NCBI RefSeq assembly: GCF_002077945.1
Contig: NZ_LVYD01000013.1
Span: 310,001-374,000 of the forward strand
Direction: 5' to 3'
Source of the DNA: Niastella vici
Lineage (GTDB): Bacteria; Bacteroidota; Bacteroidia; Chitinophagales; Chitinophagaceae
DNA length: 64,000 nt
Below are positions 1 to 64,000 of the stretch, one piece after another (position 1 is the first letter of the stretch; each line of letters starts with the position of its first letter). A program made the translations under genes and the position numbers. The notes beneath the pieces are model-generated. The model was not told the origin of the DNA. It saw nothing but the letters and a program-made list of their open reading frames with translations, and did not search any database.

Positions 1-16
1 ATATATACCTTCCAAT

Positions 17-538
17 ATGAAATATGGCATTCGATCATTAACCGTTTTAGCCTTGTTGCTGATTGGCGGAGTTTATAATCGTGCGGCTGCACAAAAGTTA
101 TTTTTCATTTTCGCCCATGGGCAATATGCCTCGCCGGTGCAAACCGGTTTCAGGAATGATTACAATTTTGGTGTAGGCGCCGATGCGGGTGTTGGTATTG
201 GTCCCGGAAAAACCAAGGTGGTGGGAACTGTTGGGTATACCGTGTTTAATGCGAAGTCGAAAGAAGTGGGTAATATCACCTATGTTCCTATGAAGATAGG
301 GTTACGCAGATATTTTTTTCCGGCTAATATCTTATTCATTAATGCCGATGCGGGCGTGGCGCATATAAAAGACAAAACCACCGATACTGATTATTCTCGT
401 TTTACCGCCGATATAGGCGCCGGCGCCAAACTGGGTCCCATGGACCTGGGCATTGCCTATGAGGGTTTTTCCCGTGGCGGTTCTGCCGGCTTTGCCTCCT
501 GGATCGCATTTAAAGTAGGCTGGCGGTTTGGGTTGTAA
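17..538 (+). CDS. Small outer-membrane beta-barrel protein
   Basis: A 173-residue protein with a clear Sec signal peptide (about residues 1-26, ending AAAQ). The rest is alternating Gly/aromatic beta-strand sequence, and it ends in VGWRFGL, the aromatic-rich end typical of outer-membrane barrels. It fits the small eight-stranded OmpW/PorT-like barrels common in Bacteroidota. The substrate or partner is unknown. It is followed by a hairpin terminator at 570-605 and faces the convergent ABC transporter genes. The family assignment rests on overall pattern only. Confidence 0.8.
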   Translation: MKYGIRSLTVLALLLIGGVYNRAAAQKLFFIFAHGQYASPVQTGFRNDYNFGVGADAGVGIGPGKTKVVGTVGYTVFNAKSKEVGNITYVPMKIGLRRYFFPANILFINADAGVAHIKDKTTDTDYSRFTADIGAGAKLGPMDLGIAYEGFSRGGSAGFASWIAFKVGWRFGL

Positions 539-569
539 GATTATAAAGTAATATCATGTCTCTTAAATA

Positions 570-605
570 AAGGCGGGTCAAAGCAATGGGGCCCGCCTTT
601 TCTTT
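570..605 (+). terminator. Rho-independent terminator
   Basis: A GC-rich stem, AAGGCGGG, pairs with CCCGCCTT across a 14-nt loop and is followed by a T-rich tract. It lies between the barrel gene and the convergent ABC ATPase, so it terminates the barrel transcript. Confidence 0.75.
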
Positions 606-1397
606 TTACAAACATGCTTTTATTTCTTCTATCGTTTCCATAAATCTTCTTTCCTGTTTAATATGCTTCTGCCAGGCCAGGTCCCGTTCAATAAGATCGA
701 TCTCCTTTTTAATAGTGGCGCCTTCCTTACCTGGTTCATTCCCTAAAATGTAAACCGTATCAGAAATGGCCACACTGTTCTCGATATCGTGCGATACAAT
801 GATCAGTGTTTTCAATTCGTCTGACAGGGAAACCTGCAATAACATCTCCACCGCTTTATCGAGCATACATACGTCGAGCCCGCTGAACGGTTCATCGAGC
901 AATATAAAGTTGGACCCCTTTAAGAGCTGTTGCATAATGCTTACACGTTGACGCTGCCCGCCCGACAATTGCTGCGGATACAGGTTCAGGTGGCCGGTTA
1001 ACTGAAACTGTTCTGCATATTGTTCAATGGTTTGTTTTTCCCTTCCGAACAGGGCCTTGTTCTTTTTGGCAGCCAGCATCAGTGATTGGTGCACGGTTCT
1101 CCATTCAAATAAATAATAGTTCTGGAATATAACGCCCATATCACCGGCCTTCACCGGTTTGTTGTTGTTGATAGTGACCTGCCCCGATGTAGGCGATTGC
1201 AAACCCGACAGTATTTTAAATAATTGCGTTTTACCAATACCGCTTCGGCCGATGAGGGTAACTACCTGTCCCTGTAAAACACCGGGACGGGTAATATTCC
1301 TGATACAAAAATTTATATCGCGCAAAATGGACCGGTCGAAGGTGAGCTGCACATCGGTAGCCTGCAGCAGCACTTCTTCTTTTGTATGTTGTGTCAT
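606..1397 (-). CDS. ABC transporter ATP-binding protein (NitT/TauT-like)
   Basis: A 263-residue ATPase that would power the adjacent permease at the inner membrane. All motifs are intact: Walker A GRSGIGKT (50-57), Q-loop Gln92, signature LSGGQ (144-148), Walker B ILLDEP (165-170) with catalytic Glu169, and H-loop His203. The order and length match the nitrate/taurine/sulfonate importer ATPases. Its ATG overlaps the permease stop by 4 nt (ATGA), so the two are translationally coupled. The neighbouring solute-binding/OmpA fusion suggests an envelope role rather than simple nutrient uptake, but the substrate cannot be read from sequence. Confidence 0.93.
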   Translation of the reverse strand: MTQHTKEEVLLQATDVQLTFDRSILRDINFCIRNITRPGVLQGQVVTLIGRSGIGKTQLFKILSGLQSPTSGQVTINNNKPVKAGDMGVIFQNYYLFEWRTVHQSLMLAAKKNKALFGREKQTIEQYAEQFQLTGHLNLYPQQLSGGQRQRVSIMQQLLKGSNFILLDEPFSGLDVCMLDKAVEMLLQVSLSDELKTLIIVSHDIENSVAISDTVYILGNEPGKEGATIKKEIDLIERDLAWQKHIKQERRFMETIEEIKACL

Positions 1398-2176
1398 GAT
1401 GCTTTTACTTCTTTTAATTTGCTATAGGGGAACAACCAGTGCCGCATGGTGCCCAGTAAATAGTCGAAACATAAACCAATCACAAAGATCACCAGCTGTA
1501 GGGCCAGTACGTTGGTAAGGTCGTTGTACTTGTTGTATTTTATCAGCAGCGTACCTATACCGCCTTCGCTCATGCTCAGCCCTTCTACCATGGTGATCAT
1601 TAACCACGAAATGGCGAAGTTCTGTCGCAGTATCTCAAACACCTGATCGGCTTTGCCAATGATAATTACCTCGTACAGGGTTTGCCAGTTGTTATAGCCC
1701 AGGGTTTTGCACAGTTCATATTCCTGCGGGTTAATATTCACGATCACCGACAGAAATGAGGTTACAAAGAAGGGCACAATACCAAATACCAGTAATGATA
1801 ACTTTAACTCGCTGCCATCTTTTGTAAGCAGGGTGAAAATGAATATCAAACCTGTAAGGGTGAGGTACCTGCATTTCACAATGAACAACGCCACGCTTCT
1901 GAAAAAAGGCAACACTGATAAATAAGCAAACAACAAAGTGATCAATATCGAGTACAACATGGCCTTTAAAGTAAGCAGCAGGCTTACCAGTATATTGTCG
2001 AGCAATAGTTTGCTGCCCAGCAATTGAACAAAGGCGCTGGCTACTTTGGCGGGTTTGGGTATTAACCCGGCCGACATCGTATGCCATAGCAATAAGGTAA
2101 TAACCACCTGCACGGCCACCATAGTCATCACCGTTTGTTTGTTGACCGTGGCAAATGGTTGAAAGATCTTTTTCAT
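1394..2176 (-). CDS. ABC transporter permease (BPD_transp_1 family)
   Basis: A 260-residue inner-membrane protein with about six hydrophobic helices. The first is near residues 17-35, and the remainder fits the binding-protein-dependent permease fold. The cytoplasmic EAA-loop region, which docks on the ATPase, is visible as ELCKTLGYNNW and following residues near 153-175. It has the size of SsuC/TauC-type permeases. It is coupled to the downstream ATPase by a 4-nt overlap and lies about 230 nt downstream of the solute-binding/OmpA fusion gene, which would supply the ligand. Confidence 0.9.
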   Translation of the reverse strand: MKKIFQPFATVNKQTVMTMVAVQVVITLLLWHTMSAGLIPKPAKVASAFVQLLGSKLLLDNILVSLLLTLKAMLYSILITLLFAYLSVLPFFRSVALFIVKCRYLTLTGLIFIFTLLTKDGSELKLSLLVFGIVPFFVTSFLSVIVNINPQEYELCKTLGYNNWQTLYEVIIIGKADQVFEILRQNFAISWLMITMVEGLSMSEGGIGTLLIKYNKYNDLTNVLALQLVIFVIGLCFDYLLGTMRHWLFPYSKLKEVKAS

Positions 2177-2214
2177 GTTTTTTAGTTGGTTGGTTATTCT
2201 TTGGCTTCACTCAT

Positions 2215-2282
2215 GACTTGCCCTGAGCGCAGTCGAAGGGTAAGCCGTGCCCCAGCTACAACCTAGGTGACACGGCTTTTAT
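2215..2282. repeat. GAGCGCAGTCGAAG hairpin motif plus a second hairpin
   Basis: The block 2217-2244 is an imperfect palindrome: CTTGCCCT pairs with AGGGTAAG around a loop containing GAGCGCAGTCGA. It overlaps a second stem, AAGCCGTG (2242-2249) with CACGGCTT (2271-2278), followed by TTTT. A shorter relative, GAGCAGAGTCGAAG, occurs near 31796. It sits between two minus-strand genes of the ABC cluster, so it may be a processing or attenuation site. The function is inferred. Confidence 0.55.
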
Positions 2283-2301
2283 GATACTGATAGCAACTTC
2301 T

Positions 2302-2403
2302 GATTTCTGATTTCGGGATTTCTTGATTTCTGGATTTGCCAATTCCCGGCAATTCCGAAGATTTTAAAATCTCAAAATCTCCCGATCTCAAAATCTCCCA
2401 ATC
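2302..2403. repeat. Fold-back element A (8-bp period)
   Basis: The left arm has five GATTTC/GATTTG units starting at 2302, 2309, 2317, 2325 and 2333. The right arm has the inverted motif AAAATCTC at 2366, 2374 and 2390, with diverged copies at 2382 and 2398, so exactly 8 bp apart. The arms can pair imperfectly. The element ends 5 nt from the stop codon of the minus-strand OmpA fusion gene, so it begins that gene's 3' region. Confidence 0.65.
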
Positions 2404-2408
2404 ACCGC

Positions 2409-4178
2409 CTACTCACCCAGCACAATTTCCACACGGCGGTTCTTGCTTCGGCCGGCTTCGGTGCTGTTGTCGGCTATGGGTTTTTCAGCGCCATAACCTT
2501 TGGCTTCTATCTGATCTTGTTTCAAGCCTTTTTTGATCAGGTAAGCTTTTACCGCTTCGGCACGCTTTTGTGAAAGCGGCACGTTTACGACGTCGCTGCC
2601 TTTATTATCGGTGTGGCCATACACCCCCAGCTTCAGGCCTTCAGCCACTACAGCCGATTCAAAGATCTCATCCAGCATTCTGTACGAACCGGGTTTGATG
2701 TTGGCAGAGCCGGTCTCAAACTCAATGCTGTACGATTTGGATGATACTTCCGAGGTGATCTGTTCGGCATATTTTGTTTCAATAGCCTTACCCTGTAACA
2801 GTTCGGGGTGGTTCGAGATCACACTGAACAGGAACGATTTGTCAACGGCTTTTTCATAGGGCAAAAAGCTGGGCATTATGGAAGGGTACATTTTCACCAT
2901 CAGGTTACCAAAGGTGTTGTACACCGCTTTGTAACGGTCAACCTTATCGTCGCCCAGTCCATAGGTATTGGCCATATCGTTCAGGTTAAATACGGCAGAA
3001 CCTCCGAGGTTCACTTTCAACCCCTGAATATCTTTTTCTTCCACGCCATTGAAGTATTTTAACCAGTAGGCGGCGTTTTGTTCCTGGTACAATTTGGCGC
3101 TTACTTCAGCCGCAAATTGTTTGGCTTCATTAAACGAACGTACCTGGTCGCCGGCCTGGGCCAGGGCAATGATCATGTTCTCGATATCGGTACGGTGATC
3201 ATAAGCCCATTTTTTAATGACAATGGTTTGGTTACTCATTTGCGATGCATACTGACGGGTGCTGGCAATGCTTACCAGTCCACCCTTTTTGGTGGCGACA
3301 TTTACGTCACCGGGTGTCCAGGTGGCTACGGCGTCAACACTCACCGTGGTGTCGGTACCGGTTGTTTTTCCATTTACGATCAGCTTCCTTTTTTCGGTAT
3401 AACCGGTGATGTACTTGTTAGGTGCATCGAGGAAGTCATTGGCAGCAATGATGTTGATGGCATTACCGTCGTAAGTGGTTTCATCGGGGTTTACCTTTAA
3501 CCCGTTGTCACCGGCCCATTTCAACAAAATATTGATGTCGCCATCGCGCAGCACACCGGCCACGCATTTACCCACGGCGTTGTGCGGGTCCTGCTTCCAG
3601 GAAGTGGGGCCCATTATTTGGTCTTCACCATACGATTTACCGTGTGTAACCGGTATAATAATGGGTTGGTATTCGGGACCCAATGGGTCCAGCTCTTTGG
3701 CGAGCGAGGTCATAAAGGCCGGCATACCGTCGCCCATGAACGTGATCAAAACGCCCGGTGTATTCGGATTGGTTTTATAATCGTTGGCGAATTTTACCAG
3801 GTCGGCCATTTGTTTGTTACAGTCGTCCTGACGTACATATGTAACGTCGAGGTGCGCTTTATCGAACAAAGATCCTTTTGTAGTACGTACGCCACCGTTA
3901 GCATACATACCGCTGAACTGGCTATTCCAGGCCATGCGTTCCCAGCTAATCTGTGTGCCCCCGTTCACGGCCTGTTCATCACCGGGAAGGGGTAATTGTA
4001 CAGCGGCGTTGCCCTGTAAGGAGGCTTCCGGTGCATTGGGCAGGGCTACTTTACCTACTTCAATAGATGCGTTTACTTCCTTGGGACGGTTTTGATACCA
4101 TCTTACGCCTAAAATACCTGCAGCTACTACTGCTGCGATTATTACTATTTTTCCGGCGGGTTTTATTTTCATTGCCAT
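2409..4178 (-). CDS. Membrane-anchored solute-binding domain fused to OmpA domain
   Basis: A 589-residue fusion. An N-terminal hydrophobic anchor (about 8-24) is followed by a periplasmic type-2 binding-protein-like region (about 60-430), resembling substrate-binding components of NMT1/phosphate-type ABC systems. The C-terminus (about 480-589) is an OmpA-family peptidoglycan-binding domain with GHTDNKG, LSQKRA, GYGAEKP and GRSKNRRVEI. The Asp in GHTD and the Arg in NRRVEI are the positions that normally bind meso-diaminopimelate. It sits upstream of the permease and ATPase. A receptor tied to both membrane and cell wall cannot diffuse like an ordinary binding protein, so a sensing or tethering role is plausible. 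Ligand unknown. Confidence 0.88.
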   Translation of the reverse strand: MAMKIKPAGKIVIIAAVVAAGILGVRWYQNRPKEVNASIEVGKVALPNAPEASLQGNAAVQLPLPGDEQAVNGGTQISWERMAWNSQFSGMYANGGVRTTKGSLFDKAHLDVTYVRQDDCNKQMADLVKFANDYKTNPNTPGVLITFMGDGMPAFMTSLAKELDPLGPEYQPIIIPVTHGKSYGEDQIMGPTSWKQDPHNAVGKCVAGVLRDGDINILLKWAGDNGLKVNPDETTYDGNAINIIAANDFLDAPNKYITGYTEKRKLIVNGKTTGTDTTVSVDAVATWTPGDVNVATKKGGLVSIASTRQYASQMSNQTIVIKKWAYDHRTDIENMIIALAQAGDQVRSFNEAKQFAAEVSAKLYQEQNAAYWLKYFNGVEEKDIQGLKVNLGGSAVFNLNDMANTYGLGDDKVDRYKAVYNTFGNLMVKMYPSIMPSFLPYEKAVDKSFLFSVISNHPELLQGKAIETKYAEQITSEVSSKSYSIEFETGSANIKPGSYRMLDEIFESAVVAEGLKLGVYGHTDNKGSDVVNVPLSQKRAEAVKAYLIKKGLKQDQIEAKGYGAEKPIADNSTEAGRSKNRRVEIVLGE

Positions 4179-4346
4179 AGTTGAATGTTTTTTGAGTACT
4201 TAGATTTTGCTAAGTGCCCGGGTTGTTGGTTGTATTGTTTGTTAAATGTTTTGGTTTTTACAGGGCATGGATGGGGTTACCGGCTGCATCGCTCCGGTTA
4301 TGCACCGCTTGCGACGCTCCGTTCATCGGCATTAATTCTGTTGAGC

Positions 4347-5342
4347 TTAATCTAAAAGACCTCTGTAGCGGTCGGGCGTTGCGATCCCTTTCAGCTTGCC
4401 GTTGTCGCTATTCTTCTCCAACGCATTTTGCGTATAATTGAAGTCGTTGTCTTTATTGAACTGGTTGATGAGTTCAATAGCCTGGGCACTTTTGGCTTTA
4501 TCTTCCAGTACCTTGTCGTCCATAAAGCGTGAGGTAACATCTATGGCCGATTTAATATGGCCGATCTTTTCACCGATCTGCACTTTCAATATGGCGAGGG
4601 CTTTTTCGGCATCCTGGTTCAGTTCATCATCGCCCCTGAACGCTTTCATGGCGCTTGTTACGGCCGATAAACCGGTTGTTACTGAATAGTACAGGTCTTT
4701 CTTGGCTTCCAGATCGAGCTTCGCATCTTCGAGCATAATACCGCTCTCTTCATAGGCTGCATCGGCAAATTGTATCAGCTTGTTCAGGTCGCCTACTATG
4801 GGGGTTACATTGTCGATGTACTCCCGGCAACGCAAAACATTGTTTGCATACAGATCAACCTGTCGACTGTTCTTTCCCTGTTCGGCTTGCAGGATCCTTA
4901 CTTTTTGTATGTTCAGCTGCAACTCTTTTTCCTTGTCGGTCAGTTTGTCGACCAGCTCACTTTGTTTGCCTTTTAATTTGGCGGCCTGTTGATATAAGGT
5001 ATTTCTATCCTTATAACCCTGCTCAATTTTGGCCTGCAGAATATTGAACGGATTCAATTCTATTGCAATGCCAATGGTGTAATTGGCGATGAATGCTGAA
5101 AAGTATTTTAATGCCCGCCAGAATTTTTTATTGGTTACGATCATCAGCAGCAAGCTGAGGATCACACCGCCTATAACCAGGTTCACCAGGTTCCAGGTTA
5201 CGGTTACCAGCCATGGCAGTACGTAGGTTAAAAAACCGTACGCCAAACCGGCAAATAAGGATAGGCCTATAACAGCAGTGGCCATGTTCTTGGGTTCAGC
5301 AAACCACCCCGGGGTTTTTGCTTTTTGAATAGGGTTTATCAT
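4347..5342 (-). CDS. Two-TM protein with long PspA-like coiled coil
   Basis: A 331-residue protein I cannot name. Residues about 20-45 and 52-72 form two transmembrane helices. The rest is almost entirely charged helix with coiled-coil heptads (about 100-200) and a second helical part to about 300. The segment after NPFNILQAKIEQ, with Lys/Glu/Gln-rich register, is reminiscent of PspA/Vipp1 family helices. That resemblance is pattern-based, not a demonstrated homology. It lies 11 nt downstream of the next coiled-coil gene (5354-6010) and upstream of the solute-binding/OmpA gene, so all are probably one transcription unit. Confidence 0.75.
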   Translation of the reverse strand: MINPIQKAKTPGWFAEPKNMATAVIGLSLFAGLAYGFLTYVLPWLVTVTWNLVNLVIGGVILSLLLMIVTNKKFWRALKYFSAFIANYTIGIAIELNPFNILQAKIEQGYKDRNTLYQQAAKLKGKQSELVDKLTDKEKELQLNIQKVRILQAEQGKNSRQVDLYANNVLRCREYIDNVTPIVGDLNKLIQFADAAYEESGIMLEDAKLDLEAKKDLYYSVTTGLSAVTSAMKAFRGDDELNQDAEKALAILKVQIGEKIGHIKSAIDVTSRFMDDKVLEDKAKSAQAIELINQFNKDNDFNYTQNALEKNSDNGKLKGIATPDRYRGLLD

Positions 5343-5353
5343 TTTATAATAGT

Positions 5354-6010
5354 TTATTGTATATAGCGTTTTATTTTTTCTATGTCCCGGTTTATCCGGC
5401 TCTTCATGGCTTCGCTCTCATATTTATAGCCGCCTGTATTGGCTTCAATCTTCGCTTCATTTTCTTTTATCTCGCTTTGCAGGGTCAGCTGTTCGTTTTG
5501 CAACGTGCTTATTTCCTGCGTCAGCTGTTGAATGCGTTGTGCTTTTTCTTCCATTTGCCGTTTCTTTTCATGCACTTTTTCCTGTAAGGCAGTGCCTACG
5601 GTGTTCTGGAAGTTGGTGGCATCGGTTTCCAACATTTGCAGGTACTGGGCAGCGGTTGATAATAATTTCTGTTTATCGAGCCCCTGAACGCTTAAGCCTG
5701 CAAAGGCTGTACTATAACGTACCTGTTCATCCGGAACGGCCTGCATGGCTTCTGTCATTTTACTGAACTCGAAGTAATCGGGCCCCGGAATGTTTGCTTC
5801 CTCGAACAGCTTTTCAAAGTAGGCGGCGAATTTGCTGTTCCCCGTTGATGCATAACTGTTGCTGGCAGTTGTGGGGGTGAAGGTGGCAGCTGGTTGCGGA
5901 GTGGCAGGTGTATAAACCTGTTTGGTTGCTGCCGGCTTTTCCGCTTCTTTTTTTGGGTCGTCGTTTACCTCCACGAAAGCCGACAGAATTTTTTTTCCTA
6001 AGTTGGCCAT
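5354..6010 (-). CDS. Soluble coiled-coil protein of the ABC/OmpA cluster
   Basis: A 218-residue protein with no signal peptide. An N-terminal low-complexity Pro/Thr/Ala linker (about 25-57) leads to a compact helical part (about 58-125, beginning KFAAYFEKLFEEANIPG). The C-terminal coiled coil (about 135-218) is rich in Gln, Glu and Lys. It is likely cytoplasmic. It precedes the membrane coiled-coil gene by 11 nt, and matching coiled coils in the two proteins suggest that they interact. No family was recognised with certainty. Confidence 0.75.
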   Translation of the reverse strand: MANLGKKILSAFVEVNDDPKKEAEKPAATKQVYTPATPQPAATFTPTTASNSYASTGNSKFAAYFEKLFEEANIPGPDYFEFSKMTEAMQAVPDEQVRYSTAFAGLSVQGLDKQKLLSTAAQYLQMLETDATNFQNTVGTALQEKVHEKKRQMEEKAQRIQQLTQEISTLQNEQLTLQSEIKENEAKIEANTGGYKYESEAMKSRINRDIEKIKRYIQ

Positions 6011-6176
6011 TGTTGTATGTTTTTAAGTGTTATTCAATACGATGGGTCTGGACAATAACTTTCATTCTCCCCCCTCCATCGAAGGGGCAGGAAGGCTTCC
6101 GCGCATAGAACGGTCACCCATAACAGCTGCACTGTTATGTCAATTGCTTTACTGCCTTGTTATAATGCTGATTAAA

Positions 6177-6368
6177 TCAGAAGGGCAGGGTGTCAGTGAG
6201 TGAACGGGTACCGGCCATGGGAGAACTGAGCTCCGGCTTTTTTAATTCTGTTACTGCGGGTACTACTGACCGTTGTTGTTCATTTGCCATCGAATTGTAA
6301 ACCATCTGTCGCAGTGTGAGTAAAATTATTACAGCTATTATGGGGCCGATCCAGCATTTTAATTTCAT
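6177..6368 (-). CDS. Putative 63-residue single-TM peptide
   Basis: A short reading frame starting MKLKCWIGPIIAV with one hydrophobic helix (about 6-22) and a polar tail. GGAG directly abuts the ATG, which is an unusual zero spacing. It lies 166 nt upstream of the coiled-coil gene and could be the first gene of that cluster. Coding status is uncertain. Confidence 0.4.
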   Translation of the reverse strand: MKLKCWIGPIIAVIILLTLRQMVYNSMANEQQRSVVPAVTELKKPELSSPMAGTRSLTDTLPF

Positions 6369-7182
6369 CTCCTAACTATTTAATTGCTTTTAAGCCAGAT
6401 GCAACTGCGCGCAAGATTTTTCAAAAACCTTATGTAGCGATTGAAAAATTTGTGTGCTTCGTTCCATCAAATTGAATTGAGCATAGAAAATCCGGTACAC
6501 AGCAAGCAGCTGTATAGGAAAATGTTTGAGCAGCGTTAGCTCGGTAGCTCTTTTCCTGGATGATTAAAATTGGATGATTGCTGGTGGCTTTACTCTTTGG
6601 CGGTAACGGGCGAAGAGAAACTCTAAGTAATGGTTCATTGTTGGTGGAGAAGTATCTCCTATTTGATTGACATACCAAAGGTATAAGGGGGTTAACATTT
6701 CGTTTAGAGAATCAGGCACGAGCGGCAACTTTTGTTTGCCGGCCGGTAAAGTATGTGTGATGAATGGTAAAATAAGTGGCTAAAAGCGAATATATGCGGG
6801 TAAGTGGCTGATAATCTTGCGGTAAGCGGTTGGGGCAAAGGTTCCTGGTCGCCGGAAACCATTCCATAGTGGAAGGCCACGGTTTACAGTTCAAAGTTCG
6901 CAGATCTGTTTATAATTCCTGATTGGCGGCAGCAATTCTTAGCTCAAAGTTTTCAGCTCCGTTCGCGGTGCCCAGACCTCGCAAGCGATACTTTGGCGCC
7001 TGGTTCCCGTGCTTTTGGCGGGTGTTCAAACAAAGACCAACCAAAGACCTAACAAAGACCAAACAAAGACAAGATAAGGATATGCCTTTATCAGGTCCCT
7101 GTTTGATCTTAATCAAGTTATAGTTTGATCTTATTTTGAATACGTTTTAAATACTAACTTACCTAATCAAAAAACTACGGTT
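6369..7182. other. 814-bp region without a convincing gene
   Basis: Short frames exist on both strands, but none has family-like composition or a good start. The right part holds a fold-back repeat at 7027-7132. Promoters for the divergent genes at 6368 and 7183 must lie here, but I see no exact TAnnTTTG box. Confidence 0.5.
7027..7132. repeat. Fold-back element with four 11-bp units
   Basis: Four direct 11-mers lie at 7027, 7038, 7049 and 7060, of the form CAAACAAAGAC with one or two changes. GTTTGATCTT occurs at 7101 and 7123, 22 bp (two periods) apart, and is nearly the reverse complement of the AAAGACCAAAC junctions in the left arm. A small hairpin, ATAAGG with CCTTTAT, lies between. It is about 50 bp upstream of the DUF6266 gene. 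Confidence 0.65.
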
Positions 7183-7827
7183 ATGGGAAGTCTTAAATAT
7201 GGCAGTCTGGGCCCTGTAAATGGTAAAGTTGGTAACCTGATTGTCTCCAGTTGGAAGGGTAAGCCTTATGTTAAGTCGTTACCGAAAGAACGTAAGTCAA
7301 TGCCCTCGGAGAAAGAACTGATCAACCGGAAGAAATGGGCCATGGCGCAGGCATGGTTGCGCCCTGTTACAAAATTTGTACGCGAAGGCTTTCGCGGCTA
7401 TACCGAAACGGTAGAAGGGTATCTGGCTGCCAAGTCGTGCCTGTTAAAGAATGCATTCGAAGGGGTGGCGCCTGATCTTATCATTAACCCGGCGTTGGTG
7501 AAGGTGAGTGCCGGTGAATTGCCATTGCCGCAAAATATGCAGGCTACGCTGCTTGAAAATCATGTTGTACAGTTTGCCTGGAGTACAGAGGCCATTTCCC
7601 GCTCAAACCGGTACGACCAGGTAATGCTGCTTGCCTACGATATTGAAAATGGATTTTCAATAAGTACATTAACCGGACTGCTCAGGTACACGGGTGCCGA
7701 TACATTACAGTTGTCGGCGGTGAGGGGCCAGGTGTATCACCTGTATGCCGCCTTTATAGCTGCAGATAGAAGCATGCAGTCGGATAGTATTTACCTGGGA
7801 GCAATGAATGTGAAGCCTCAGGAGTAA
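7183..7827 (+). CDS. DUF6266 family protein
   Basis: A 214-residue protein whose N-terminus, MGSLKYGSLGPVNGKVGN, is the hallmark of DUF6266, a family found in Bacteroidota. The Lys/Arg-rich region at about 28-60 is also typical. There is no signal peptide or membrane segment. Function is unknown; the family is often annotated only as hypothetical. Its TAA stop is immediately followed by the heptamer array (TAATGG), so the array starts inside the stop codon. Confidence 0.85.
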   Translation: MGSLKYGSLGPVNGKVGNLIVSSWKGKPYVKSLPKERKSMPSEKELINRKKWAMAQAWLRPVTKFVREGFRGYTETVEGYLAAKSCLLKNAFEGVAPDLIINPALVKVSAGELPLPQNMQATLLENHVVQFAWSTEAISRSNRYDQVMLLAYDIENGFSISTLTGLLRYTGADTLQLSAVRGQVYHLYAAFIAADRSMQSDSIYLGAMNVKPQE

Positions 7828-8481
7828 TGGTCAATGGTCAATGATCAATGGTCAATGGTCAATGGTCAATGGTCAATGGTCAATGGTCAATGGTCAATGG
7901 TCAATGGTCAATGGTCAATGGTCAATGGTCAATGGTCAATGGTCAATGGTCAATGGTCAATGGTCAATGGTCAATGGTCAATGGTCAATGGTCAATGGTC
8001 AATGGTCAATGGTCAATGGTCAATGGTCAATGGTCAATGGTCAATGGTCAATGGTCAATGGTCAATGGTCAATGGTCAATGGTCAATGGTCAATGGTCAA
8101 TGGTCAATGGTCAATGGTCAATGGTCAATGGTCAATGGTCAATGGTCAATGGTCAATGGTCAATGGTCAATGGTCAATGGTCAATGGTCAATGGTCAATG
8201 GTCAATGGTCAATGGTCAATGGTCAATGGTCAATGGTCAATGGTCAATGGTCAATGGTCAATGGTCAATGGTCAATGGTCAATGGTCAATGGTCAATGGT
8301 CAATGGTCAATGGTCAATGGTCAATGGTCAATGGTCAATGGTCAATGGTCAATGGTCAATGGTCAATGGTCAATGGTCAATGGTCAATGGTCAATGGTCA
8401 ATGGTCAATGGTCAATGGTCAATGGTCAATGGTCAATGGTCAATGGTCAATGGTCAATGGTCAATGGTCAATGGTCAATGG
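7827..8481. repeat. Array of 93 tandem ATGGTCA heptamers
   Basis: Counting by coordinates gives 93 complete 7-bp units from 7827 to 8477 plus a partial ATGG. All are identical except the third, ATGATCA. The phase is unbroken over 651 bp. Because 7 is not a multiple of 3 and the unit has no plus-strand stop, all three forward frames are open and encode the same MVNGQWS peptide repeat; every minus frame contains TGA. It lies between convergent genes, so I treat it as non-coding repeat DNA. Confidence 0.97.
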
Positions 8482-8531
8482 ATTTACGGCGGCGCAAGTT
8501 CGTTTATTAATTTGAACAATCGCGAGCTATT

Positions 8532-8555
8532 CACCATTGACCATTCACCATTCAC
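8532..8555. repeat. Inverted heptamers facing the array
   Basis: Three units, CACCATT, GACCATT and CACCATT, followed by CAC keep the 7-bp period. The middle one is the exact reverse complement of the array unit AATGGTC. They start about 50 bp after the array ends and end about 10 nt from the stop codon of the GH5 gene. Together with the array they form a fold-back structure. Confidence 0.8.
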
Positions 8556-8564
8556 TACAACAAC

Positions 8565-9779
8565 TTATTTACTTTGCATCAGGGTAAGTAATTTTTTATC
8601 GAGTTTGTAACCATACCAGTCTTCATACTGCACATCGGCCCGGTTTGAATTCAGGATCCCGAAATCGCCTTTCAGTTCCCACAAGGCAAAACCGATCCCG
8701 TTCGAGGTGAGTATGTCGAGTACATCGCCAAACCACGCGAGGAATACATCGTGCGGCGTTTGGTTCCAGCAACCGCATTCACCGCAATGAACACCCACGC
8801 CCTGGTTTACCATCTCAATCCACGGTTTGTAATATTCTTCCAGTGTAGCGCGGCTGAAATAGCGGCCGCCAACTGTACCGGGCCACAAGGGCGTTGGCTG
8901 GTACGCCGCATCAGCATATACCCAGGGCGCTTTGTAATGCGAGATCTCAAATGGTGTATATCCGCGGCAACTTTGCGCAATGTTCAAATCGGCCAGCTCG
9001 GGAACCACATCTGAGCCGCCATTGTTGCCATCGGCGATAATATAATAATTGGAATTTTCTGCCCTTATTACCTGCGCGGCGGCCTGTGCTACCGAACGAT
9101 ACACAGAACCGGGAATGGCAGTGGTTGTAGAGGATGTGTCGTTTACATCTGCGCGATAACAGGGTTCATTCACCAGGTCAAAACTGATCTTGCCGGTTGA
9201 AGTATTCTTAAACCGCTTTGCCCAGTAGCTCCAGTGATAGCAAAATGCATCCTGTGCATCCTTTTCTTTAAACAGGTTGTATGGCTCATTATAGCCAGTG
9301 CTTACGCAGTAACCCGGTGCGCGGTGTAAATTCAGGCTTACATGCAGGTTATATTTCTGTGCCAGATAAATGGTTTGCTCTATCTGGTTCACCCGGCTTT
9401 CATTTATTTTATATACATCATCATTGTGGATGTACTTCTGGTATTTTTCCAGGTTCAGATAGTAGGGATAAGCCACAGGCATTCTGATGAAATCAAATCC
9501 CCAATCGGCCACCCATTTGAAGAACTCTTCGGGTGTTGAGCCGCCTGCATAATAGGGGTCTGGTTGAAAAAAGTCATTAATGTTAAAGCCCTTCCATTTG
9601 GGCAATCTGTTTTTTGAAGTGCCTGCAGTGGTTGAAGCGTTTGAATTGGTATTATTTGTATGCTGTGTAAGGGATGTGATTTCAGGTAATACTTTAGAGC
9701 ATCCTGCCAACCCACCCATAGCTGCCAACCCGACATTACGCAAGAATGTCCGGCGGTTCAGGCCTTTGTTAATTTTCAT
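8565..9779 (-). CDS. GH5 family glycoside hydrolase, Tat-type lipoprotein
   Basis: A 404-residue cellulase-superfamily enzyme (TIM barrel, retaining) likely to cut beta-glucan or mannan chains. The acid/base is Glu205 in LVNEP, the nucleophile is Glu334 in CGECG, and LHR at 151-153 is also conserved. The N-terminus has a twin-arginine motif (NRRTFL) and a lipobox (LAGC, Cys27), so it is probably Tat-exported and lipidated. A Ser/Thr/Asn linker (about 37-58) precedes the catalytic domain. It faces the DUF6266 gene across the repeat array. Exact substrate unknown. Confidence 0.92.
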   Translation of the reverse strand: MKINKGLNRRTFLRNVGLAAMGGLAGCSKVLPEITSLTQHTNNTNSNASTTAGTSKNRLPKWKGFNINDFFQPDPYYAGGSTPEEFFKWVADWGFDFIRMPVAYPYYLNLEKYQKYIHNDDVYKINESRVNQIEQTIYLAQKYNLHVSLNLHRAPGYCVSTGYNEPYNLFKEKDAQDAFCYHWSYWAKRFKNTSTGKISFDLVNEPCYRADVNDTSSTTTAIPGSVYRSVAQAAAQVIRAENSNYYIIADGNNGGSDVVPELADLNIAQSCRGYTPFEISHYKAPWVYADAAYQPTPLWPGTVGGRYFSRATLEEYYKPWIEMVNQGVGVHCGECGCWNQTPHDVFLAWFGDVLDILTSNGIGFALWELKGDFGILNSNRADVQYEDWYGYKLDKKLLTLMQSK

Positions 9780-10004
9780 ATACGCCCAAGGAGTTTTAAA
9801 GTGAGAAAAATATTCCGCTACATTTATTCGATTTCTTAGTTAGCATTAAACGTACCAAAAAATGTTACAGTAACGGTTAATCTACAATTTTAATCTCCTG
9901 TTTTGGACTGTTGCCAAACCGTCAGATGTATTTCGTTTGTGTGTCACTGATAATTGATGATGCATTTGCGAATGTCGGGTTGCCTGCATATATACAAATA
10001 GAAA

Positions 10005-10024
10005 AGCCCCCGCGAAAGGGGGCT
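10005..10024 (-). terminator. Rho-independent terminator
   Basis: A perfect stem, AGCCCCC with GGGGGCT, has loop GCGAAA, and on the minus strand it is followed by TTTTC. It lies 18 nt beyond the stop of the FG-GAP gene. Confidence 0.85.
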
Positions 10025-10042
10025 CTTCTCTCAATTGTTAAC

Positions 10043-13000
10043 TTAAAAAACGACAACCCTGTTTGAAGATATTTTAGTATTGTTCTTTCCAAATACAGTT
10101 AGAAAATAAATTCCCGGTGTCATCGAGACAGGCCGCATCAGGTACACGGTTTGTCTGAATCGGGTAATCTGAATGGTTTGCTCTACAAATTTTTGGCCAG
10201 CCACATTGTGCAACGCTATGCAATAAGTGTTTTCTTTTAGCCCCGTGAACTGTACACTTATTTTGTCGACAATGGGATTGGGCGCTATTACCACGCGGGC
10301 GGTGGTGGGTTCAGTAATGGAGAAGGTCAAAATGTTCGAGTATTTGTAATCGGTGTTGTTGTCGATCATCTTTAACCGGTAATATTGAGTGCCGGCATCG
10401 GCGTTTTTGTCGGAAAATGCGTAATCGATGTGATTTGAGTTTTCCCAGGGAAATACAATGCCAATGCTTTCAAAATGGCTGCCATCGCGGCTTCGTTCTA
10501 CCTCAAACCGGTTCAGGTTTTCTTCATGACTGGTTTTCCAGTATAAATTAATGTTGTTGTTTTGTTCCTTTCCCCCAAATTCTTCAATAACCACCGGCAA
10601 AGGGCTGGCGCTTGCGCACAGTTGTGTGTTGAACAAAAATGACTTGCCCACACCATTATCACCCACGGTAAAATTGTATAACAGGCCGAGCGTACTCCCC
10701 AAATTCAACAGGCTGTTATCAAAATCAAGCGCTGCTGCCGGGGAGCCAACAAGAATGCGGGTGGTAGCACCTGGGCCTGTTATGCCGGTAACACCGGCAA
10801 CACTGAATCCGAACAGGGAAATGGCATTCACCGAAAGAAAGTCGCTGCCATAGTCGGTTGATGCGGTATACCCTGGCGTGCCATTGTAGGTGCCGGTTGA
10901 ATTTCCCAGGAATACATAGGCCGAACCGCCTACTGCATTCGCCTGCAACTGCGTCAATGTTGCCCCCGATGATAAAGGCTCGCCCACTACCAGGTCGGTA
11001 TACCCATCGCAGTTAACATCATAGGCGTTATCGATGGCCGCGCCAAACAGCACGTTCAAATGAAGGGTATTTAATACCGACAGCAGGCTGGAGGAGCGCG
11101 GTGATTCCAGCACCTGATCACTCGTAACGGAGGCGCCTGGTGAGCTCGTGCGCTTTTTAAAGATGTGAACGTTGCCACTATGAATGGTGAGACTTAATGC
11201 GTTTGACAGCAACCCGCCGGTAGGCGCGCCAATGGCCACATTACCGTTGCGGTTCCCATCCAAACCTTTTATGCCTTTTACTTTATAGCCGAATAAATTG
11301 GCGGCATCCGAAAACAAATTGCCACTTGTTGGTTTCAGCGTTGTGCCAATTGTGTTGATGATACCTGAACCGGTTCCATAATAAATATGGGCCGTTCCGC
11401 TTAAGATCTGTCCGCTCAGCAAACCGCCCAATGACGAAAGGTCGGCCCCCGCGGGCGCACCGGCTATTACATCGGCATAGCCATCGTTATTGAAATCGCC
11501 CACCCCATCAACACTAAAGCCGAATAATAAACCGCTTCCTGTAAGCGACGGAAAAGAGGCCAGTCCTAACAGGGAAGCCGAAGGTGTTTGCAACTGCACC
11601 GGTGTGGTGGTGGTTAAATTTCCGGAATAATAAACAAAGGCTGCCCCGTTTTGAACAGCCGTTAAACCGGCGCCCAGGTAACCTGGCGCTCCCACAATAA
11701 TATCTGATTTGTTATCACCATCGAGGTCGCCGGTGGCAGCTACAGAAAAACCAAAAAGGGCATTCACCGATACATTGCTAAGCAATACACCGGCTATGCC
11801 CGTACTGAAGAAACCCGTGCCCTGTAGCTTAATTTCAATAAAATTCGTTGGATTGGAAGTGGCGGAATTGCTTCCGGGATATACATATACTTTTCCTGCT
11901 TTTACCGTAACCGATGTAGTTCCCAGAATGTCCGATGCGGTAGTGGTATAGGTATCGAGCGGCGCGCCAATAATAATATCATTGATGCCGTCGCCGTTTA
12001 CATCGCCTGCATCAACACTGGTGCCAAAAAGGGCGCCGGCTACCGCAGTACCCGGTTGTAATGTTTTGGCCGGCGTAGTAGCTAACCCTGCCGGTGAACC
12101 GTAAAACACAAACACCGCACCCACGCTGGCGAGGGAGCCATTGCCACTGATGATATTGGTTAATCCTGGTGCGCTGATGGCCGCATCGCCATAACCATCG
12201 CCATTCACATCGCCCAAACCGGTTACCGCATATCCATATAATGATGAATTCAATTGTAATGAGGTAAGACCGCTAACAAGACCATCGGCCGATGTGCTCC
12301 ACTCGGGCGTTTTATTCAGCGGGTCAATGGTAACGGGGTAGGTTGCCTGGCTGTCGTCTACTTCTATAGTTAGCATACCCGTGTTAAAATGCAGGGAGGC
12401 CGGTAATTTTTTTTGATTGGCATCCCATACATGCAGGTCTTCATAAGCAAGCACCATTTTATCGGCAGCATTAAAAAATGCCAGGCAGTTACTGTTCAGC
12501 AACCTGGCATGCAGGTCAGTAACGGGTTGAATGGACACCGTAAGTGCGCCATCGCCTGGCATTTTCCTGTTTACCAAAAAGTTCTGGCGTAAGCCATCCC
12601 TGTTATTCAGATATTCTACGTGAAAATGATCATAATTGTATTGCAACCGGTTGCCCGCATGAGTGATCGTATATTGCTGGCCGGGCGCCCATTGTATGGC
12701 TGAGCGTCCTATGCCTTTGAGCTGGAACGCCACCTGCCAGGCCGCTTGTTGCCTGTTTGCTGCTGTATAACCGGCCGGTGACAAATAATACCCGGTACGG
12801 TTGTGTGTATTAGTGGTAGTAAAGCAGCCATAGGGACGAGCCGGGTTTATTTGTTCTTCGAGTTGCTGTATGTTTTTAACTGCTTCACTATACCAACCCG
12901 GCGAGATGCCGGCGTTAGCCGGTAATTCTTTATTGGAAAGAAAAGTTTTAGATTGATTCATTTTCTGCACAGCAGGCGTTTGAGCAGGTACGGTAAGGTA

Positions 13001-13048
13001 GGGAAGTGCTGCAATAAGCACCCACATAAGGTAAAAGTTTGATTTCAC
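10043..13048 (-). CDS. FG-GAP/integrin-alpha repeat protein with T9SS sorting domain
   Basis: A 1001-residue secreted protein. Residues 1-22 are a signal peptide ending in VPAQ. After a beta-rich N-terminal part come at least seven FG-GAP repeats (about 265-760) with calcium-binding motifs such as DVNGDGYGD, DVNGDGIND, DLDGDNKSD, DFNNDGYAD and DVNCDGYTD. These form a beta-propeller like integrin alpha chains. A fibronectin-like region (about 815-905) precedes a C-terminal type A sorting domain (about 915-1001, from VIAPNPIVDKI), which directs export by the type IX secretion system. It is probably surface-attached and adhesive. A terminator follows. Confidence 0.93.
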   Translation of the reverse strand: MKSNFYLMWVLIAALPYLTVPAQTPAVQKMNQSKTFLSNKELPANAGISPGWYSEAVKNIQQLEEQINPARPYGCFTTTNTHNRTGYYLSPAGYTAANRQQAAWQVAFQLKGIGRSAIQWAPGQQYTITHAGNRLQYNYDHFHVEYLNNRDGLRQNFLVNRKMPGDGALTVSIQPVTDLHARLLNSNCLAFFNAADKMVLAYEDLHVWDANQKKLPASLHFNTGMLTIEVDDSQATYPVTIDPLNKTPEWSTSADGLVSGLTSLQLNSSLYGYAVTGLGDVNGDGYGDAAISAPGLTNIISGNGSLASVGAVFVFYGSPAGLATTPAKTLQPGTAVAGALFGTSVDAGDVNGDGINDIIIGAPLDTYTTTASDILGTTSVTVKAGKVYVYPGSNSATSNPTNFIEIKLQGTGFFSTGIAGVLLSNVSVNALFGFSVAATGDLDGDNKSDIIVGAPGYLGAGLTAVQNGAAFVYYSGNLTTTTPVQLQTPSASLLGLASFPSLTGSGLLFGFSVDGVGDFNNDGYADVIAGAPAGADLSSLGGLLSGQILSGTAHIYYGTGSGIINTIGTTLKPTSGNLFSDAANLFGYKVKGIKGLDGNRNGNVAIGAPTGGLLSNALSLTIHSGNVHIFKKRTSSPGASVTSDQVLESPRSSSLLSVLNTLHLNVLFGAAIDNAYDVNCDGYTDLVVGEPLSSGATLTQLQANAVGGSAYVFLGNSTGTYNGTPGYTASTDYGSDFLSVNAISLFGFSVAGVTGITGPGATTRILVGSPAAALDFDNSLLNLGSTLGLLYNFTVGDNGVGKSFLFNTQLCASASPLPVVIEEFGGKEQNNNINLYWKTSHEENLNRFEVERSRDGSHFESIGIVFPWENSNHIDYAFSDKNADAGTQYYRLKMIDNNTDYKYSNILTFSITEPTTARVVIAPNPIVDKISVQFTGLKENTYCIALHNVAGQKFVEQTIQITRFRQTVYLMRPVSMTPGIYFLTVFGKNNTKISSNRVVVF

Positions 13049-13562
13049 TTGTAAGCGTTTATGGTGAACAGAATATAACTCATGACCTATGCAGCGGTTG
13101 TTGCCTGCATACGTAAAGCCATGTAGGCTTCAATGAATTGATTAATGGAGGTAGGAAATATTGGAATGAGATCGACGGAATTCCCGGGGTTGGTTTTCTT
13201 TCAAATATTGGATGATGTACTTGTGGTTCGTTGCTGAGGTAAAATTAGATCGCCTTGTGTGTTTCTTTTACCCCTATTCATTCAAAGAATACCGGCATCG
13301 GGCCAACAAACACTTAGACGTTCAAGTTATATCGGCTGATAATTGATAAAAGTCAAATCAATAAACAGCTAACCCTATAATTAAGGGAAAATGCTTAGCG
13401 GTAATTAATGTTTCTGCTCAAATGGTCAAATACAATTGATTAGCAAAGGTTCATAAAAAGTACTCAGGTGTATGTAATTATATAGTCTTTGGTTTAATGC
13501 CTGATGATTATTGGCGGGCACCTTGTTAAAAACCTTAAATCATAATCAAAACCAGTAGAAGT
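13049..13562. other. 514-bp divergent intergenic region
   Basis: It separates the divergent FG-GAP and AraC genes, so it must hold both promoters. I see no exact TAnnTTTG box. A TGGC-N7-TTGT string at 13512-13526 is a poor sigma-54 match with the -12 GC missing. AT-rich sequence predominates before the AraC start. Confidence 0.5.
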
Positions 13563-14588
13563 ATGAAAAGCTATTCAATACGTGTAAGCAAAATAGAGGG
13601 AGACGATGCGTTTAAAGAATTGGCCCACGAAGTAGAAGGGGAGTTGTCGGCAGGCAATACCCTTATCAGGTTTTCGGGTGAAATGGGGCGTGGACAAATC
13701 AGAAAATGGCATCTCGACGCCGGATTGTATATGCGGGTGTGGGACCTTTATCTTTCGAAACCTGTTGAATTTATAAAAGAAGCATTACCGGTATATATTG
13801 CCAACAACGGGTACAGCCTGTTGTGCATACAAACGCCTGAATCGGTTGAGTTGAAGACGGTGAACCAGCATCAGCAATTTAATAAAGCGCGGGAGCGGCG
13901 GTTTGCCCTGGTGCCCGATTCGGTAAATGCGGGTTTGCAACTGGCTGCGCAACAGCCGGTGCAATTGATCGAATTTTCCATTTCGGCTTACTGGTTGAAG
14001 CAGCAACCTGGGTACATTCCCGTTGCCCAGTATTTTAATGATGGCGTTATGGACGATAACGGGGTGCCATTGCTGATTGAATCCATGACGGTAAAAACCA
14101 GTCAGGTGGCAGGCCGGATGATCGATTGTGTATACGTTCCGGAAGCCGGCGCCAGCAATATGCTTTCCGCAGCGGGCATCCTGATAAAAGATTTTCTCAG
14201 CGCAGCTTCCCGCGAAGAAACCGATAAAACAAACAGCCATATCGATCTGTATTATGAGAAAGTAAAAGAAGCGGAAGCTATTTTATTATCGAATCTGCAA
14301 AAATCGCCGCCGCGCATGAGCATCATTGCTAAAACAGTGGCGTTGAGTGAGTCAACACTCAAGCGGTATTTCAAGCTTATTTATGGTAAAAGCGTTTATG
14401 AATATTATTTGAACAGAAAGATGGAACTGGCAAGGACCTTACTGTTACAAAAAACCTATTCGGTAAACGAAATGGCCGAAGTGATGGGGTACGAAAAGGT
14501 GAGCCATTTTATTGAGATCTTCAAGAAACATCATGGTTGCTCACCGGGAAGCATTAAGAAATCGCAAATGGCAAATACAGAATATTAA
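13563..14588 (+). CDS. AraC family transcriptional regulator
   Basis: A 341-residue protein. The first roughly 230 residues are an unassigned sensory region. The C-terminal roughly 95 residues hold two helix-turn-helix motifs, with STLKRYFKLIYGKSVYEYY and MAEVMGYEKVSHFIEIFKK followed by HHGCSPGSIKK, the classic AraC/XylS signature. It binds DNA and probably controls nearby genes. It is divergent from the FG-GAP protein and upstream of the stress-gene run, but its target cannot be told from sequence. A candidate terminator lies at 14666-14699. Confidence 0.92.
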   Translation: MKSYSIRVSKIEGDDAFKELAHEVEGELSAGNTLIRFSGEMGRGQIRKWHLDAGLYMRVWDLYLSKPVEFIKEALPVYIANNGYSLLCIQTPESVELKTVNQHQQFNKARERRFALVPDSVNAGLQLAAQQPVQLIEFSISAYWLKQQPGYIPVAQYFNDGVMDDNGVPLLIESMTVKTSQVAGRMIDCVYVPEAGASNMLSAAGILIKDFLSAASREETDKTNSHIDLYYEKVKEAEAILLSNLQKSPPRMSIIAKTVALSESTLKRYFKLIYGKSVYEYYLNRKMELARTLLLQKTYSVNEMAEVMGYEKVSHFIEIFKKHHGCSPGSIKKSQMANTEY

Positions 14589-14665
14589 TGTGGCAAACAT
14601 CAGCACAATTTGTCCTGGTTTTAACCGGGATAAAACTCAAGTTCCCTAAGTCGGCGTGCAATAAT

Positions 14666-14699
14666 AACCCTGCGAAGTTAATTGCTTTGTAGGGTTTTT
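14666..14699 (+). terminator. Candidate terminator after AraC gene
   Basis: AACCCT (14666-14671) pairs with AGGGTT (14691-14696), with inner AAG/CTT pairing, followed by a T tract. The loop is moderately long, so confidence is limited. Confidence 0.5.
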
Positions 14700-14829
14700 C
14701 TTTGCCCGCCGTCCGCGTGCCACTGAAGCTTTAGCGGAGGCGCAAGTCTTGCCGAAGGCGGAAAGCACTGGCAAATTAGCATAACTTGTTCCCGACTTTA
14801 GTCATGATCAACAAATTAGTCCATTATTC

Positions 14830-15342
14830 TTAAAATCCCAGGCGGGCAAGGGGTTGAAAAACGTATGGTTCAGTGCGAACGGGTTCTTTGAACAGCCAGT
14901 TATAGAACCGGTTCAACCATCCTATGAGGTTATGTTTATAGGCAAACCGGGGCTGAACCGTATAATATTTGGCGGCGCCTATTTTGAACTTCACCAGTAC
15001 CATTTCTTTAAATGCTTTTGCTTTTATATCTTCTGATAACCCGATAATGCTGTTCAACTCTTCGGGATCAGCTATTATATATGCTTTACCGGTAATTTGA
15101 AGGTAGTAACCTTTGCCTTTGCGGTAGAACTGCATGTCGGCCGGAAACTCCCGGTCAAACTCGTTCAGCTGTTGTTCGGGCCGGTTGGTGAAAAACCAGA
15201 TATTCGCTACTTCATCAACTTTTAATATGGATACGATAGTTGTCGGGAATTTTAACACGCCTCCTCCTAAATTATAAAACAACGCACTGCCAATTCCCTG
15301 GATCTTATCCTGTAAAAAAGATATACTGTTGGCGGCTCTCAT
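14830..15342 (-). CDS. Pyridoxamine 5'-phosphate oxidase-like (general stress) protein
   Basis: A 170-residue split-barrel flavin-binding-like protein. ANIWFFTNRPEQQLNEF and YYLQITGKAYIIADPEE follow the general stress protein 26 / PNPOx-like pattern, in which such proteins bind FMN or related cofactors. No signal peptide. It is oriented away from the following DUF892 gene and starts the group of stress-type genes. The true cofactor or substrate is unknown. Confidence 0.75.
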   Translation of the reverse strand: MRAANSISFLQDKIQGIGSALFYNLGGGVLKFPTTIVSILKVDEVANIWFFTNRPEQQLNEFDREFPADMQFYRKGKGYYLQITGKAYIIADPEELNSIIGLSEDIKAKAFKEMVLVKFKIGAAKYYTVQPRFAYKHNLIGWLNRFYNWLFKEPVRTEPYVFQPLARLGF

Positions 15343-15544
15343 ATGTGTGTGTTTTAGCTTAGTTAAAGTTCAAATCCAATACCAGTAAGAGAAATTGCCA
15401 TAAAGGGAAACTGAACCCTTTTCACGTAGAGTTTTTTCTACACATACTTTCTCTGTTGATACCCTGCAGATGCTTTACCGTGGCATCCATTTTTCATCAT
15501 TCAGTTAGTACAATCTGTTTTTAATCACCACAAAACAATGCGTT

Positions 15545-16153
15545 ATGGAAAGAGGAAGGAGTTCAAAAAATCAAGGGGCAACCAAGAGTACTACCAATAA
15601 GAGCAAAACAACAACAGGCAAAAAAGATCACCAGTCATTATTAAGAAAGTTCTTTGTAGAAGAGCTGCAGGATATTTATTGGGCCGAAAAACATTTGGTC
15701 AAGGAATTACCCAAATTACAAAAGGCCGCCACAACTGATGAACTGGCCGATGCCTTCGGCGATCATCAGGCTGCCACGGAAGAACATGTAAGCCGGTTGG
15801 AAGACGTGTTCAAAATGATGGGTGAAACTCCCAAAGCCAAAAAATGCGAGGCCATGGAAGGACTGGTAAAAGAAGCTCAAAGCATAATTGAAGACACTGA
15901 AGAAGAAACCGCTACCCGCGATGTAGCCCTTATTATGGCTGAACAAAAGGTAGAGCATTATGAAATTGCTACATATGGTAGTCTGGTTCAACTGGCAAAA
16001 ACCATCGGTATGAATGAAGTGGCCGATGTGCTAGCCGAAACGTTACAGGAAGAAAAGGAAGCAGATGAATTGCTTACCAGCATTGCCGAAAGCAGTGTGA
16101 ATGAACAAGGGGCTACTGAAGAAGGAAGTGAAGGCGAAGGAGAGGACGAATAA
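15545..16153 (+). CDS. DUF892 (YciF-like) ferritin-like protein
   Basis: A 202-residue protein. After a basic, Ser/Thr/Lys-rich N-terminus (about 1-30) it has the DUF892 four-helix bundle (about 31-185), starting LLRKFFVEELQDIYWAEKHL. Glu and His residues are spaced as in ferritin-like di-iron folds: ELQDIYWAEKHL, EEHVSRLE, AEQKVEHYEIA. The acidic tail (about 186-202) is unusual. The family is stress-induced in E. coli (YciF), but its reaction is not established. A strong terminator follows at 16270-16299. Confidence 0.92.
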   Translation: MERGRSSKNQGATKSTTNKSKTTTGKKDHQSLLRKFFVEELQDIYWAEKHLVKELPKLQKAATTDELADAFGDHQAATEEHVSRLEDVFKMMGETPKAKKCEAMEGLVKEAQSIIEDTEEETATRDVALIMAEQKVEHYEIATYGSLVQLAKTIGMNEVADVLAETLQEEKEADELLTSIAESSVNEQGATEEGSEGEGEDE

Positions 16154-16269
16154 AAAGTTGCCTTATTAGAATTTCATTAAAAACAGTACACAAATACCTC
16201 AAATAACAAGGCTGGTATAACTTTTTTAGTTCTGGTTATAGATTTAGGGGTTTTTTAAGGTCTACTGGT

Positions 16270-16299
16270 GTCGGGCCATTCCTGGCCTGACTTTTTTTT
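16270..16299 (+). terminator. Rho-independent terminator after DUF892 gene
   Basis: Stem GTC-GGCCA pairs with TGGCC-GAC, with one G/T opposition and loop TTCC, followed by eight T. Confidence 0.85.
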
Positions 16300-16378
16300 G
16301 TTCATCCCTCGCTTATTTAATGTTAGAATATTAAATGTTGGAATGTCCCCATTCCTGCTTTTCTAAATACTTAAAGTT

Positions 16379-16843
16379 ATGCGACCTAAAACGAAGAACA
16401 GGCTGTCATTACTGTTCCAGAAGATGTCGAATAAAGTGACGAAAGCAACCGGCTCGCCTCTGGCTTTTATAATTGCTGCAGCCATAATTATCGTATGGGG
16501 TATTACGGGGCCTATTTTCGGGTTTTCCGATACCTGGCAGCTGGTGATCAATACCGGAACTACCATCATTACTTTTTTAATGGTATTTATCATTCAGCAA
16601 AGTCAGAATAAAGAAACTACAGCCATTCAGTTGAAACTGAATGAATTAATAGCCAGTCATGAAAGAGCGAGCAATCGCCTGATAGTTGTTGAAGACCTCA
16701 CTGAAGAGGAACTGGACCGCATCAGAAAGTTCTATGTAAAACTATCCGAACTGGCAGAAAAGGAAAATGATGTGAATAGCTCACATTCACTAAATGAGGC
16801 AGAAAATCTGCATTTATTGAAAAAGAAACATAAAACTGGGTAA
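16379..16843 (+). CDS. Low-affinity iron permease family protein
   Basis: A 154-residue inner-membrane protein with two hydrophobic helices (about 25-42 and 50-75), the IIQQSQNKET motif and a KLNELI segment. This matches the small bacterial low-affinity iron permease family. It is about half the size of fungal Fet4, so actual iron transport is unproven. The C-terminus is charged and probably cytoplasmic. Its stop overlaps the topoisomerase start (TAATG), so the two genes are translationally coupled. Confidence 0.82.
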   Translation: MRPKTKNRLSLLFQKMSNKVTKATGSPLAFIIAAAIIIVWGITGPIFGFSDTWQLVINTGTTIITFLMVFIIQQSQNKETTAIQLKLNELIASHERASNRLIVVEDLTEEELDRIRKFYVKLSELAEKENDVNSSHSLNEAENLHLLKKKHKTG

Positions 16844-17937
16844 TGATGGGGCAGCTGGCAAAAGTGGTGACGCACAGGCAATATTTGAAAATATACCGGG
16901 ATTATGCAAAGGCTGCTACCCTGGCCGAGCTGGTTTATGTATCAGATACTCAACCGGGCATTATACGAACCAAAAAAGGCCGGGGCTATATGTACCAGTA
17001 CAAAGGGAAAGTGCTGAGTAATAAAGAAGAAATAAACAGGATCCGCAGTCTGGCCATTCCACCCTCCTGGAGCTCGGTGTGGATCTGTTCCCTGGCAAAT
17101 GGTCATATACAGGCTACCGGGTTGGATATACGCAAACGCAAGCAATACCGCTATCATCCATTATGGTCGCTATTGCGCAATGAAACGAAATTCCATCGCT
17201 TATATGAATTTGGGAAAGCCCTGCCGGCTTTACGCAGCCGGTTGGAAGCCGATCTGAATAAAAAAGAACTGAGCGCATTAAAGGTCATTGCCACTGTTAT
17301 TAGCCTGATGGAACGTACCTATATCAGGATCGGCAGCGGGGAATACGAAAGACAGAACGGGTCACATGGCCTAACCACGCTGAAAGACAAACATGTAGCT
17401 ATTTCAGGCGATACCATCCGGTTCTCTTTTACCGGAAAGAAGGGGGTGAACCATGATATAACGCTTAAAAGTAAACGGCTGGCGCGCATTGTAAAGAACT
17501 GCCGCGAAATACCGGGGAAGGAATTGTTCCAGTATTATGATGAGGATGGCAATGCACATCCGGTTGATTCGGGCATGATAAACAATTACATAAAGGAAGC
17601 CACAGGTATGGACTTTACCTCGAAAGATTTCAGGACCTGGGCTGGTTCGCTGAACCTGTTGCGCTCGTTAAAAGCTATGGGCGAAGCAGTTACGGCGACA
17701 GATAATAAGAAGAATATTGTGGCAGCGCTCGATGAAGTGAGTATAAAGTTGGGGAATACCCGCACTGTTTGTAAAAAATACTACGTACATCCCGGGCTGA
17801 TAGCTTTATACGAGGAGAATTGTTTGAGTAAATACCTTACAGAACTGGATAAGCAGAATGAAGTTCAGAATTGCACCGGATTGCATGCAGACGAGCAGGT
17901 TTTGATGAAAATTCTACAGTCATTCCACAAAATCTGA
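16843..17937 (+). CDS. DNA topoisomerase IB (poxvirus/bacterial type)
   Basis: A 364-residue enzyme that relaxes supercoils by transient single-strand breaks. The N-terminal domain has LAIPPSWSSVWIC (70-82) and GHIQATGLD (87-95). The catalytic domain carries the recombinase-like active site: RIGSGEYERQNGSHGLTTL (162-180), KDFRTWAG (261-268) and nucleophile Tyr314 in CKKYYVHP. Two ATGs in tandem (16843 and 16846) follow the overlapping stop of the iron-permease gene. The enzyme is often an accessory, stress-associated topoisomerase in bacteria. It is complete and has no inactivating change. Confidence 0.95.
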   Translation: MMGQLAKVVTHRQYLKIYRDYAKAATLAELVYVSDTQPGIIRTKKGRGYMYQYKGKVLSNKEEINRIRSLAIPPSWSSVWICSLANGHIQATGLDIRKRKQYRYHPLWSLLRNETKFHRLYEFGKALPALRSRLEADLNKKELSALKVIATVISLMERTYIRIGSGEYERQNGSHGLTTLKDKHVAISGDTIRFSFTGKKGVNHDITLKSKRLARIVKNCREIPGKELFQYYDEDGNAHPVDSGMINNYIKEATGMDFTSKDFRTWAGSLNLLRSLKAMGEAVTATDNKKNIVAALDEVSIKLGNTRTVCKKYYVHPGLIALYEENCLSKYLTELDKQNEVQNCTGLHADEQVLMKILQSFHKI

Positions 17938-18124
17938 GTTAGAATGGGAAGTATTTTCTACACCCGCAAACAGTTCCCGTTTAAAATTTTAGGCATAGTT
18001 TTTATAAAAATATATATACATCCGGTGCAATGTAACGGACGGGAAAGTGAGCAGGAGCCGGAAAAAATAGATCACATAAACTCATTATAAACTTACGCTA
18101 CAAATCAGGCCTTAACCAAGGACT

Positions 18125-18152
18125 CCCGATGTTTCTACATCGGGTTTTTTTT
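18125..18152 (+). terminator. Rho-independent terminator downstream of topoisomerase IB
   Basis: CCCGATGT pairs with ACATCGGG around loop TTCT, followed by eight T. It lies 187 nt after the topoisomerase stop. Confidence 0.85.
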
Positions 18153-18234
18153 GTTCCTACTCTAAGGCGGAAGGAACAAGTGAACAGCCTGATGAAATTT
18201 ATTGAAGACCTTTGCGATGGATGACTGAAAGGTA

Positions 18235-18284
18235 AAAGTCCGGAAAATATTACACTCACAAGAGTGTTGTATTTTCCGGACTTT
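18235..18284. terminator. Long hairpin terminator, AAAGTCCGGAA stem
   Basis: AAAGTCCGGAAAATA (18235-18249) pairs perfectly with TATTTTCCGGACTTT (18270-18284). An inner stem ACACTC/GAGTGT closes on loop ACAA. On the minus strand TTTT follows, so it can end the Lys-rich gene's transcript. The same stem core occurs at 40836-40883. Confidence 0.8.
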
Positions 18285-18414
18285 CATTATGTGGCCAATG
18301 GTAAAGGGTCAGTAGAAAAATATGACTCCGGCCATTGGCGGATGAGGCGGCATGTACACGGCAGCCACGCCTCAAACTTCGACTAAAAATTATGAACGAA
18401 GAACTGGCGACTAT

Positions 18415-18696
18415 CTATGACCTCGATGTTGATTTTTTTCTGGTGGTCCTTTTTCTACCCGAAGATTTAGTAGCTGTGGTCCTCTTCTTAGCTGTACTCT
18501 TCTTCTTCGCAGATTTCTTTTTCTTCGGTGCCGGCACTTTGGCGCCTTTCTTCCTGGCCTCTGATAAACCGATGGCAATAGCCTGTTTACGGCTCTTTAC
18601 TTTTTTACCGCTTCTGCCGCTGGTTAAAGTACCTTTTTTCTTACGATGCATGGCGCTCTTCACTGATTTCTGTGATTTTTTTGAATATCTGGCCAT
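18415..18696 (-). CDS. Lys-rich DUF6496 protein, histone-like tail
   Basis: A 93-residue strongly basic protein. Residues about 15-55 contain the DUF6496 pattern (KGTLTSGRSGKKVKSRKQAIAIGLSEARKKG, shown here only as its core: SRKQAIAIGLSEA). The tail (about 56-93) is almost all Lys, Ser, Thr, Ala and Arg, like eukaryotic histone H1 tails or bacterial Alb/Hc-type proteins. It probably binds DNA or RNA non-specifically. It is followed by the long hairpin at 18235-18284 and lies next to topoisomerase IB. Confidence 0.85.
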   Translation of the reverse strand: MARYSKKSQKSVKSAMHRKKKGTLTSGRSGKKVKSRKQAIAIGLSEARKKGAKVPAPKKKKSAKKKSTAKKRTTATKSSGRKRTTRKKSTSRS

Positions 18697-18975
18697 AACT
18701 ATCTATTTAAAATTAGCTGAATAATAATATCATGTATAGAAGTGCAAATTCCCATGCCATCGGTTCAATGTAGAAGTGGTTTCCCATTCAAAATACAATT
18801 TTCAACATAGTTGCCTGTAAAACAAGGCGGAATAATTTTTTAAGGCTTATAAGTATCGTTTTATGCTGACGTGGTGTTCGTTTTTGCTTAAGCTATCCTT
18901 TGTTCAATTACGTGTGATGCATCACGTTGGATAAACTAAAACAAAACTATTAGCAAACTTAAAAAATGTGAACAT

Positions 18976-19449
18976 ATGGCACAGAATCCGAATAAAGAAG
19001 TTGTAGGTGTATTGAACGATCTGATCCAGATCAATAACGATCGTACTGCAGGTTATACCAGAGCTGCAGAAGACACCAAAAATGTAGATGTTGATCTTCG
19101 TACCATATTTGAACGGCTGGCCGATGATAGCCGTCAGAATGCCATTGAACTAACTTCACAGGTAGGCCGCCTGGGTGGGGAACCTGCAACAGGTACCACT
19201 GCATCGGGTAAAATATACAGGGCGTGGATGAATGTAAAAGATATGTTTACCGGAAAAGACCGCCATGCACTGCTGGCTTCCTGTGAATACGGTGAAGATG
19301 CGGCTCAACGCGCCTATGAAGATGCATTGGAGTCAGATGCTCCGCTGCCCACAGACGTAAGACAGTTGATCGTAAGCCAAAAAGCTTCTTTGAAAAATGC
19401 ACACGATATGATCAAAAAATATAGGGATGTGCATGCAATAACTAAATAA
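18976..19449 (+). CDS. PA2169/DUF2383 four-helix-bundle protein
   Basis: A 157-residue ferritin-like helical bundle. The motif LNDLIQINNDRTAGY (about 13-27) and the conserved Glu/Asp/His pattern through SCEYGEDAAQRAYEDAL define the DUF2383 family. It has no known reaction; relatives are induced in stationary phase or under stress. No signal peptide. A strong terminator follows. Its neighbours (DUF892, DUF5670, DUF6496) share this stress character. Confidence 0.92.
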   Translation: MAQNPNKEVVGVLNDLIQINNDRTAGYTRAAEDTKNVDVDLRTIFERLADDSRQNAIELTSQVGRLGGEPATGTTASGKIYRAWMNVKDMFTGKDRHALLASCEYGEDAAQRAYEDALESDAPLPTDVRQLIVSQKASLKNAHDMIKKYRDVHAITK

Positions 19450-19491
19450 AAAGCTTAAAAATAGTGGCTTTAGTACTGTAGAGCAAAAACG

Positions 19492-19530
19492 CAGGCCGGA
19501 TAAGATCGCTTATCTGGCCTGTTTGTTTTG
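19492..19530 (+). terminator. Rho-independent terminator after DUF2383 gene
   Basis: CAGGCC-GATAAG pairs with CTTATC-GGCCTG around loop ATCG, with one internal mismatch (G/T). The T-rich tract GTTTGTTTT follows. Confidence 0.85.
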
Positions 19531-19671
19531 TCGGCTATTCGCCAAAATTGTTGAAAATATAAAGGTAAAATAATATGCGTGTGTGGAAATAAATACACTT
19601 TTTGGTAAAAAATGGCATGAAAAGCCTGGCAGTAATTTTTTATTATCAAATGATTAAGTAAATGAACGGCT

Positions 19672-20016
19672 ATGAAAGCAGATTACAACAGATCTACTCC
19701 ATACATAAAAAGCATGGTGTCATGTTTGAGCAAGGTAGTAGACGATGGATACAAAGAAGACTTTAAAGCAACCAAGGAAGGCCTGGAGTCTTCCAGCACC
19801 CGGAAGCTATACGGTCCCAATGAAGTAAAAGTAATTACCTCATTCCGGTTTGAAGGTTTTAGCGATCCACACGACAGCGCAGTTTTATATGTAATTGAAA
19901 CATCTGATGGCGTAAAAGGTACTCTTATTGATGGCTGCGGTACCCTCGCTGATCCATTCGTGTATAAATTCATCCTGGATGTGGAATCGCGAAATGAGAA
20001 ATTAATGATCAACTGA
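19672..20016 (+). CDS. Small conserved protein often misannotated as PRPP synthetase
   Basis: A 114-residue soluble protein. The segments DDGYKEDF, EVKVITSFRFEGFSDPHDSAVLYVIETSDGVKGTLIDGCGTLADP match a short Bacteroidota family that databases often label phosphoribosylpyrophosphate synthetase (core here: FEGFSDPHDSAVLY). It is far too short for that enzyme (about 310 residues) and lacks its PRPP loop, so I would not transfer the name. Function unknown. A perfect terminator follows at 20053-20090. Confidence 0.75.
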   Translation: MKADYNRSTPYIKSMVSCLSKVVDDGYKEDFKATKEGLESSSTRKLYGPNEVKVITSFRFEGFSDPHDSAVLYVIETSDGVKGTLIDGCGTLADPFVYKFILDVESRNEKLMIN

Positions 20017-20052
20017 CCAATCTTTTTTCCATTATATATACATACGTGATAC

Positions 20053-20090
20053 AGGCCTTCCCGACTTTGTCGGGAAGGCCTTTTCTTTTG
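20053..20090 (+). terminator. Perfect 13-bp stem terminator
   Basis: AGGCCTTCCCGAC (20053-20065), loop TTT, GTCGGGAAGGCCT (20069-20081), then TTTCTTTT. It ends the 19672-20016 transcript. Confidence 0.9.
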
Positions 20091-20112
20091 TGGGTGATGA
20101 ATAGCAAAAAAA

Positions 20113-20136
20113 GTCCCCCCGACATGTCGGGGGGAC
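20113..20136 (-). terminator. 24-bp perfect palindrome, terminator for minus-strand gene
   Basis: GTCCCCCCGACA pairs with its own reverse complement without mismatch. Seven A precede it on the plus strand, giving a U-run on the minus transcript. It follows the DUF5670 gene. Confidence 0.85.
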
Positions 20137-20172
20137 CGGGTTTTAATCGAGACTTACTATTTTGAAGGATAA

Positions 20173-20322
20173 TTAAGGCGTGCTGCGCATAAGGCCAAGA
20201 ATTAATGATATAACGGCCAGTACGATCAGAATATGTATTAAGCCACCTGCACTGTATACAAAGAAACCCAACAGCCAGCCAATTATCAGTATCACTGCGA
20301 TAAGATAAAGTATACTTCTCAT
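20173..20322 (-). CDS. DUF5670 (lmo0937 family) small membrane protein
   Basis: A 49-residue protein, MRSILYLIAVILIIGW..., with two hydrophobic helices (about 3-20 and 26-44) joined by a short FVYSAGG turn. This is the lmo0937/DUF5670 pattern. The frame is open upstream to 20463, but the family begins at this internal ATG (20322), so I place the start there. It is typical of stress regulons. A perfect palindromic terminator follows. Confidence 0.85.
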   Translation of the reverse strand: MRSILYLIAVILIIGWLLGFFVYSAGGLIHILIVLAVISLILGLMRSTP

Positions 20323-20504
20323 GGTAAAAATTTTAGGTTGCGTAATATCCGTTAACAATAAAAATAACCTGCCACCGAACAAAATCAGCTGATTGAGAAC
20401 GTTTGCCATAAACGGGGGAAACGGGATGTAGAAGTTTTTGCTCAGGAAATGCCATTTGAGCATCCCGGATAGTACAGGAACATTCTTTTTACTGTTAAAC
20501 AGGT

Positions 20505-21431
20505 ATGATCATTTTTAGAATAATGGCAAATACCTGGAAAATCTTTAAACAATCGATCACTGAGTTCTTCAACGATAATTGCATAAAGCTCAGTGCTTCC
20601 CTGTCGTATTATACCATTTTTGCCCTGGGACCCACCTTGATCATCATTATTTCATTTGCCGGTATCTTTCTCGGGCGCGATGCCGTGGAGGGTAAGTTGT
20701 ATGGTGAAATAAAGAACCTGATCGGTGCCGCCGCTGCGGCGCAGGTGCAAAGCATTATCGCCAATTTGCAGCATAACGATCAAACAGTGGTAGCTGCTAT
20801 CATTGGTGTGGTGTTATTGATATTGGGCGCAACCGGCGTATTTACCGAAATACAGGGTTCTATCAACTATATCTGGAGCATAAGGGCCAAACCCAAAAAG
20901 GGCTGGCTGAAATTTCTGACCAACCGCCTCATCTCTTTTTCACTGGTGGTTAGCTGCGGTTTCATATTACTGGTATCGCTAACTATTAATGCAGTAATGG
21001 AATTGCTAAATGAAAAACTTCAGGTATATTTTAAGAGCGTTACCATTATTGCGTTTTATATTTTGAACCTGGTGTTGATCTTTGCGGTTATCACTGCCCT
21101 GTTCGCCATCATTTTCAAAGTACTGCCCGATGCTACCCTCAGGTGGAAAGATGTTATTGTGGGTGCGGCATTTACTGCCCTGCTGTTCATGCTGGGCAAA
21201 TTCCTGATCAGTTTATATATCGGTAAATCAAACGTGGGCCTAACCTATGGTGCAGCCGGTTCCATTATCGTGATCCTGGTGTGGGTGTACTATTCTTCCC
21301 TGATCCTGTATTTTGGGGCCGAATTCACCAAGATATATGCCATACAACACGGGGCCGGCATAAAGCCTACCCAAACGGCGGTGTTTATTATAAAGCATGA
21401 AGCCAAAGAGATAGGAGAATCAAAAATATGA
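20505..21431 (+). CDS. YihY/BrkB family inner-membrane protein
   Basis: A 308-residue membrane protein with six hydrophobic helices and the family signature SASLSYYTIFALGPTLIII (about 27-45). KVLPDATLRWKDVIVGA and SSLILYFGAEFTKIYA are also characteristic. Once called RNase BN, the family is now regarded as a transporter-like membrane protein of unknown function. The likely start is the second ATG at 20523 (MANTWKIF). A fold-back element starts within its TGA stop. Confidence 0.93.
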   Translation: MIIFRIMANTWKIFKQSITEFFNDNCIKLSASLSYYTIFALGPTLIIIISFAGIFLGRDAVEGKLYGEIKNLIGAAAAAQVQSIIANLQHNDQTVVAAIIGVVLLILGATGVFTEIQGSINYIWSIRAKPKKGWLKFLTNRLISFSLVVSCGFILLVSLTINAVMELLNEKLQVYFKSVTIIAFYILNLVLIFAVITALFAIIFKVLPDATLRWKDVIVGAAFTALLFMLGKFLISLYIGKSNVGLTYGAAGSIIVILVWVYYSSLILYFGAEFTKIYAIQHGAGIKPTQTAVFIIKHEAKEIGESKI

Positions 21432-21566
21432 CTGGGGTAGCCTGAACCGGGATAGATCTAATTTATGGGATGTGTGGGATCATTGATTTCCTGATTCGCG
21501 GCCATATTCCAAATTATTTAAATCCCTAATCCCGGTTCATCCCATAAATCCCACTATCCCAGTCCG
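21430..21566. repeat. Fold-back element G at the end of the YihY gene
   Basis: GAACCGGGAT (21444-21453) has an exact inverted copy, ATCCCGGTTC (21529-21538). ATTTATGGGAT (21461-21471) has ATCCCATAAAT (21539-21549). Outer GACTGGGGTAG (21430-21440) matches CTATCCCAGTC (21554-21564) with one mismatch. The element starts inside the TGA stop of the YihY gene. The order of the two inner pairs is not nested (see findings). Confidence 0.75.
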
Positions 21567-21631
21567 GTCGTGGCATAGGTATTTAAGGTTTGTATTTGGG
21601 TTGAAACGTACAGTTCGCTAAAGCTATCGAT

Positions 21632-24600
21632 GTGAAAAAAGCGGTTAAAATTACTCTTAAAGTGTTCCTGTGGATCTTTGTAGGTCTGCTATTGATAGCA
21701 GTCCTTGTACAAACGCCACCGGTGCAAAACCTTGCCCGCAAAAAGGTGCAGGCCTGGTTGCAGCATAAACTGGGCACCCGCTTCGAGATCGGCCGTTTGC
21801 GTATTGGTTTTCCAAATTCTGTAGTGCTGGATAATGTATATGTGGAGGACAAAACAAAAGATACCCTGTTATACGGCGGGCGCATCAAGGTTAACATTGC
21901 GCTGTTTAAATTATTGCACAATGAAGTGCAGATCGGGGATCTGCGCCTGCAGAATATGACAGCCAAAATAAAACGGCAGCTGCCCGATACCGTTTTCAAT
22001 TTTCAGTTCCTTATAGATGCATTTGTTACCCAGAATAAAAAAACGGCTAATCCCGCCGATACCACCGCGCTGAAAATGGGGCTCGATAACCTTTATCTCG
22101 ACAATATCCGCTTTATATATCGCGACACCATTTCGGGAAACGACTGGGCCATTCAACTGAACCATTTCAATAGTCATATTAATCAATTTGATCCGGATAA
22201 ACAGGTGTACGATGTGCCGGTTATTGACCTCAACGGGTTAACTGCCCGCCTGTATCAATATAAACCATTGATAACGGCGCCGGATGTGATCGCCAACGAT
22301 ACCTCGATGGCGGCTATGCCGGTCATCAAACTTAAACAGGTTAGGCTGGCGAACATCGATGTCGATTACCGCAATAATGTATCGGCCCTGTATACCCAGG
22401 CAAAATTGCAAAGCCTGGATGCCCGGGTCAATACCGCCGATCTTAATGGGCGGCGCATCGTGCTTGACCGGGTGAATGTACAAAACACCATCACCCGTGT
22501 ACTGGTGGGGAAAACAGAAACGACCAAACTGATAGCCGAAAAAGCAAAAACGGAAGCCAAAGATGTGGCGAACCAGGGCTGGCTGGTAGATGTGCGGAAT
22601 GTAAACATTCAGAAAACATCTTTTCAGTATGATGATGAAAACCAGCCAAGGCAAAAACAGGTACTCGACTATGGTCATTTGAAAGCAGAAGACGTAAGCT
22701 TGCAGGCCAATCATTTTTTCATGGACGGCGATTCTATAACGGCTTCTGTACAGGAAGCGGCGTTTAAAGAACAAAGTGGGTTCACCCTGCAGCAACTGCA
22801 GGGCGATTTTGTTTATACCGGTCATAAAATGTATGCCGATGGCCTGTTGGTTCAAACCCCGCATACGCGCATTAAACATACCATTCACCTTGATTATCCA
22901 TCGCTGGAAGCGGTACAGAAAGATATTGGCAGGCTTCAGGTAAAAGCCGTATTGCCAGGCAGCTATGTTTCTACTAAAGACGTTCTTTATTTTGCCCCGA
23001 TGCTTAAACAACAACCGGTGTTTAATGATGGCGGTACCGTGCTCAGAATAAATGCCGATGTGGAGGGCTTTGTAAACCGGCTCACCGCCCGCACATTACA
23101 GGTACAGGGTTGGGGCAATACAAAGATCGATGTATCGGGTACTATAGTTGGCCTGCCTTCTATGGAGAAATTATATGGCGATATAAAGATCAATGAATTA
23201 CGAACTACACGAAAAGACGCCGAAAAATTCCTCCCCAAATCGGTGCTGGCCCAGGTTCAAATACCTGCTACCATGCAGGTAACCGGCACTGTTAAAGGGA
23301 ACGGGCAGCAAATGCAAACGAACGTACTGGTGAAAACTTCTTCGGGCAATATTGCCCTGAATGGCACCATGGCCAATTACCAGAACAGGAATGCGGCCAG
23401 CTATAATATGCAGGTAAAAGCGCAGGAAGTACAGGCTGGCGCCATTTTAAAAAATCCCGACCTGCAAACCGTATCGGCCAATGTACAGGTGCAGGGTAAA
23501 GGACTAACGCAGCAATCGGCCGATGCAACCTTAAAGGGTAACGTGGAGAGTGTTGTTTATCAAAAATATGATTACCGCAACATCAACCTCGATGCTGCCA
23601 TCAAAGATCAGCAGGCAAAAGGAGCCGTGCGTATTGCCGATGAAAATATTAGTATGGCGGGCAATATCTCCGTGAACCTGGCGCTGGCAAGCCCGGCGCT
23701 TACGGCCGATATAATGGTAGACAGTATAAAAACAAAACCGCTTCATTTAACGCCGCAGGAAGTTATTTATCGCGGAAAGATAATCGCCGATCTGCCCAAT
23801 ACCAACCCCGACAGTTTACAGGGCGATATCCAGATCATTCATTCCCTGCTGGTGACCGGTAACGAGCGCCTGCAGCTGGATACCGTTCTTATAACAGCCG
23901 CACACCCGGGTGACAGCAGCCGCATAACAATTGAGAGCGATATAGCAAAAGCACGCATCGCCGGCAGGTATAAATTAACCCAGCTGGGCGACATATTTTC
24001 ACAGGCCATACAACCTTATTTTTCCATAACCCCGGCGCAAAAAGCGCCGCCTGCCACAACGCCCTATAATTTCAGAGTGGGCGTATATGTTACTGATAAC
24101 CCCGCATTGAAAATTGCGTTACCCATGTTAAAACGCTTTCAGAACCTGGTATTGCGGGCCCATTTTTCCAGCGACAGTGGCTGGCAGGCCAATGCGCGGA
24201 TGCCTGTACTGGTTGCCGACGGCCTTGCAATCGATAATATGCAGCTGGAGGCTGGCACCCACGATAGTGCATTAACCCTCAACACCACGTTCGATCAGCT
24301 GCAATTTGGCGGTAATACCGTTTACAGGGCTTTTATTCGCGCCAATGCGGCCCATGATAAAGTTGATTTTCTTACCCGCTTTCACGACCGCACCGGCCGC
24401 ATACAATATGCCATACCGGGCATGCTGAAACAACCCCAATATGGCATCTATGATGTAAGCCTGAAAAACGATAGCCTTTTATTGAATTATGAACTGTGGA
24501 GCGTGGCGCCGGATAATGTGATACACATAGGAAATAACGATATCAGGCTGACCAATTTTATGCTGAACCACAATTTTCAGCAGTTCAGTTTAAAGAGCAG

Positions 24601-26746
24601 GGGCAATATGCTGAATGCGCCGGCGGAAGCCAGCTTTACCAGTTTCCAGATCTCAACGCTGGCCGCCTTTGTTACCTCCGATTCGCTGGATGTGGATGGA
24701 ACGCTCGATGGGCAGATCCTGTTGTATAATCTTACCACCCAACCCATGTTCTCGGGCGATATGACCATCAGCAACCTCAATTTCCAACGCGATACCGTAG
24801 GTAATATAATCGTAAAAGCAAAGAACACCACCCCCGATATTATCAATGCCGATATTGTATTGACCGGCCGTGGTAATCATGCAACCGTGAATGGTGATTT
24901 TTATCTGAAACCCGTCAATGGAAATGATTTCAGGTTTAAACTGGCGCTCGATACCCTCAATATGGCGTCGATAGAAGGCGCCACCATGGGCGCCATTAAA
25001 AATGCTTCGGGCCGTATAACCGGCCAGTTCGATGTGTCGGGCACATTCAGTAAATATAATGTGAACGGAGGGCTGAACTTCAAACAAACCAGTTTTAATG
25101 TAAGCATGCTCAACAGCTATTTCCATATTGAAGATGAAACGGTAGCTGTAAATAATCAGGGCATTAGGTTCGACAGCTTTACGCTTGAAGATTCGGCCAA
25201 AAACAAAGCGGTGATCGATGGTATGATTTATACCACCGATTTTGCTAAATACCGGTTCGATCTGTCGGTGCGGGCCAACGAATTCCAGGCAATGAACAGC
25301 ACCAAACAACAGAACAGACTGTACTATGGCAAGCTGATCTTCAGCAGCAATATGAAACTGAAAGGAACAGCCGAAAGTCCGGTGGTAGATGGAAATATTA
25401 CCATTTCGGATAAAACAAATGTCACCGTGGTATTGCCGCAGCAGGACCCGGCTGTAGTAAAACGGGAAGGTATTGTACAGTTTGTAAATATGGATGCGCC
25501 AGAGAACGATACTTTATTTTCGAGTATGAAGGCCGGTTTCGATTCCCTGAACAAATCGCCTTTAAGCGGTATAGATATTTCGGCCAATGTTGAAATTAAA
25601 AAAGAGGCGGTGTTCAGTCTTATTGTAGATGAAGGCAATGGCGACTTCATTCGCATGCAGGGTGAAGGATTGCTCACTGGTGGTATTGACCCAAGCGGTA
25701 AAACCACCCTGTCGGGTTCATACGAGATCACCAGCGGGGCCTATGAACTTAATTATAATTTATTAAAACGGAAATTTATTATCCAGGAAGGGAGCAAGAT
25801 CGTGTGGAATGGAGAACCCACCAAGGCCGACCTGGATGTTACGGCTATTTACAGCGTAAAGGCGGCGCCTATTGACCTGGTAAAAGACCAGGTTGCTGAT
25901 GAAGAAGCCACTACCCGCAATGCCTATCTGCAGCGCCTGCCGTTTAACGTATTGCTGGTGTTGAAGGGTGAATTATTACAACCCCAGGTAAGTTTCGACA
26001 TACAGCTGCCCGAAGAAAGCAACGAGATCTCTAAAGGTACTTCAACTACCATCAATTACCGGCTTACCCAGTTGCGGCAGGAACCCTCTGAATTGAATAA
26101 ACAGGTATTTGCCTTATTGTTGTTGAGCCGGTTTGTTGGCGAGAACCCGTTTGAAAGCAGTGCGGGCGGTTTAACCCCGGAATATTTTGCCCGGCAAAGC
26201 GCCAGTAAATTACTCACCGAACAGCTGAACAAACTGGCCGGCGACCTGATACAGGGAGTTGACATCAATTTCGATGTAGCTTCTTTTGAAGACTATTCAA
26301 CCGGGAACGCGCAAAGCCGCACCGACATGAATGTGGCGTTGTCGAAACGGTTAATGAACGACAGGCTGACTGTAACTGTGGGGAGTAATTTTGAGCTGGA
26401 AGGTTCACAAAACACTAACAGGAGCTCGAGCAATATTGCAGGTAATGTAGCCGTGGATTATAGCCTGAGCCAGGACCGGCGGTATATGCTCAGGGCATAC
26501 CGCAAAAATGAATATGAGGGTGTCATTGAAGGATACGTCATTGAAACCGGCGTAGGGTTTATCATTACACTCGATTATAACAAGTTTAAAAATTTGTTCC
26601 TGGGTAAAAAAGGCCGGGAAGAAAGACGCCAGCGAATTCAACGGGCAAGAGAGATGGAAAAAAAGCAGCAACCGCCGCCCGTGCCTCCACAAACAACTAA
26701 TCAATCAACTGAAAACAGGGAAGTCGAAAAGCGTGAAGACAGTTAG
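21632..26746 (+). CDS. tamB: Translocation and assembly module protein TamB (DUF490)
   Basis: A 1704-residue inner-membrane-anchored periplasmic protein (TM helix about 8-28). The long body is repetitive beta-strand sequence of the AsmA/TamB bridge type. The C-terminal roughly 430 residues hold the TamB domain, including LTPEYFARQSASKLL and QGVDINFDV. It spans the periplasm to help insert outer-membrane proteins and probably move lipids, together with the TamL protein encoded next. Start codon is GTG (21632). Its last 14 nt overlap the TamL start. Longer than the E. coli protein (1259 residues), as is usual in Bacteroidota. Confidence 0.93.
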   Translation: MKKAVKITLKVFLWIFVGLLLIAVLVQTPPVQNLARKKVQAWLQHKLGTRFEIGRLRIGFPNSVVLDNVYVEDKTKDTLLYGGRIKVNIALFKLLHNEVQIGDLRLQNMTAKIKRQLPDTVFNFQFLIDAFVTQNKKTANPADTTALKMGLDNLYLDNIRFIYRDTISGNDWAIQLNHFNSHINQFDPDKQVYDVPVIDLNGLTARLYQYKPLITAPDVIANDTSMAAMPVIKLKQVRLANIDVDYRNNVSALYTQAKLQSLDARVNTADLNGRRIVLDRVNVQNTITRVLVGKTETTKLIAEKAKTEAKDVANQGWLVDVRNVNIQKTSFQYDDENQPRQKQVLDYGHLKAEDVSLQANHFFMDGDSITASVQEAAFKEQSGFTLQQLQGDFVYTGHKMYADGLLVQTPHTRIKHTIHLDYPSLEAVQKDIGRLQVKAVLPGSYVSTKDVLYFAPMLKQQPVFNDGGTVLRINADVEGFVNRLTARTLQVQGWGNTKIDVSGTIVGLPSMEKLYGDIKINELRTTRKDAEKFLPKSVLAQVQIPATMQVTGTVKGNGQQMQTNVLVKTSSGNIALNGTMANYQNRNAASYNMQVKAQEVQAGAILKNPDLQTVSANVQVQGKGLTQQSADATLKGNVESVVYQKYDYRNINLDAAIKDQQAKGAVRIADENISMAGNISVNLALASPALTADIMVDSIKTKPLHLTPQEVIYRGKIIADLPNTNPDSLQGDIQIIHSLLVTGNERLQLDTVLITAAHPGDSSRITIESDIAKARIAGRYKLTQLGDIFSQAIQPYFSITPAQKAPPATTPYNFRVGVYVTDNPALKIALPMLKRFQNLVLRAHFSSDSGWQANARMPVLVADGLAIDNMQLEAGTHDSALTLNTTFDQLQFGGNTVYRAFIRANAAHDKVDFLTRFHDRTGRIQYAIPGMLKQPQYGIYDVSLKNDSLLLNYELWSVAPDNVIHIGNNDIRLTNFMLNHNFQQFSLKSRGNMLNAPAEASFTSFQISTLAAFVTSDSLDVDGTLDGQILLYNLTTQPMFSGDMTISNLNFQRDTVGNIIVKAKNTTPDIINADIVLTGRGNHATVNGDFYLKPVNGNDFRFKLALDTLNMASIEGATMGAIKNASGRITGQFDVSGTFSKYNVNGGLNFKQTSFNVSMLNSYFHIEDETVAVNNQGIRFDSFTLEDSAKNKAVIDGMIYTTDFAKYRFDLSVRANEFQAMNSTKQQNRLYYGKLIFSSNMKLKGTAESPVVDGNITISDKTNVTVVLPQQDPAVVKREGIVQFVNMDAPENDTLFSSMKAGFDSLNKSPLSGIDISANVEIKKEAVFSLIVDEGNGDFIRMQGEGLLTGGIDPSGKTTLSGSYEITSGAYELNYNLLKRKFIIQEGSKIVWNGEPTKADLDVTAIYSVKAAPIDLVKDQVADEEATTRNAYLQRLPFNVLLVLKGELLQPQVSFDIQLPEESNEISKGTSTTINYRLTQLRQEPSELNKQVFALLLLSRFVGENPFESSAGGLTPEYFARQSASKLLTEQLNKLAGDLIQGVDINFDVASFEDYSTGNAQSRTDMNVALSKRLMNDRLTVTVGSNFELEGSQNTNRSSSNIAGNVAVDYSLSQDRRYMLRAYRKNEYEGVIEGYVIETGVGFIITLDYNKFKNLFLGKKGREERRQRIQRAREMEKKQQPPPVPPQTTNQSTENREVEKREDS

Positions 26747-29030
26747 CACACCATATAGTATATGGCTGGTACTGTGTGTAACATTCTTTTATGCCTGTTC
26801 CAGCACAAAGAACCTGCCGCCCGGCGATGCATTGTATACGGGGGCGAAGATCAATTTTAAGGATAATGCCATTTCGGGCAAAAAGAAAAGGGCCCTGCGC
26901 AGTACGCTCGTATCGCTTACCCGGCCTGTGCCTAATACAAAATTTTTAGGGCTGCGAATTAAATTGAGTGTGTACAATACATTTGCGCATGCCAAACGGT
27001 TTCCGGGCAAATGGCTGCGCGACCGGTTCGGCCAACCACCTGTATTATTAAGCGCGGTCAACCTCGATCATAATGTTCAGGTATTGCAAAACTATCTTAT
27101 AAATAAGGGATATTTTAATGCAAAAGTAGCGGGCGATACCACGGTAAAAGGCAAAAAAGCAACTGCCGATTATAATAGTCGAACAAGCGATCAATACCAC
27201 ATACAAAAGGTTGCCTTCAGGGGCGATACATCGGTAGTGAACAGAACCGTTCAGGAAACAATGCCCAAGACACTGCTGAAGACAAATAACCCCTTCGATC
27301 TGGATGTTATAACAGCAGAAAGGCAACGGATCGACAACTACCTGAAGGAAAATGGCTTCTATTTTTTCAGTCCTGAATACATTCTTGTAAAAGCAGATAC
27401 TACGGTAGGTAATAATAAAGTGGACCTTTTTGTAACGGTTAAACCAACCACACCAACCGAAGCACAAAAGGCATTTCGCATCAAGGATGTATGGATCTAT
27501 ACCGGTTTCAACCTGGAACCGGGTCAAATGGATACCAGTAAAGCAGATGTAAAATATTATAAGGGGTATTACGTAGTTGACAGAAGGAATATTTACAAGC
27601 CCAAATTATTTCAGCAATCCATGGCTTTCGATCCCGGCGATTTGTATAACCGCACCGATCACAATGCCAGCATCAGCCGGTTGATCAATATGAATATATT
27701 CAAATTCGTAAAGAACCGGTTTGAAGTGGTGCCCAATGCTGATTCGGCGCAATTGAATGCTTATTATTATCTAACCCGCCTGCCCAAGAAGTCGCTGCGT
27801 GCTGAGTTGAACGGCAATACAAAATCGAACAACCTTACCGGTTCAAACATAAGCATCAGTTGGCGCAACCGCAATGCCTTGCGCGGCGGTGAGCTGTTTA
27901 CGATAAAAGCATCGGCCGGTTTTGAAGTGCAATACAGTGGTCAGTTCCAGGGCTACAATACATTGCGGTATGGGCTGGAACCTTCTTTCTCGTTCCCCCG
28001 CTTTTTGGTGCCCTTCTTTAATTTCAATACAAAAGGCGGCTTTTTGCCCCGTACAACGATAAAGCTCGGTTATGATGTATTACAGCGGCAAAAGCTGTAT
28101 ACCATGAATTCTTTCCGCGCCAGTTATGGCTATACCTGGAAGGAATCTATTCAAAAGGAACATGAGTTAAACCCGATCAGTATTAATTATGTTCAACCCA
28201 TAAATGTTACCCCGGAATACAACGACAGTGCGTTAAAGAACCCCACGCTGTTAAAAGCCATCGAAAAGCAGTTTATACTGGGTTCAGATTACACCTATAC
28301 CTATACGAACGTGCTCACCTATAAGCCCACGAACGGATTTTACTTTAGCGGGGGCATCGATCTGTCGGGCAATGTAGCTGGCGCGGTAACCGGCGCCAAT
28401 ATCAGGAAACAGGATACGGCAAAAATATTCGGTGCACAGTTCTCGGAATACACCCGTTTGCAATCAGATTTCAGGTATTACCGCAAAGTGGGGCAAAACT
28501 CTGTATTTGCCAATCGTATAATGGTGGGCATTGGTATACCATACGGAAATTCGAACCAGCTGCCTTATATAAAACAATTCTTTTCGGGTGGTAATAACAG
28601 CATCAGGGCCTTCAGAAGCCGTTCGGTTGGGCCGGGTACCTATGAGGCGCCAAAAGATTCTGGTTTACTTTCAGAGCAACCGGGTGATCTAAAGCTTGAA
28701 CTGAACACCGAATTGCGTTTCCCGTTGGCAGGCATTGTGCAGGGCGCGGTGTTTGTTGATGCCGGGAATGTGTGGTTGTTCAATGCAGACAGTACCAAGC
28801 CGGGCGCTCAATTTACCAGTAAATTCATGAGCCAGCTGGCCGCAGGCGCCGGGGTGGGTATTCGCTTTGACCTGAGCTTCCTGGTATTGCGGCTCGATCT
28901 GGCCTTCCCCATACGTAAGCCCTGGCTGGAACCGGGAAAAAGATGGGTGCTGAACCAGGTTGATTTTGGCAGCAGCCAGTGGCGGAGTGATAACCTGGTA
29001 TTCAATCTGGCTATTGGTTATCCTTTCTAG
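26733..29030 (+). CDS. tamL: TamL: lipoprotein TamA/BamA-family outer-membrane protein
   Basis: A 765-residue Omp85-family protein, GTG start overlapping the end of tamB by 14 nt. Unlike E. coli TamA it has a lipobox (FYAC, Cys22) rather than a plain signal peptide, as in the Bacteroidota lipoprotein variant TamL. POTRA-like regions (about 90-330) precede a 16-strand barrel with SGGNNSIRAFRSRSVGPG (near 620) and a terminal Phe. With TamB it assembles outer-membrane proteins. It ends 4 nt inside the convergent AsmA-like gene. Confidence 0.92.
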   Translation: MKTVSTPYSIWLVLCVTFFYACSSTKNLPPGDALYTGAKINFKDNAISGKKKRALRSTLVSLTRPVPNTKFLGLRIKLSVYNTFAHAKRFPGKWLRDRFGQPPVLLSAVNLDHNVQVLQNYLINKGYFNAKVAGDTTVKGKKATADYNSRTSDQYHIQKVAFRGDTSVVNRTVQETMPKTLLKTNNPFDLDVITAERQRIDNYLKENGFYFFSPEYILVKADTTVGNNKVDLFVTVKPTTPTEAQKAFRIKDVWIYTGFNLEPGQMDTSKADVKYYKGYYVVDRRNIYKPKLFQQSMAFDPGDLYNRTDHNASISRLINMNIFKFVKNRFEVVPNADSAQLNAYYYLTRLPKKSLRAELNGNTKSNNLTGSNISISWRNRNALRGGELFTIKASAGFEVQYSGQFQGYNTLRYGLEPSFSFPRFLVPFFNFNTKGGFLPRTTIKLGYDVLQRQKLYTMNSFRASYGYTWKESIQKEHELNPISINYVQPINVTPEYNDSALKNPTLLKAIEKQFILGSDYTYTYTNVLTYKPTNGFYFSGGIDLSGNVAGAVTGANIRKQDTAKIFGAQFSEYTRLQSDFRYYRKVGQNSVFANRIMVGIGIPYGNSNQLPYIKQFFSGGNNSIRAFRSRSVGPGTYEAPKDSGLLSEQPGDLKLELNTELRFPLAGIVQGAVFVDAGNVWLFNADSTKPGAQFTSKFMSQLAAGAGVGIRFDLSFLVLRLDLAFPIRKPWLEPGKRWVLNQVDFGSSQWRSDNLVFNLAIGYPF

Positions 29031-30667
29031 CCTCCGGGCAGTTTCCCATCTATGCCAACTGTTTTCTGTGCGCCTTCAAAGATCGATTTCCAGATAAGCG
29101 TAAATAAGGTGCGGTAAATATCCCTTTGATGATTAACGGTAACTATGCGCACCGGTTTCTTTCCATCGGGATTGGCGTTAATGATCTTTATATTGGCCAG
29201 TAACGAGATCATTTTTCTGGCCTTGTAAGGCCCGGCTGTTTCTTCTTGCTTTAAAATTTTGATCTTTAAGTCGTCGTATAACAATTGAATAATGCCTTTG
29301 GCTTTATGGTCGTCGCCCATCAAATTAAAATCGAGGCTGTGGATATTGCCGGAGTTTATTTCAACCAGGGCCATGGGTTTGCTTAAGGGGTTGAAGATAG
29401 TGGCATCTGTGCCCTTCATGGAGCCGTTCAGGGTGAACCGGCCATTACTGCTGTTCAAATACAACTGCAAGGTTGCATTGACCGGAATTTTACCCTGTAA
29501 AAGGCTATTGAAATGAATGGTGCAAATTCCGTTATTATTCCTGCGGTTGGTAACATTCAATAAGCTGGCGTTTACGTTATCAAATACAAGGACGCCGCTA
29601 CTTCCGGTCAGTACTTCTTTTTCTTTGTATTCTATAGACCCATTTTGAACGACCACTTTTTTTATGGCCACATCAACCGGCACTTTTAAGAATTCCTGCT
29701 GCGGATAATGTCCCACCTTGCTTTCTTTTTTCATGGGATACGATTTGTCGCGAAATACTTTGAACTGCGCATTTTTGACAGTTAGTTCATTAGCTATCAA
29801 ATTACCATTCAGGATCTCCTGTACATTTACCTGTTTGAACAGCAGGTTGTACAGGTCAAAATCGAGCCGGTCGGTTTGCCATTTTACGGCGCGCATATGG
29901 GCAGCTTCGCCCAGTAACGGAATAATTTGCAAATGCTTTATGGCAAACGATCTGTTGGCCGAGCGCAACTCAATGCCGTTAAACTGGTAGTGGTATAAAT
30001 GGTCGCGTTTTCGTAGTAATAATTTATGTACGTCGAGTGAGGCATTTTCGGCAAACAACACCCGCGAGGTATCGGTGCTGGTGCTATCGCTGATGGTTAT
30101 ATGATGAAGCGTTGCGTTTATTTTTGATGCGCTGAAAATGGTGTCGCCGTTCGGCCAACGGCAAATATGGTAATCGGCATCGGTAATAAGAATGGTATCT
30201 ACGTTGATCTTCTGCAGCCCGCGCAACAGCACCTGGTATATTTTATCTTTTGTGGGGGTGGTGTCCTTTTCGGTTGCCGCGCGGCGACTGCGGTACATCG
30301 TTACCATGGGGCTGGTCAGTTTGATCCTGGTGGCCAGTACCTGTTTGTTGATCACTGCTGCATTTGTTTGTACACCGGTGATGTATACTTCAGGAACAGT
30401 AACACGTAATAAATTCCGCGGCAGAGTACTGTCAGTCGCTTTTTTGTATGTGGTATCTGGAATAAGTTGAAGGTTTTTTATAAGTATTTCTCCATCCACT
30501 TCATCAATGTCAACAGTATCGTAAGTGATGCGGTATAAACTATCCGATTTGAGGAATACCAGTTCGGGAACTTTTTTATGGAGGAAATCGCGGCGCCATC
30601 TTTTGTAGTAAACTATACCGGCTGCAATGAGCAGGATAAGGAATAACAGGAAGATGAGCTTTTTCAT
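29027..30667 (-). CDS. AsmA-like membrane-anchored periplasmic protein
   Basis: A 546-residue protein with an N-terminal transmembrane helix (about 3-20) and a long beta-rich periplasmic part of AsmA/DUF748-like character (repeated short strands, GTDATIFNPLSKPMALVEINSG near 420). Such proteins are thought to move lipids between membranes or act with Tam/Bam systems. Its stop codon overlaps the tamL stop by 4 nt in convergent orientation. The family call is by composition and context, not a named domain. Confidence 0.72.
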   Translation of the reverse strand: MKKLIFLLFLILLIAAGIVYYKRWRRDFLHKKVPELVFLKSDSLYRITYDTVDIDEVDGEILIKNLQLIPDTTYKKATDSTLPRNLLRVTVPEVYITGVQTNAAVINKQVLATRIKLTSPMVTMYRSRRAATEKDTTPTKDKIYQVLLRGLQKINVDTILITDADYHICRWPNGDTIFSASKINATLHHITISDSTSTDTSRVLFAENASLDVHKLLLRKRDHLYHYQFNGIELRSANRSFAIKHLQIIPLLGEAAHMRAVKWQTDRLDFDLYNLLFKQVNVQEILNGNLIANELTVKNAQFKVFRDKSYPMKKESKVGHYPQQEFLKVPVDVAIKKVVVQNGSIEYKEKEVLTGSSGVLVFDNVNASLLNVTNRRNNNGICTIHFNSLLQGKIPVNATLQLYLNSSNGRFTLNGSMKGTDATIFNPLSKPMALVEINSGNIHSLDFNLMGDDHKAKGIIQLLYDDLKIKILKQEETAGPYKARKMISLLANIKIINANPDGKKPVRIVTVNHQRDIYRTLFTLIWKSIFEGAQKTVGIDGKLPGG

Positions 30668-30725
30668 TAACGTTGTCTTTTAGGGGTTGCGTTTAAATGA
30701 TACCGGTATACCTATTCGTGAATGG

Positions 30726-30875
30726 TTAAAACATACGTTTTATTCTGCGGCCTGCACGCGATGTTTTGTTCACTAAAAAATGCATCCAGTCGAACACATG
30801 TCCTGCTCCGCACAATAAACAAACATTTATCATGGCTACGAAAACCGTTTTTGACCATTTAAATAATTTACTCAT
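30726..30875 (-). CDS. Putative 49-residue membrane-active small protein
   Basis: A complete frame, MSKLFKWSKTVFVAMINVCLL..., of 49 codons. It has one hydrophobic segment (about 11-24), a His/Asp/Trp-containing middle (GHVFDWMHF) and a basic tail (RAGRRIKRMF). It is 58 nt upstream of the AsmA-like gene on the same strand. No family recognised. The composition is protein-like, but coding is not proven. Confidence 0.4.
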   Translation of the reverse strand: MSKLFKWSKTVFVAMINVCLLCGAGHVFDWMHFLVNKTSRAGRRIKRMF

Positions 30876-31077
30876 ATCTATCGTGAATTAGGTTCTGTGA
30901 TACATAAAAAATTATTGTGCCTGCTATAGTGGGTATGAAAGAAACTAACCAATTTGTGGCAACGAATGAGGATATATTTCCACGGGAAAATGTTTTGAAT
31001 ATAGAACCCGCCTGAGTTTCAGTCAAAGGCACGGGATTTTAACAAGTAACTGAAATGAAACCTATAAAATTTTTCTT

Positions 31078-31734
31078 ATGAAAAGGATTATGTGTGCTGC
31101 CTTATTATCGGCCGCTTTTTTAACAGGAACTGCAGGGCTTGCGCAGGAGCAGCAAACACCGGCAGAGAAGGCCTTATCGCCCAAATTTGGTATCAAGGGA
31201 GGGGTGAACCTCACCAATATGTATGTGAAAGATGTATCTGATGAGAACATGAAAGTTGGTTTCAATGCCGGCTTCTTTGCGAAGCTGCCTGTTGCCCGGG
31301 GCTTTTCCATTCAGCCTGAATTGTTGTACACCAGCAAGGGCGCCAAGGAAACGTATAACAATTTTGTTGAAGGGAAAGGGGAGTACAGGTTCAATTTAAA
31401 TTACATTGAATTACCGGTGCTGGCGGTGTTTAACGTTGCCAAAAATTTCAATGTGCATGTAGGTCCGTATGTGTCTTATCTCGCTGCTGCGAATATCAAA
31501 GACCTGAAAGATGATGGTACTATACATGAGATCACTGACCTCGATGCAGAAAACTTCAATCGTTTTGACTATGGTGTAGCTGGTGGGTTTGGCATAGATA
31601 TTTCTAATTTCACTTTGGGTGCCCGCTATAATTACGGGTTCCGGGAAATAGGAAAATCTGGTAGCCTGTCTGGACAATTGACAAAAGACTCCAAGAACAG
31701 CGCTATCTCATTATATATCGGAATAGGATTTTGA
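31078..31734 (+). CDS. PorT-like outer-membrane beta-barrel protein
   Basis: A 218-residue protein with a signal peptide (about 1-22, ending LAQ). Its barrel pattern is typical of the porin-T/OMP_b-brl_2 family, beginning FGIKGGVNLTNMYV, with LNYIELPVLAVF in the middle and ending in SLYIGIGF. In T9SS organisms one such protein (PorT) is a secretion factor, but this family is large and most members are uncharacterised. A terminator follows. Confidence 0.85.
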   Translation: MKRIMCAALLSAAFLTGTAGLAQEQQTPAEKALSPKFGIKGGVNLTNMYVKDVSDENMKVGFNAGFFAKLPVARGFSIQPELLYTSKGAKETYNNFVEGKGEYRFNLNYIELPVLAVFNVAKNFNVHVGPYVSYLAAANIKDLKDDGTIHEITDLDAENFNRFDYGVAGGFGIDISNFTLGARYNYGFREIGKSGSLSGQLTKDSKNSAISLYIGIGF

Positions 31735-31763
31735 GCGATACGGGTTTGAGGATTTCAAGAAAA

Positions 31764-31795
31764 GCCCCGATGTATTTCGTCGGGGTTTTTGTTTT
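31764..31795 (+). terminator. Rho-independent terminator after the barrel gene
   Basis: CCCCGA pairs with TCGGGG over a 9-nt loop and is followed by TTTTT. A GAGCAGAGTCGAAG motif follows at about 31796. Confidence 0.8.
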
Positions 31796-31816
31796 GAGCA
31801 GAGTCGAAGAACTCGG

Positions 31817-33304
31817 TTACTCAACATTTTCCTGTTTTTCTATTTTCATTTTCTCACTTCCTTCGGCATTTTTGGGGAAGGTAATGATGAAGGAAGTTCC
31901 CACATTCAATGCAGATTTCACATCAATAGCGCCTTTGTTCGATTGTATAATGTTCAGCGTGCTTGCGAGGCCCAGCCCCATACCATTGCGTTTGGAAGTG
32001 AAATACGGTTCAAACAGGCGCGAGATATTTTCTTCACTGATGCCGCAGCCATTGTCACTGATAACAATGCTGGGGTCGGGATCGTGGTGTATGACCACTG
32101 AAATTCTTCCCTGTTTATGGTTTATAGCTTCTGTGGCGTTGATGAGAATATTCGAGAACGCCAGTTTTAATTTTTCCTTATCAACAGTTACCATAACCGG
32201 CACATCGGGATATTTTATTTCCAGTTTTATGCGCTGTAAGGTTAGCCGGTCAATGGCATCGAGCACGCTTTCATCCATGATGCTCTGCAGCACATGCGAT
32301 TCCATTTTCATTTCAGCCGGCCGCGATGAGTTCAGCAGCTCGGTAATGAGTGCCCCAATGCGATTGCTGTTGCGCTGAATGATCTCGAGATAGGTAGAAT
32401 CATTATCCTCAACCGCTTCTTCGCGAAGGTGTTCAACCGACAGGTTGATGTTGTTGAGCGGGTTACGTACTTCGTGGGCCAGGGTGCGAACAAGACGGCC
32501 GGCAGCTGCCAGCTTTTCAATTTGCAGGGTTGCTTTTTCTGCTTTTTTCAGGTTGGTGATATCGTGTACGATCCCCTGCATGTAATCCTTGTTAATATTA
32601 TCCGATTCGAGGGAAGCGGAAATGACGCAGATGCGGTGTTCGCCCTGTTTGGTGCGGATCTCTATTTCGAGGTCATTTACCTCCTGCCGCGTGGCAAAGT
32701 AATACCTGAACCTTTCTTCCTCTTTTTTCTGAATAAAGAGGTCGTAAACGCTTATCAGCATCAGTTCTTCTTTGGTGTAACCCAGCAGGTCGGTGGTGGC
32801 GCTGTTCACATCCTTGAACCGGCCCTGCCGGTCGGCGGTGAACACCATATCTTTCGACCGCTCGAACATATTGCGGTATTTGCGCTCATTGGCCCTGAGG
32901 GCTTTTACAGAAGCCGATCTTTCCAGGGCATAACGAATAGAGCGTTCAAGCTTTTCTTCGTTCAATTCGCCTTTTACGAGGTAGTCCATGGCGCCTACGC
33001 GCATGGCTTCCATGTCAACCGTATGATTGCCTTTACCGGTGAGCAGGATCACCGGTTCTTCACAGCCTGCGGCAACGGCTTCCTTCAACAGGTCGAGACC
33101 GGTTTTGGCGCCCAGGCGGTAATCGATAAAGTAAATGTCGAATGCCCGGCTTTTCATTTGATCAAGCGCCTCTTTGTAAGAGTAACACCAGGTTAATGAG
33201 AACCCCGACGATGGTATATTGCGAATAAGATCGCTGGTAATTAAATAATCGTCCTCGTCATCGTCCACAATGAGAATGCGGGCCTGTAAGTTGGATACTG
33301 TCAT
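31817..33304 (-). CDS. Hybrid histidine kinase, receiver-PAS-kinase
   Basis: A 495-residue cytoplasmic sensor. Residues 8-130 are a receiver domain with phospho-acceptor Asp61. A PAS domain (about 145-260) follows, then HisKA with LAHEVRNPLNNI (histidine near 285), and a HATPase domain with N-box LKLAFSNILINATEAI, DNGCGIS and GMGLGLAST. There is no transmembrane segment. The receiver at the N-terminus means it takes phosphate from another kinase. It lies 8 nt after the preceding PAS kinase gene, so the two are co-transcribed. Confidence 0.95.
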   Translation of the reverse strand: MTVSNLQARILIVDDDEDDYLITSDLIRNIPSSGFSLTWCYSYKEALDQMKSRAFDIYFIDYRLGAKTGLDLLKEAVAAGCEEPVILLTGKGNHTVDMEAMRVGAMDYLVKGELNEEKLERSIRYALERSASVKALRANERKYRNMFERSKDMVFTADRQGRFKDVNSATTDLLGYTKEELMLISVYDLFIQKKEEERFRYYFATRQEVNDLEIEIRTKQGEHRICVISASLESDNINKDYMQGIVHDITNLKKAEKATLQIEKLAAAGRLVRTLAHEVRNPLNNINLSVEHLREEAVEDNDSTYLEIIQRNSNRIGALITELLNSSRPAEMKMESHVLQSIMDESVLDAIDRLTLQRIKLEIKYPDVPVMVTVDKEKLKLAFSNILINATEAINHKQGRISVVIHHDPDPSIVISDNGCGISEENISRLFEPYFTSKRNGMGLGLASTLNIIQSNKGAIDVKSALNVGTSFIITFPKNAEGSEKMKIEKQENVE

Positions 33305-33312
33305 CGATAAAT

Positions 33313-35310
33313 TTATTGATGTTCCGGCAATATTATAGTAAAGGTAGCGCCATTATCCGGTTCGCCGGTTGCATAAATAAGGCCTTTGTGCTGGTCGATA
33401 ATTTTCTTGCAAATGGCCAGTCCGATACCCGAACCGGGGTATTCTGTTTTGCCATGTAACCGTTGAAATATCTGGAAGATCCGTTCCCGGTATTCCGGTT
33501 CAAACCCGATACCGTTATCTGCGAAATCGATCCTGAACCAGGTATTACCGGTGTCGAGATGGTGCTGTTCTTTTTGCCGGCGCGATAATCGTAAACACCG
33601 GATGGTTATGTTGGGATGGGAATCAGGTTTCCTGAATTTGATGGAATTATTTAACAGGTTATCGAACAATTGTTTCATTTGGGAAGGTATTGCTTCAATA
33701 ACCGGTAACGCATCTGTATGTATAGCTGAAACGGTTTCTTCAATTTTAAGCTCCAGATCGGTTTGCACTTCTTTTAGGATACTGTTGAGGTCAACGGCGG
33801 TAAATGGCTGGTTGCTGCGGGCTGTGCGGCTGAACTCGAGCAGGGTATCTATGAGGTGGCGCATGTTCTCAACCGAAGCGGCAATGCGGGTGAGGTACAG
33901 TTTGCCATCGGCCCCCAGTTCGTTTTTGTATTTGCTCTCAAGGCGTTCAATAAAGGTGGTGATCTTCCGCAGCGGCTCGTTCATGTCGTGGGAAGCCACG
34001 TATGCAAACTCTTCGAGTTCTTTGTTGGAACGGTCGAGGTCCTTTATTTTTTCTTCCAGGTTCGACTGGTACAGATGCAACCGGGTAATGTCGCGTGTGG
34101 TGCCAATGGTCTTTATCCAGTTTCCTTCACTGTCATAAAATAATTTCCCCGACGTTTCTATTCTTTTTAAACTGCCATCATTCGTTTTGATCTCATATTC
34201 CGCAACGAAATTCTCCGGTTTTTCTTTTTTGGCTATTACATCATCAAGAAATGACCTGCTTTTTTCATAATGCTCCTCATTCATGTGCTTCTGATACAGC
34301 GCTTCGTTCACGATCACTTTGTTCTTGTCTGTATCCGGATCATAGCCGAACAGGCGGTACATGCCATCTGACCAGAAGAAGTTTCCGGTGCGGGCTTCAA
34401 CCTCCCAGGTGCCATAATCCAGATATTCTTCATTTTCCTGTTTCATAGCCTTATAGGAAGCCAGGTCGCGGTACAATTGTGATTGTTCGGTGATATCGAT
34501 GGTGCTGCCAACTACGCGCAGCAATTCATCTTTATCATTGCGGAACACTTTGGCTTTTTCCCTTACGTCTTTAACACGGCCATTGCGGTCATGTATCTTG
34601 TAATAAAGATCATATTCGTGATGAATAAGATGATCTTTCCTGTTATACAGCACTTTGTCGCGGTCGCTTTCCAGTACATGCTGCAGATAAAAATCAGGTG
34701 TTATGTTGAGTTTGTCTTTTTCTGATTTAGGATCGTAACCCAAAATCCTGTACAGGCCATTGCTCCAGGTGATCCTGTTTTCGGGCACGCTCCATTCCCA
34801 TACCCCGAATTTGAGCAGCTCCTGGGTGTCGTTAAACAGTTCATCAATACGTTTGAACTGGTTTCCGGTCTCTACTTCTTCGGTAACGTCCTGGGCAATG
34901 AATAATATGGAGGCAGCCCTGCCCCTGGCATCGCGGTTGAGCACGGTGCCCATGGTACGAAAATATTTCCAGGTTCCGGTCTTTTGGATTAACCGGGAAG
35001 TATAGCTGTAGCTTTCATTATCCTTTAACGCATTGAACTTTTGGAGCTCCTTATTTACATTTTCCTGATCGTCTTTATGAACAATGCTCATGAGGTCGCT
35101 GTCCCAGGTAAGCACGTCATTAAATGAATAGCCGAGCAGCTCGGTCAGCTTGCTGTTGATATACTTTAGCTTATGGGTGTCAGCATCATAAATATAGACG
35201 ATCGCCGGAAAAAAATCGGTGATTTTATCCGGAAGCCCATCATTGCCGCTATTGGATTGAAACAAAAGCTTCAGAGGGTTAATCTCCTGGTTTATTAGTT
35301 GTTCCATCAA
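33313..35310 (-). CDS. Multi-PAS sensor histidine kinase
   Basis: A 665-residue cytoplasmic kinase with three PAS domains (about 30-150, 165-280, 290-420; WRFRT-like PAC ends such as GSTIDITEQ and GTTRDITRL). The kinase core has SHDMNEPLRKITTF with the phosphorylated His and HATPase motifs LFDNLLNNSIKF and DNGIGF. The SHDxxEPLR box places it with phytochrome-like kinases. It lies between the NtrC-type regulator and the receiver-PAS kinase, so it is a candidate partner for either. Confidence 0.94.
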   Translation of the reverse strand: MMEQLINQEINPLKLLFQSNSGNDGLPDKITDFFPAIVYIYDADTHKLKYINSKLTELLGYSFNDVLTWDSDLMSIVHKDDQENVNKELQKFNALKDNESYSYTSRLIQKTGTWKYFRTMGTVLNRDARGRAASILFIAQDVTEEVETGNQFKRIDELFNDTQELLKFGVWEWSVPENRITWSNGLYRILGYDPKSEKDKLNITPDFYLQHVLESDRDKVLYNRKDHLIHHEYDLYYKIHDRNGRVKDVREKAKVFRNDKDELLRVVGSTIDITEQSQLYRDLASYKAMKQENEEYLDYGTWEVEARTGNFFWSDGMYRLFGYDPDTDKNKVIVNEALYQKHMNEEHYEKSRSFLDDVIAKKEKPENFVAEYEIKTNDGSLKRIETSGKLFYDSEGNWIKTIGTTRDITRLHLYQSNLEEKIKDLDRSNKELEEFAYVASHDMNEPLRKITTFIERLESKYKNELGADGKLYLTRIAASVENMRHLIDTLLEFSRTARSNQPFTAVDLNSILKEVQTDLELKIEETVSAIHTDALPVIEAIPSQMKQLFDNLLNNSIKFRKPDSHPNITIRCLRLSRRQKEQHHLDTGNTWFRIDFADNGIGFEPEYRERIFQIFQRLHGKTEYPGSGIGLAICKKIIDQHKGLIYATGEPDNGATFTIILPEHQ

Positions 35311-35368
35311 AGCCTGGACTTATTAACAATTACCCATCGACAGGGTGATCGATATGTGATATATTATA

Positions 35369-36919
35369 TTACTGATTGTTGAACTCCTGATATTGTTTCA
35401 TTTTATTGTACAATGTTTTGCGATCGATGTTCAGTAATTTAGCCGCTTTGCTCTTATTAAAATTTGACTTCTTCAATGCTTCAATGATCGTTTCATATTC
35501 GGCATCGATGCTTGCATTTTTTAATGATAGCTCGCTGTGTGAATGATGCGGATGTGGCCGGGGTATTTCCGCTTCGGTAATTGGTGATGGAATGGGAGGG
35601 GTTGGTGCGGCCTGTTTGGGTTCTGCCTGTAAATAGGTGGTATCGGGCGCTTCATCAAATTGCAATCGTGTAAAATTCGATATTTCAAATGGCAATGTAT
35701 GCGCTTCAATAAAAGCTCCTTCGGCCAGCAGCGTGGCCCGTTTAATTACATTCTTCAGTTCGCGCAGGTTGCCGTACCAGATATAACTTCTGAAAATATC
35801 TTCCACTTCCTTCGTAAATCCCTTCACATTTTTTTCCAGCTCTTTATTGGTTTGCTGCAGGAAGTGCCGGGCAAACACCATGATATCGTCTTTGCGCTCG
35901 CGCAGTGGCGGCACAACAATGCTGAATTCATTAAAACGATGGTACAGGTCTTCGCGGAACTTTCCTTTGCGGGCAATATCCCACAGCTTTTCATTGCTGG
36001 CCACAATGATGCGAATATCGAGGTCAATGTCTTTGGTGCCACCAACGCGCCGCATTTTTCTTTCCTGCACCACGCGCAACAGTGAAACCTGAATGTCGTA
36101 TGATAAGTTACCAATTTCGTCAAGGAAAACGGTGCCGCCATTGGCTATTTCCAGGCTGCCAGTTTTTTGATTCAGGGCGCCGGTGAACGAGCCTTTCTCA
36201 TGACCGAACAGTTCACTGCCGGCCAGTTCTTTCGACATGGCCCCGCAGTCAATGGCCACAAAAGGCATAGCCTTACGACGGCTGCGTTTATGTATTTCCT
36301 GCGCAATGGCTTCTTTACCACTACCGCTTTCGCCATAAATGATAATGCTGTAGTTGGTAGGCGCTACCAGGTCAATTTGCTTCAGGATCTTCTTAAAAGC
36401 TTCACTGTCGCCAAAAATATAATCACCCGAAATAAGGATCTGTTGTTTCTTTTCCCGGTTGTCGTAACTCACCGGCTCATCAGTGGTGGTGGCGGGTGGT
36501 GTATAAGTGGGGGCTGCCTGGGCCGTTGACGTAGTGGTTTGGGCAGTGGTAGCAGTACCCTGATTCTGCAACGCCTTTTTTATAGTGACCAGAATTTCAT
36601 CGGGGAATAATGGTTTGCCTATATAATCGTATGCGCCCAGTTTCATAACTTCCACAGCTACTTTTATATCGCTGTAACCGGTCATAATGATGACCGGAAC
36701 GTCGGGCATTTGTTCCTTTATTTTCACCAGTAAAGTAGTGCCATCCATGTCATCGAGCCTGAAATCGCACAAAACGAGATCGGGCGTGAATGAATTCATC
36801 AGTTCCAAAGCCTTTTTGCCGGCATACACTTCAGCCACTTCGTAGTTATGCTTGGTTAAAAAGCGTTTTAATAACAGGCAAATATCCCTGTCGTCGTCGA
36901 TTACAAGTATTTTCGGCAT
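35369..36919 (-). CDS. Sigma-54-dependent response regulator (NtrC family)
   Basis: A 516-residue activator. The receiver domain (about 4-120) has phospho-acceptor Asp52 in LVLCDFRLDD. A Pro/Thr/Ala linker follows (about 125-160). The AAA+ domain has Walker A GESGSGKE, Walker B FLDEIG and the sigma-54 contact loop as GSFTGA (consensus GAFTGA). The C-terminal Fis-type helix-turn-helix is KAAKLLNIDRKTLYNKM. The frame extends to a TTG at 36925, but ATG at 36919 (MPKILVIDDD) is the natural start. It lies just downstream of rpoN. Confidence 0.95.
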   Translation of the reverse strand: MPKILVIDDDRDICLLLKRFLTKHNYEVAEVYAGKKALELMNSFTPDLVLCDFRLDDMDGTTLLVKIKEQMPDVPVIIMTGYSDIKVAVEVMKLGAYDYIGKPLFPDEILVTIKKALQNQGTATTAQTTTSTAQAAPTYTPPATTTDEPVSYDNREKKQQILISGDYIFGDSEAFKKILKQIDLVAPTNYSIIIYGESGSGKEAIAQEIHKRSRRKAMPFVAIDCGAMSKELAGSELFGHEKGSFTGALNQKTGSLEIANGGTVFLDEIGNLSYDIQVSLLRVVQERKMRRVGGTKDIDLDIRIIVASNEKLWDIARKGKFREDLYHRFNEFSIVVPPLRERKDDIMVFARHFLQQTNKELEKNVKGFTKEVEDIFRSYIWYGNLRELKNVIKRATLLAEGAFIEAHTLPFEISNFTRLQFDEAPDTTYLQAEPKQAAPTPPIPSPITEAEIPRPHPHHSHSELSLKNASIDAEYETIIEALKKSNFNKSKAAKLLNIDRKTLYNKMKQYQEFNNQ

Positions 36920-37020
36920 GTTCAAATTTACTTTTTTACTGTGAGTTTATGATAGATTGTTTCAGGACCACCGGAATGAAATAACGCGTAAATTTTAGTA
37001 TCTTTTTAACAATGCCGTTG

Positions 37021-38442
37021 CTATGCCCATATTGAACGCATTTGCGCCACCGGTATTTGTAAAATTTCACGGTATTTGGCAACCGTTCTTCTGGCAATGG
37101 AAAACCCTCTTTTCGCTAAGATAGTTACGAGTTGCTGATCTGTATACGGATTTTTCTTGTCTTCTTTTTCAATGGCGTCTTCTATGGCTACCTGTATAAC
37201 CTTATTACTGATGGCTTCACCTTTTTCATTGATGATACCTTCTGTGAACAGGTCTTTAAGCAATATCATGCCAAAAGGCGTATCAACATACTTATTGCAG
37301 GTGATACGCGATACGGTAGAAATATCGACACCGGTTTTATCGGCAATATTTTTAAGGATCATGGGTTTAAGCAGTTTTATATCGCCTTCGCGAAAATAAT
37401 CGTACTGCATATTTACAATGGCCTTCATAATGCGCAACATGGTGCCTTCGCGTTGCCTGATGGCGCTTACAAACCATTGTGCCGACTGGTACTTATTCTT
37501 TAAATATTGTGCCGCTGCCGCATCTTTTTTGTTTTTCTGGCTGTCGGCCACTATTTCTTTCCATTCGCGGCTTATAAAAAGGGAGGATGAACGCTGGTTA
37601 TAAAGGGAAACTTCGAGGTAATCACCTTCCTGAACTATCAGAAAATCGGGGATGATGTGGCTATTGGGGGTGCTGCCTTCCTGTACTTCGGCCACCGGCT
37701 TCATTTTCAGGGAGCTCACCAGTTCCAGAATGATCTTTAACTCATCTTCTTCCAGCTGCAGGCATTCCATGATCTTGTCCATATTGCGGTTGCGCAGGTC
37801 CTGGTAATGATCCTGGAGCAGGCAAATGGCCTTTATTACATCGGGCCGTTTGCCGTTCATTGATCTTAACTGCAGCAGCAGGCATTCGCAAATGCTGCGG
37901 GCTCCAATGCCAATGGGATCCAGTTTCTGCAGATTATAGAGTATTTGCTCAAAAGCTTCCGGTTCCAGCCAGGTTTTGCACGAAAATGAATATTCCTCGG
38001 CTATTTTGTCGAGCGGCAGCTCGAGGAGGCCATCGTCGCTCAGGGAGTCAATGAGGTAATCGGCCAGCAAAATTTCATCTGTGTCGTTGCAGCACAGGCG
38101 ATATTGTTTTTTCAGATCTTCCCGGAAATCGGTGGAAGCTTTCATGGGACTGAAAGTTTTTTCTTCGTCGGGCAGGTAATTGCTGTATTCCATTTTATAG
38201 TCGGGAATGTCATCGTAACCATATTCGTCCCAGTCCTGATAATCCTGTACCTGCTCTTTTGCAAATTTGTCAGCATTGGCCTCTTCCTCATCTTCTTTCT
38301 TTTCCAAAAATGGATTGTCCTCTAATTCCTGTTCAATACGATGTTCAAGTTCCAGTGTATTTAAATGAAATAAATTGAGTAGTTGTATCTGTTGCGGCAA
38401 TATTTTGGTTTCCTGTTTCTGCACAAGGTTCTGCTGTAACAT
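37021..38442 (-). CDS. rpoN: RNA polymerase sigma-54 factor RpoN
   Basis: A 473-residue sigma-54. Region I is Gln/Leu-rich (QNLVQKQETKILPQQIQLL, residues 4-22), and an acidic linker (about 45-95) follows. The core-binding domain and HTH lead to the RpoN box, RRTVAKYRE, near residue 455, which recognises the -24 element. It directs transcription of genes with -24/-12 promoters and needs an activator such as the NtrC-type protein encoded 101 nt downstream. The gene order rpoN, activator, kinase, hybrid kinase suggests a single unit. Confidence 0.96.
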   Translation of the reverse strand: MLQQNLVQKQETKILPQQIQLLNLFHLNTLELEHRIEQELEDNPFLEKKEDEEEANADKFAKEQVQDYQDWDEYGYDDIPDYKMEYSNYLPDEEKTFSPMKASTDFREDLKKQYRLCCNDTDEILLADYLIDSLSDDGLLELPLDKIAEEYSFSCKTWLEPEAFEQILYNLQKLDPIGIGARSICECLLLQLRSMNGKRPDVIKAICLLQDHYQDLRNRNMDKIMECLQLEEDELKIILELVSSLKMKPVAEVQEGSTPNSHIIPDFLIVQEGDYLEVSLYNQRSSSLFISREWKEIVADSQKNKKDAAAAQYLKNKYQSAQWFVSAIRQREGTMLRIMKAIVNMQYDYFREGDIKLLKPMILKNIADKTGVDISTVSRITCNKYVDTPFGMILLKDLFTEGIINEKGEAISNKVIQVAIEDAIEKEDKKNPYTDQQLVTILAKRGFSIARRTVAKYREILQIPVAQMRSIWA

Positions 38443-38623
38443 ACGGGTTCATTTTTCTTTATTAACTTCAAGATGCTTTCCACTTTAAGTTATTAGGAAA
38501 ATATTTTTTAGAGCGTTGAGTTACAGGTTGTTGTTCTTAGTTCGTTTTTTTACTATGTTGCGTTTGTTAAAAGTGCTAAGGGGGAATGTAGAAAATTATC
38601 CCCGATTTGTAGAACTAATCACT

Positions 38624-39991
38624 ATGAAAAGAAGACTATTTTTTATTATTTCCGCATTCGTCTTATCACTTATCATTACTGTATCTCTTTCTTATCTCTT
38701 ATACGAGAGTTATGTTCGTTCAAATGAACAGAACCGTCGTATTGAGCACGCGTATAAAGTGAGCCTTCAAACGAGTGCGCTGGAAAATTATATCAAGGAG
38801 GCCGAAACCGCTCAGCGAGGCTATCTGTTAACGAATGACAGCGCTTTCTTACAACCCTATCTGCGTATTCGCGATGATATAAAACCCGGTTATGATACAT
38901 TAAAGCGGTTAATTGCTGATAATGGCAAGCAACAACAATTGCTGAATAAGGCGGGTTTGCTGATGAATAATCTGATCGATCATTTTCAGCACAGTGTATA
39001 TATGAAATCGCGCACCAGCCTTATGGATGCAAAGGATAATATGGATAGCCTGCGCAAGGTTTTCAAGGAAATACAGAATGAAGAAATGGCTCTGGTAAAA
39101 AGATTTTCGGTCAATGAATATGAATCGAGTATGCCGCGGTATTTTACCGCCATATTTTTATTTGCGGCGGTCATCATTTTTGTATCCTTCCTTATTATTC
39201 TTAAAGAATACCGGCAGCGCACAAAATATCAAAAGCAACTGGAGTTGAAAATGATGGAGGTGAATGCGTATAACATAGAGCTGGAACAAATTGCATTTGC
39301 CACTTCGCACGATCTGCAGGAACCGCTGCGGCGTATCAGGACCTTCAGCGACCGCTTGCTATGGAAGTACCGCGACCAGTTAAATGATGAGGGAAAGATG
39401 ATCCTTTCCCGAATTGATTATTCTGCCCGCCGCATGCAGGGATTGATCGAAGATCTGATGAATTTCGCTAACCTGGTGCGTGGTGGTGAAGAGTTGGCTG
39501 TAGTAGATGCTGATAAGTTATTGCAATCGGTGGTTGAGTACCTGAAGCAGGAGATAGCCATAAAAAGGGCCACCATTCATATTGGGCAAATGCCTTCTAT
39601 CACTGGTTTTGAAAAGCAATTATACCTGATGTTCAAGGCGCTCATCGATAACGCCATCAAATTTGGAAAACCAGGCATACCGCCGGTTGTTACCATTCAA
39701 TGTGTGCAAACCAGTGGTGAAGAGCTGGCACATATTGATAAAAAATTAATGAAAAAAAGTTTTATCCGCATAAGCATACAGGATAATGGTATTGGGTTCA
39801 GCAATGAATTCAGTCAGAAAATATTTCTCATATTCCAACGCCTGCATACGGGGTCTGAATATGAAGGCAAGGGTATTGGATTGGCTATTGTTGAAAGAGT
39901 AATGACCAATCATAATGGCTATGTGCTGGCATCGGCCAGGGAAGATAAAGGGGCCTTGTTTAATTTGTATTTTCCTGTAACGGAGAATTAG
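38624..39991 (+). CDS. CHASE3-domain sensor histidine kinase
   Basis: A membrane kinase of 455 residues if it starts at ATG 38624 (MKRRLFFIIS); the open frame begins at TTG 38516, but the signal-anchor helix follows the ATG. A periplasmic CHASE3 domain (ETAQRGYLLTND) lies between two helices. The cytoplasmic part has SHDLQEPLRRIRTFSDRLL with the phosphorylated His and the HATPase motif DNGIGFSNEF. It shares the SHDxxEPLR box with the 33313 kinase. It is divergent from rpoN. Confidence 0.93.
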   Translation: MKRRLFFIISAFVLSLIITVSLSYLLYESYVRSNEQNRRIEHAYKVSLQTSALENYIKEAETAQRGYLLTNDSAFLQPYLRIRDDIKPGYDTLKRLIADNGKQQQLLNKAGLLMNNLIDHFQHSVYMKSRTSLMDAKDNMDSLRKVFKEIQNEEMALVKRFSVNEYESSMPRYFTAIFLFAAVIIFVSFLIILKEYRQRTKYQKQLELKMMEVNAYNIELEQIAFATSHDLQEPLRRIRTFSDRLLWKYRDQLNDEGKMILSRIDYSARRMQGLIEDLMNFANLVRGGEELAVVDADKLLQSVVEYLKQEIAIKRATIHIGQMPSITGFEKQLYLMFKALIDNAIKFGKPGIPPVVTIQCVQTSGEELAHIDKKLMKKSFIRISIQDNGIGFSNEFSQKIFLIFQRLHTGSEYEGKGIGLAIVERVMTNHNGYVLASAREDKGALFNLYFPVTEN

Positions 39992-40331
39992 CAAAAAGAC
40001 TAATATGGTATCTTATGCTTTCAAAGGCTTTGGTAATGGCAGTTTCCCACCTTATGGCTACACTATAACCCGTGAATTCGCCATTGTTTGCACCGATCTT
40101 TACCAGCGCGGCCACTGTATTAGCGCCCGGGTTCGATAAGGTAATTTCAATAACCTGGATCTCAGCCAGAATATCTTCCAGCAAATTCGCCTTGAATGTA
40201 GAAAGAAAACCGATGTCTTCCAGCGGTATGCCCTGTGTTGTTTGCTCATCTATATGCAATAAATAGCTGTTCTTCATAACCTGAAATTTAGGTGTTACAA
40301 TCCTTCTATTTCTCTTCTTATATACGCTCAT
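39960..40331 (-). CDS. Hypothetical protein, possibly HPF/RaiA-like
   Basis: A 123-residue frame if started at 40331 (ATG at 40361 and 40277 are alternatives). After a basic N-terminus, the segments VIEITLSNPG, VAALVKIGANNGEF and AITKAFESIRYHI follow a beta-beta-alpha order like that of ribosome hibernation factors, but no motif is diagnostic. Its 3' end overlaps the CHASE3 kinase stop by 32 nt, in convergent orientation. Family and start are both uncertain. Confidence 0.5.
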   Translation of the reverse strand: MSVYKKRNRRIVTPKFQVMKNSYLLHIDEQTTQGIPLEDIGFLSTFKANLLEDILAEIQVIEITLSNPGANTVAALVKIGANNGEFTGYSVAIRWETAITKAFESIRYHISLFANSPLQENTN

Positions 40332-40628
40332 TTTATAACGACCGGCAATTAAAGCAGCCAACAGTACTTCTGTAAAGATTGTACCCCCGCGGGAAATATT
40401 GAAGCAAAATAGTAGAATGTAGAACTTAGTCTACACGCTGTAATTTTTTTTACCTGAACAGGGGAGCGTTATCTGAGTGTTATTGAAAATAACTGATGGA
40501 AACGAGCCAGCGGTATGATTTTTACAAATTATACATAGAAGGCCGGTACGGTGTGTAAAGAATTGCGAGCACCAGCATTACCGGTAAGTGCGTGACGGAA
40601 ATGTATTTATTAACCAAAAATTTATTTT

Positions 40629-40796
40629 ATGTTACGTTGGACAGTCATATTTCTGGTGGTGGCCATCATAGCAGCCGTTTTCGGATTTACCGGAATAGCT
40701 GCAGGTGCAGCTTCCATTGCCAAAATTCTGTTTTTTATTTTTATAATATTATTCCTGGTCTCATTGGTGGCAGGAGGTTTTCGCCGGGTCGACTAA
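40629..40796 (+). CDS. DUF1328 (UPF0391) small membrane protein
   Basis: A 55-residue protein starting [20 protein letters not shown] with two helices (about 5-21 and 33-50), a Gly/Ala-rich turn ([12 protein letters not shown]) and the end GGFRRVD. This is the complete DUF1328 pattern, widespread in stress-induced operons. It is followed by the perfect hairpin terminator at 40836-40890. Function unknown; it is probably induced by osmotic or other stress. Confidence 0.93.
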
Positions 40797-40835
40797 CGTT
40801 GAATAAAATCAGCAAGTCATGGAGCCGGAAAGACC

Positions 40836-40890
40836 AAAAGTCCGGAAGGGTCAATGATACTATCAGACACCTTCCGGACTTTTTTTATTT
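40836..40890 (+). terminator. Perfect 14-bp stem terminator
   Basis: AAAAGTCCGGAAGG (40836-40849) pairs with CCTTCCGGACTTTT (40870-40883), followed by a T-rich run. It shares the AAAGTCCGGAA stem with the hairpin at 18235. Confidence 0.92.
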
Positions 40891-40943
40891 CTTCGCTTGT
40901 GTTCTTAAGGAAATTTTAAGGTTAATGTCTCTTAACAATAACT

Positions 40944-40951
40944 TACTTTTG
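40944..40951 (+). promoter_or_regulatory. -7 box TACTTTTG of the orphan response regulator
   Basis: An exact match to the Bacteroidota -7 consensus TAnnTTTG, 37 nt before the ATG at 40989. The -33 element is poor. Confidence 0.6.
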
Positions 40952-40988
40952 AATTCTTACATTGAAAGGAAAAACAGGCGTGGATATT

Positions 40989-41426
40989 ATGAACAACCAG
41001 CCAATACTTATTGCGGAGGATGATGCCGATGACCGGTACCTGCTTCAAACTGCCTTTTCGGAAATAGGTTTTCCCGAAAGAATAGATTTTGTAGAGAATG
41101 GGATAGAAGTGCTGCATTACCTCGATAATATATATGCGAGCAGCAACATGGAAGAGAAAGCCCTCCCGGGTTTTATTCTGCTCGATTTGAATATGCCCAA
41201 AAAAGATGGCCGGGAAGTATTGAAAGAATTAAAACAGCATCCCGTTTTTAAAAAGATCCCCGTTATTGTTTTTACCACTACCAAGAATGAAATAGAGATC
41301 AAACGCTGTTACGAACTCGGCGCCAATAGTTATGTGGTAAAGCCTATCAGCTTCGATGCTTTATTAAAAGTGGTGGAGAACATCCGCAGCTTTTGGTTTC
41401 AAACTGCATCCATTCCCGTTTCCTGA
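40989..41426 (+). CDS. Single-domain response regulator (Rcp1-like)
   Basis: A 145-residue receiver domain with phospho-acceptor Asp66 in FILLDLNMPKKDGREV, acidic pair DDADD at 11-15, Thr at TTTKNE and Lys in VVKPIS. The length and the NMPKKDGREVLKELK helix are like Rcp1, the partner of phytochrome-type kinases. ATG 40989 follows a basic upstream stretch that I exclude. No output domain. It is close to kinases with the SHDxxEPLR box, which commonly pair with this type. Confidence 0.9.
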   Translation: MNNQPILIAEDDADDRYLLQTAFSEIGFPERIDFVENGIEVLHYLDNIYASSNMEEKALPGFILLDLNMPKKDGREVLKELKQHPVFKKIPVIVFTTTKNEIEIKRCYELGANSYVVKPISFDALLKVVENIRSFWFQTASIPVS

Positions 41427-41824
41427 TCGGGCTGCGTCTCAGGTGTATCATGATGCATCTTTCCATTCTTTTTAAAGAATGCTTTTATTTTATTCAACAG
41501 TGATTTAGGTTCATCGCTCAAATGCGATGCGTAATTCTTTATAAAGAAGGGAATAAGCCATTTGGTAAGCCAGCCGGTATTTGCCAGCAATACCTTTTTA
41601 ATAAGGCCATCGGCCAGTAAGTTAACACCAATCTGTGCTATACCAATACCGTGCTTACGGGTGAACAGGTTGCGTATGGTGCCAGCCACGACAGCCGCAG
41701 GTTTTAATTCTTCTTTAAGTGAGCGCCAGTCTTCTTTGATCTGAAGCTCCTGCTCGGCCATCAATGTTTTCAGCCTGGCTTTCTCCTGTAACAATTCTTT
41801 ATAACTCGTTATCTGTTTTGTCAT
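41399..41824 (-). CDS. Third protein of the YtxH-DUF1469 group
   Basis: A 141-residue protein starting MTKQITSYKELLQEK (ATG 41824). The N-terminus is a charged helix (about 7-40). A hydrophobic part (about 70-105, with GWLTKWLIPFFIK) may be a membrane segment. The C-terminus is charged. It overlaps the DUF1469 gene by 26 nt. Position and design recall YqjK, the third gene of E. coli yqjD-yqjE-yqjK, but I saw no clear family motif. Confidence 0.7.
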   Translation of the reverse strand: MTKQITSYKELLQEKARLKTLMAEQELQIKEDWRSLKEELKPAAVVAGTIRNLFTRKHGIGIAQIGVNLLADGLIKKVLLANTGWLTKWLIPFFIKNYASHLSDEPKSLLNKIKAFFKKNGKMHHDTPETQPDQETGMDAV

Positions 41825-42158
41825 AAATTCTCCGAACGATAAAGTCCATGATAAATGGAAGGATGATCTTTCTGCGCAGCAAATAAAACACAACAAACAC
41901 TAAAAGGTAAAACAAAGCTACGATAAAATAGCCAGCGGCGGCATTTTTCAACAGATGGCCCAGGTACAGGGAAAGCCCAATACCCGCTAACAATAGAATA
42001 CACAATATAAAGCCGCCAAACAAAAAGAAAATAATAGCACGGGCAACAGCTTTTGTGCCTGCCTGTGCTACATTGATGCGGGCCAGCTCATAATAAGTTT
42101 GTGCAATATCCTGTACACTATTGGCAAGGTTGGCTGCTTTGGTGTTTAAATTCTCCAT
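41799..42158 (-). CDS. DUF1469/holin-superfamily inner-membrane protein (YqjE-like)
   Basis: A 119-residue protein with two strong helices (about 40-65 and 70-95) of the DUF1469 (Actinobacteriophage holin superfamily III) family. The N-terminal helix (about 1-35) is charged. It is not a phage holin in this context. It lies 59 nt downstream of a YtxH gene and overlaps the next gene by 26 nt. Confidence 0.82.
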   Translation of the reverse strand: MENLNTKAANLANSVQDIAQTYYELARINVAQAGTKAVARAIIFFLFGGFILCILLLAGIGLSLYLGHLLKNAAAGYFIVALFYLLVFVVFYLLRRKIILPFIMDFIVRRIYDKTDNEL

Positions 42159-42217
42159 GTTGTATTTTTAGATCCCGGCCTGTAAATAAGCTACCTGCTG
42201 ACATCAGACTGTGTACA

Positions 42218-42448
42218 TTAATTTTCAAATCCATGCTGAACTTCTTCTTCCGCAGCTGCATACATATTCTTCATTTCTTCCTTGCCTAAAGCCAGTAATT
42301 CGGCTACATCTTCCATCACTTCGTCGATGCCGGTCCTGATCTTTCGTCTGAGCTCACTGCCTTTTTCCGGAGCCAGTAAAATACCAATGGCTGCACCCGC
42401 AGCTGCTGCGGCCAGCATCCCTAGAATGATTTTTGTGTTAGATGTCAT
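42218..42448 (-). CDS. YtxH-domain small membrane protein
   Basis: A 76-residue protein. Residues about 4-25 form a Gly/Ala-rich helix (KIILGMLAAAAAGAAIGILLAPEKGS), whose end, LLAPEKGSELR, is the YtxH hallmark; the rest is a charged helix. YtxH-type proteins are induced by stress. It leads the YtxH, DUF1469, third-protein group. Confidence 0.85.
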   Translation of the reverse strand: MTSNTKIILGMLAAAAAGAAIGILLAPEKGSELRRKIRTGIDEVMEDVAELLALGKEEMKNMYAAAEEEVQHGFEN

Positions 42449-42571
42449 ACATTTACGTTTTCAGGAATTTGAGGAAAAAATTATACCACTGACCCAGGAT
42501 TCCTGTTTTTTTTATATTTTTCATCAATGGGAAACAATTTCCCCAGGGTATTTAAAATTCAGCTCTAAAAC

Positions 42572-42919
42572 ATGACAAAAGAGCGACTTAAGGTTTTAAT
42601 AATAGACGATGAGAAGGATCTGTGCCTTTTGATAAAGGCCTATCTTAGCCGTAAAAACTGTGATGTACATACTGCCTATACGCTTTCGGATGGCCTTAGC
42701 CAGGTAGATCAGTTTTTGCCCGATATCTTATTTCTTGATAATAACCTTCCTGATGGCCTGGGTTGGGAAAAGGCTGAGAATATCATTAAGGATCATCCCA
42801 ATATAAAACTGCACCTGTTAAGCGCTTATAACCCGCCCCGCATTAAAGATGGCCTGCCGGTCACCAAAGTGTGGGAAAAACCCATTTCCCTGCGCGACCT
42901 CGACATGTATTTCAGCTAG
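42572..42919 (+). CDS. Single-domain response regulator
   Basis: A 115-residue receiver with Asp56 in DILFLDNNLPDG, acidic residues IDDEKD near 11-16, Ser at LLSAYN and Lys in VWEKPIS. No output domain, so it may relay phosphate or act by protein contact. It lies just upstream of the GAPDH gene on the same strand but separated by its promoter. Confidence 0.9.
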   Translation: MTKERLKVLIIDDEKDLCLLIKAYLSRKNCDVHTAYTLSDGLSQVDQFLPDILFLDNNLPDGLGWEKAENIIKDHPNIKLHLLSAYNPPRIKDGLPVTKVWEKPISLRDLDMYFS

Positions 42920-42970
42920 TTACGCTTATTCCTTAAAAATCCCATAGTAACTCTGCATTTACCGGTTGAT

Positions 42971-42978
42971 TATATTTG
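42971..42978 (+). promoter_or_regulatory. -7 box TATATTTG before gap
   Basis: Exact TAnnTTTG match 20 nt before the ATG at 42999. No good -33 TTTG was seen. If used, the leader is only about 13 nt, and the upstream TTG (42966) cannot be the start. Confidence 0.6.
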
Positions 42979-42998
42979 CAACTCATTTTAGAAACTAT

Positions 42999-43982
42999 AT
43001 GATGAGAATAGCAATTAACGGTATGGGCCGTATAGGCCGGCTTTTGTTCAGACGGTTGATTGACCGGGACGATATTGAGCTGGTTGCGGTCAATGATATT
43101 ATGGATGCCGATAACCTGGCCTATCTGATAAAGTACGACTCGGTATACGGCACCTTCCCCGGCACCATTACCCACCAACCGGGAGCCATTGCAGCCAATG
43201 ATAAAGTAGTAAAGGCCTTCAGACAGGATAAACCTGCGGCCCTGCCCTGGAAAGACCTGAACGTAGACGTGGTGCTCGAATGTTCGGGAAGCTTTAGTAC
43301 CCGTGCCGGGGCCGAACAGCATTTAATGGCCGGCGCCCGCAAAGTGTTGTTGTCAACCACCGGTTCAAACGATATTCCCCTGCTGGTATACGGTTTTAAC
43401 CAACATGCGCTTTCAAAGGAAGAAACGATCATTTCGCCAGGCGGCTGCATGACCAACTGTTCAACACATATATTATATATTTTGAATGCCATTGGCATAA
43501 AATCGGTACAGTGTAATATTTTACATTCCTATACCTCGCGTCAGGAACTGGTTGATGCGCCGCATAAGCAATTCAGGCGCGGAAGGTCTGCTGCGGAGTC
43601 TATTATACCGGTAGAAATTGATCTGCAACATTCGCTTGAGCGGTTATTACCTGCCCTTGCAAACAAGATCGCCTCGGTATCGACCCGGGTACCGGTAGCT
43701 AATGGCGCCATGGCCGATTTTACCATTCAACTGCAGCACGATACTTCGCGCCAGGAAATAAACCGCTTGTTCGCTACAGCCGCTAAAAACGATTATAAAG
43801 GCATTATAGAGTATACCGAAGACCCGCTGGTTTCGCTCGATATTAAAGGAAATACCCATTCCTGTGTTATCGACGGTACGCTTACCTCGGTAGTGGGCAA
43901 CCATGTAAAGCTGATTGCCTGGTTCGATAATGAGTATGGTTTTACCACCCGCATGATCGACTGGCTGCCTTTAATGAAGTAA
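42999..43982 (+). CDS. gap: Glyceraldehyde-3-phosphate dehydrogenase, type I, divergent
   Basis: A 327-residue enzyme that oxidises glyceraldehyde 3-phosphate in glycolysis. NAD-binding motif NGMGRIGRLLFRR (8-20) leads to catalytic Cys150 in SPGGCMTNC and His176 in HSYT, then RVPVANG and WFDNEYGF. The active-site loop differs from the usual ASCTTNC, and the HSYT/DAPH region also differs. It may be a second, specialised GAPDH paralogue or an erythrose-4-phosphate dehydrogenase-like form. Its stop codon is shared with the start of fold-back element E. Confidence 0.88.
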   Translation: MMRIAINGMGRIGRLLFRRLIDRDDIELVAVNDIMDADNLAYLIKYDSVYGTFPGTITHQPGAIAANDKVVKAFRQDKPAALPWKDLNVDVVLECSGSFSTRAGAEQHLMAGARKVLLSTTGSNDIPLLVYGFNQHALSKEETIISPGGCMTNCSTHILYILNAIGIKSVQCNILHSYTSRQELVDAPHKQFRRGRSAAESIIPVEIDLQHSLERLLPALANKIASVSTRVPVANGAMADFTIQLQHDTSRQEINRLFATAAKNDYKGIIEYTEDPLVSLDIKGNTHSCVIDGTLTSVVGNHVKLIAWFDNEYGFTTRMIDWLPLMK

Positions 43983-44064
43983 GAAGTAAGAAGGAAGATG
44001 TATGAAGTTAGCGGGATTCCTAATTGCAAATTATTTTCTCATCTTCCTACATCCTTCTTACTTC
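43976..44064. repeat. Fold-back element E (GAAGTAA units)
   Basis: GAAGTAA repeats at 43976 and 43983, with a third GAAG. GAAGTAAGAAG (43983-43993) pairs exactly with CTTCTTACTTC (44054-44064), and GGAAGATG (43993-44000) with CATCTTCC (44040-44047). The first unit includes the TAA stop of gap. The same CTTCTTACTTC occurs in element F. Confidence 0.8.
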
Positions 44065-44193
44065 GGCATCCTGGTTCACAAAAGTCTTGGGTTTTTGATT
44101 TGGGAATTTTAATTTACTTTTAATTACTTATAGTGGAAACACATACCCGGTAACTTTATTATTTGTGAATTTTGCGACCATGAATTTTTGGCT

Positions 44194-44883
44194 ATGGAAG
44201 AAATAAAAATTTTACTGGTAGAAGATGAAAAAAAGATAGCTGAGTCATTAAAAAAAGGGCTTACCGAACAAAACTATCATGTTGAAGTAGCCTATGATGG
44301 CCTGATTGGTAAAAAATTGTTCGAGACCTACCCGTTCGATCTCATCATCCTCGATATCAATTTGCCCGGTTTGAACGGCTATGAGCTGTGCAAGGAAATA
44401 CGGCGGCACAGCGAACGTATTCCCGTAGTAATGTTAACGGCCCTTAACACTACCGCTGATAAAATTGAAGGTTTTGATGCCGGTGCCGATGATTATATTG
44501 TAAAGCCATTCGATTTCAAGGAACTGTTAGTGCGTATACGGGCATTATTAAAAAGGATCTACCATAATATTCCTACCGGTAATATTCTGAAGGTGGCCGA
44601 TCTTACCATGAACCTCGACAGTAAGGAAGTAACGCGGGCCGATAAGCCCATTTCGCTTACCGCCAAGGAATTCCAGTTGCTCGAATACCTGATACGGAAC
44701 AAGAACCGGGTGGTATCCCGTGCAGATATTGCCCTGAATGTATGGGATATAGATTTTGATACAAAGACCAACGTGATCGATGTATATGTAAACTTCCTGC
44801 GTAAAAAGCTGGATAAAGATTTTGACACCCGGCTTATTCATACCCAGGTAGGCATGGGCTATATACTGAAAGAAAACCCATAG
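44194..44883 (+). CDS. OmpR-family response regulator
   Basis: A 229-residue DNA-binding regulator. The receiver has phospho-acceptor Asp54 in LIILDINLPGLNG and Lys in YIVKPFD. The winged helix domain (about 130-225) has LTAKEFQLLEYL, VSRADI and VYVNFLRKKLDKDF. ATG 44194 is used; a TTG six nt upstream (44188) is in frame. It is followed by its kinase after 1 nt, so the pair forms one two-component system. Confidence 0.95.
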   Translation: MEEIKILLVEDEKKIAESLKKGLTEQNYHVEVAYDGLIGKKLFETYPFDLIILDINLPGLNGYELCKEIRRHSERIPVVMLTALNTTADKIEGFDAGADDYIVKPFDFKELLVRIRALLKRIYHNIPTGNILKVADLTMNLDSKEVTRADKPISLTAKEFQLLEYLIRNKNRVVSRADIALNVWDIDFDTKTNVIDVYVNFLRKKLDKDFDTRLIHTQVGMGYILKENP

Positions 44884-44884
44884 A

Positions 44885-46282
44885 TTGAAGATCAAATTTA
44901 AAATAACTGCGCTTTTTGCCTTACTGGTTACCATTATACTGCTGGCATTAAGTATATCTGTTCATTATTTTACCGCCCTGCAACGAACGGAAACATTTAA
45001 AAAGCGCCTGAAAGGCCGCGCTAATAACGACGGACAGCTTTTTTCTTATTTAGGTGATAATGACAGCAGCCGGGCATTCCTCTATCATATGGATTCGGCG
45101 TCGGCATTTACGCTCACCCAGAAAAGCGTGGCGATCTTTAACTATCTCGATCAACCGGTGTATCAGTATAATGTTCCCGATATCGATTCTATAATACCCA
45201 ATAAGGAGATACTGAAACAGGCCCGGTTAAAACACGAAGTATCTTATTCGGCCGGTAAACGTGATGTGCTGGCCTTCCATTATACCGATAAACGCAGCCG
45301 TATTATTGTGGTAGTAGCCGGGTATGATGCAGACGGCTGGGAGCGCCTGAAAGACCTGCGCGATCTGTTACTTGTTTGTTTGTTCATAGGTATTGCGGTT
45401 GCCCTGGCAGTAGGCTATGCTTTCTCGTTACAACTGGTTAAACCCATTAAACAGATCATACATGACGTAAATCATGTTACTTCGCAAAACCTGTCGAAAC
45501 ATATACAGGCCGGCAGCACGCAGGACGAACTGAACCAGCTGGCGAACACCTTTAATGACCTGCTCGACCGGTTGCAGGAATCGTTCCTGATACAACGGCG
45601 GTTTATTTCCAACGCGTCGCATGAACTATCGACCCCGCTTACTTCCATCTCGAGCCAGCTCGATGTAACCCTGCAAAAAGAAAGAAGCACTGAAGAATAT
45701 AAACAGGTGATATATTCAGTGCATGAAGACGTGCAGCAAATGCAACAGCTTACCAAAAGCCTTCTCGAAATTGCAAAGACCGGCTCACAGGGAAGTATCG
45801 AACTCAGTGAAGTGCGTATCGATGAAGTGTTGTTAAAGGTAACTGCCGATGTGCAAAAGAACAGTGAAGCGTATAAAGTGATACTGCAGTTCGGCGACTT
45901 TCCCGACGATGAAAAAGCTTTCCTGGTATTTGGCAACAGCGACCTGTTGTACAGTTCCCTGCGTAACATTGCCGATAATGGTTGTAAATTTTCATCTGAC
46001 CATCATGTAATGGTTAATTTGTTATTCGAAGATGATAACGTAATTGTACAATTTAAAAACTACGGCGATACCATTACGAAAGAAGAAGCCGAAAATATAT
46101 TCCAGCCATTTTATCGCAGCGCCAATGCTTCGCCTATAGAAGGCTTTGGGCTGGGGCTGCCGCTTGCCAAACGGATCATCAATTTGCATAAAGGCGACAT
46201 CAAAGTGCAGTCATCTCCCCATACCGGAACGGTTTTTACGATCGTACTTCCTTCATTAAAGGCTTTTGCGGCTAAACCTTAA
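44885..46282 (+). CDS. Sensor histidine kinase, partner of the OmpR-type regulator
   Basis: A 465-residue two-helix membrane kinase (TM about 8-28 and 160-180). The start is TTG (44885), 1 nt after the regulator stop; no ATG is suitable before the signal-anchor helix. A HAMP region follows (about 180-232). HisKA has ASHELSTPLTSISSQLDVT with the phosphorylated His, and HATPase has DNGCKF and GFGLGLPLAKRII. The arrangement is like CusS/PhoR-type sensors. The signal is unknown; the periplasmic loop is about 130 residues. Confidence 0.95.
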   Translation: MKIKFKITALFALLVTIILLALSISVHYFTALQRTETFKKRLKGRANNDGQLFSYLGDNDSSRAFLYHMDSASAFTLTQKSVAIFNYLDQPVYQYNVPDIDSIIPNKEILKQARLKHEVSYSAGKRDVLAFHYTDKRSRIIVVVAGYDADGWERLKDLRDLLLVCLFIGIAVALAVGYAFSLQLVKPIKQIIHDVNHVTSQNLSKHIQAGSTQDELNQLANTFNDLLDRLQESFLIQRRFISNASHELSTPLTSISSQLDVTLQKERSTEEYKQVIYSVHEDVQQMQQLTKSLLEIAKTGSQGSIELSEVRIDEVLLKVTADVQKNSEAYKVILQFGDFPDDEKAFLVFGNSDLLYSSLRNIADNGCKFSSDHHVMVNLLFEDDNVIVQFKNYGDTITKEEAENIFQPFYRSANASPIEGFGLGLPLAKRIINLHKGDIKVQSSPHTGTVFTIVLPSLKAFAAKP

Positions 46283-46366
46283 GGGTATTCCCATTTGTTT
46301 AATTGCTTTTTAATTCCCCTTTAATTAGCGTTTAACGGTAATAAAGCATATTTGAGTACTATTTCA

Positions 46367-46618
46367 ATGAAAAGGAACCAAACAGTCTATGTTTTCCGGA
46401 GCCTCGCTATAGGGGGCATAGTTTTTCTGGTAATAGCCCTTAGGCTTCACCGGAAAAATGAACAGTTAACAGACTCAAACAACAAATTAATGTTGCAGAA
46501 CGATTCTGTTTTATCCGTAAACCTGCAACTGCAAAAAGATATTAATTACCTGAAGCACCACCTCGATAGTTTTGTACATAACGTTCCCGAAAAGCAACAA
46601 CTGACCGCCGGAAAATAA
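46367..46618 (+). CDS. Small membrane protein with coiled coil
   Basis: An 83-residue protein if started at ATG 46367 (TTG 46352 is also possible). One helix (about 8-25) is followed by a Leu/Asn/Gln-rich coiled coil (about 28-70). No family recognised. It lies 84 nt after the kinase gene, on the same strand, and may be an accessory of that system. Confidence 0.55.
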   Translation: MKRNQTVYVFRSLAIGGIVFLVIALRLHRKNEQLTDSNNKLMLQNDSVLSVNLQLQKDINYLKHHLDSFVHNVPEKQQLTAGK

Positions 46619-47082
46619 CACCCACCTGAAATCTCTGCCAGTATGATCATTGATGCAACACTAAAGTAATTTGGTAGGATAATGCGTAGGAGTTACTCAA
46701 AACGGTTTAGCAATCATTTTACAGCTGATTACAATCATGGGATAGAAAAATTGAATGAAATACATTTTATAAATGTTACCCCAGGATTAATTGTACGGGC
46801 TGTAGTAAAATGAATTTTATTGATAAACAATAGGATAAAGATTTAATTGGTTAAACAGAAAAATAATACTGTAAATACTTTTATAATTTTTCAAAAGGTC
46901 GTACCTTTTGTGACAGGCCAGTAAAATCCTTAAGCTGATATCTTTGCCTTACTCGTTCAATTTGCCTTGATTTTGATCCATTATTTATTCTTTGATGTCC
47001 CGTGTCGATAACCTTGTGAAAGCTGCAAAAAAATTCTGTATAGAAAACAACATTTTTTAGGCAACCAAAAAAGGAGGGCACA
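46619..47082. other. 464-bp region without a clear gene
   Basis: AT-rich, with a 43-codon frame at 46682-46813 that I do not accept as a gene. A strong AAGGAGGG ribosome-binding site precedes the next gene (47071-47078). I see no exact TAnnTTTG box here. Confidence 0.5.
47071..47078 (+). promoter_or_regulatory. Strong Shine-Dalgarno AAGGAGGG
   Basis: AAGGAGGG is 4 nt before ATG 47083. Full SD sites like this are uncommon in Bacteroidota, so this gene may be highly translated. Confidence 0.7.
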
Positions 47083-47379
47083 ATGAAACACCACCAATCC
47101 CCTTACGTAAACAAGAGGAAGAAGTGTATTGAATTTCACATCAAGAATTCCTGTGCAAACAGAATTTCTCTCGCGGGAGATTTTAATAACTGGGCCCATG
47201 ACCAGTTAACGTTACGACCCACCAAGAATGGATTTTGGAGTATAGAAATACCAATGTTGCCCCGGGGTAAATATCATTACAAATTCTTTATTGACGAACG
47301 TATGTGGGCTGAGGATATTGAGAATCAGTTCCGCGAACCAGATGGTGTTACAGGTTGGAATAGTGTTTTGGAGTTATAG
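47083..47379 (+). CDS. Stand-alone CBM48/early-set glycogen-binding domain protein
   Basis: A 98-residue single-domain protein. KKCIEFHIKN, ISLAGDFNNW, GFWSIEIPMLPRGKYHYKFFIDERMW form the AMPK-beta/isoamylase-early-set fold (core here: LAGDFNNWAHDQLTL). The Trp in FNNW and the Lys/Phe of YKFFID are usual carbohydrate-contact positions. No catalytic domain is attached, so it may bind glycogen or regulate a partner. It has a strong ribosome-binding site and ends at a perfect terminator. Confidence 0.9.
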   Translation: MKHHQSPYVNKRKKCIEFHIKNSCANRISLAGDFNNWAHDQLTLRPTKNGFWSIEIPMLPRGKYHYKFFIDERMWAEDIENQFREPDGVTGWNSVLEL

Positions 47380-47494
47380 CCCTAAAGTTTATGCAGAAAA
47401 CATGTTGAATGGTAATAAAGCCATGTGTGTTTAATTCCGTACATCCCACATATTGTGGGAAGAAAGCTTTGTTAAGCACGCAGAGTTGAGATAC

Positions 47495-47539
47495 ATAAGA
47501 TGAGTTGTTAAAGATTGAACAACTCATCTTATTTTTTTA
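47495..47539 (+). terminator. Perfect 15-bp stem terminator
   Basis: ATAAGATGAGTTGTT (47495-47509) pairs exactly with AACAACTCATCTTAT (47518-47532) over an 8-nt loop, then seven T. It overlaps the end of the convergent SDR gene. Confidence 0.92.
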
Positions 47540-48229
47540 TGCATTGTTGTAAACTTTATATACCGGTTCTCTTAGTATATCGCCTTTGTCGGAACAAATA
47601 AAGGCAAGTACCTCGGCTATTTGTTCAGGTTTTACCCAGTTCTCAAAATTTGCCTTCGGCATGCTATCCCGGTTAGGCTTTGTGTCAATGGTGCTTGGTG
47701 CAATTACCGACACGGTTACATTTTTACCTTTGGCTTCTTTATTTAAAATATCTGCCAGTTTAAATAGTAGTGATTTGCTTAAAGCATAGGCAATTTTATT
47801 GGTACCTTCTTCGGCCTGCAGGCCGGGGCGAGCGCCGGTAAACACCAGCCGCCCATAGCCGTTCTGCATCATGTGCTGAAATAAAGGCCGGGCAATATTA
47901 TAAGCTGTTTCAAAATTCAGGGTGAACATATTTCTTAATGCGGTAATGTTGGTACTGTCGATACCGCCCATTTCAAAACCGCCTGCCAGCAATACGCCAC
48001 AATCAATATTGCCGTACAGGCTGGCTGCTTCTTTCACGAATGTTTCGCTATCTGTTTCATCGGTAAGTTCTACGGCATGCAGCTCAAACTGGGGATTCCT
48101 GTCGGCAAACCCCAAATGGCTACCCGAATGGTCAACCGCAATTACTTTAAAATCCTGTTCAAGGAATTTTTTTACTACTGCAGTACCCAGGTTGCCGTTA
48201 GCGCCTGTTATAATGATGGTTTTAGGCAT
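47537..48229 (-). CDS. Short-chain dehydrogenase/reductase
   Basis: A 230-residue NAD(P)-dependent oxidoreductase (SDR). The cofactor motif is TGANGNLG (8-15). The catalytic YALSK (about 145-150) provides Tyr and Lys. The variants seen around it (RLVFTGARPG) have a Thr/Gly in the usual Ser position, so activity on typical substrates is uncertain. It has a promoter with a perfect -7 box and faces the CBM48 gene. Confidence 0.88.
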   Translation of the reverse strand: MPKTIIITGANGNLGTAVVKKFLEQDFKVIAVDHSGSHLGFADRNPQFELHAVELTDETDSETFVKEAASLYGNIDCGVLLAGGFEMGGIDSTNITALRNMFTLNFETAYNIARPLFQHMMQNGYGRLVFTGARPGLQAEEGTNKIAYALSKSLLFKLADILNKEAKGKNVTVSVIAPSTIDTKPNRDSMPKANFENWVKPEQIAEVLAFICSDKGDILREPVYKVYNNA

Positions 48230-48252
48230 AATGAAAAATTATAGGTTGAATT

Positions 48253-48260
48253 CAAAGATA
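48253..48260 (-). promoter_or_regulatory. -7 box TATCTTTG of the SDR gene
   Basis: Exact TAnnTTTG match on the minus strand, 23 nt before the ATG at 48229. No clear -33 TTTG at the expected distance. Confidence 0.6.
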
Positions 48261-48300
48261 GGGTATTGCCTAAAACCATAGCCGGGGTAACAAACAAATA

Positions 48301-48333
48301 AAAAAGGCCCCGGTGAAACCGGGGCCTTTTTTT
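48301..48333 (-). terminator. Perfect bidirectional terminator after ilvE
   Basis: AAAAAGGCCCCGGT (48301-48314) pairs with ACCGGGGCCTTTTT (48318-48331) over loop GAA. A/T tracts on both sides make it bidirectional. Confidence 0.93.
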
Positions 48334-48358
48334 AAAAAATTATATAGTAAAATATGAT

Positions 48359-49423
48359 CTAGAACAGAAAATTCCAGCCATGTTTATCTTCATCCAGGCC
48401 TTTGCGAATGGCTTCCATTTTATTCTTCAACTGGAACATAATGGAGTTGTCGTTATAAGCCGGTAAATGATGATCGATGCCATTTAAATGGATGGTGGCA
48501 ATAGGTGCTACCACAGCGGCTGTACCTGCGCCAAATGCTTCAGTGATGGTATTATGCCTGAACGCATTTTCCAGCTCGGCCAGGGCTACGGGGCGGGCTT
48601 CATAAGGAATACCCAGGTCGGCAGCCAGCGTTAATAAAGAATCGCGGGTTACACCTGCCAGGATAGAATCGCTGGTGGGCGGAGTAACCAGTACGCCATC
48701 GATGACGAACATGGCATTCATCATACCTGATTCTTCAATGTATTTATTTTCGCGGGCATCTGTCCATAAAACCTGGTCGTATCCCGCTTCTTTTGCTTTT
48801 TGAGTAGGGTAGAAAGCGCCACCATAGTTGCCGGCACATTTGGCAGAACCGGTTCCGCCTTTGGCAGCTCTTGTATATTCGGTTTCTACTTTTAATTTCA
48901 GTGGTTGTGAGAAATAGGGACCAACCGGACCGGTAAAGATGATGAAGCAATATTCATCAGAGATCTTTACGCCATATTTGGCCTCGCTGGCAAACATCAG
49001 CGGACGAATGTATAAGCTAACACCGGGTTGTGCGGGTAACCAGTCTTTATCTACTTCAATGAGGCGGCGTAAACCTTCAACAAATATTTCTTCGGGTATG
49101 CCTGGCATGCACATGCGGTTAAGTGAACGCAGCATTCTTTCATAATGCTTTTGCACGCGAAACAGGTTAATGCGGCCATCATCGAGCCTGAAAGCCTTCA
49201 AACCTTCAAACACTGATTGTCCGTAATGAAATGCCAAAGTGGTTGGACTTACAGTAATATCACCAAAAGGAATAATGCGGGGAGCCTGCCATTGGCCATT
49301 GGCGTAGTTGCAGATCAGCATGTGATCGGATACATAGTTCCCGAATCCCAGTTTATTAAAATCTACTTCCGGTAACTTCGATTTGGTAGTTTTCTGAACT
49401 AATATCTCGTCGGTAAGTTCCAT
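48359..49423 (-). CDS. ilvE: Branched-chain amino-acid aminotransferase
   Basis: A 354-residue fold-type IV PLP aminotransferase acting in Leu/Ile/Val synthesis and breakdown. The PLP-binding Lys195 lies in GGTGSAKCAGNYG, and FHYGQSVFEGLKAFR (66-80) is the conserved start of the fold. Length matches the class II family of about 350 residues. Complete; a strong terminator follows. Confidence 0.95.
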   Translation of the reverse strand: MELTDEILVQKTTKSKLPEVDFNKLGFGNYVSDHMLICNYANGQWQAPRIIPFGDITVSPTTLAFHYGQSVFEGLKAFRLDDGRINLFRVQKHYERMLRSLNRMCMPGIPEEIFVEGLRRLIEVDKDWLPAQPGVSLYIRPLMFASEAKYGVKISDEYCFIIFTGPVGPYFSQPLKLKVETEYTRAAKGGTGSAKCAGNYGGAFYPTQKAKEAGYDQVLWTDARENKYIEESGMMNAMFVIDGVLVTPPTSDSILAGVTRDSLLTLAADLGIPYEARPVALAELENAFRHNTITEAFGAGTAAVVAPIATIHLNGIDHHLPAYNDNSIMFQLKNKMEAIRKGLDEDKHGWNFLF

Positions 49424-49596
49424 ATACTAAAAATTTATTTTGTGCTACAAGTCATTTGGGGCTGTAAAGATAACCCGAAAAAAGCCAACAGGCAACCCTT
49501 CAACTGCCCTCCTATGCCTGGGTTTCGGTGGGCAAGGCGCTCAGGCCCAATGGGCGAAAAGTAATCGGCCATCTGGAACTGGAATTGGTTCCCCCT

Positions 49597-51066
49597 TTAG
49601 GTGGTCAGGAGGCATTCCTTCCCGAGCCGTACTGTTTCATTTACAAGCAATTCAAAATCAGTGAACCGGCTGCGGTGGTTGGTAATGGCCGCCCTGATGG
49701 CGTATTCTCCGTTCAATACCGTATAGGAAGGGGCCGCTATGCCCTGTTCGTGCAGCCGCATCAATATTTCCCTGTTCAGCTCATTCAATTGCTTTGTGAT
49801 GTAGTTGCCCGGATTAAAACGAAAGCAAACAATATTCAATGGCACAGGCGCCAGCAATTCCAACTCCGGTTGCATTTGTACCAGTTCGGCCAGGTATTGA
49901 GCCTGCTGCAGGTTTTGCCTGATGAGTGTGCGATAGGTTTCCAACCCATTTTGCTTTAACGACATCCAGATCTTCAGAGCCTTAAAGCCCCGCGATAGTT
50001 CCATACCAAAATTGTTAAACCCGTCGGGACCTGCACTCAGTCCCCGCTCGTGCAGGGTTAAATAGTTTACGGCCGATGCAAATGCTTCCCTGTGCAGCTG
50101 CGGGTCGCGTATGAGCACACAGGCCGCTTCATAATTCACATACAACCATTTATGAAAATCGAACGATAAGCTATCGGCCAGCTCCAGGCCTTTGAGGCTG
50201 TCTGCAAATTCAGGCAACAAATTGGGAATAGCGCCAAACGCGCCATCTACATGCAGCCATAGTTTGTGTTCTTTTGCAATGGCCGCCAGCTCATTGAGCG
50301 GGTCAATGGCGCCAGTATTTACGGTGCCGGCATTGCCCACTATACAAAACGGAATGTAACCGGCCGCTCTATCTTCCAGGAGCATACGCCGCAATTCATC
50401 GGTACGAATGCGGTAATCGGCATCAACGGGAACCTTGCGGAAATTGTCGCTGCCAATACCGATCACTTCTACCCCTTTCAATACACAATTATGCGTTTCG
50501 GAAGAACCGTACACCGTGAGTGGGCCGGCAACCGACTGCAAGCCTTTTGTTTTAATGTCGCGGTTGGCAGCATGCCGGGCCACTACCAGTGCTGTGATAT
50601 TTGCCAGGGAAGCACCGCTCAACAGCAACCCGCTTGCTGTTTCCGGAAACCCCATCATTTCTTTCGACCAGTCGAGTACCTGTTTCTCTACATACATGGG
50701 CATACTGTCACCAATGCTTACATTGGCGTTCATGCCCGAGGCCAGCATATCGGCCAGCATACCGAACGGGGTGCCGCCACCCTGTACCCATGCCCAAAAG
50801 CGCGGATGAATATTGTTGATGTTAAAGGGAAGTACATGATTGAAGAACTCTTCATACACGGCCTTTGCGTCCTGGGGCTGTTCGGGAACGGGCTGTTGCA
50901 TACTGGCCAGGGCTGCTGCTGTTGGTTTTGTATATACCGGGCGTTGGCGGGTAGTTTCAAGGTAATAGAACAGATCATCGAGCATGCGGTGGCCCAGCTC
51001 ATTCAGGGTTGACCAATCCTGCGGGTCGAGTGTTCTTTCTTCTGTTAATAATGCTTCTTTTTTCAT
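49597..51066 (-). CDS. PLP-dependent group II decarboxylase
   Basis: A 489-residue fold-type I enzyme of the glutamate/aromatic amino-acid decarboxylase family. SFDFHKWLYVNYE carries the PLP Lys, LWLHVDGAFG the PLP-interacting Asp and SLANITALVVARH an N-terminal landmark. It removes CO2 from an amino acid, but the substrate (aromatic, glutamate or 2,4-diaminobutyrate) cannot be told from these motifs. No close partner gene is visible. Confidence 0.92.
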   Translation of the reverse strand: MKKEALLTEERTLDPQDWSTLNELGHRMLDDLFYYLETTRQRPVYTKPTAAALASMQQPVPEQPQDAKAVYEEFFNHVLPFNINNIHPRFWAWVQGGGTPFGMLADMLASGMNANVSIGDSMPMYVEKQVLDWSKEMMGFPETASGLLLSGASLANITALVVARHAANRDIKTKGLQSVAGPLTVYGSSETHNCVLKGVEVIGIGSDNFRKVPVDADYRIRTDELRRMLLEDRAAGYIPFCIVGNAGTVNTGAIDPLNELAAIAKEHKLWLHVDGAFGAIPNLLPEFADSLKGLELADSLSFDFHKWLYVNYEAACVLIRDPQLHREAFASAVNYLTLHERGLSAGPDGFNNFGMELSRGFKALKIWMSLKQNGLETYRTLIRQNLQQAQYLAELVQMQPELELLAPVPLNIVCFRFNPGNYITKQLNELNREILMRLHEQGIAAPSYTVLNGEYAIRAAITNHRSRFTDFELLVNETVRLGKECLLTT

Positions 51067-51248
51067 AACTACTTATTGTCAGGTATAAAGTTGCGCCGCA
51101 TCAAATGGGCTAACAACCCGTTTCCTGCGTTCTTTTACAAATTTCCTGTAGAACAGTAGTATAAAACAGATGCAGTTTGCGGTAATTGAACTGGATCAGA
51201 TGATGCAATTCCCCACTTTTTTACCCGCATTTCCCAATCCGGGATAAG

Positions 51249-51292
51249 CGAAGCGTAACCGAAGCTTGACCGAAGCGTGACCGAAGCTTTCC
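51249..51292. repeat. Four tandem 11-bp units CGAAGCGTAAC
   Basis: Units at 51249, 51260, 51271 and 51282: CGAAGCGTAAC, CGAAGCTTGAC, CGAAGCGTGAC, CGAAGCTTTCC. Same period and copy number as the repeat at 7027. I see no inverted mate nearby. Confidence 0.8.
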
Positions 51293-51366
51293 TGAAGGTA
51301 TTCCCACAATGGGAGTTGTGTTTCGTCCTAAAATAGCTACAGGCAGTTTTGTTGTATAACAACAGA

Positions 51367-51390
51367 GGGTGGCAAGTTAACCTGCCACCC
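51367..51390 (-). terminator. Hairpin terminator after acyl-CoA synthetase
   Basis: GGGTGGCA pairs with TGCCACCC over an 8-nt loop. It lies 23 nt beyond the synthetase stop. The U-tract is weak, so it may be of low efficiency. Confidence 0.6.
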
Positions 51391-51412
51391 CCTTATTAAC
51401 TTACTCAATTAT

Positions 51413-53194
51413 TTATGCATAAATGTGCTCAATAGAATCGCGGTATTTTTCCATCACCACTTTTCGTTTAATGCTCAGCTTGGGCGTCATTTCACCGGTT
51501 TCAATGCTCCATTCGTGTGGCAGCAGTTCAAACTTTTTTATTTGCTCTACGTGGTTGAAGAATTTGTTGAAGCTGTGTACGAGCTCATTGAACAGGTCAA
51601 TTACTTTGGGTTGTTTTATCAGCTGTTCATTGGGCATATCTGCAATGCCCTGTTTACGGGCCCAGTCTTTCAGTGCCGGAAATGCCGGAATGATGAGCGC
51701 GCCTACAAATTTCTTTTCAGCGCCTACCACCATGATCTGCTCTACATAAATTGATTCTTTCAGCTTGTTCTCAATGGGCAGTGGCGCTACGTACTTACCA
51801 CCACTGGTTTTGAACAATTCTTTTTTGCGATCGGTAATTTTCAGGTATTTATTTTCTACATACATCCCAATGTCACCGGTATGGTACCATTCGCCGCTCA
51901 TTGATTCTGCGGTAAGATCGGGGCGTTTGTAATAGCCCATCATAACGTTGGGGCCTTTGCAAAGTATTTCACCGTCTTCGGCGATCTTTACTTCTACATT
52001 ATCGATCAATGGGCCAACTGAACCAAACATCCGGTTATGCGCTTCAAAACGGTTTACACTGATCACCGGCGAGGTTTCAGTTAAACCATAGCCTTCGAGC
52101 ACCGGTATGCGGCCTGCGGTAAATATGCGTATTAAACGAACCTGGCAGGCAGCGCCCCCGCTAACAATACATTTCAGGTTATTGCCCAGGCCCTCGCGCC
52201 ATTTGCTAAAAATGAGTTTGTTGGCAAGGGCCAGTTGCATGTTATAGCTAAAGCCCATTGGTTTATTGATCTCGTACCGGGCAGCGAGGTCGTGCGCCCA
52301 GTAGAATAATTTTCTTTTCAAACCGGTTAACTCTGCGCCTTTGGCCATAATGCGGTCGTACACTTTTTCGAGCAGGCGGGGAACGGTGGTGAAGATGTCG
52401 GGTTTTACTTCCTTCAGGTTGTCGCCGATGGTATCCATACTTTCAGCATAATAGATCGCTATTCCCCTGTACAGGTAAAAATAGGAGATCATTCGTTCGA
52501 ATATATGGTTCAGGGGCAAAAAGCTGAGCGCCCGCATATTCTGAAAATCGGGCAAACAGGGATAACAGGCCATTACATTGCTCAGGATGTTCTTGTGCGA
52601 AAGCATAACGCCTTTGGGTGTTCCTGTGGTGCCTGAGGTATATATGATGGTGGCCAGGTCTTCGTAATCGATGTTGGCCGCAATGGTTTGAATTTTTTGT
52701 ATACCTGCTTCATCACTCAGCTGCAAAATGTCTTTCCAATGGCGGGCATTGGCCACGTGTTCAAAAGTATAGATCTCCTGCAGGCAGGGAACGCGGTCTT
52801 TTACACTTAATACTTTATGGAAAAGCTCTTCGTCGTTTACAAATACAATTTTTACCTGGGCATCATTTAACACAAATTCCAGGTCCTGCACATTTATGGT
52901 GGGGTAAATGGGCGTAAGAATGGCGCCAATTTGCTGAACAGCCAGATCGAGCATTATCCATTCGGGGCGGTTCTTGCTAAGGATGGCAATTTTATCGCGC
53001 TTTTCGGCGGTCATATCGCCGCACTGGATACCCAGGTTCAATAAACCGGCCCCGAGTTTATCAACGGTGGTCTTTACTTCTTCGGTACTGTATGTTTTCC
53101 ATTTACCATTTTCCTTTGCCGCCAGCATATCGGTCAATGGCTTTGTTTTTAAACGGTACTGCAGGCAATCGAATAATCGTTTGGGTTCGGTCAT
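51413..53194 (-). CDS. Long-chain fatty-acid-CoA ligase (AMP-forming)
   Basis: A 593-residue enzyme that makes acyl-CoA from long-chain fatty acids in two steps via acyl-AMP. The P-loop-like motif YTSGTTGTPKG (185-195) is intact. GYGLTETSPVIS, YHTGDIG and KELFKTSGGKYVAP are also conserved. It resembles the FadD15-type synthetases of Bacteroidota. It provides fatty acids for lipid metabolism. The gene starts next to no operon partner, and a hairpin at 51367-51390 follows. Confidence 0.94.
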   Translation of the reverse strand: MTEPKRLFDCLQYRLKTKPLTDMLAAKENGKWKTYSTEEVKTTVDKLGAGLLNLGIQCGDMTAEKRDKIAILSKNRPEWIMLDLAVQQIGAILTPIYPTINVQDLEFVLNDAQVKIVFVNDEELFHKVLSVKDRVPCLQEIYTFEHVANARHWKDILQLSDEAGIQKIQTIAANIDYEDLATIIYTSGTTGTPKGVMLSHKNILSNVMACYPCLPDFQNMRALSFLPLNHIFERMISYFYLYRGIAIYYAESMDTIGDNLKEVKPDIFTTVPRLLEKVYDRIMAKGAELTGLKRKLFYWAHDLAARYEINKPMGFSYNMQLALANKLIFSKWREGLGNNLKCIVSGGAACQVRLIRIFTAGRIPVLEGYGLTETSPVISVNRFEAHNRMFGSVGPLIDNVEVKIAEDGEILCKGPNVMMGYYKRPDLTAESMSGEWYHTGDIGMYVENKYLKITDRKKELFKTSGGKYVAPLPIENKLKESIYVEQIMVVGAEKKFVGALIIPAFPALKDWARKQGIADMPNEQLIKQPKVIDLFNELVHSFNKFFNHVEQIKKFELLPHEWSIETGEMTPKLSIKRKVVMEKYRDSIEHIYA

Positions 53195-53289
53195 AGATGT
53201 TGTTTTTTGAGCCCGGCAAATGATTGTGGAAACGGCAAGCGGTTCCCCCCGGGACTTGCATTGATTGAATTTAACAAATCTGCGCTAAT

Positions 53290-53318
53290 AAAAAAAGTCC
53301 CCCGGTGTACCGGGGGAC
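53290..53318 (-). terminator. Palindromic terminator after the TPR gene
   Basis: GTCCCCCGGT (53297-53306) pairs with ACCGGGGGAC (53309-53318), and seven A precede it on the plus strand, giving a U-run on the minus transcript. It sits just beyond the TPR gene stop. Confidence 0.88.
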
Positions 53319-53326
53319 TAATTAAT

Positions 53327-54355
53327 TTATTTTACTGATTGATAATACTGACCCGCGGGTAATTTGAAAACCCGGTTGTGCTGAAAATAATCAAACTTGT
53401 TGTATTCTTCCTGGTGAGTTTTGGTCCAGTTTTCATACGCCGGCAGGTTGGCGGCTGTGCCAAAAACCCATTGGTTATATGCGTCGAACATCCCTGCTTT
53501 TAACAATTGCTGCTGATATTCGAACAGGCGGAAGGGAAAACGTGTGGCGTTTTTCGCATACCAGTCAAGGATGAATTTGGTGCGAACGGCCGATAAAGTT
53601 TCGGGCGTAACGCCGTTAGAACCGATGAATGAAGATTGTGATTTAATGATATCGAAATAGGCTTTTACAAACTCATTCTTTGTATCCTGATCTTTGGTAA
53701 GGTTAACATCGGAAAACAATTTCTTATAGCCATCGAGTAATACATTCTTGATCTCTGCGGTACGTTTCGAATAGCTTTCGAGGTTTACAAAGATCTCTCC
53801 GTATATCAGGCCCCAAACCTTATCGGTAGTAAAATAATAATGTTTGGCGGCGTTGTAATAATTACCTGAATAACCAGGGTCCGATTCAATGCCTTTTTCC
53901 CAAATTTTGATGGCTTCGGCGTAATCTTTTTTGGTATATTTCATTTCGCCATATTCGCTGTACAGGGTGCCGCTATTGGGGAATTTCTTCAGGGCCGCTT
54001 TGTACATTTTTTCGCAATCCTTTACTTCTTCAATGGCTTTATACACCATACCCAGTAATTGAAAGCTTTGCACATCGGCATCCTGCCGGTCGGGGAATTT
54101 TTGGGCTACCTCCAGGGCGTGCACATAATCACGGTTAAGGTAATAGGCGAACGTGAGGTCTTTCTGCAATTCCAGGTTATCGGCGTTGCTCTGTAAAGCC
54201 CTGTTCAGCACCAGAACGGCGTTGGAATAATCGCCCTGCTTCATATAATTTTTAGCAGTTTCCTGAACTGTTTTAACATCACCGGCGGGCTCCTGCTGGG
54301 CCTGGGTCAGATTTACGACAAACAATAATCCTACAACTGGTAAAAGATGTTTCAT
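53327..54355 (-). CDS. Secreted tetratricopeptide-repeat protein
   Basis: A 342-residue protein with a signal peptide (about 1-19, ending LTQAQ). Several TPR units lie in the first 200 residues (DYSNAVLVLNRALQ, KDYAEAIKIWEKGIESDP); the rest is helical. TPR modules mediate protein contacts, here in the periplasm or outer membrane. Partners unknown. The promoter is very close to the ATG. Confidence 0.88.
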   Translation of the reverse strand: MKHLLPVVGLLFVVNLTQAQQEPAGDVKTVQETAKNYMKQGDYSNAVLVLNRALQSNADNLELQKDLTFAYYLNRDYVHALEVAQKFPDRQDADVQSFQLLGMVYKAIEEVKDCEKMYKAALKKFPNSGTLYSEYGEMKYTKKDYAEAIKIWEKGIESDPGYSGNYYNAAKHYYFTTDKVWGLIYGEIFVNLESYSKRTAEIKNVLLDGYKKLFSDVNLTKDQDTKNEFVKAYFDIIKSQSSFIGSNGVTPETLSAVRTKFILDWYAKNATRFPFRLFEYQQQLLKAGMFDAYNQWVFGTAANLPAYENWTKTHQEEYNKFDYFQHNRVFKLPAGQYYQSVK

Positions 54356-54362
54356 ACGGGAC

Positions 54363-54393
54363 CAAAGATAAGGGAAGTAGCATAGCTGGAAAA
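54363..54393 (-). promoter_or_regulatory. Promoter of the TPR gene
   Basis: Minus-strand TATCTTTG (54370-54363) is an exact TAnnTTTG box, with TTTT 19 nt upstream as a 3-of-4 -33 match. Only 7 nt separate the -7 box from the ATG at 54355, so the transcript may be nearly leaderless. Confidence 0.65.
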
Positions 54394-54439
54394 GAAGGAA
54401 AGTTTCGCAGAAAGTTAAAGTTCCTGGCAGGGAAGTTCT

Positions 54440-54605
54440 GAAGTAGGAAGTAAGAGGCAGGAAGTAGGAAGAACCCGAAGGCGGGAGCCGCTTTGCTGTT
54501 TCAGGCCTCGAATTGGGCGGATGCTCGAAATCGGAGGTCTGAGGTCTGAAGTAGGAAAATCGAAATACAGGCTCTTCGTACTTCTTATTTCCTACTTCTT
54601 ACTTC
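54440..54605. repeat. Fold-back element F (GAAGTAGGAAG units)
   Basis: GAAGTAGGAAG occurs at 54440 and 54461 with related units between. Right arm: TTCCTACTTC (54589-54598) and CTTCTTACTTC (54595-54605). GAAGTAGGAA (54461-54470) pairs exactly with TTCCTACTTC. The CTTCTTACTTC unit is identical to that in element E. It lies between the divergent-end DUF1015 gene and the TPR gene start. Confidence 0.75.
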
Positions 54606-54651
54606 ATTTATTTTCGACCAGGATTACTCCTGTATAACAAAATGCTCCTGT

Positions 54652-55893
54652 TTAACCTTCTGAACCGTAGATCAGGTGCGTAAGCAACCCATCGCGTAAT
54701 TTGGGTTCGAACCAGGTGCTTTTCGGGGGCATTACATTACCGCTGTCGGCAATATCGAATAACTGCTGAATGGTAACGGGGTGCAGGCTGATTGCTACAG
54801 CCATTTCGCCGCTGTTCACCCTTTTTTCCAGTTCACCCAGTCCGCGAATACCGCCTACAAAGTCGATCCTTTTATCGGTTCGCTGGTCTTTAATGCCTAA
54901 AATGGGGTCCAGTACCAGGTTCGACAGAATGGTTACATCCAGCACGCCAATGGGGTCGTTGCTCCAGGTGCCTTCTTTGGCGGTGAGGGTATACCACTGG
55001 CCTTTGAGGTACATGCCAAACTGGTGCAATTTGGCCGGTGAAACGGCGCTGCTGGCCTTTTCTATGGTAAAAGACGCTGCCAGTTTTTCGAGTAAAGCGG
55101 CTTCAGTGAGTCCGTTCAGGTCTTTCACCACCCGGTTGTAATCCATAATATACAACTGGTTTGAGGGGAACAGGGTGGTGAGGAAATGATCTGCTTCCTC
55201 CTGGGCTTTATTACCCAATGCTTTTCTCACTTTGGCGGCCGAAGCGGCACGGTGGTGGCCGTCGGCAATATAAGTTTGCGGGATCTTGTTTTTGAACAGG
55301 TTGGTAACAGTTTCAATGGCCGCATCGTCATTGATGACCCAAATGGTATGGCTGATGGCATCATCGGCTACAAAATCATACACCGGCGTGTGGGTGTTTT
55401 TCCAGTTTTCAATCAGCGTATCCATTTCGGCGTTGTTGCGGTACGCCAGGAAAACATTACCGGTTTGGGCGCCGGTAGTGGCTATATGGTTAATGCGGTC
55501 TTTCTCTTTTTCGGGCCGGGTGAACTCATGCTTTTTGATGATGTCATTTTCATAATCATCAACTGAGCTGGCAGCTACCAAACCGGTTTGGCTGCGGCCA
55601 TTCATTATCAGTTGGTATATATAATAACAGGGTTTGTCTTCCCTGAACAAAATGCCCCGTTGAATAAATGCGGCGATGTTCTCTTTTGCTTTCTCATATA
55701 CCGGCTCGCTGTGAATATCGATATCCTCGGGCAAATCGATCTCTGATTTGGTTATATGCAGGAACGAATATGGATTGCCAACCGCTTCTTCACGGGCTTC
55801 TTTTGAATTCAGCACATCGTAAGGACGGGAAGCAAGCTGCCTGGCCAACTCGGGACGTGGGCGCAGGGCTTTAAAAGGAGAAATATTAGCCAT
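54652..55893 (-). CDS. DUF1015 family protein
   Basis: A 413-residue protein with MANISPFKALRPRPE near the start and the family motif IADGHHRAASAAK (about 212-224), plus YDVLN and GIKDQRTDKRIDFVGG. DUF1015 is common in bacteria and its reaction is unknown. In many Bacteroidota it neighbours serine-synthesis genes, and here serC lies just upstream on the same strand, but no serA is present. The likely function is thus linked to serine or phosphohydroxypyruvate metabolism, though this is by association only. Confidence 0.92.
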   Translation of the reverse strand: MANISPFKALRPRPELARQLASRPYDVLNSKEAREEAVGNPYSFLHITKSEIDLPEDIDIHSEPVYEKAKENIAAFIQRGILFREDKPCYYIYQLIMNGRSQTGLVAASSVDDYENDIIKKHEFTRPEKEKDRINHIATTGAQTGNVFLAYRNNAEMDTLIENWKNTHTPVYDFVADDAISHTIWVINDDAAIETVTNLFKNKIPQTYIADGHHRAASAAKVRKALGNKAQEEADHFLTTLFPSNQLYIMDYNRVVKDLNGLTEAALLEKLAASFTIEKASSAVSPAKLHQFGMYLKGQWYTLTAKEGTWSNDPIGVLDVTILSNLVLDPILGIKDQRTDKRIDFVGGIRGLGELEKRVNSGEMAVAISLHPVTIQQLFDIADSGNVMPPKSTWFEPKLRDGLLTHLIYGSEG

Positions 55894-56065
55894 TATTGAG
55901 AATTTATTAAGCGGTGCCTACCCTAACCTCCCGATTTGTGGGGAGAAATTGACGGCACCTGATTAAATTTTGAATTGCGAATTTATTAACCTGTTTTAAT
56001 ACCCGATCATAAAATCCCCGGGCCGGGATTCCCTTGCTCTTCGCCAACTGGCGAAGGTGGGGTGT

Positions 56066-57145
56066 TTACCCTTTCTTCTCAGCAAAATCTTTCATTAGGC
56101 TGGTAAGCACCTGCACACTTTCAATAGGCAGGGCATTGTACAGCGATACTCTGAAACCGCCCACGCTGCGATGGCCTTTTACTCCTACCATCCCATTCTG
56201 CTTGCAAAGTGTTTGAAATTCTTTTTCGAGATCGGCATTCTCAATTGTAAAGCAGGCATTCATAATACTGCGGTCTTCCTTATTGATCACAGTGCCTTTG
56301 AATACCGGCAGGCTGTCGATGGTGTTATACAGCAGTTGCGCTTTCTGGTTATTGATCTTTTCAATAGCCGCCACGCCACCCTGGTTTTTCAACCAGCGCA
56401 GGGTAAGCATACACACGTATACAGCAAATACCGGAGGCGTATTTAACATGGAACCGTTCTCGATATGATTGCGGTAGTCCATCATGGAAGCGAGTTTGCG
56501 GTTCACTTTGCCCAGGATGTTCTTATTAATGATCACCAGGTTTACCCCGGCCGCGCCAACGTTCTTTTGGGCGCCGGCATAAATAAGATCGAATTTATTA
56601 AAGTCCATTTGCCGGCTCAGGATATCACTGCTCATATCGGCTACCAGGGGTACGCCGGCTTCAAAAAAGGGCGTAAAGTCGTGCCACTGAACACCATGAA
56701 TGGTTTCGTTGGTGGTGAGGTGAAAGTATTTGGCCGTTTTAGGAACGGTGAATTGTTTGGGCAGGTGGTTGTAGTTGCTTTCTTTGGCGCTGCAAACCAC
56801 TTCTACGTGACCGAATATTTTGGCTTCCTTTATAGCTTTGGCCGACCAGGTACCAGTATCGGTGTAGGCGGCTATTTCATTATCGTTCAACAGGTTCATG
56901 GGAATTTGAAAGAACTGGGTGGAAGCGCCGCCATGCAGGAACAATACTTCATGCTGATCGTCGAGCTTCATCAATTCTTTTACCAGGGCAATGGCCTCAT
57001 CCATCACAGCCTGAAACAGATCGGTGCGGTGACCTATCTCCAGGATCGACAAACCGGAATTATTGTAGTTTAAAATGGCTTCGCTGGCTTGTTTGAATAC
57101 TTCCTGGGGCAGAATGCTGGGCCCCGAGTTAAAATTATGCATCAT
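56066..57145 (-). CDS. serC: Phosphoserine aminotransferase SerC
   Basis: A 359-residue PLP enzyme making phosphoserine from 3-phosphohydroxypyruvate in serine biosynthesis, also acting in pyridoxal phosphate synthesis. PLP-binding Lys194 is in IYAGAQKNVG. The start MMHNFNSGPSILP and HGGASTQF (71-78) are typical, as is GVKGHRSVGGFRVSLYNALP near the end. It has a promoter with an exact -7 box and lies upstream of DUF1015. Confidence 0.97.
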   Translation of the reverse strand: MMHNFNSGPSILPQEVFKQASEAILNYNNSGLSILEIGHRTDLFQAVMDEAIALVKELMKLDDQHEVLFLHGGASTQFFQIPMNLLNDNEIAAYTDTGTWSAKAIKEAKIFGHVEVVCSAKESNYNHLPKQFTVPKTAKYFHLTTNETIHGVQWHDFTPFFEAGVPLVADMSSDILSRQMDFNKFDLIYAGAQKNVGAAGVNLVIINKNILGKVNRKLASMMDYRNHIENGSMLNTPPVFAVYVCMLTLRWLKNQGGVAAIEKINNQKAQLLYNTIDSLPVFKGTVINKEDRSIMNACFTIENADLEKEFQTLCKQNGMVGVKGHRSVGGFRVSLYNALPIESVQVLTSLMKDFAEKKG

Positions 57146-57172
57146 TGTTTCGTACTTAAATTAGAAGGAGTG

Positions 57173-57180
57173 CAAAAGTA
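57173..57180 (-). promoter_or_regulatory. -7 box TACTTTTG of serC
   Basis: An exact TAnnTTTG match on the minus strand, 27 nt before the serC ATG. The -33 element is weak. Confidence 0.65.
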
Positions 57181-57244
57181 TTCAATTAACGGGACTATAG
57201 CCGGGGCGAATTTTGCTGGTTCCGTTTAACTAATTCATTATGAA

Positions 57245-58210
57245 CTAATCACAATCTTTGCCTTTTATGGTTCCTTTTAGCCAGGCGGCGTTCAGTTCCT
57301 CAAATTCACGGCGATCGTCTTCGCTGAACTGCTGGTTGGTGAGCGTTTTCAGGTCGGGCTGGCCGGCGTTTACCCAGGCGGTATACCAGCAGGAGGCCAC
57401 AGCCATTATCGATTGTTGCATGCGGCGTTCGATCATATTATTGAGCTGTTGATCATAAGCCAGGCAGTAAGCGGTAGCATATTGTTTTATGAGCAGGCCG
57501 TTGCGCGGTTCAAAGGAATATTTTTGATCGGGGGAGAACCGGGCCGTAAGCTCGCGTTCAATACGCAGCACACTATCCGCCGCACCAGCGCTTTCCAGCA
57601 CCCGCGACCAAATAAAAGCACCCGGGTGCTCAATATAGGTAGCTTTTCCCATCAAAAAACTCCAGGAGGTGGCAGCCAGCAGTTCGGGGATGCGCGATTC
57701 CCAGAAGGCATGAATACCCTGCTGGTTGGTGAGCTGGCCGTTGTGGTTGCTGCAAACGTGCAGGGGCACATGTGCATCGGCTATGTAATGGCCTATATCG
57801 GCCGAGAGTTTCAGGACCTTCACCTGGTCTTTTGCTTTAAAGGCTGCGGTAAGCCTGAACATCATAGTTTGAATATACCAGGGAACAATACCATAGGCCT
57901 GCAGGGTATCGTTGCCATATTTTTCAAGGGCTTTTGGCCAGCTGTGGGGCAATGAATCAAAGGGGTAAGTGCCGTAATGATCGATGTCGATATAATGGCG
58001 GGCGCCTTCTGCGGCTACGGCATACCGTCTTTTGTCGGGGTCAACGGCATGATCGCTGAGGAACTGGATATTGGGTTTGTACAGCGCCATCATTTCGGGT
58101 GGCAGCATAAAGACCGCATAATAATTTATCTGGCGATGGGCATAAAACCCCCAGGGGTAAAGATAATGACTGCACAATACCGCCAGGGCAATGAGTAGTA
58201 GCTTCTTCAT
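57245..58210 (-). CDS. Zinc-dependent phospholipase C / S1-P1 nuclease-like protein
   Basis: A 321-residue exported protein of the zinc phospholipase/S1 nuclease fold. A signal peptide (about 1-19) would expose Trp20 (WGFYAHRQIN) as the mature N-terminus, where this family uses the terminal Trp and His to bind zinc. IDIDHYG, ADIGHYIADAHVPLH and NGQLTNQQGIHAFWE contain further metal-binding His, Asp and Glu. The frame extends to 58309, but a promoter at 58243-58250 shows the start is 58210. Substrate unknown. Confidence 0.88.
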   Translation of the reverse strand: MKKLLLIALAVLCSHYLYPWGFYAHRQINYYAVFMLPPEMMALYKPNIQFLSDHAVDPDKRRYAVAAEGARHYIDIDHYGTYPFDSLPHSWPKALEKYGNDTLQAYGIVPWYIQTMMFRLTAAFKAKDQVKVLKLSADIGHYIADAHVPLHVCSNHNGQLTNQQGIHAFWESRIPELLAATSWSFLMGKATYIEHPGAFIWSRVLESAGAADSVLRIERELTARFSPDQKYSFEPRNGLLIKQYATAYCLAYDQQLNNMIERRMQQSIMAVASCWYTAWVNAGQPDLKTLTNQQFSEDDRREFEELNAAWLKGTIKGKDCD

Positions 58211-58242
58211 AGCGGGCAAGCTTAATAACGGGCAAACAGCTG

Positions 58243-58250
58243 CAAAGATA
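58243..58250 (-). promoter_or_regulatory. -7 box TATCTTTG of the phospholipase gene
   Basis: Exact TAnnTTTG match on the minus strand. It lies inside the longer open frame, so transcription starts downstream of 58309 and the ATG at 58210 is the start. Confidence 0.65.
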
Positions 58251-58349
58251 GAAGCAGGGAGCTCCCGGAGCCGGTATTTGTCGGTTAATGTAAATGAAAA
58301 TGACCCCATTCAAAAAGCGAACGAGGTCACTTTCAAGATATGATTGGCT

Positions 58350-59015
58350 TTAAGCTTTCGGAGTTTCGCGTTTGGCGTTGTGCGTTACACTGTCATCATC
58401 AATTTCAGTAACGCCGCCCGAAATGGCAAATTTCATGGCTTCGGCTGAGCTGATATCAGTAAGCAAACGAACCCGGTCGCTCTTTACAAAATACAGGCGG
58501 CCGGCAAAGGCATAGGATTGCGGAACGTATACGGCTACATATTCCTGCAAGCCAAACTCATGCACTTCTTCCTGGGTAATAAAACCGATCTGCCATACAT
58601 CGGTCGCTTCAACGCTTACCAGCACCGCCTTGTCAAATTTCCTTTTATTACCGGCAAAAGCTTCAAAGAAATCTTTTACGGTTGAATACAGGATCTTGAT
58701 ACCGGGTGTGCGTTCCAGGACTTTATCAAACAGGTCAACCAGCTTGCTTACAATGAAGGAAGAGGAGATATAACCTACCAGTATAACGATGAGGGTTACA
58801 AGTATAAATCCCAGTCCCGGTATTTTTTTAGGATTGCCGTTGGCGTCTACGCCCAGCAGGTCGGGCGAAAAATACCCAATGAGGCTGGGAAGAATATTGT
58901 CAATAAAATTAAACAGTGCGGTAACCGCATAAATAGTAATCGCTATAGGAGCTAAAATAATTAGCCCCTGCAGGAAAAATTGTATTGCTTTTTTAAATAT
59001 ATGTGGAGTTGTCAT
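58350..59015 (-). CDS. DUF502 family membrane protein
   Basis: A 221-residue inner-membrane protein, starting MTTPHIFKKAIQFFLQGL. Two TM helices (about 14-35 and 75-95) flank a loop with NFIDNILPSLIG. The motif RTPGIKILYSTVKDFFEAF (about 120-140) is the DUF502 hallmark; the C-terminal part is a soluble beta-rich domain with VYVPQSYAFAGRLYF. Function unknown; some plant relatives (LCV/COV) take part in growth patterning. The frame is open to 59120, but the promoter position supports 59015. Confidence 0.9.
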   Translation of the reverse strand: MTTPHIFKKAIQFFLQGLIILAPIAITIYAVTALFNFIDNILPSLIGYFSPDLLGVDANGNPKKIPGLGFILVTLIVILVGYISSSFIVSKLVDLFDKVLERTPGIKILYSTVKDFFEAFAGNKRKFDKAVLVSVEATDVWQIGFITQEEVHEFGLQEYVAVYVPQSYAFAGRLYFVKSDRVRLLTDISSAEAMKFAISGGVTEIDDDSVTHNAKRETPKA

Positions 59016-59036
59016 GTATTGCTGCTTTTTGCTTCC

Positions 59037-59067
59037 CAAAAGTAAACCACTTATACTGGCTTGTAAA
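59037..59067 (-). promoter_or_regulatory. Promoter of the DUF502 gene
   Basis: Minus-strand TACTTTTG (59044-59037) with TTTA 19 nt upstream. The spacing is right for a Bacteroidota promoter. It lies inside the frame extension, so the start must be 59015. Confidence 0.65.
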
Positions 59068-59228
59068 ATAACCTTGTGTAAAGTTGCCTGTTTTGGTCTG
59101 GAAAGCAATCGGTTAGGCAAAGATAGGGGAAGCGCACAAATCCTGTACTATAGCCATTTTAATCAATGAACAAACAATTGTACGTGTAATCAATTTTGTT
59201 AGCGGCGGCTTAAAAAAAGGATGGAAAC

Positions 59229-59259
59229 TTTGGTAACGCTGAAAGTTTCTATAGTTTTG
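59229..59259 (+). promoter_or_regulatory. Promoter of the efflux operon: TTTG-N19-TAGTTTTG
   Basis: TTTG (59229-59232) and TAGTTTTG (59252-59259) are separated by exactly 19 nt, a complete match to the Bacteroidota consensus. It lies between the ATG at 59221 and that at 59272, so the regulator starts at 59272. Confidence 0.85.
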
Positions 59260-59271
59260 TGCCCGATTATT

Positions 59272-59934
59272 ATGACAACAGAAGCAAACACAAAAGTGCG
59301 GATCCGGGAAAAAGCGAAGGAGTTATTCCTGCGGTATGGTATTCGCTCTGTTTCCATGGATGATATTGCCAATCAGTTGGGCATGTCGAAGAAAACCATT
59401 TATCAGTATTATACCGATAAAAATGAGCTGGTTGATGCGGTTGTGGAAGATGAGGTACAGGATATGCAGCAGGATTGTATCAAGTGCGGTGAAAATGCAA
59501 AGGATGCCATTGAAGAGATCCTTTTAACGGTTGATCAGTTGATGGAGCAGCTGAGTAATATGAACCCCATGGTATTATATGATATGGAGAAATTCCATAT
59601 TCGGGCATACCAGCGGTTTATGGAACATAAAAATAAATTCCTGTTACAGATCATTCGTAAAAACCTGGAGTGGGGGGTAAAAGAAGGGCTGTACCGCCCT
59701 GATATAGATGTAGATGTTATCTCAAAGTTCAGGTTAGATTCGATGATGATCCCCTTTAACATAGACCTGTACCCGCCTTCCCGGTATAAATTATCAGATG
59801 TTACCAAAGCCATCATTGAACATTATGTATACGGGGTTGCGTCCCTGAAAGGCCATAAACTGATCTTAAAATATCAACAGCATAGAAATAAAAATGCAAA
59901 GCACTATGAAAATGAAACCGGCAAGCATAAATAG
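59272..59934 (+). CDS. TetR/AcrR family repressor of the efflux operon
   Basis: A 220-residue regulator starting MTTEANTKVRIREKAKELF. The N-terminal HTH (about 9-55) has GIRSVSMDDIANQLGMSKKTIYQYYTDKNEL (core: MDDIANQLGMSKKTIYQYY). The C-terminal ligand domain is helical and binds small molecules in this family. It is the first gene of a TetR-TolC-adaptor-RND operon and probably represses it. The start is fixed by the promoter between 59229 and 59259. Its last part overlaps the TolC gene. Confidence 0.92.
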   Translation: MTTEANTKVRIREKAKELFLRYGIRSVSMDDIANQLGMSKKTIYQYYTDKNELVDAVVEDEVQDMQQDCIKCGENAKDAIEEILLTVDQLMEQLSNMNPMVLYDMEKFHIRAYQRFMEHKNKFLLQIIRKNLEWGVKEGLYRPDIDVDVISKFRLDSMMIPFNIDLYPPSRYKLSDVTKAIIEHYVYGVASLKGHKLILKYQQHRNKNAKHYENETGKHK

Positions 59935-61252
59935 GATAGCTCTGGTGGTTGTATTAACAGGCTTATTGCGACCAGCTCTGGCACAGCAAACATATTCGTT
60001 CACGGCCCAACAGGCAGTAGAATATGCCCTTAAAAACAGTGTTAATGTACAGAACGCTTTAAAGGATGTTGAAATTCAGCTGCAAACAAACAGGGAAATC
60101 ACGGCTGCAGCATACCCGCAAGTTTCAGGAAGCATAAATGTTACAGATTATCTGAAGCTGCCCACGCAATTAATACCTGCTGAGTTCTTTGGCGGACAGC
60201 CAGGCACCTTTCAGGCGGTACGGTTTGGTACAAAATACAACGGCACTTACGGCGCAACCCTGAACCAGGTATTATTCGACGGCCAGGTATTTGTTGGGTT
60301 ACAGGCAAGAGCCGCTTCTATTGAATATGCAGAAAAGAATGTAGCAGTTACAAAGGAACAGATCAAGGCCAACGTTTATAAGATCTATTATCAATTGGTA
60401 GTTGGGAAAAAGCAAATTGCCTTACTGGATGCCAATATTGCCCGTGCCGAAAAATTACTGCACGATACAAAGGCTTTATATGAGAACGGATTCCAGGAAA
60501 AACTGGATGTAGATAAAGTGACCGTTACCTTATCGAACCTGAGAACACAGAAAGCTAAAGTGGAGAACCAGCTGTCAACGGGTTATGTGGGCCTTAAATA
60601 CCTGATGGGTATGCCGGTAAAATATCAACTGAGCCTGTCAGATACATTATCAGAATCTTTTTTACGCGATAATGTATTGGCAGATAGTGTGCGTTTTGAT
60701 GACCGGCAGGAATATCAGTATTTAAAAGCCGTTGAAAAGCTGAATACTTACAATATTAAAAGATACAAATACACTTATATACCTACCGTATCGCTCACCG
60801 GTTCATACAACCGGATGGCACAGCGTCAAAAGTTCGACTTTTTTAAAGGTGGCGAACCCTGGTACCCCACCGCTTACATCGGGTTACAGATCAATGTGCC
60901 CATTTTCGATGGATTTGCAAAGGATGCAAGAGTAAGATCTGCCAAACTCGAATTGCAAAAGACCCAGAATAACATAGAGGGGCTGAAGAACCAGATCAAC
61001 AATGAAGTTGAGCAATCACGCATCAATATCCGCACTGCGCTGATCACTATGGATGAGCAAACGAAGAACATGCAACTGGCCGAAGCGGTGTACAACCAAA
61101 CCAAGATCAAATATGAGCAGGGACTGGGTTCAAACCTCGAGATCACTAATGCAGATACGGATATGCGCGAGGCACAAACCAATTATTTCAACGCCCTGTA
61201 CGATGCCATTATAGCACGCATCGATTACCTGAAAGCCATTGGAAAACTATAA
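59912..61252 (+). CDS. TolC-family outer-membrane efflux protein
   Basis: A protein of about 446 residues (ATG 59912; earlier ATGs at 59894 and 59906). Signal peptide to LAQ, then the outer-membrane efflux fold with two TolC domains (YALKNSVNVQNALKDVE near 25-45; YEQGLGSNLEITNADTDMREA near 395-415). It forms the outer-membrane channel of the efflux pump encoded by this operon. The start overlaps the TetR gene by 23-41 nt depending on which ATG is used. Confidence 0.93.
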   Translation: MKPASINRIALVVVLTGLLRPALAQQTYSFTAQQAVEYALKNSVNVQNALKDVEIQLQTNREITAAAYPQVSGSINVTDYLKLPTQLIPAEFFGGQPGTFQAVRFGTKYNGTYGATLNQVLFDGQVFVGLQARAASIEYAEKNVAVTKEQIKANVYKIYYQLVVGKKQIALLDANIARAEKLLHDTKALYENGFQEKLDVDKVTVTLSNLRTQKAKVENQLSTGYVGLKYLMGMPVKYQLSLSDTLSESFLRDNVLADSVRFDDRQEYQYLKAVEKLNTYNIKRYKYTYIPTVSLTGSYNRMAQRQKFDFFKGGEPWYPTAYIGLQINVPIFDGFAKDARVRSAKLELQKTQNNIEGLKNQINNEVEQSRINIRTALITMDEQTKNMQLAEAVYNQTKIKYEQGLGSNLEITNADTDMREAQTNYFNALYDAIIARIDYLKAIGKL

Positions 61253-61309
61253 TCCATACTCTATAAAACTCTAAACCAACAAATGCAATCAACGGATAAA
61301 TTATTTGAT

Positions 61310-62464
61310 ATGAAAAGTACGTATAACATAATTGGCGTAGTTACAGCAGTTCTTTTATTGGCAGCGTGCGGCCAGAGCGAGCTTGACCAGAAAAAAGCCA
61401 AACTGGAAAAACTGAAAGCAGAACAGACAAAAACAGGAGAAGAAATAACCAGCCTCGAAAAGGAGATCGCAAAGTTAGATACCAGCTTCAAGCGACCCGA
61501 AAAACCAAAACTGGTAGTGTTATCGCCAGTAAAAACAGGGGCCTTCACTCACTATATTGATCTGCAGGGCAGGATCATTGTGCAGGACGCAGGCGTTGTA
61601 ACCCCCCGCGGACAGGGTGGAATGGTTAAAGCACTTTACGTAAAGCAGGGTGATGTTGTTAGAAAAGGCCAATTATTAATGAAACTTGATGATGTTATCT
61701 ATCGTCAGCAAATTGATCAGGCCAATGTGCAGTTAAACCTGGCCAAAACAATATATGAACGCCGTAAGAACCTGTGGGACCAAAAGATCGGCACCGAAGT
61801 GGAATTGTTAAATGCAAAAAGCAATGTTGACAATCTGGAAAGGCAAATCGACATGCTTAAAGAGCAGCTGAGTATGACGAATATATATGCAGAAATGTCG
61901 GGTGTGGCAGAGCTGGTGAATATCAGGGTAGGCGAAACTTTTTCAGCTGCATCGGCCGGCCAGGTGGGCATTACTATTGTAAATACCAGTAGCTTAAAAG
62001 TGACCGCCAATGTGCCGGAAGCTTATCAAACAAAAGTGCATGAAGGAACCAACCTGATCGTTACCCTGCCCGAGGATAATAATAAAAAGCTCAATACAAA
62101 AGTATCTGTAGCCGGTAGAGCGATCGATTTAAATACCCGGTCATTTTATATCGAAGGAAGAATACCGGGCAATGAAGGTTTCCGTCCCGGCCAGATCGCC
62201 ATGCTTCGCATCCAGGATTATGCGGTACCCAATGCTATCACTATACCCATCAATACCATTCAGAATGATGAAAAAGGAAAATTTGTAATGATAGCCACCA
62301 CCGAAAATGGAAAGAAAGTAGCAAAGAAAAAGCCGGTTACCGTTGGACAGCTGTATGGCGATACACTGGAAGTTAAAGACGGTTTGGCTGCAGGCGATGT
62401 ACTGATCACCGATGGTTTCCAGGGCCTGTACGATGGCCAGCTGATCATTACAGATGCCAAATAG
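61310..62464 (+). CDS. RND efflux periplasmic adaptor (membrane fusion protein), lipoprotein
   Basis: A 384-residue adaptor starting MKSTYNIIGVVTAVLLLAACGQ with lipobox LAAC (Cys20). A coiled-coil hairpin (about 22-55) and the biotinyl-lipoyl-like motif GMVKALYVKQGDVVRKGQLLMKLDD follow, along with typical beta-barrel and membrane-proximal domains (RPGQIAMLRI). It links the inner-membrane pump to TolC. An earlier ATG at 61283 is less likely given the lipobox distance. Confidence 0.94.
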   Translation: MKSTYNIIGVVTAVLLLAACGQSELDQKKAKLEKLKAEQTKTGEEITSLEKEIAKLDTSFKRPEKPKLVVLSPVKTGAFTHYIDLQGRIIVQDAGVVTPRGQGGMVKALYVKQGDVVRKGQLLMKLDDVIYRQQIDQANVQLNLAKTIYERRKNLWDQKIGTEVELLNAKSNVDNLERQIDMLKEQLSMTNIYAEMSGVAELVNIRVGETFSAASAGQVGITIVNTSSLKVTANVPEAYQTKVHEGTNLIVTLPEDNNKKLNTKVSVAGRAIDLNTRSFYIEGRIPGNEGFRPGQIAMLRIQDYAVPNAITIPINTIQNDEKGKFVMIATTENGKKVAKKKPVTVGQLYGDTLEVKDGLAAGDVLITDGFQGLYDGQLIITDAK

Positions 62465-62501
62465 TTAGGTATTTAGTGACTTACACCTCCAAATTCATTC
62501 T

Positions 62502-64000
62502 ATGAGTGTTTTAGAAAATATTACAGACAAGTTCAAGAACTTTGGGCCAACAACCTGGAGTATAAAGAACAAGACTTCGATATACCTGGTGATGCTGTTC
62601 TTTAGTTTGGGCGGTATTTACCAGTTCCTTACCCTGCCCAAAGAACAGTTCCCCGATATTGTGATCCCTACCATTTACGTGCAAACGATCTATGTAGGTA
62701 ACTCACCCAAAGACATCGAGAACCTGGTAACCAACCCTATCGAAAAAGAGATCAAGGGTATTACCGGTGCCAAGATCAAAAAGACCACCAGTACTTCGGT
62801 ACAGGACTATTCGGCCATTGTGGTGGAGTTCAGCACCGATGTAGAAACTGATGTAGCCCTGCAAAAAGTAAAGGATGCGGTTGACAAGGCCAAGAAAGAC
62901 CTGCCCACCGACCTTACCGAAGAACCATCGGTAATGGAAGTAAGCTTTTCTGAACAACCGATCATGTATGTTAACCTGAGCGGCGACTTTGACTTGCCCA
63001 GGCTGAAGAAATATGCCGATGACATGCAGGACAAGCTGGAAGAATTACCTCAGCTGAACCGGGTTGATATTGTTGGTGCACCTGAACGGGAATTCCAGAT
63101 CAATGTAGACAACTACAAGATGCGCAGTGCTAATATCACATTCGATGATATTGCCGGTGCAGTTTCCCGTGAGAATATGGATATTTCAGGCGGCTTACTC
63201 GATGTAGGCAGCATGAAGCGTACCCTGCAGTTAAAGGGCCAGTTCAAAACTGAATACGATCTTAAAAAGGTGATCGTACGCAATACAAGCGGCGCTCCTA
63301 TTTACCTGAAAGATATTGCTGAAATTAAGGACACTACCAAAGAAAGGGAAAGCTATGCCCGCCTCGATGGCAAACCGGTAATAACCCTGAATATCATCAA
63401 ACGTGCCGGGGAGAACCTGATTGAAACAACAGACGATGTAAAGAGGGTGGTTGATGAAATGAAGGAAACACAGTTTCCCAAGAACCTTAATGTAGTATTG
63501 ACGGGCGATCAAAGTAAAGCCTCGCGTACCTCCTTCAACGACCTGGTAAATACCATCGTTATTGGTTTTCTGCTGGTATTGATCATCCTCATGTTCTTCA
63601 TGGGTGTTACCAATGCCTTCTTTGTGGCCCTATCGGTACCGCTGAGTATGTTTGTGGCCTTTGTGTTTTTGCCGGCGGCCGATCTTATGATAGGTACACA
63701 CGTTACCCTCAATTTCATCGTACTGTTTGCGTTGTTATTCGGGTTGGGTATTATTGTGGATGATGCTATTGTGGTGATCGAAAATACGCACCGCATCTTC
63801 GTACAGGGCAATGGCCGCCTTACAGCCGAAAAATCGGCCATGATGGCTGCCGGTGAAGTGTTTGTACCGGTGCTGGCCGGTACCGTTACCACGCTGGCGC
63901 CCTTCTTCCCACTCATGTTCTGGCCCGGTATCATTGGTAAGTTTATGATCTACCTGCCCGCCATGCTGATCTTTACGTTAACAGCATCGTTGGTGGTGGC
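62502..64000 (+). CDS. RND efflux pump inner-membrane component (partial at window end)
   Basis: A 499-codon open frame starting MSVLENITDKFKNFGPTTW and running off the window. TM1 (about 26-45) is followed by the porter domain, then TM helices from about 345, including GLGIIVDDAIVVIEN, the proton-relay helix (TM4) with two Asp, and the AcrB/MexB-type IGTH motif (MIGTHVTLNFIVL). It pumps substrates out through the adaptor and TolC proteins, driven by protons. It resembles the HAE1-type drug/hydrophobe exporters. The 3' half is beyond the window. Confidence 0.94.
   Translation, partial: MSVLENITDKFKNFGPTTWSIKNKTSIYLVMLFFSLGGIYQFLTLPKEQFPDIVIPTIYVQTIYVGNSPKDIENLVTNPIEKEIKGITGAKIKKTTSTSVQDYSAIVVEFSTDVETDVALQKVKDAVDKAKKDLPTDLTEEPSVMEVSFSEQPIMYVNLSGDFDLPRLKKYADDMQDKLEELPQLNRVDIVGAPEREFQINVDNYKMRSANITFDDIAGAVSRENMDISGGLLDVGSMKRTLQLKGQFKTEYDLKKVIVRNTSGAPIYLKDIAEIKDTTKERESYARLDGKPVITLNIIKRAGENLIETTDDVKRVVDEMKETQFPKNLNVVLTGDQSKASRTSFNDLVNTIVIGFLLVLIILMFFMGVTNAFFVALSVPLSMFVAFVFLPAADLMIGTHVTLNFIVLFALLFGLGIIVDDAIVVIENTHRIFVQGNGRLTAEKSAMMAAGEVFVPVLAGTVTTLAPFFPLMFWPGIIGKFMIYLPAMLIFTLTASLVV

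Follow-up and report, generated by a model that had tools for sequence, protein, structure and literature searches.

What are the fold-back sequences built of short repeats that follow genes in this 64,000-nt window of the genome of Niastella vici, a soil bacterium: products of slippage in place, signals at the ends of transcripts or dispersed elements? All six elements named in a preliminary description of the window are present at their positions (Table 1). Their contacts with stop codons at 2302-2403 (5 nt from the stop of the OmpA gene), 7827, 21430 and 43976 were all confirmed by re-reading, and the element at 54440-54605, thought to lack such a link, actually lies downstream of a DUF1015 gene. 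The view that the sequences are unlike each other is partly right, except that GAAGTAR is the unit both at 43976 and at 54440 and that units recur genome-wide. The ATGGTSA element extends with its right array to within 9 nt of the convergent stop codon at 8565, and its core resembles cores at other loci and in congeners. The element at the YihY gene (21430-21566) is a good gapped hairpin, of which an ungapped search caught only a part; its arms have a repeat score of 6, under the threshold of 8, and it was left out of the statistics. No paper describing these elements in Niastella or Chitinophaga was found among the titles and abstract openings of one literature library.

Table 1. Fold-back elements and adjoining features in the window
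Feature	Positions	Strand	Remarks
Fold-back of the GATTTNNG family (period 8)	2302-2406		3' of the minus-strand OmpA-family gene 2409-4178
Period-11 fold-back CAAACAAAGAC	7027-7132		Handled as a separate class
DUF6266 gene	7183-7827	+	Stop codon is the start of the ATGGTSA array
Left (forward) array of the ATGGTSA element	7826-8481	+	~94 copies; TRF score 1305, 99% matches
Asymmetric core CGGCGGCGCAAGTTCGTTTATTAATTTGAACAATCGCGAGC of the ATGGTSA element	8482-8528		
Right (reverse) array of the ATGGTSA element	8529-8555	-	
Block-type fold-back	21429-21566		Begins at the YihY/BrkB stop codon
GAAGTAR fold-back	43976-44064		First unit includes the TAA stop codon of the gap gene
GAAGTAR fold-back	54438-54606		~45 nt downstream of the DUF1015 gene (54652-55893, minus strand)

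The class extends far beyond the window. The analysis covered 1.24 of the 10.06 Mb of the genome (1.237 Mb in the hairpin scan) and stretches of 20-200 kb from each of the other genomes; hairpins were sought as gapped inverted repeats with a score of at least 15, and genes were called with a custom ORF scorer (78-87% coding), so that some of the gaps between genes may contain missed genes. Among the 148 strong hairpins detected, 68 have arms made of short tandem repeats, and 67 of these are intergenic; in a shuffled control of 0.797 Mb, only one of the 17 hairpins has such arms. The recurrent class with a common plan that had been proposed from the window is thus borne out genome-wide. Between genes, the same 1.24 Mb contain 192 arrays with a period of 7, 8 or 11, and for period 7 the arrays between genes (125) far outnumber those in coding sequence (12). 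The array GAAGTARGAAGTARGAAGTA, with at most two mismatches allowed, has 735 matches in the genome (overlapping matches counted), compared with 3 for the reversed control.

The elements are mostly ~60-220 bp long. They begin with a 7- or 8-nt unit repeated in forward orientation, continue with a short core and end with repeats of that unit in reverse orientation. Seven unit families account for 140 of the 192 intergenic arrays (the other 52 were dropped), and 45 of the 47 gaps with at least two assigned arrays hold a single family. The order of forward array, core and reverse array is found in 44 of the 45 gaps with exactly two arrays. We interpret these sequences, with a probability of about 0.5, as dispersing, non-autonomous fold-back elements that are tolerated at gene ends, any effect on transcript ends being secondary. 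Such elements would spread as copies, by transposition or conversion, and would survive mainly just after stop codons, where an insertion should do little harm and where the units, which carry TAG, TGA or TAA at their edge, could supply the stop codon of the gene on which the element lands. The arrays would afterwards lengthen and shorten by slippage. A mobilizing enzyme was not found.

Under the model derived from the preliminary description, each element is made locally by slippage and fold-back copying, and the likeness of units is incidental. The long, nearly uniform array at 7826-8481 fits this model, as does the motif GAAGTAG at the end of the gap gene in congener G007, which has no element there, so that seeding is possible. 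The genome-wide matches of a single unit array point the other way, and so do the cores. The 18 GTTNC cores resemble each other beyond shuffled cores (52.0 vs 23.2 ± 0.9), with 5 of the 18 turned round to align, and the same holds for six ATGGTS cores (35.7 vs 21.9 ± 1.9), although most of the ATGGTS cores outside the main group show no clear orientation; in the GATTT and GAAGTA families, the cores are no more alike than shuffled ones. Two families thus have homologous cores scattered over separate loci, and slippage in place can explain the origin of the elements at best in part. Near-identical cores are absent, the best pair being 92% identical over 37 nt in a comparison of cores only.

The arms add to this argument. 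Within an element, the match between the two arms is poorer than between permuted arms (783 vs 848 ± 18 over all 47 elements; 459 vs 506 ± 12 over the inner 28 nt of 31 elements, with all 5000 permutations giving higher values). Local inverted duplication would predict the opposite. Over the inner 21 nt of the 47 elements, 2% of the permutations are as low, and the GATTT and GAAGTA arms are not under-matched there. The innermost units are opposed as C/G at 11 of the 13 ATGGTS loci. Selection for a perfect hairpin and copying of one arm from the other by fold-back are both contradicted by the under-matched arms. Taken with the genome-wide units and the homologous cores, these data leave construction in place improbable; the model is difficult to maintain for the GTTNC and ATGGTS families but may still apply to GATTT, to GAAGTA and to the block-type element at the YihY gene. 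Slippage of copy number inside arrays, for example in the ~94 copies at 7826-8481, is plausible. With respect to the dispersing elements that we favor, the arms would differ at a variable position of the unit, giving a mismatch about every 7 bp, as seen in the ATGGTS family, and such a regular mismatch may hold the hairpin below the length attacked by palindrome-cutting nucleases.

The contact with stop codons, by which the preliminary description was willing to be refuted, holds beyond the window. A stop codon lies within 15 nt of 41 of the 57 repeat-armed hairpins, compared with a mean of 23.6 and a maximum of 32 under a same-gap null, and of 41 of the 52 with period 7, 8 or 14 (null 23.4, maximum 31). 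The hairpins without repeats show no stop enrichment at 15 nt and only a weak pull at 50 nt (31/51 vs 25.9, p 0.02). The proximity is seen again in 0.8 Mb of six congeners (23/36 vs 13.6) and in another genus (G263, 7/14 vs 2.6), and is not significant in G306 (4/12 vs 3.6). The period-11 elements, of which six were found, are not near stops (of the four that have a stop side, none lies within 15 nt, but the null is only 0.3). The choice of stop codon is shifted as well: genes touched by an element end in TAG, TAA and TGA in 21, 10 and 11 cases (n=42), compared with 147, 543 and 134 elsewhere (n=824; p 3e-8), with no shift where the element is 4-60 nt away. In 0.8 Mb of the six congeners, the TAG shift is not significant (18/24/9 vs 133/294/66, p 0.22), nor is the stop-codon shift in G306 or G263. 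Elements at gene ends apparently sometimes supply the stop signal.

Proximity to stops is also what would be expected if the hairpins were selected for ending or protecting the mRNA of the gene upstream, acting in both directions where the gap is convergent, and repeat-armed hairpins are in excess in convergent gaps (17 vs 8.5 expected) and depleted in divergent ones (9 vs 22.7). Among the ten species compared, the same site may be filled, empty or occupied by another family, a turnover that speaks for dispersing elements. At the aro locus, an element lies between the DAHP-synthase and dehydroquinate-synthase genes in nine species and is missing from the tenth; in eight of the nine filled species (the exception is G003), the minimum-energy fold has the arms paired although arms and core change. 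Covariation is modest, 5 of the 20 consensus pairs showing two-sided changes (9 sequences). The same gene ends are re-occupied across species more often than expected (79 vs 39 ± 6 among gaps of at least 100 nt, for periods 7 and 8 in 28 genes and 7 species; a single convergent gap supplies two of the occupied rows, one for each side). The re-occupation speaks for dispersing elements as well, but could instead reflect a need that is conserved at these ends, or inherited elements whose unit changes rapidly.

Several observations run counter to such selection. The elements read have no T-tract, and intrinsic terminators, which combine a GC-rich hairpin with a U-tract, one per transcript end, do not show a distribution complementary to theirs (4/20 vs 19/84 in convergent gaps, 5/58 vs 40/312 in tandem gaps). 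The arms are matched less well than they could be. In the five most alike aro sequences covariation is weak (2 of 38 pairs, with an unfavorable covariation term), and a terminator in the aro locus would cut off the genes behind it. Many element sites are empty in congeners. The gap-gene locus is filled in some and empty in others, and one site measures 13 nt in G001 and 193 nt in G004, where it contains an array pair. At the site syntenic with that of the 2302-2406 element, G003, G006 and G009 lack an element of this kind and G002 has other repeats; the gap syntenic with that of the DUF6266 gene is too small for this gene in G002, G003, G006 and G009 (414, 527, 321 and 292 nt), and the YihY site has no hairpin with a score of at least 14 in the six congeners compared. 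Against dispersal, in turn, no target-site duplication could be defined from the filled and empty sites read. Replacement of terminators by elements was rejected, given that the two do not exclude each other within gaps. On balance, a primary function in the 3'-UTR is a possibility that we regard as unlikely, if the strongest of the alternatives.

If the elements disperse, a natural candidate for the mover is a Y1 (RAYT-type) transposase acting on REPIN-like elements, either the product of the single-copy gene of the aro cluster or another Y1 protein. The genome has a single Y1_Tnp gene, which is syntenic in all ten species of the genus and in nine of them has a fold-back element immediately upstream, and the motifs of its product are like those of subclass 1.2 of PMC6006769. 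None of the three Y1-free genomes sampled has repeat-armed hairpins, and in two other genera with an orthologue the density of arrays (13.3 per 100 kb) is like that found here (8.5). REPINs and the REP-RAYT system likewise feature two inverted arms and a spacer, form hairpins and are dispersed and extragenic (PMC3116915, PMC3733652); however, an arm there is a single palindromic REP (20-40 bp, with a GTAG or CGTC tag), whereas the arms here read as tandem arrays of units.

The distribution across genera, where only 20-100 kb of each were examined for elements in this comparison, goes against a simple link between the Y1 gene and the elements. In G306 and G263, with no orthologue at E<=1e-30, the density of repeat-armed hairpins is 10 and 23 per 100 kb, higher than in three genomes of the Niastella group (2.5-5.5 per 100 kb), and five Y1_Tnp loci read in these two genomes have no arrays, four of them showing other, REP-like or GC-rich hairpins. 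Conversely, in five genera with an orthologue, repeat-armed hairpins are absent from three and reach 1.7 per 100 kb (one hairpin each) in two, and two of three further orthologue loci have no arrays within 20 kb, the third (Flavitalea) having five. A simple link is not supported by dense elements without the orthologue and orthologue loci without arrays, although this test is weakened because two of the five orthologue genera have array densities like that of this genome. Mobilization of REPIN-like elements by a Y1 protein accordingly appears quite unlikely; some Y1 protein may be necessary but not sufficient.

Elements with partly similar features exist elsewhere. The STRR heptanucleotides of heterocystous cyanobacteria are heptamer arrays dispersed between genes, as here; we know of no inverted partner, core or stop contact from the work on them. 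The fold-back (FB) transposons of Drosophila consist of inverted repeats of short tandem repeats around a core, but the elements here are far smaller, bacterial and with a non-coding core. The attC sites of integrons have paired R and L boxes and depend on an integrase, and the units and polarity seen here look unlike them. Terminal inverted repeats with a dispersed core, as in MITEs, are seen in GTTNC and ATGGTS and not in GATTT or GAAGTA. The TAACTGA repeats of Beggiatoaceae are intergenic heptamers common to some Cyanobacteria and Bacteroidetes; unlike the arrays here, they are mostly direct and lie just upstream of start codons (PMC4679880).

The closest placement is that of the G-rich GGGAATC heptamer repeats of Xanthomonas and Nostoc, which are intergenic, near stops on the sense strand, occur in convergent (inverted) pairs of arrays, as in the 44 of 45 two-array gaps here, and are interpreted as G-quadruplex formers (Rehm et al. 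2015, PMC4692102). The elements here could by analogy be quadruplexes or simple sequence repeats of phase variation, and GGG or CCC is present in 41 of the 47. Nevertheless, the canonical four-run quadruplex motif is found in none of the 47 on either strand, and the period-7 arrays avoid coding sequence for the most part; this explanation is highly improbable. The present genome further differs from those systems in having several unit families, two of them with homologous cores and under-matched arms. Thus, the quadruplex is not the common point between the systems; inversion and stop contact are.

Tentatively, and with less confidence than in the dispersal of the elements here, we propose that these sequences belong to an unnamed class of miniature fold-back mobile elements that spans several phyla. 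Such elements would have ends made of repeated 7-10-nt words that are specific to the lineage, and the left and right variants of the word would be fixed, placing a mismatch in each hairpin turn. Insertion would take place at gene ends, with the element providing the stop codon. The G-rich repeats of Xanthomonas and the cyanobacterial heptamers would be two of the lineages, and some enzyme would move them all. Should this be the case, the quadruplex interpretation of heptamer repeats in other bacteria would need revision, and the question would arise which enzyme copies a word array together with a core. Much of the variable 3' sequence in these large genomes would then represent one kind of element rather than random spacer, and gene ends would serve as insertion sites whose sequence, down to the stop codon, is open to change.

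All six fold-back elements of the preliminary description are present in the window as described there. The Niastella vici genome comprises 10.06 Mb in 134 contigs, of which 1,236,819 bases (12%) were analysed, with genes called by a home-made gene-finding script on which the statistics depend. A gapped hairpin search of these 1.237 Mb yielded 148 hairpins with scores of at least 15, and 68 of these have arms with a period of 5–14, all except one located between genes (67 of 68). Two contigs shuffled with dinucleotides preserved (0.797 Mb) served as a control and gave 17 hairpins, one with repeat arms. An array search identified 192 intergenic arrays with periods of 7, 8 or 11; the period-7 arrays number 125 in intergenic regions vs 12 in coding regions.

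Fold-back elements and other features of the window
Feature	Window coordinates	Remark
Fold-back element	2302-2403	
Fold-back element	7027-7132	period 11; upstream of the DUF6266 gene
DUF6266 gene	7183-7827	
Fold-back element	7827-8555	long ATGGTSA element; downstream of the DUF6266 gene
Fold-back element	21430-21566	
Fold-back element	43976-44064	
Phased direct repeat	44107-44129	11 nt, TTTTAATTTACTTTTAATT
Phased direct repeat	46298-46335	11 nt, TTTAATTGCTTTTTAATTCCCCTTTAATT; downstream of 44885-46282; conserved across all seven species compared
Fold-back element	54440-54605	

The suggestion that such elements gather at stop codons, originally made from four cases, extends beyond the window. 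Gaps flanked by a stop on one or both sides contain 57 repeat-armed hairpins, of which 41 overlap a stop codon or begin no more than 15 nt from one, compared with 23.6 (maximum 32) when hairpins are placed randomly in the same gaps. Where both flanking genes point the same way, 36 of the 40 repeat-armed hairpins lie closer to the stop; convergent gaps hold 17 (8.5 expected from length) and divergent gaps hold 9 (22.7 expected). For the 64 intergenic hairpins without repeats, the pull is absent at up to 15 nt (21 of 51 vs a null of 19.6) and weak at up to 50 nt (31 of 51 vs a null of 25.9, p = 0.02). The effect is carried by the hairpins with periods 7, 8 and 14 (41 of 52 vs a null of 23.4). 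The six period-11 hairpins include four with a stop side, all of them more than 15 nt from the stop (null only 0.3); given this distance from stops, the element at 7027-7132 looks like a member of another class, on few cases. The proximity recurs in six congeners (23 of 36 vs 13.6 in 0.8 Mb of stretches partly orthologous to one another) and in G263, a representative of another genus (7 of 14 vs 2.6), with no effect in a further genus, G306 (4 of 12, null 3.6).

An outer edge lies at −7 to +3 nt of the stop in 21 of 59 elements vs 7.1, and the stop belongs to the first unit in contexts such as [TAG]TTACCGGTTACC, [TGA]ATGGTGAATGG and [TGA]TTTTTTGATTTT. The 42 genes with touched ends (element at −30 to +3 nt) use TAG 21, TAA 10 and TGA 11 times, compared with 147, 543 and 134 times in the 824 genes lacking a nearby element (p = 3e-8), and no shift is seen when the element lies at 4–60 nt (7, 20 and 10). 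As the shift is not significant in six congeners (TAG/TAA/TGA 18/24/9 vs 133/294/66, p = 0.22), in G306 or in G263, the TAG excess is documented for one genome. REP ends often provide the TAG of the neighbouring gene (PMC3733652).

Seven unit families, named by eye from the data, accommodate 140 of the 192 arrays by motif, with the other 52 excluded. The assigned arrays occupy 87 gaps, 40 of them with a single array, and 45 of the 47 gaps holding more than one array contain one family only. The order is forward-then-reverse in 44 of 45 two-array gaps (the exception is reverse-reverse), and the two three-array gaps read ++- and +-+; as the hairpin search results determined which orientation of a family is called forward, the evidence lies in the sameness within a family. 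Among 47 paired elements extracted for comparison, the likeness of the GTTNC cores (18 compared) and ATGGTS cores (6) exceeds that of shuffled cores, and the GATTT (9) and GAAGTA (6) cores show no such likeness. Five of the 18 homologous GTTNC cores are inverted relative to the others; at least one ATGGTS core is clearly turned round (C42:278555), several having no clear orientation.

An origin by fold-back copying predicts that the arms of an element match each other best; instead, they match worse. The summed own-arm score of the 47 elements is 783, compared with 848 ± 18 for permuted partners. For the inner 28 nt (31 elements), the values are 459 and 506 ± 12, no permutation out of 5000 reaches so low a score, and the own-arm score is lower in each of five families; for the inner 21 nt (47 elements), 2% of permutations are as low, and three of five families score lower. 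In 11 of 13 ATGGTS loci, retrieved with a pattern permitting G or C at the variable position, the innermost unit has C in one arm and G in the other; these counts are small. The resulting hairpin has a C-C or G-G mismatch at about every seventh base. We interpret the under-matched arms as the separate, non-identical ends of a single element, perhaps kept apart by the instability of perfect palindromes.

Heptamer arrays of Xanthomonas and Nostoc, which have the same placement and inverted pairing, have been interpreted as G-quadruplexes (Rehm et al. 2015, PMC4692102). None of the 47 N. vici elements contains a quadruplex motif, so what the two have in common is inversion and stop contact. With REPINs (PMC3116915), the elements have the doublet plan in common; we file them as a variant within the heptamer-array kind, not as REPINs. 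GAAGTA arrays occur in 41 of 247 genomes of the phylum, mostly with few matches each. Thirty loci from other bacteria, fetched for the Y1 search, contain 18 repeat-armed hairpins at a slightly lower threshold (Spartobacteria, Acidobacteria, Lentisphaerae, Kiritimatiellota and others), three of them 9–23 nt 3' of a stop, a lead and not a survey. The hairpins in L146, L144 and L152 (Acidobacteria, Spartobacteria and Lentisphaerae loci) have other units.

A candidate mover is the single Y1_Tnp gene of N. vici (L083:1474-1902, contig C46), a Y1 HUH transposase-like gene located between the DAHP-synthase/chorismate-mutase and dehydroquinate-synthase genes, with motifs similar to those of subclass 1.2 in PMC6006769. 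It is present in 10 of 10 species of the genus, and related genes are found in Flavitalea-like genomes. A simple link is not supported by element densities, compared over 20–100 kb per genus outside Niastella: among eight genera sampled without an orthologue, repeat-armed hairpins reach densities of 10 and 23 per 100 kb in two and are absent from the other six; five genera with one have 0, 0, 0, 1.7 and 1.7, and three Niastella-group genomes 2.5–5.5. Two of the five orthologue genera have an array density of 13.3, like the 8.5 in N. vici. Four of five Y1_Tnp loci in G306 and G263 (L229, L230, L231 and L233) carry long REP-like or GC-rich hairpins of a different repeat class instead, one example being CCGTAGGACTT...GCCCGTAGGGCATTAACC.

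Several period-11 sequences were observed separately. Downstream of window position 51413, G003, G006 and G009 have CCGTATATGTCCCGTACATGTC arrays with an inverted mate, following a terminator-like hairpin, and N. vici has an unrelated period-11 array at that site. The two phased direct repeats have the appearance of operator sites, not of fold-backs. The syntenic gap is too small for the DUF6266 gene in G002, G003, G006 and G009.

The window is syntenic with six congeners over long stretches, within which the elements turn over. The 3' side of the gap gene carries a GAAGTAR element in N. vici, a GAAGTA element in G008, a GATTT element in G001 and G004, other arrays in G006 and G009, other sequence with no hairpin detected in G003 and G005, and almost nothing in G002 and G007; 3' of YihY, none of six congeners has a hairpin scoring at least 14. 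The aro locus, which houses the Y1 gene, has an ATGGTS or CGGCAAT element in nine of ten species (N. vici and eight congeners), with arms predicted to pair in the minimum-energy fold in eight of these nine, and a bare junction in G009. Some gene ends are re-used: across 28 genes in seven species (periods 7 and 8 only), the clustering statistic is 79 vs 37 ± 5, or 39 ± 6 when shuffling is only among gaps of at least 100 nt. Hot sites, need, or inheritance accompanied by a change of unit could each explain such re-use.
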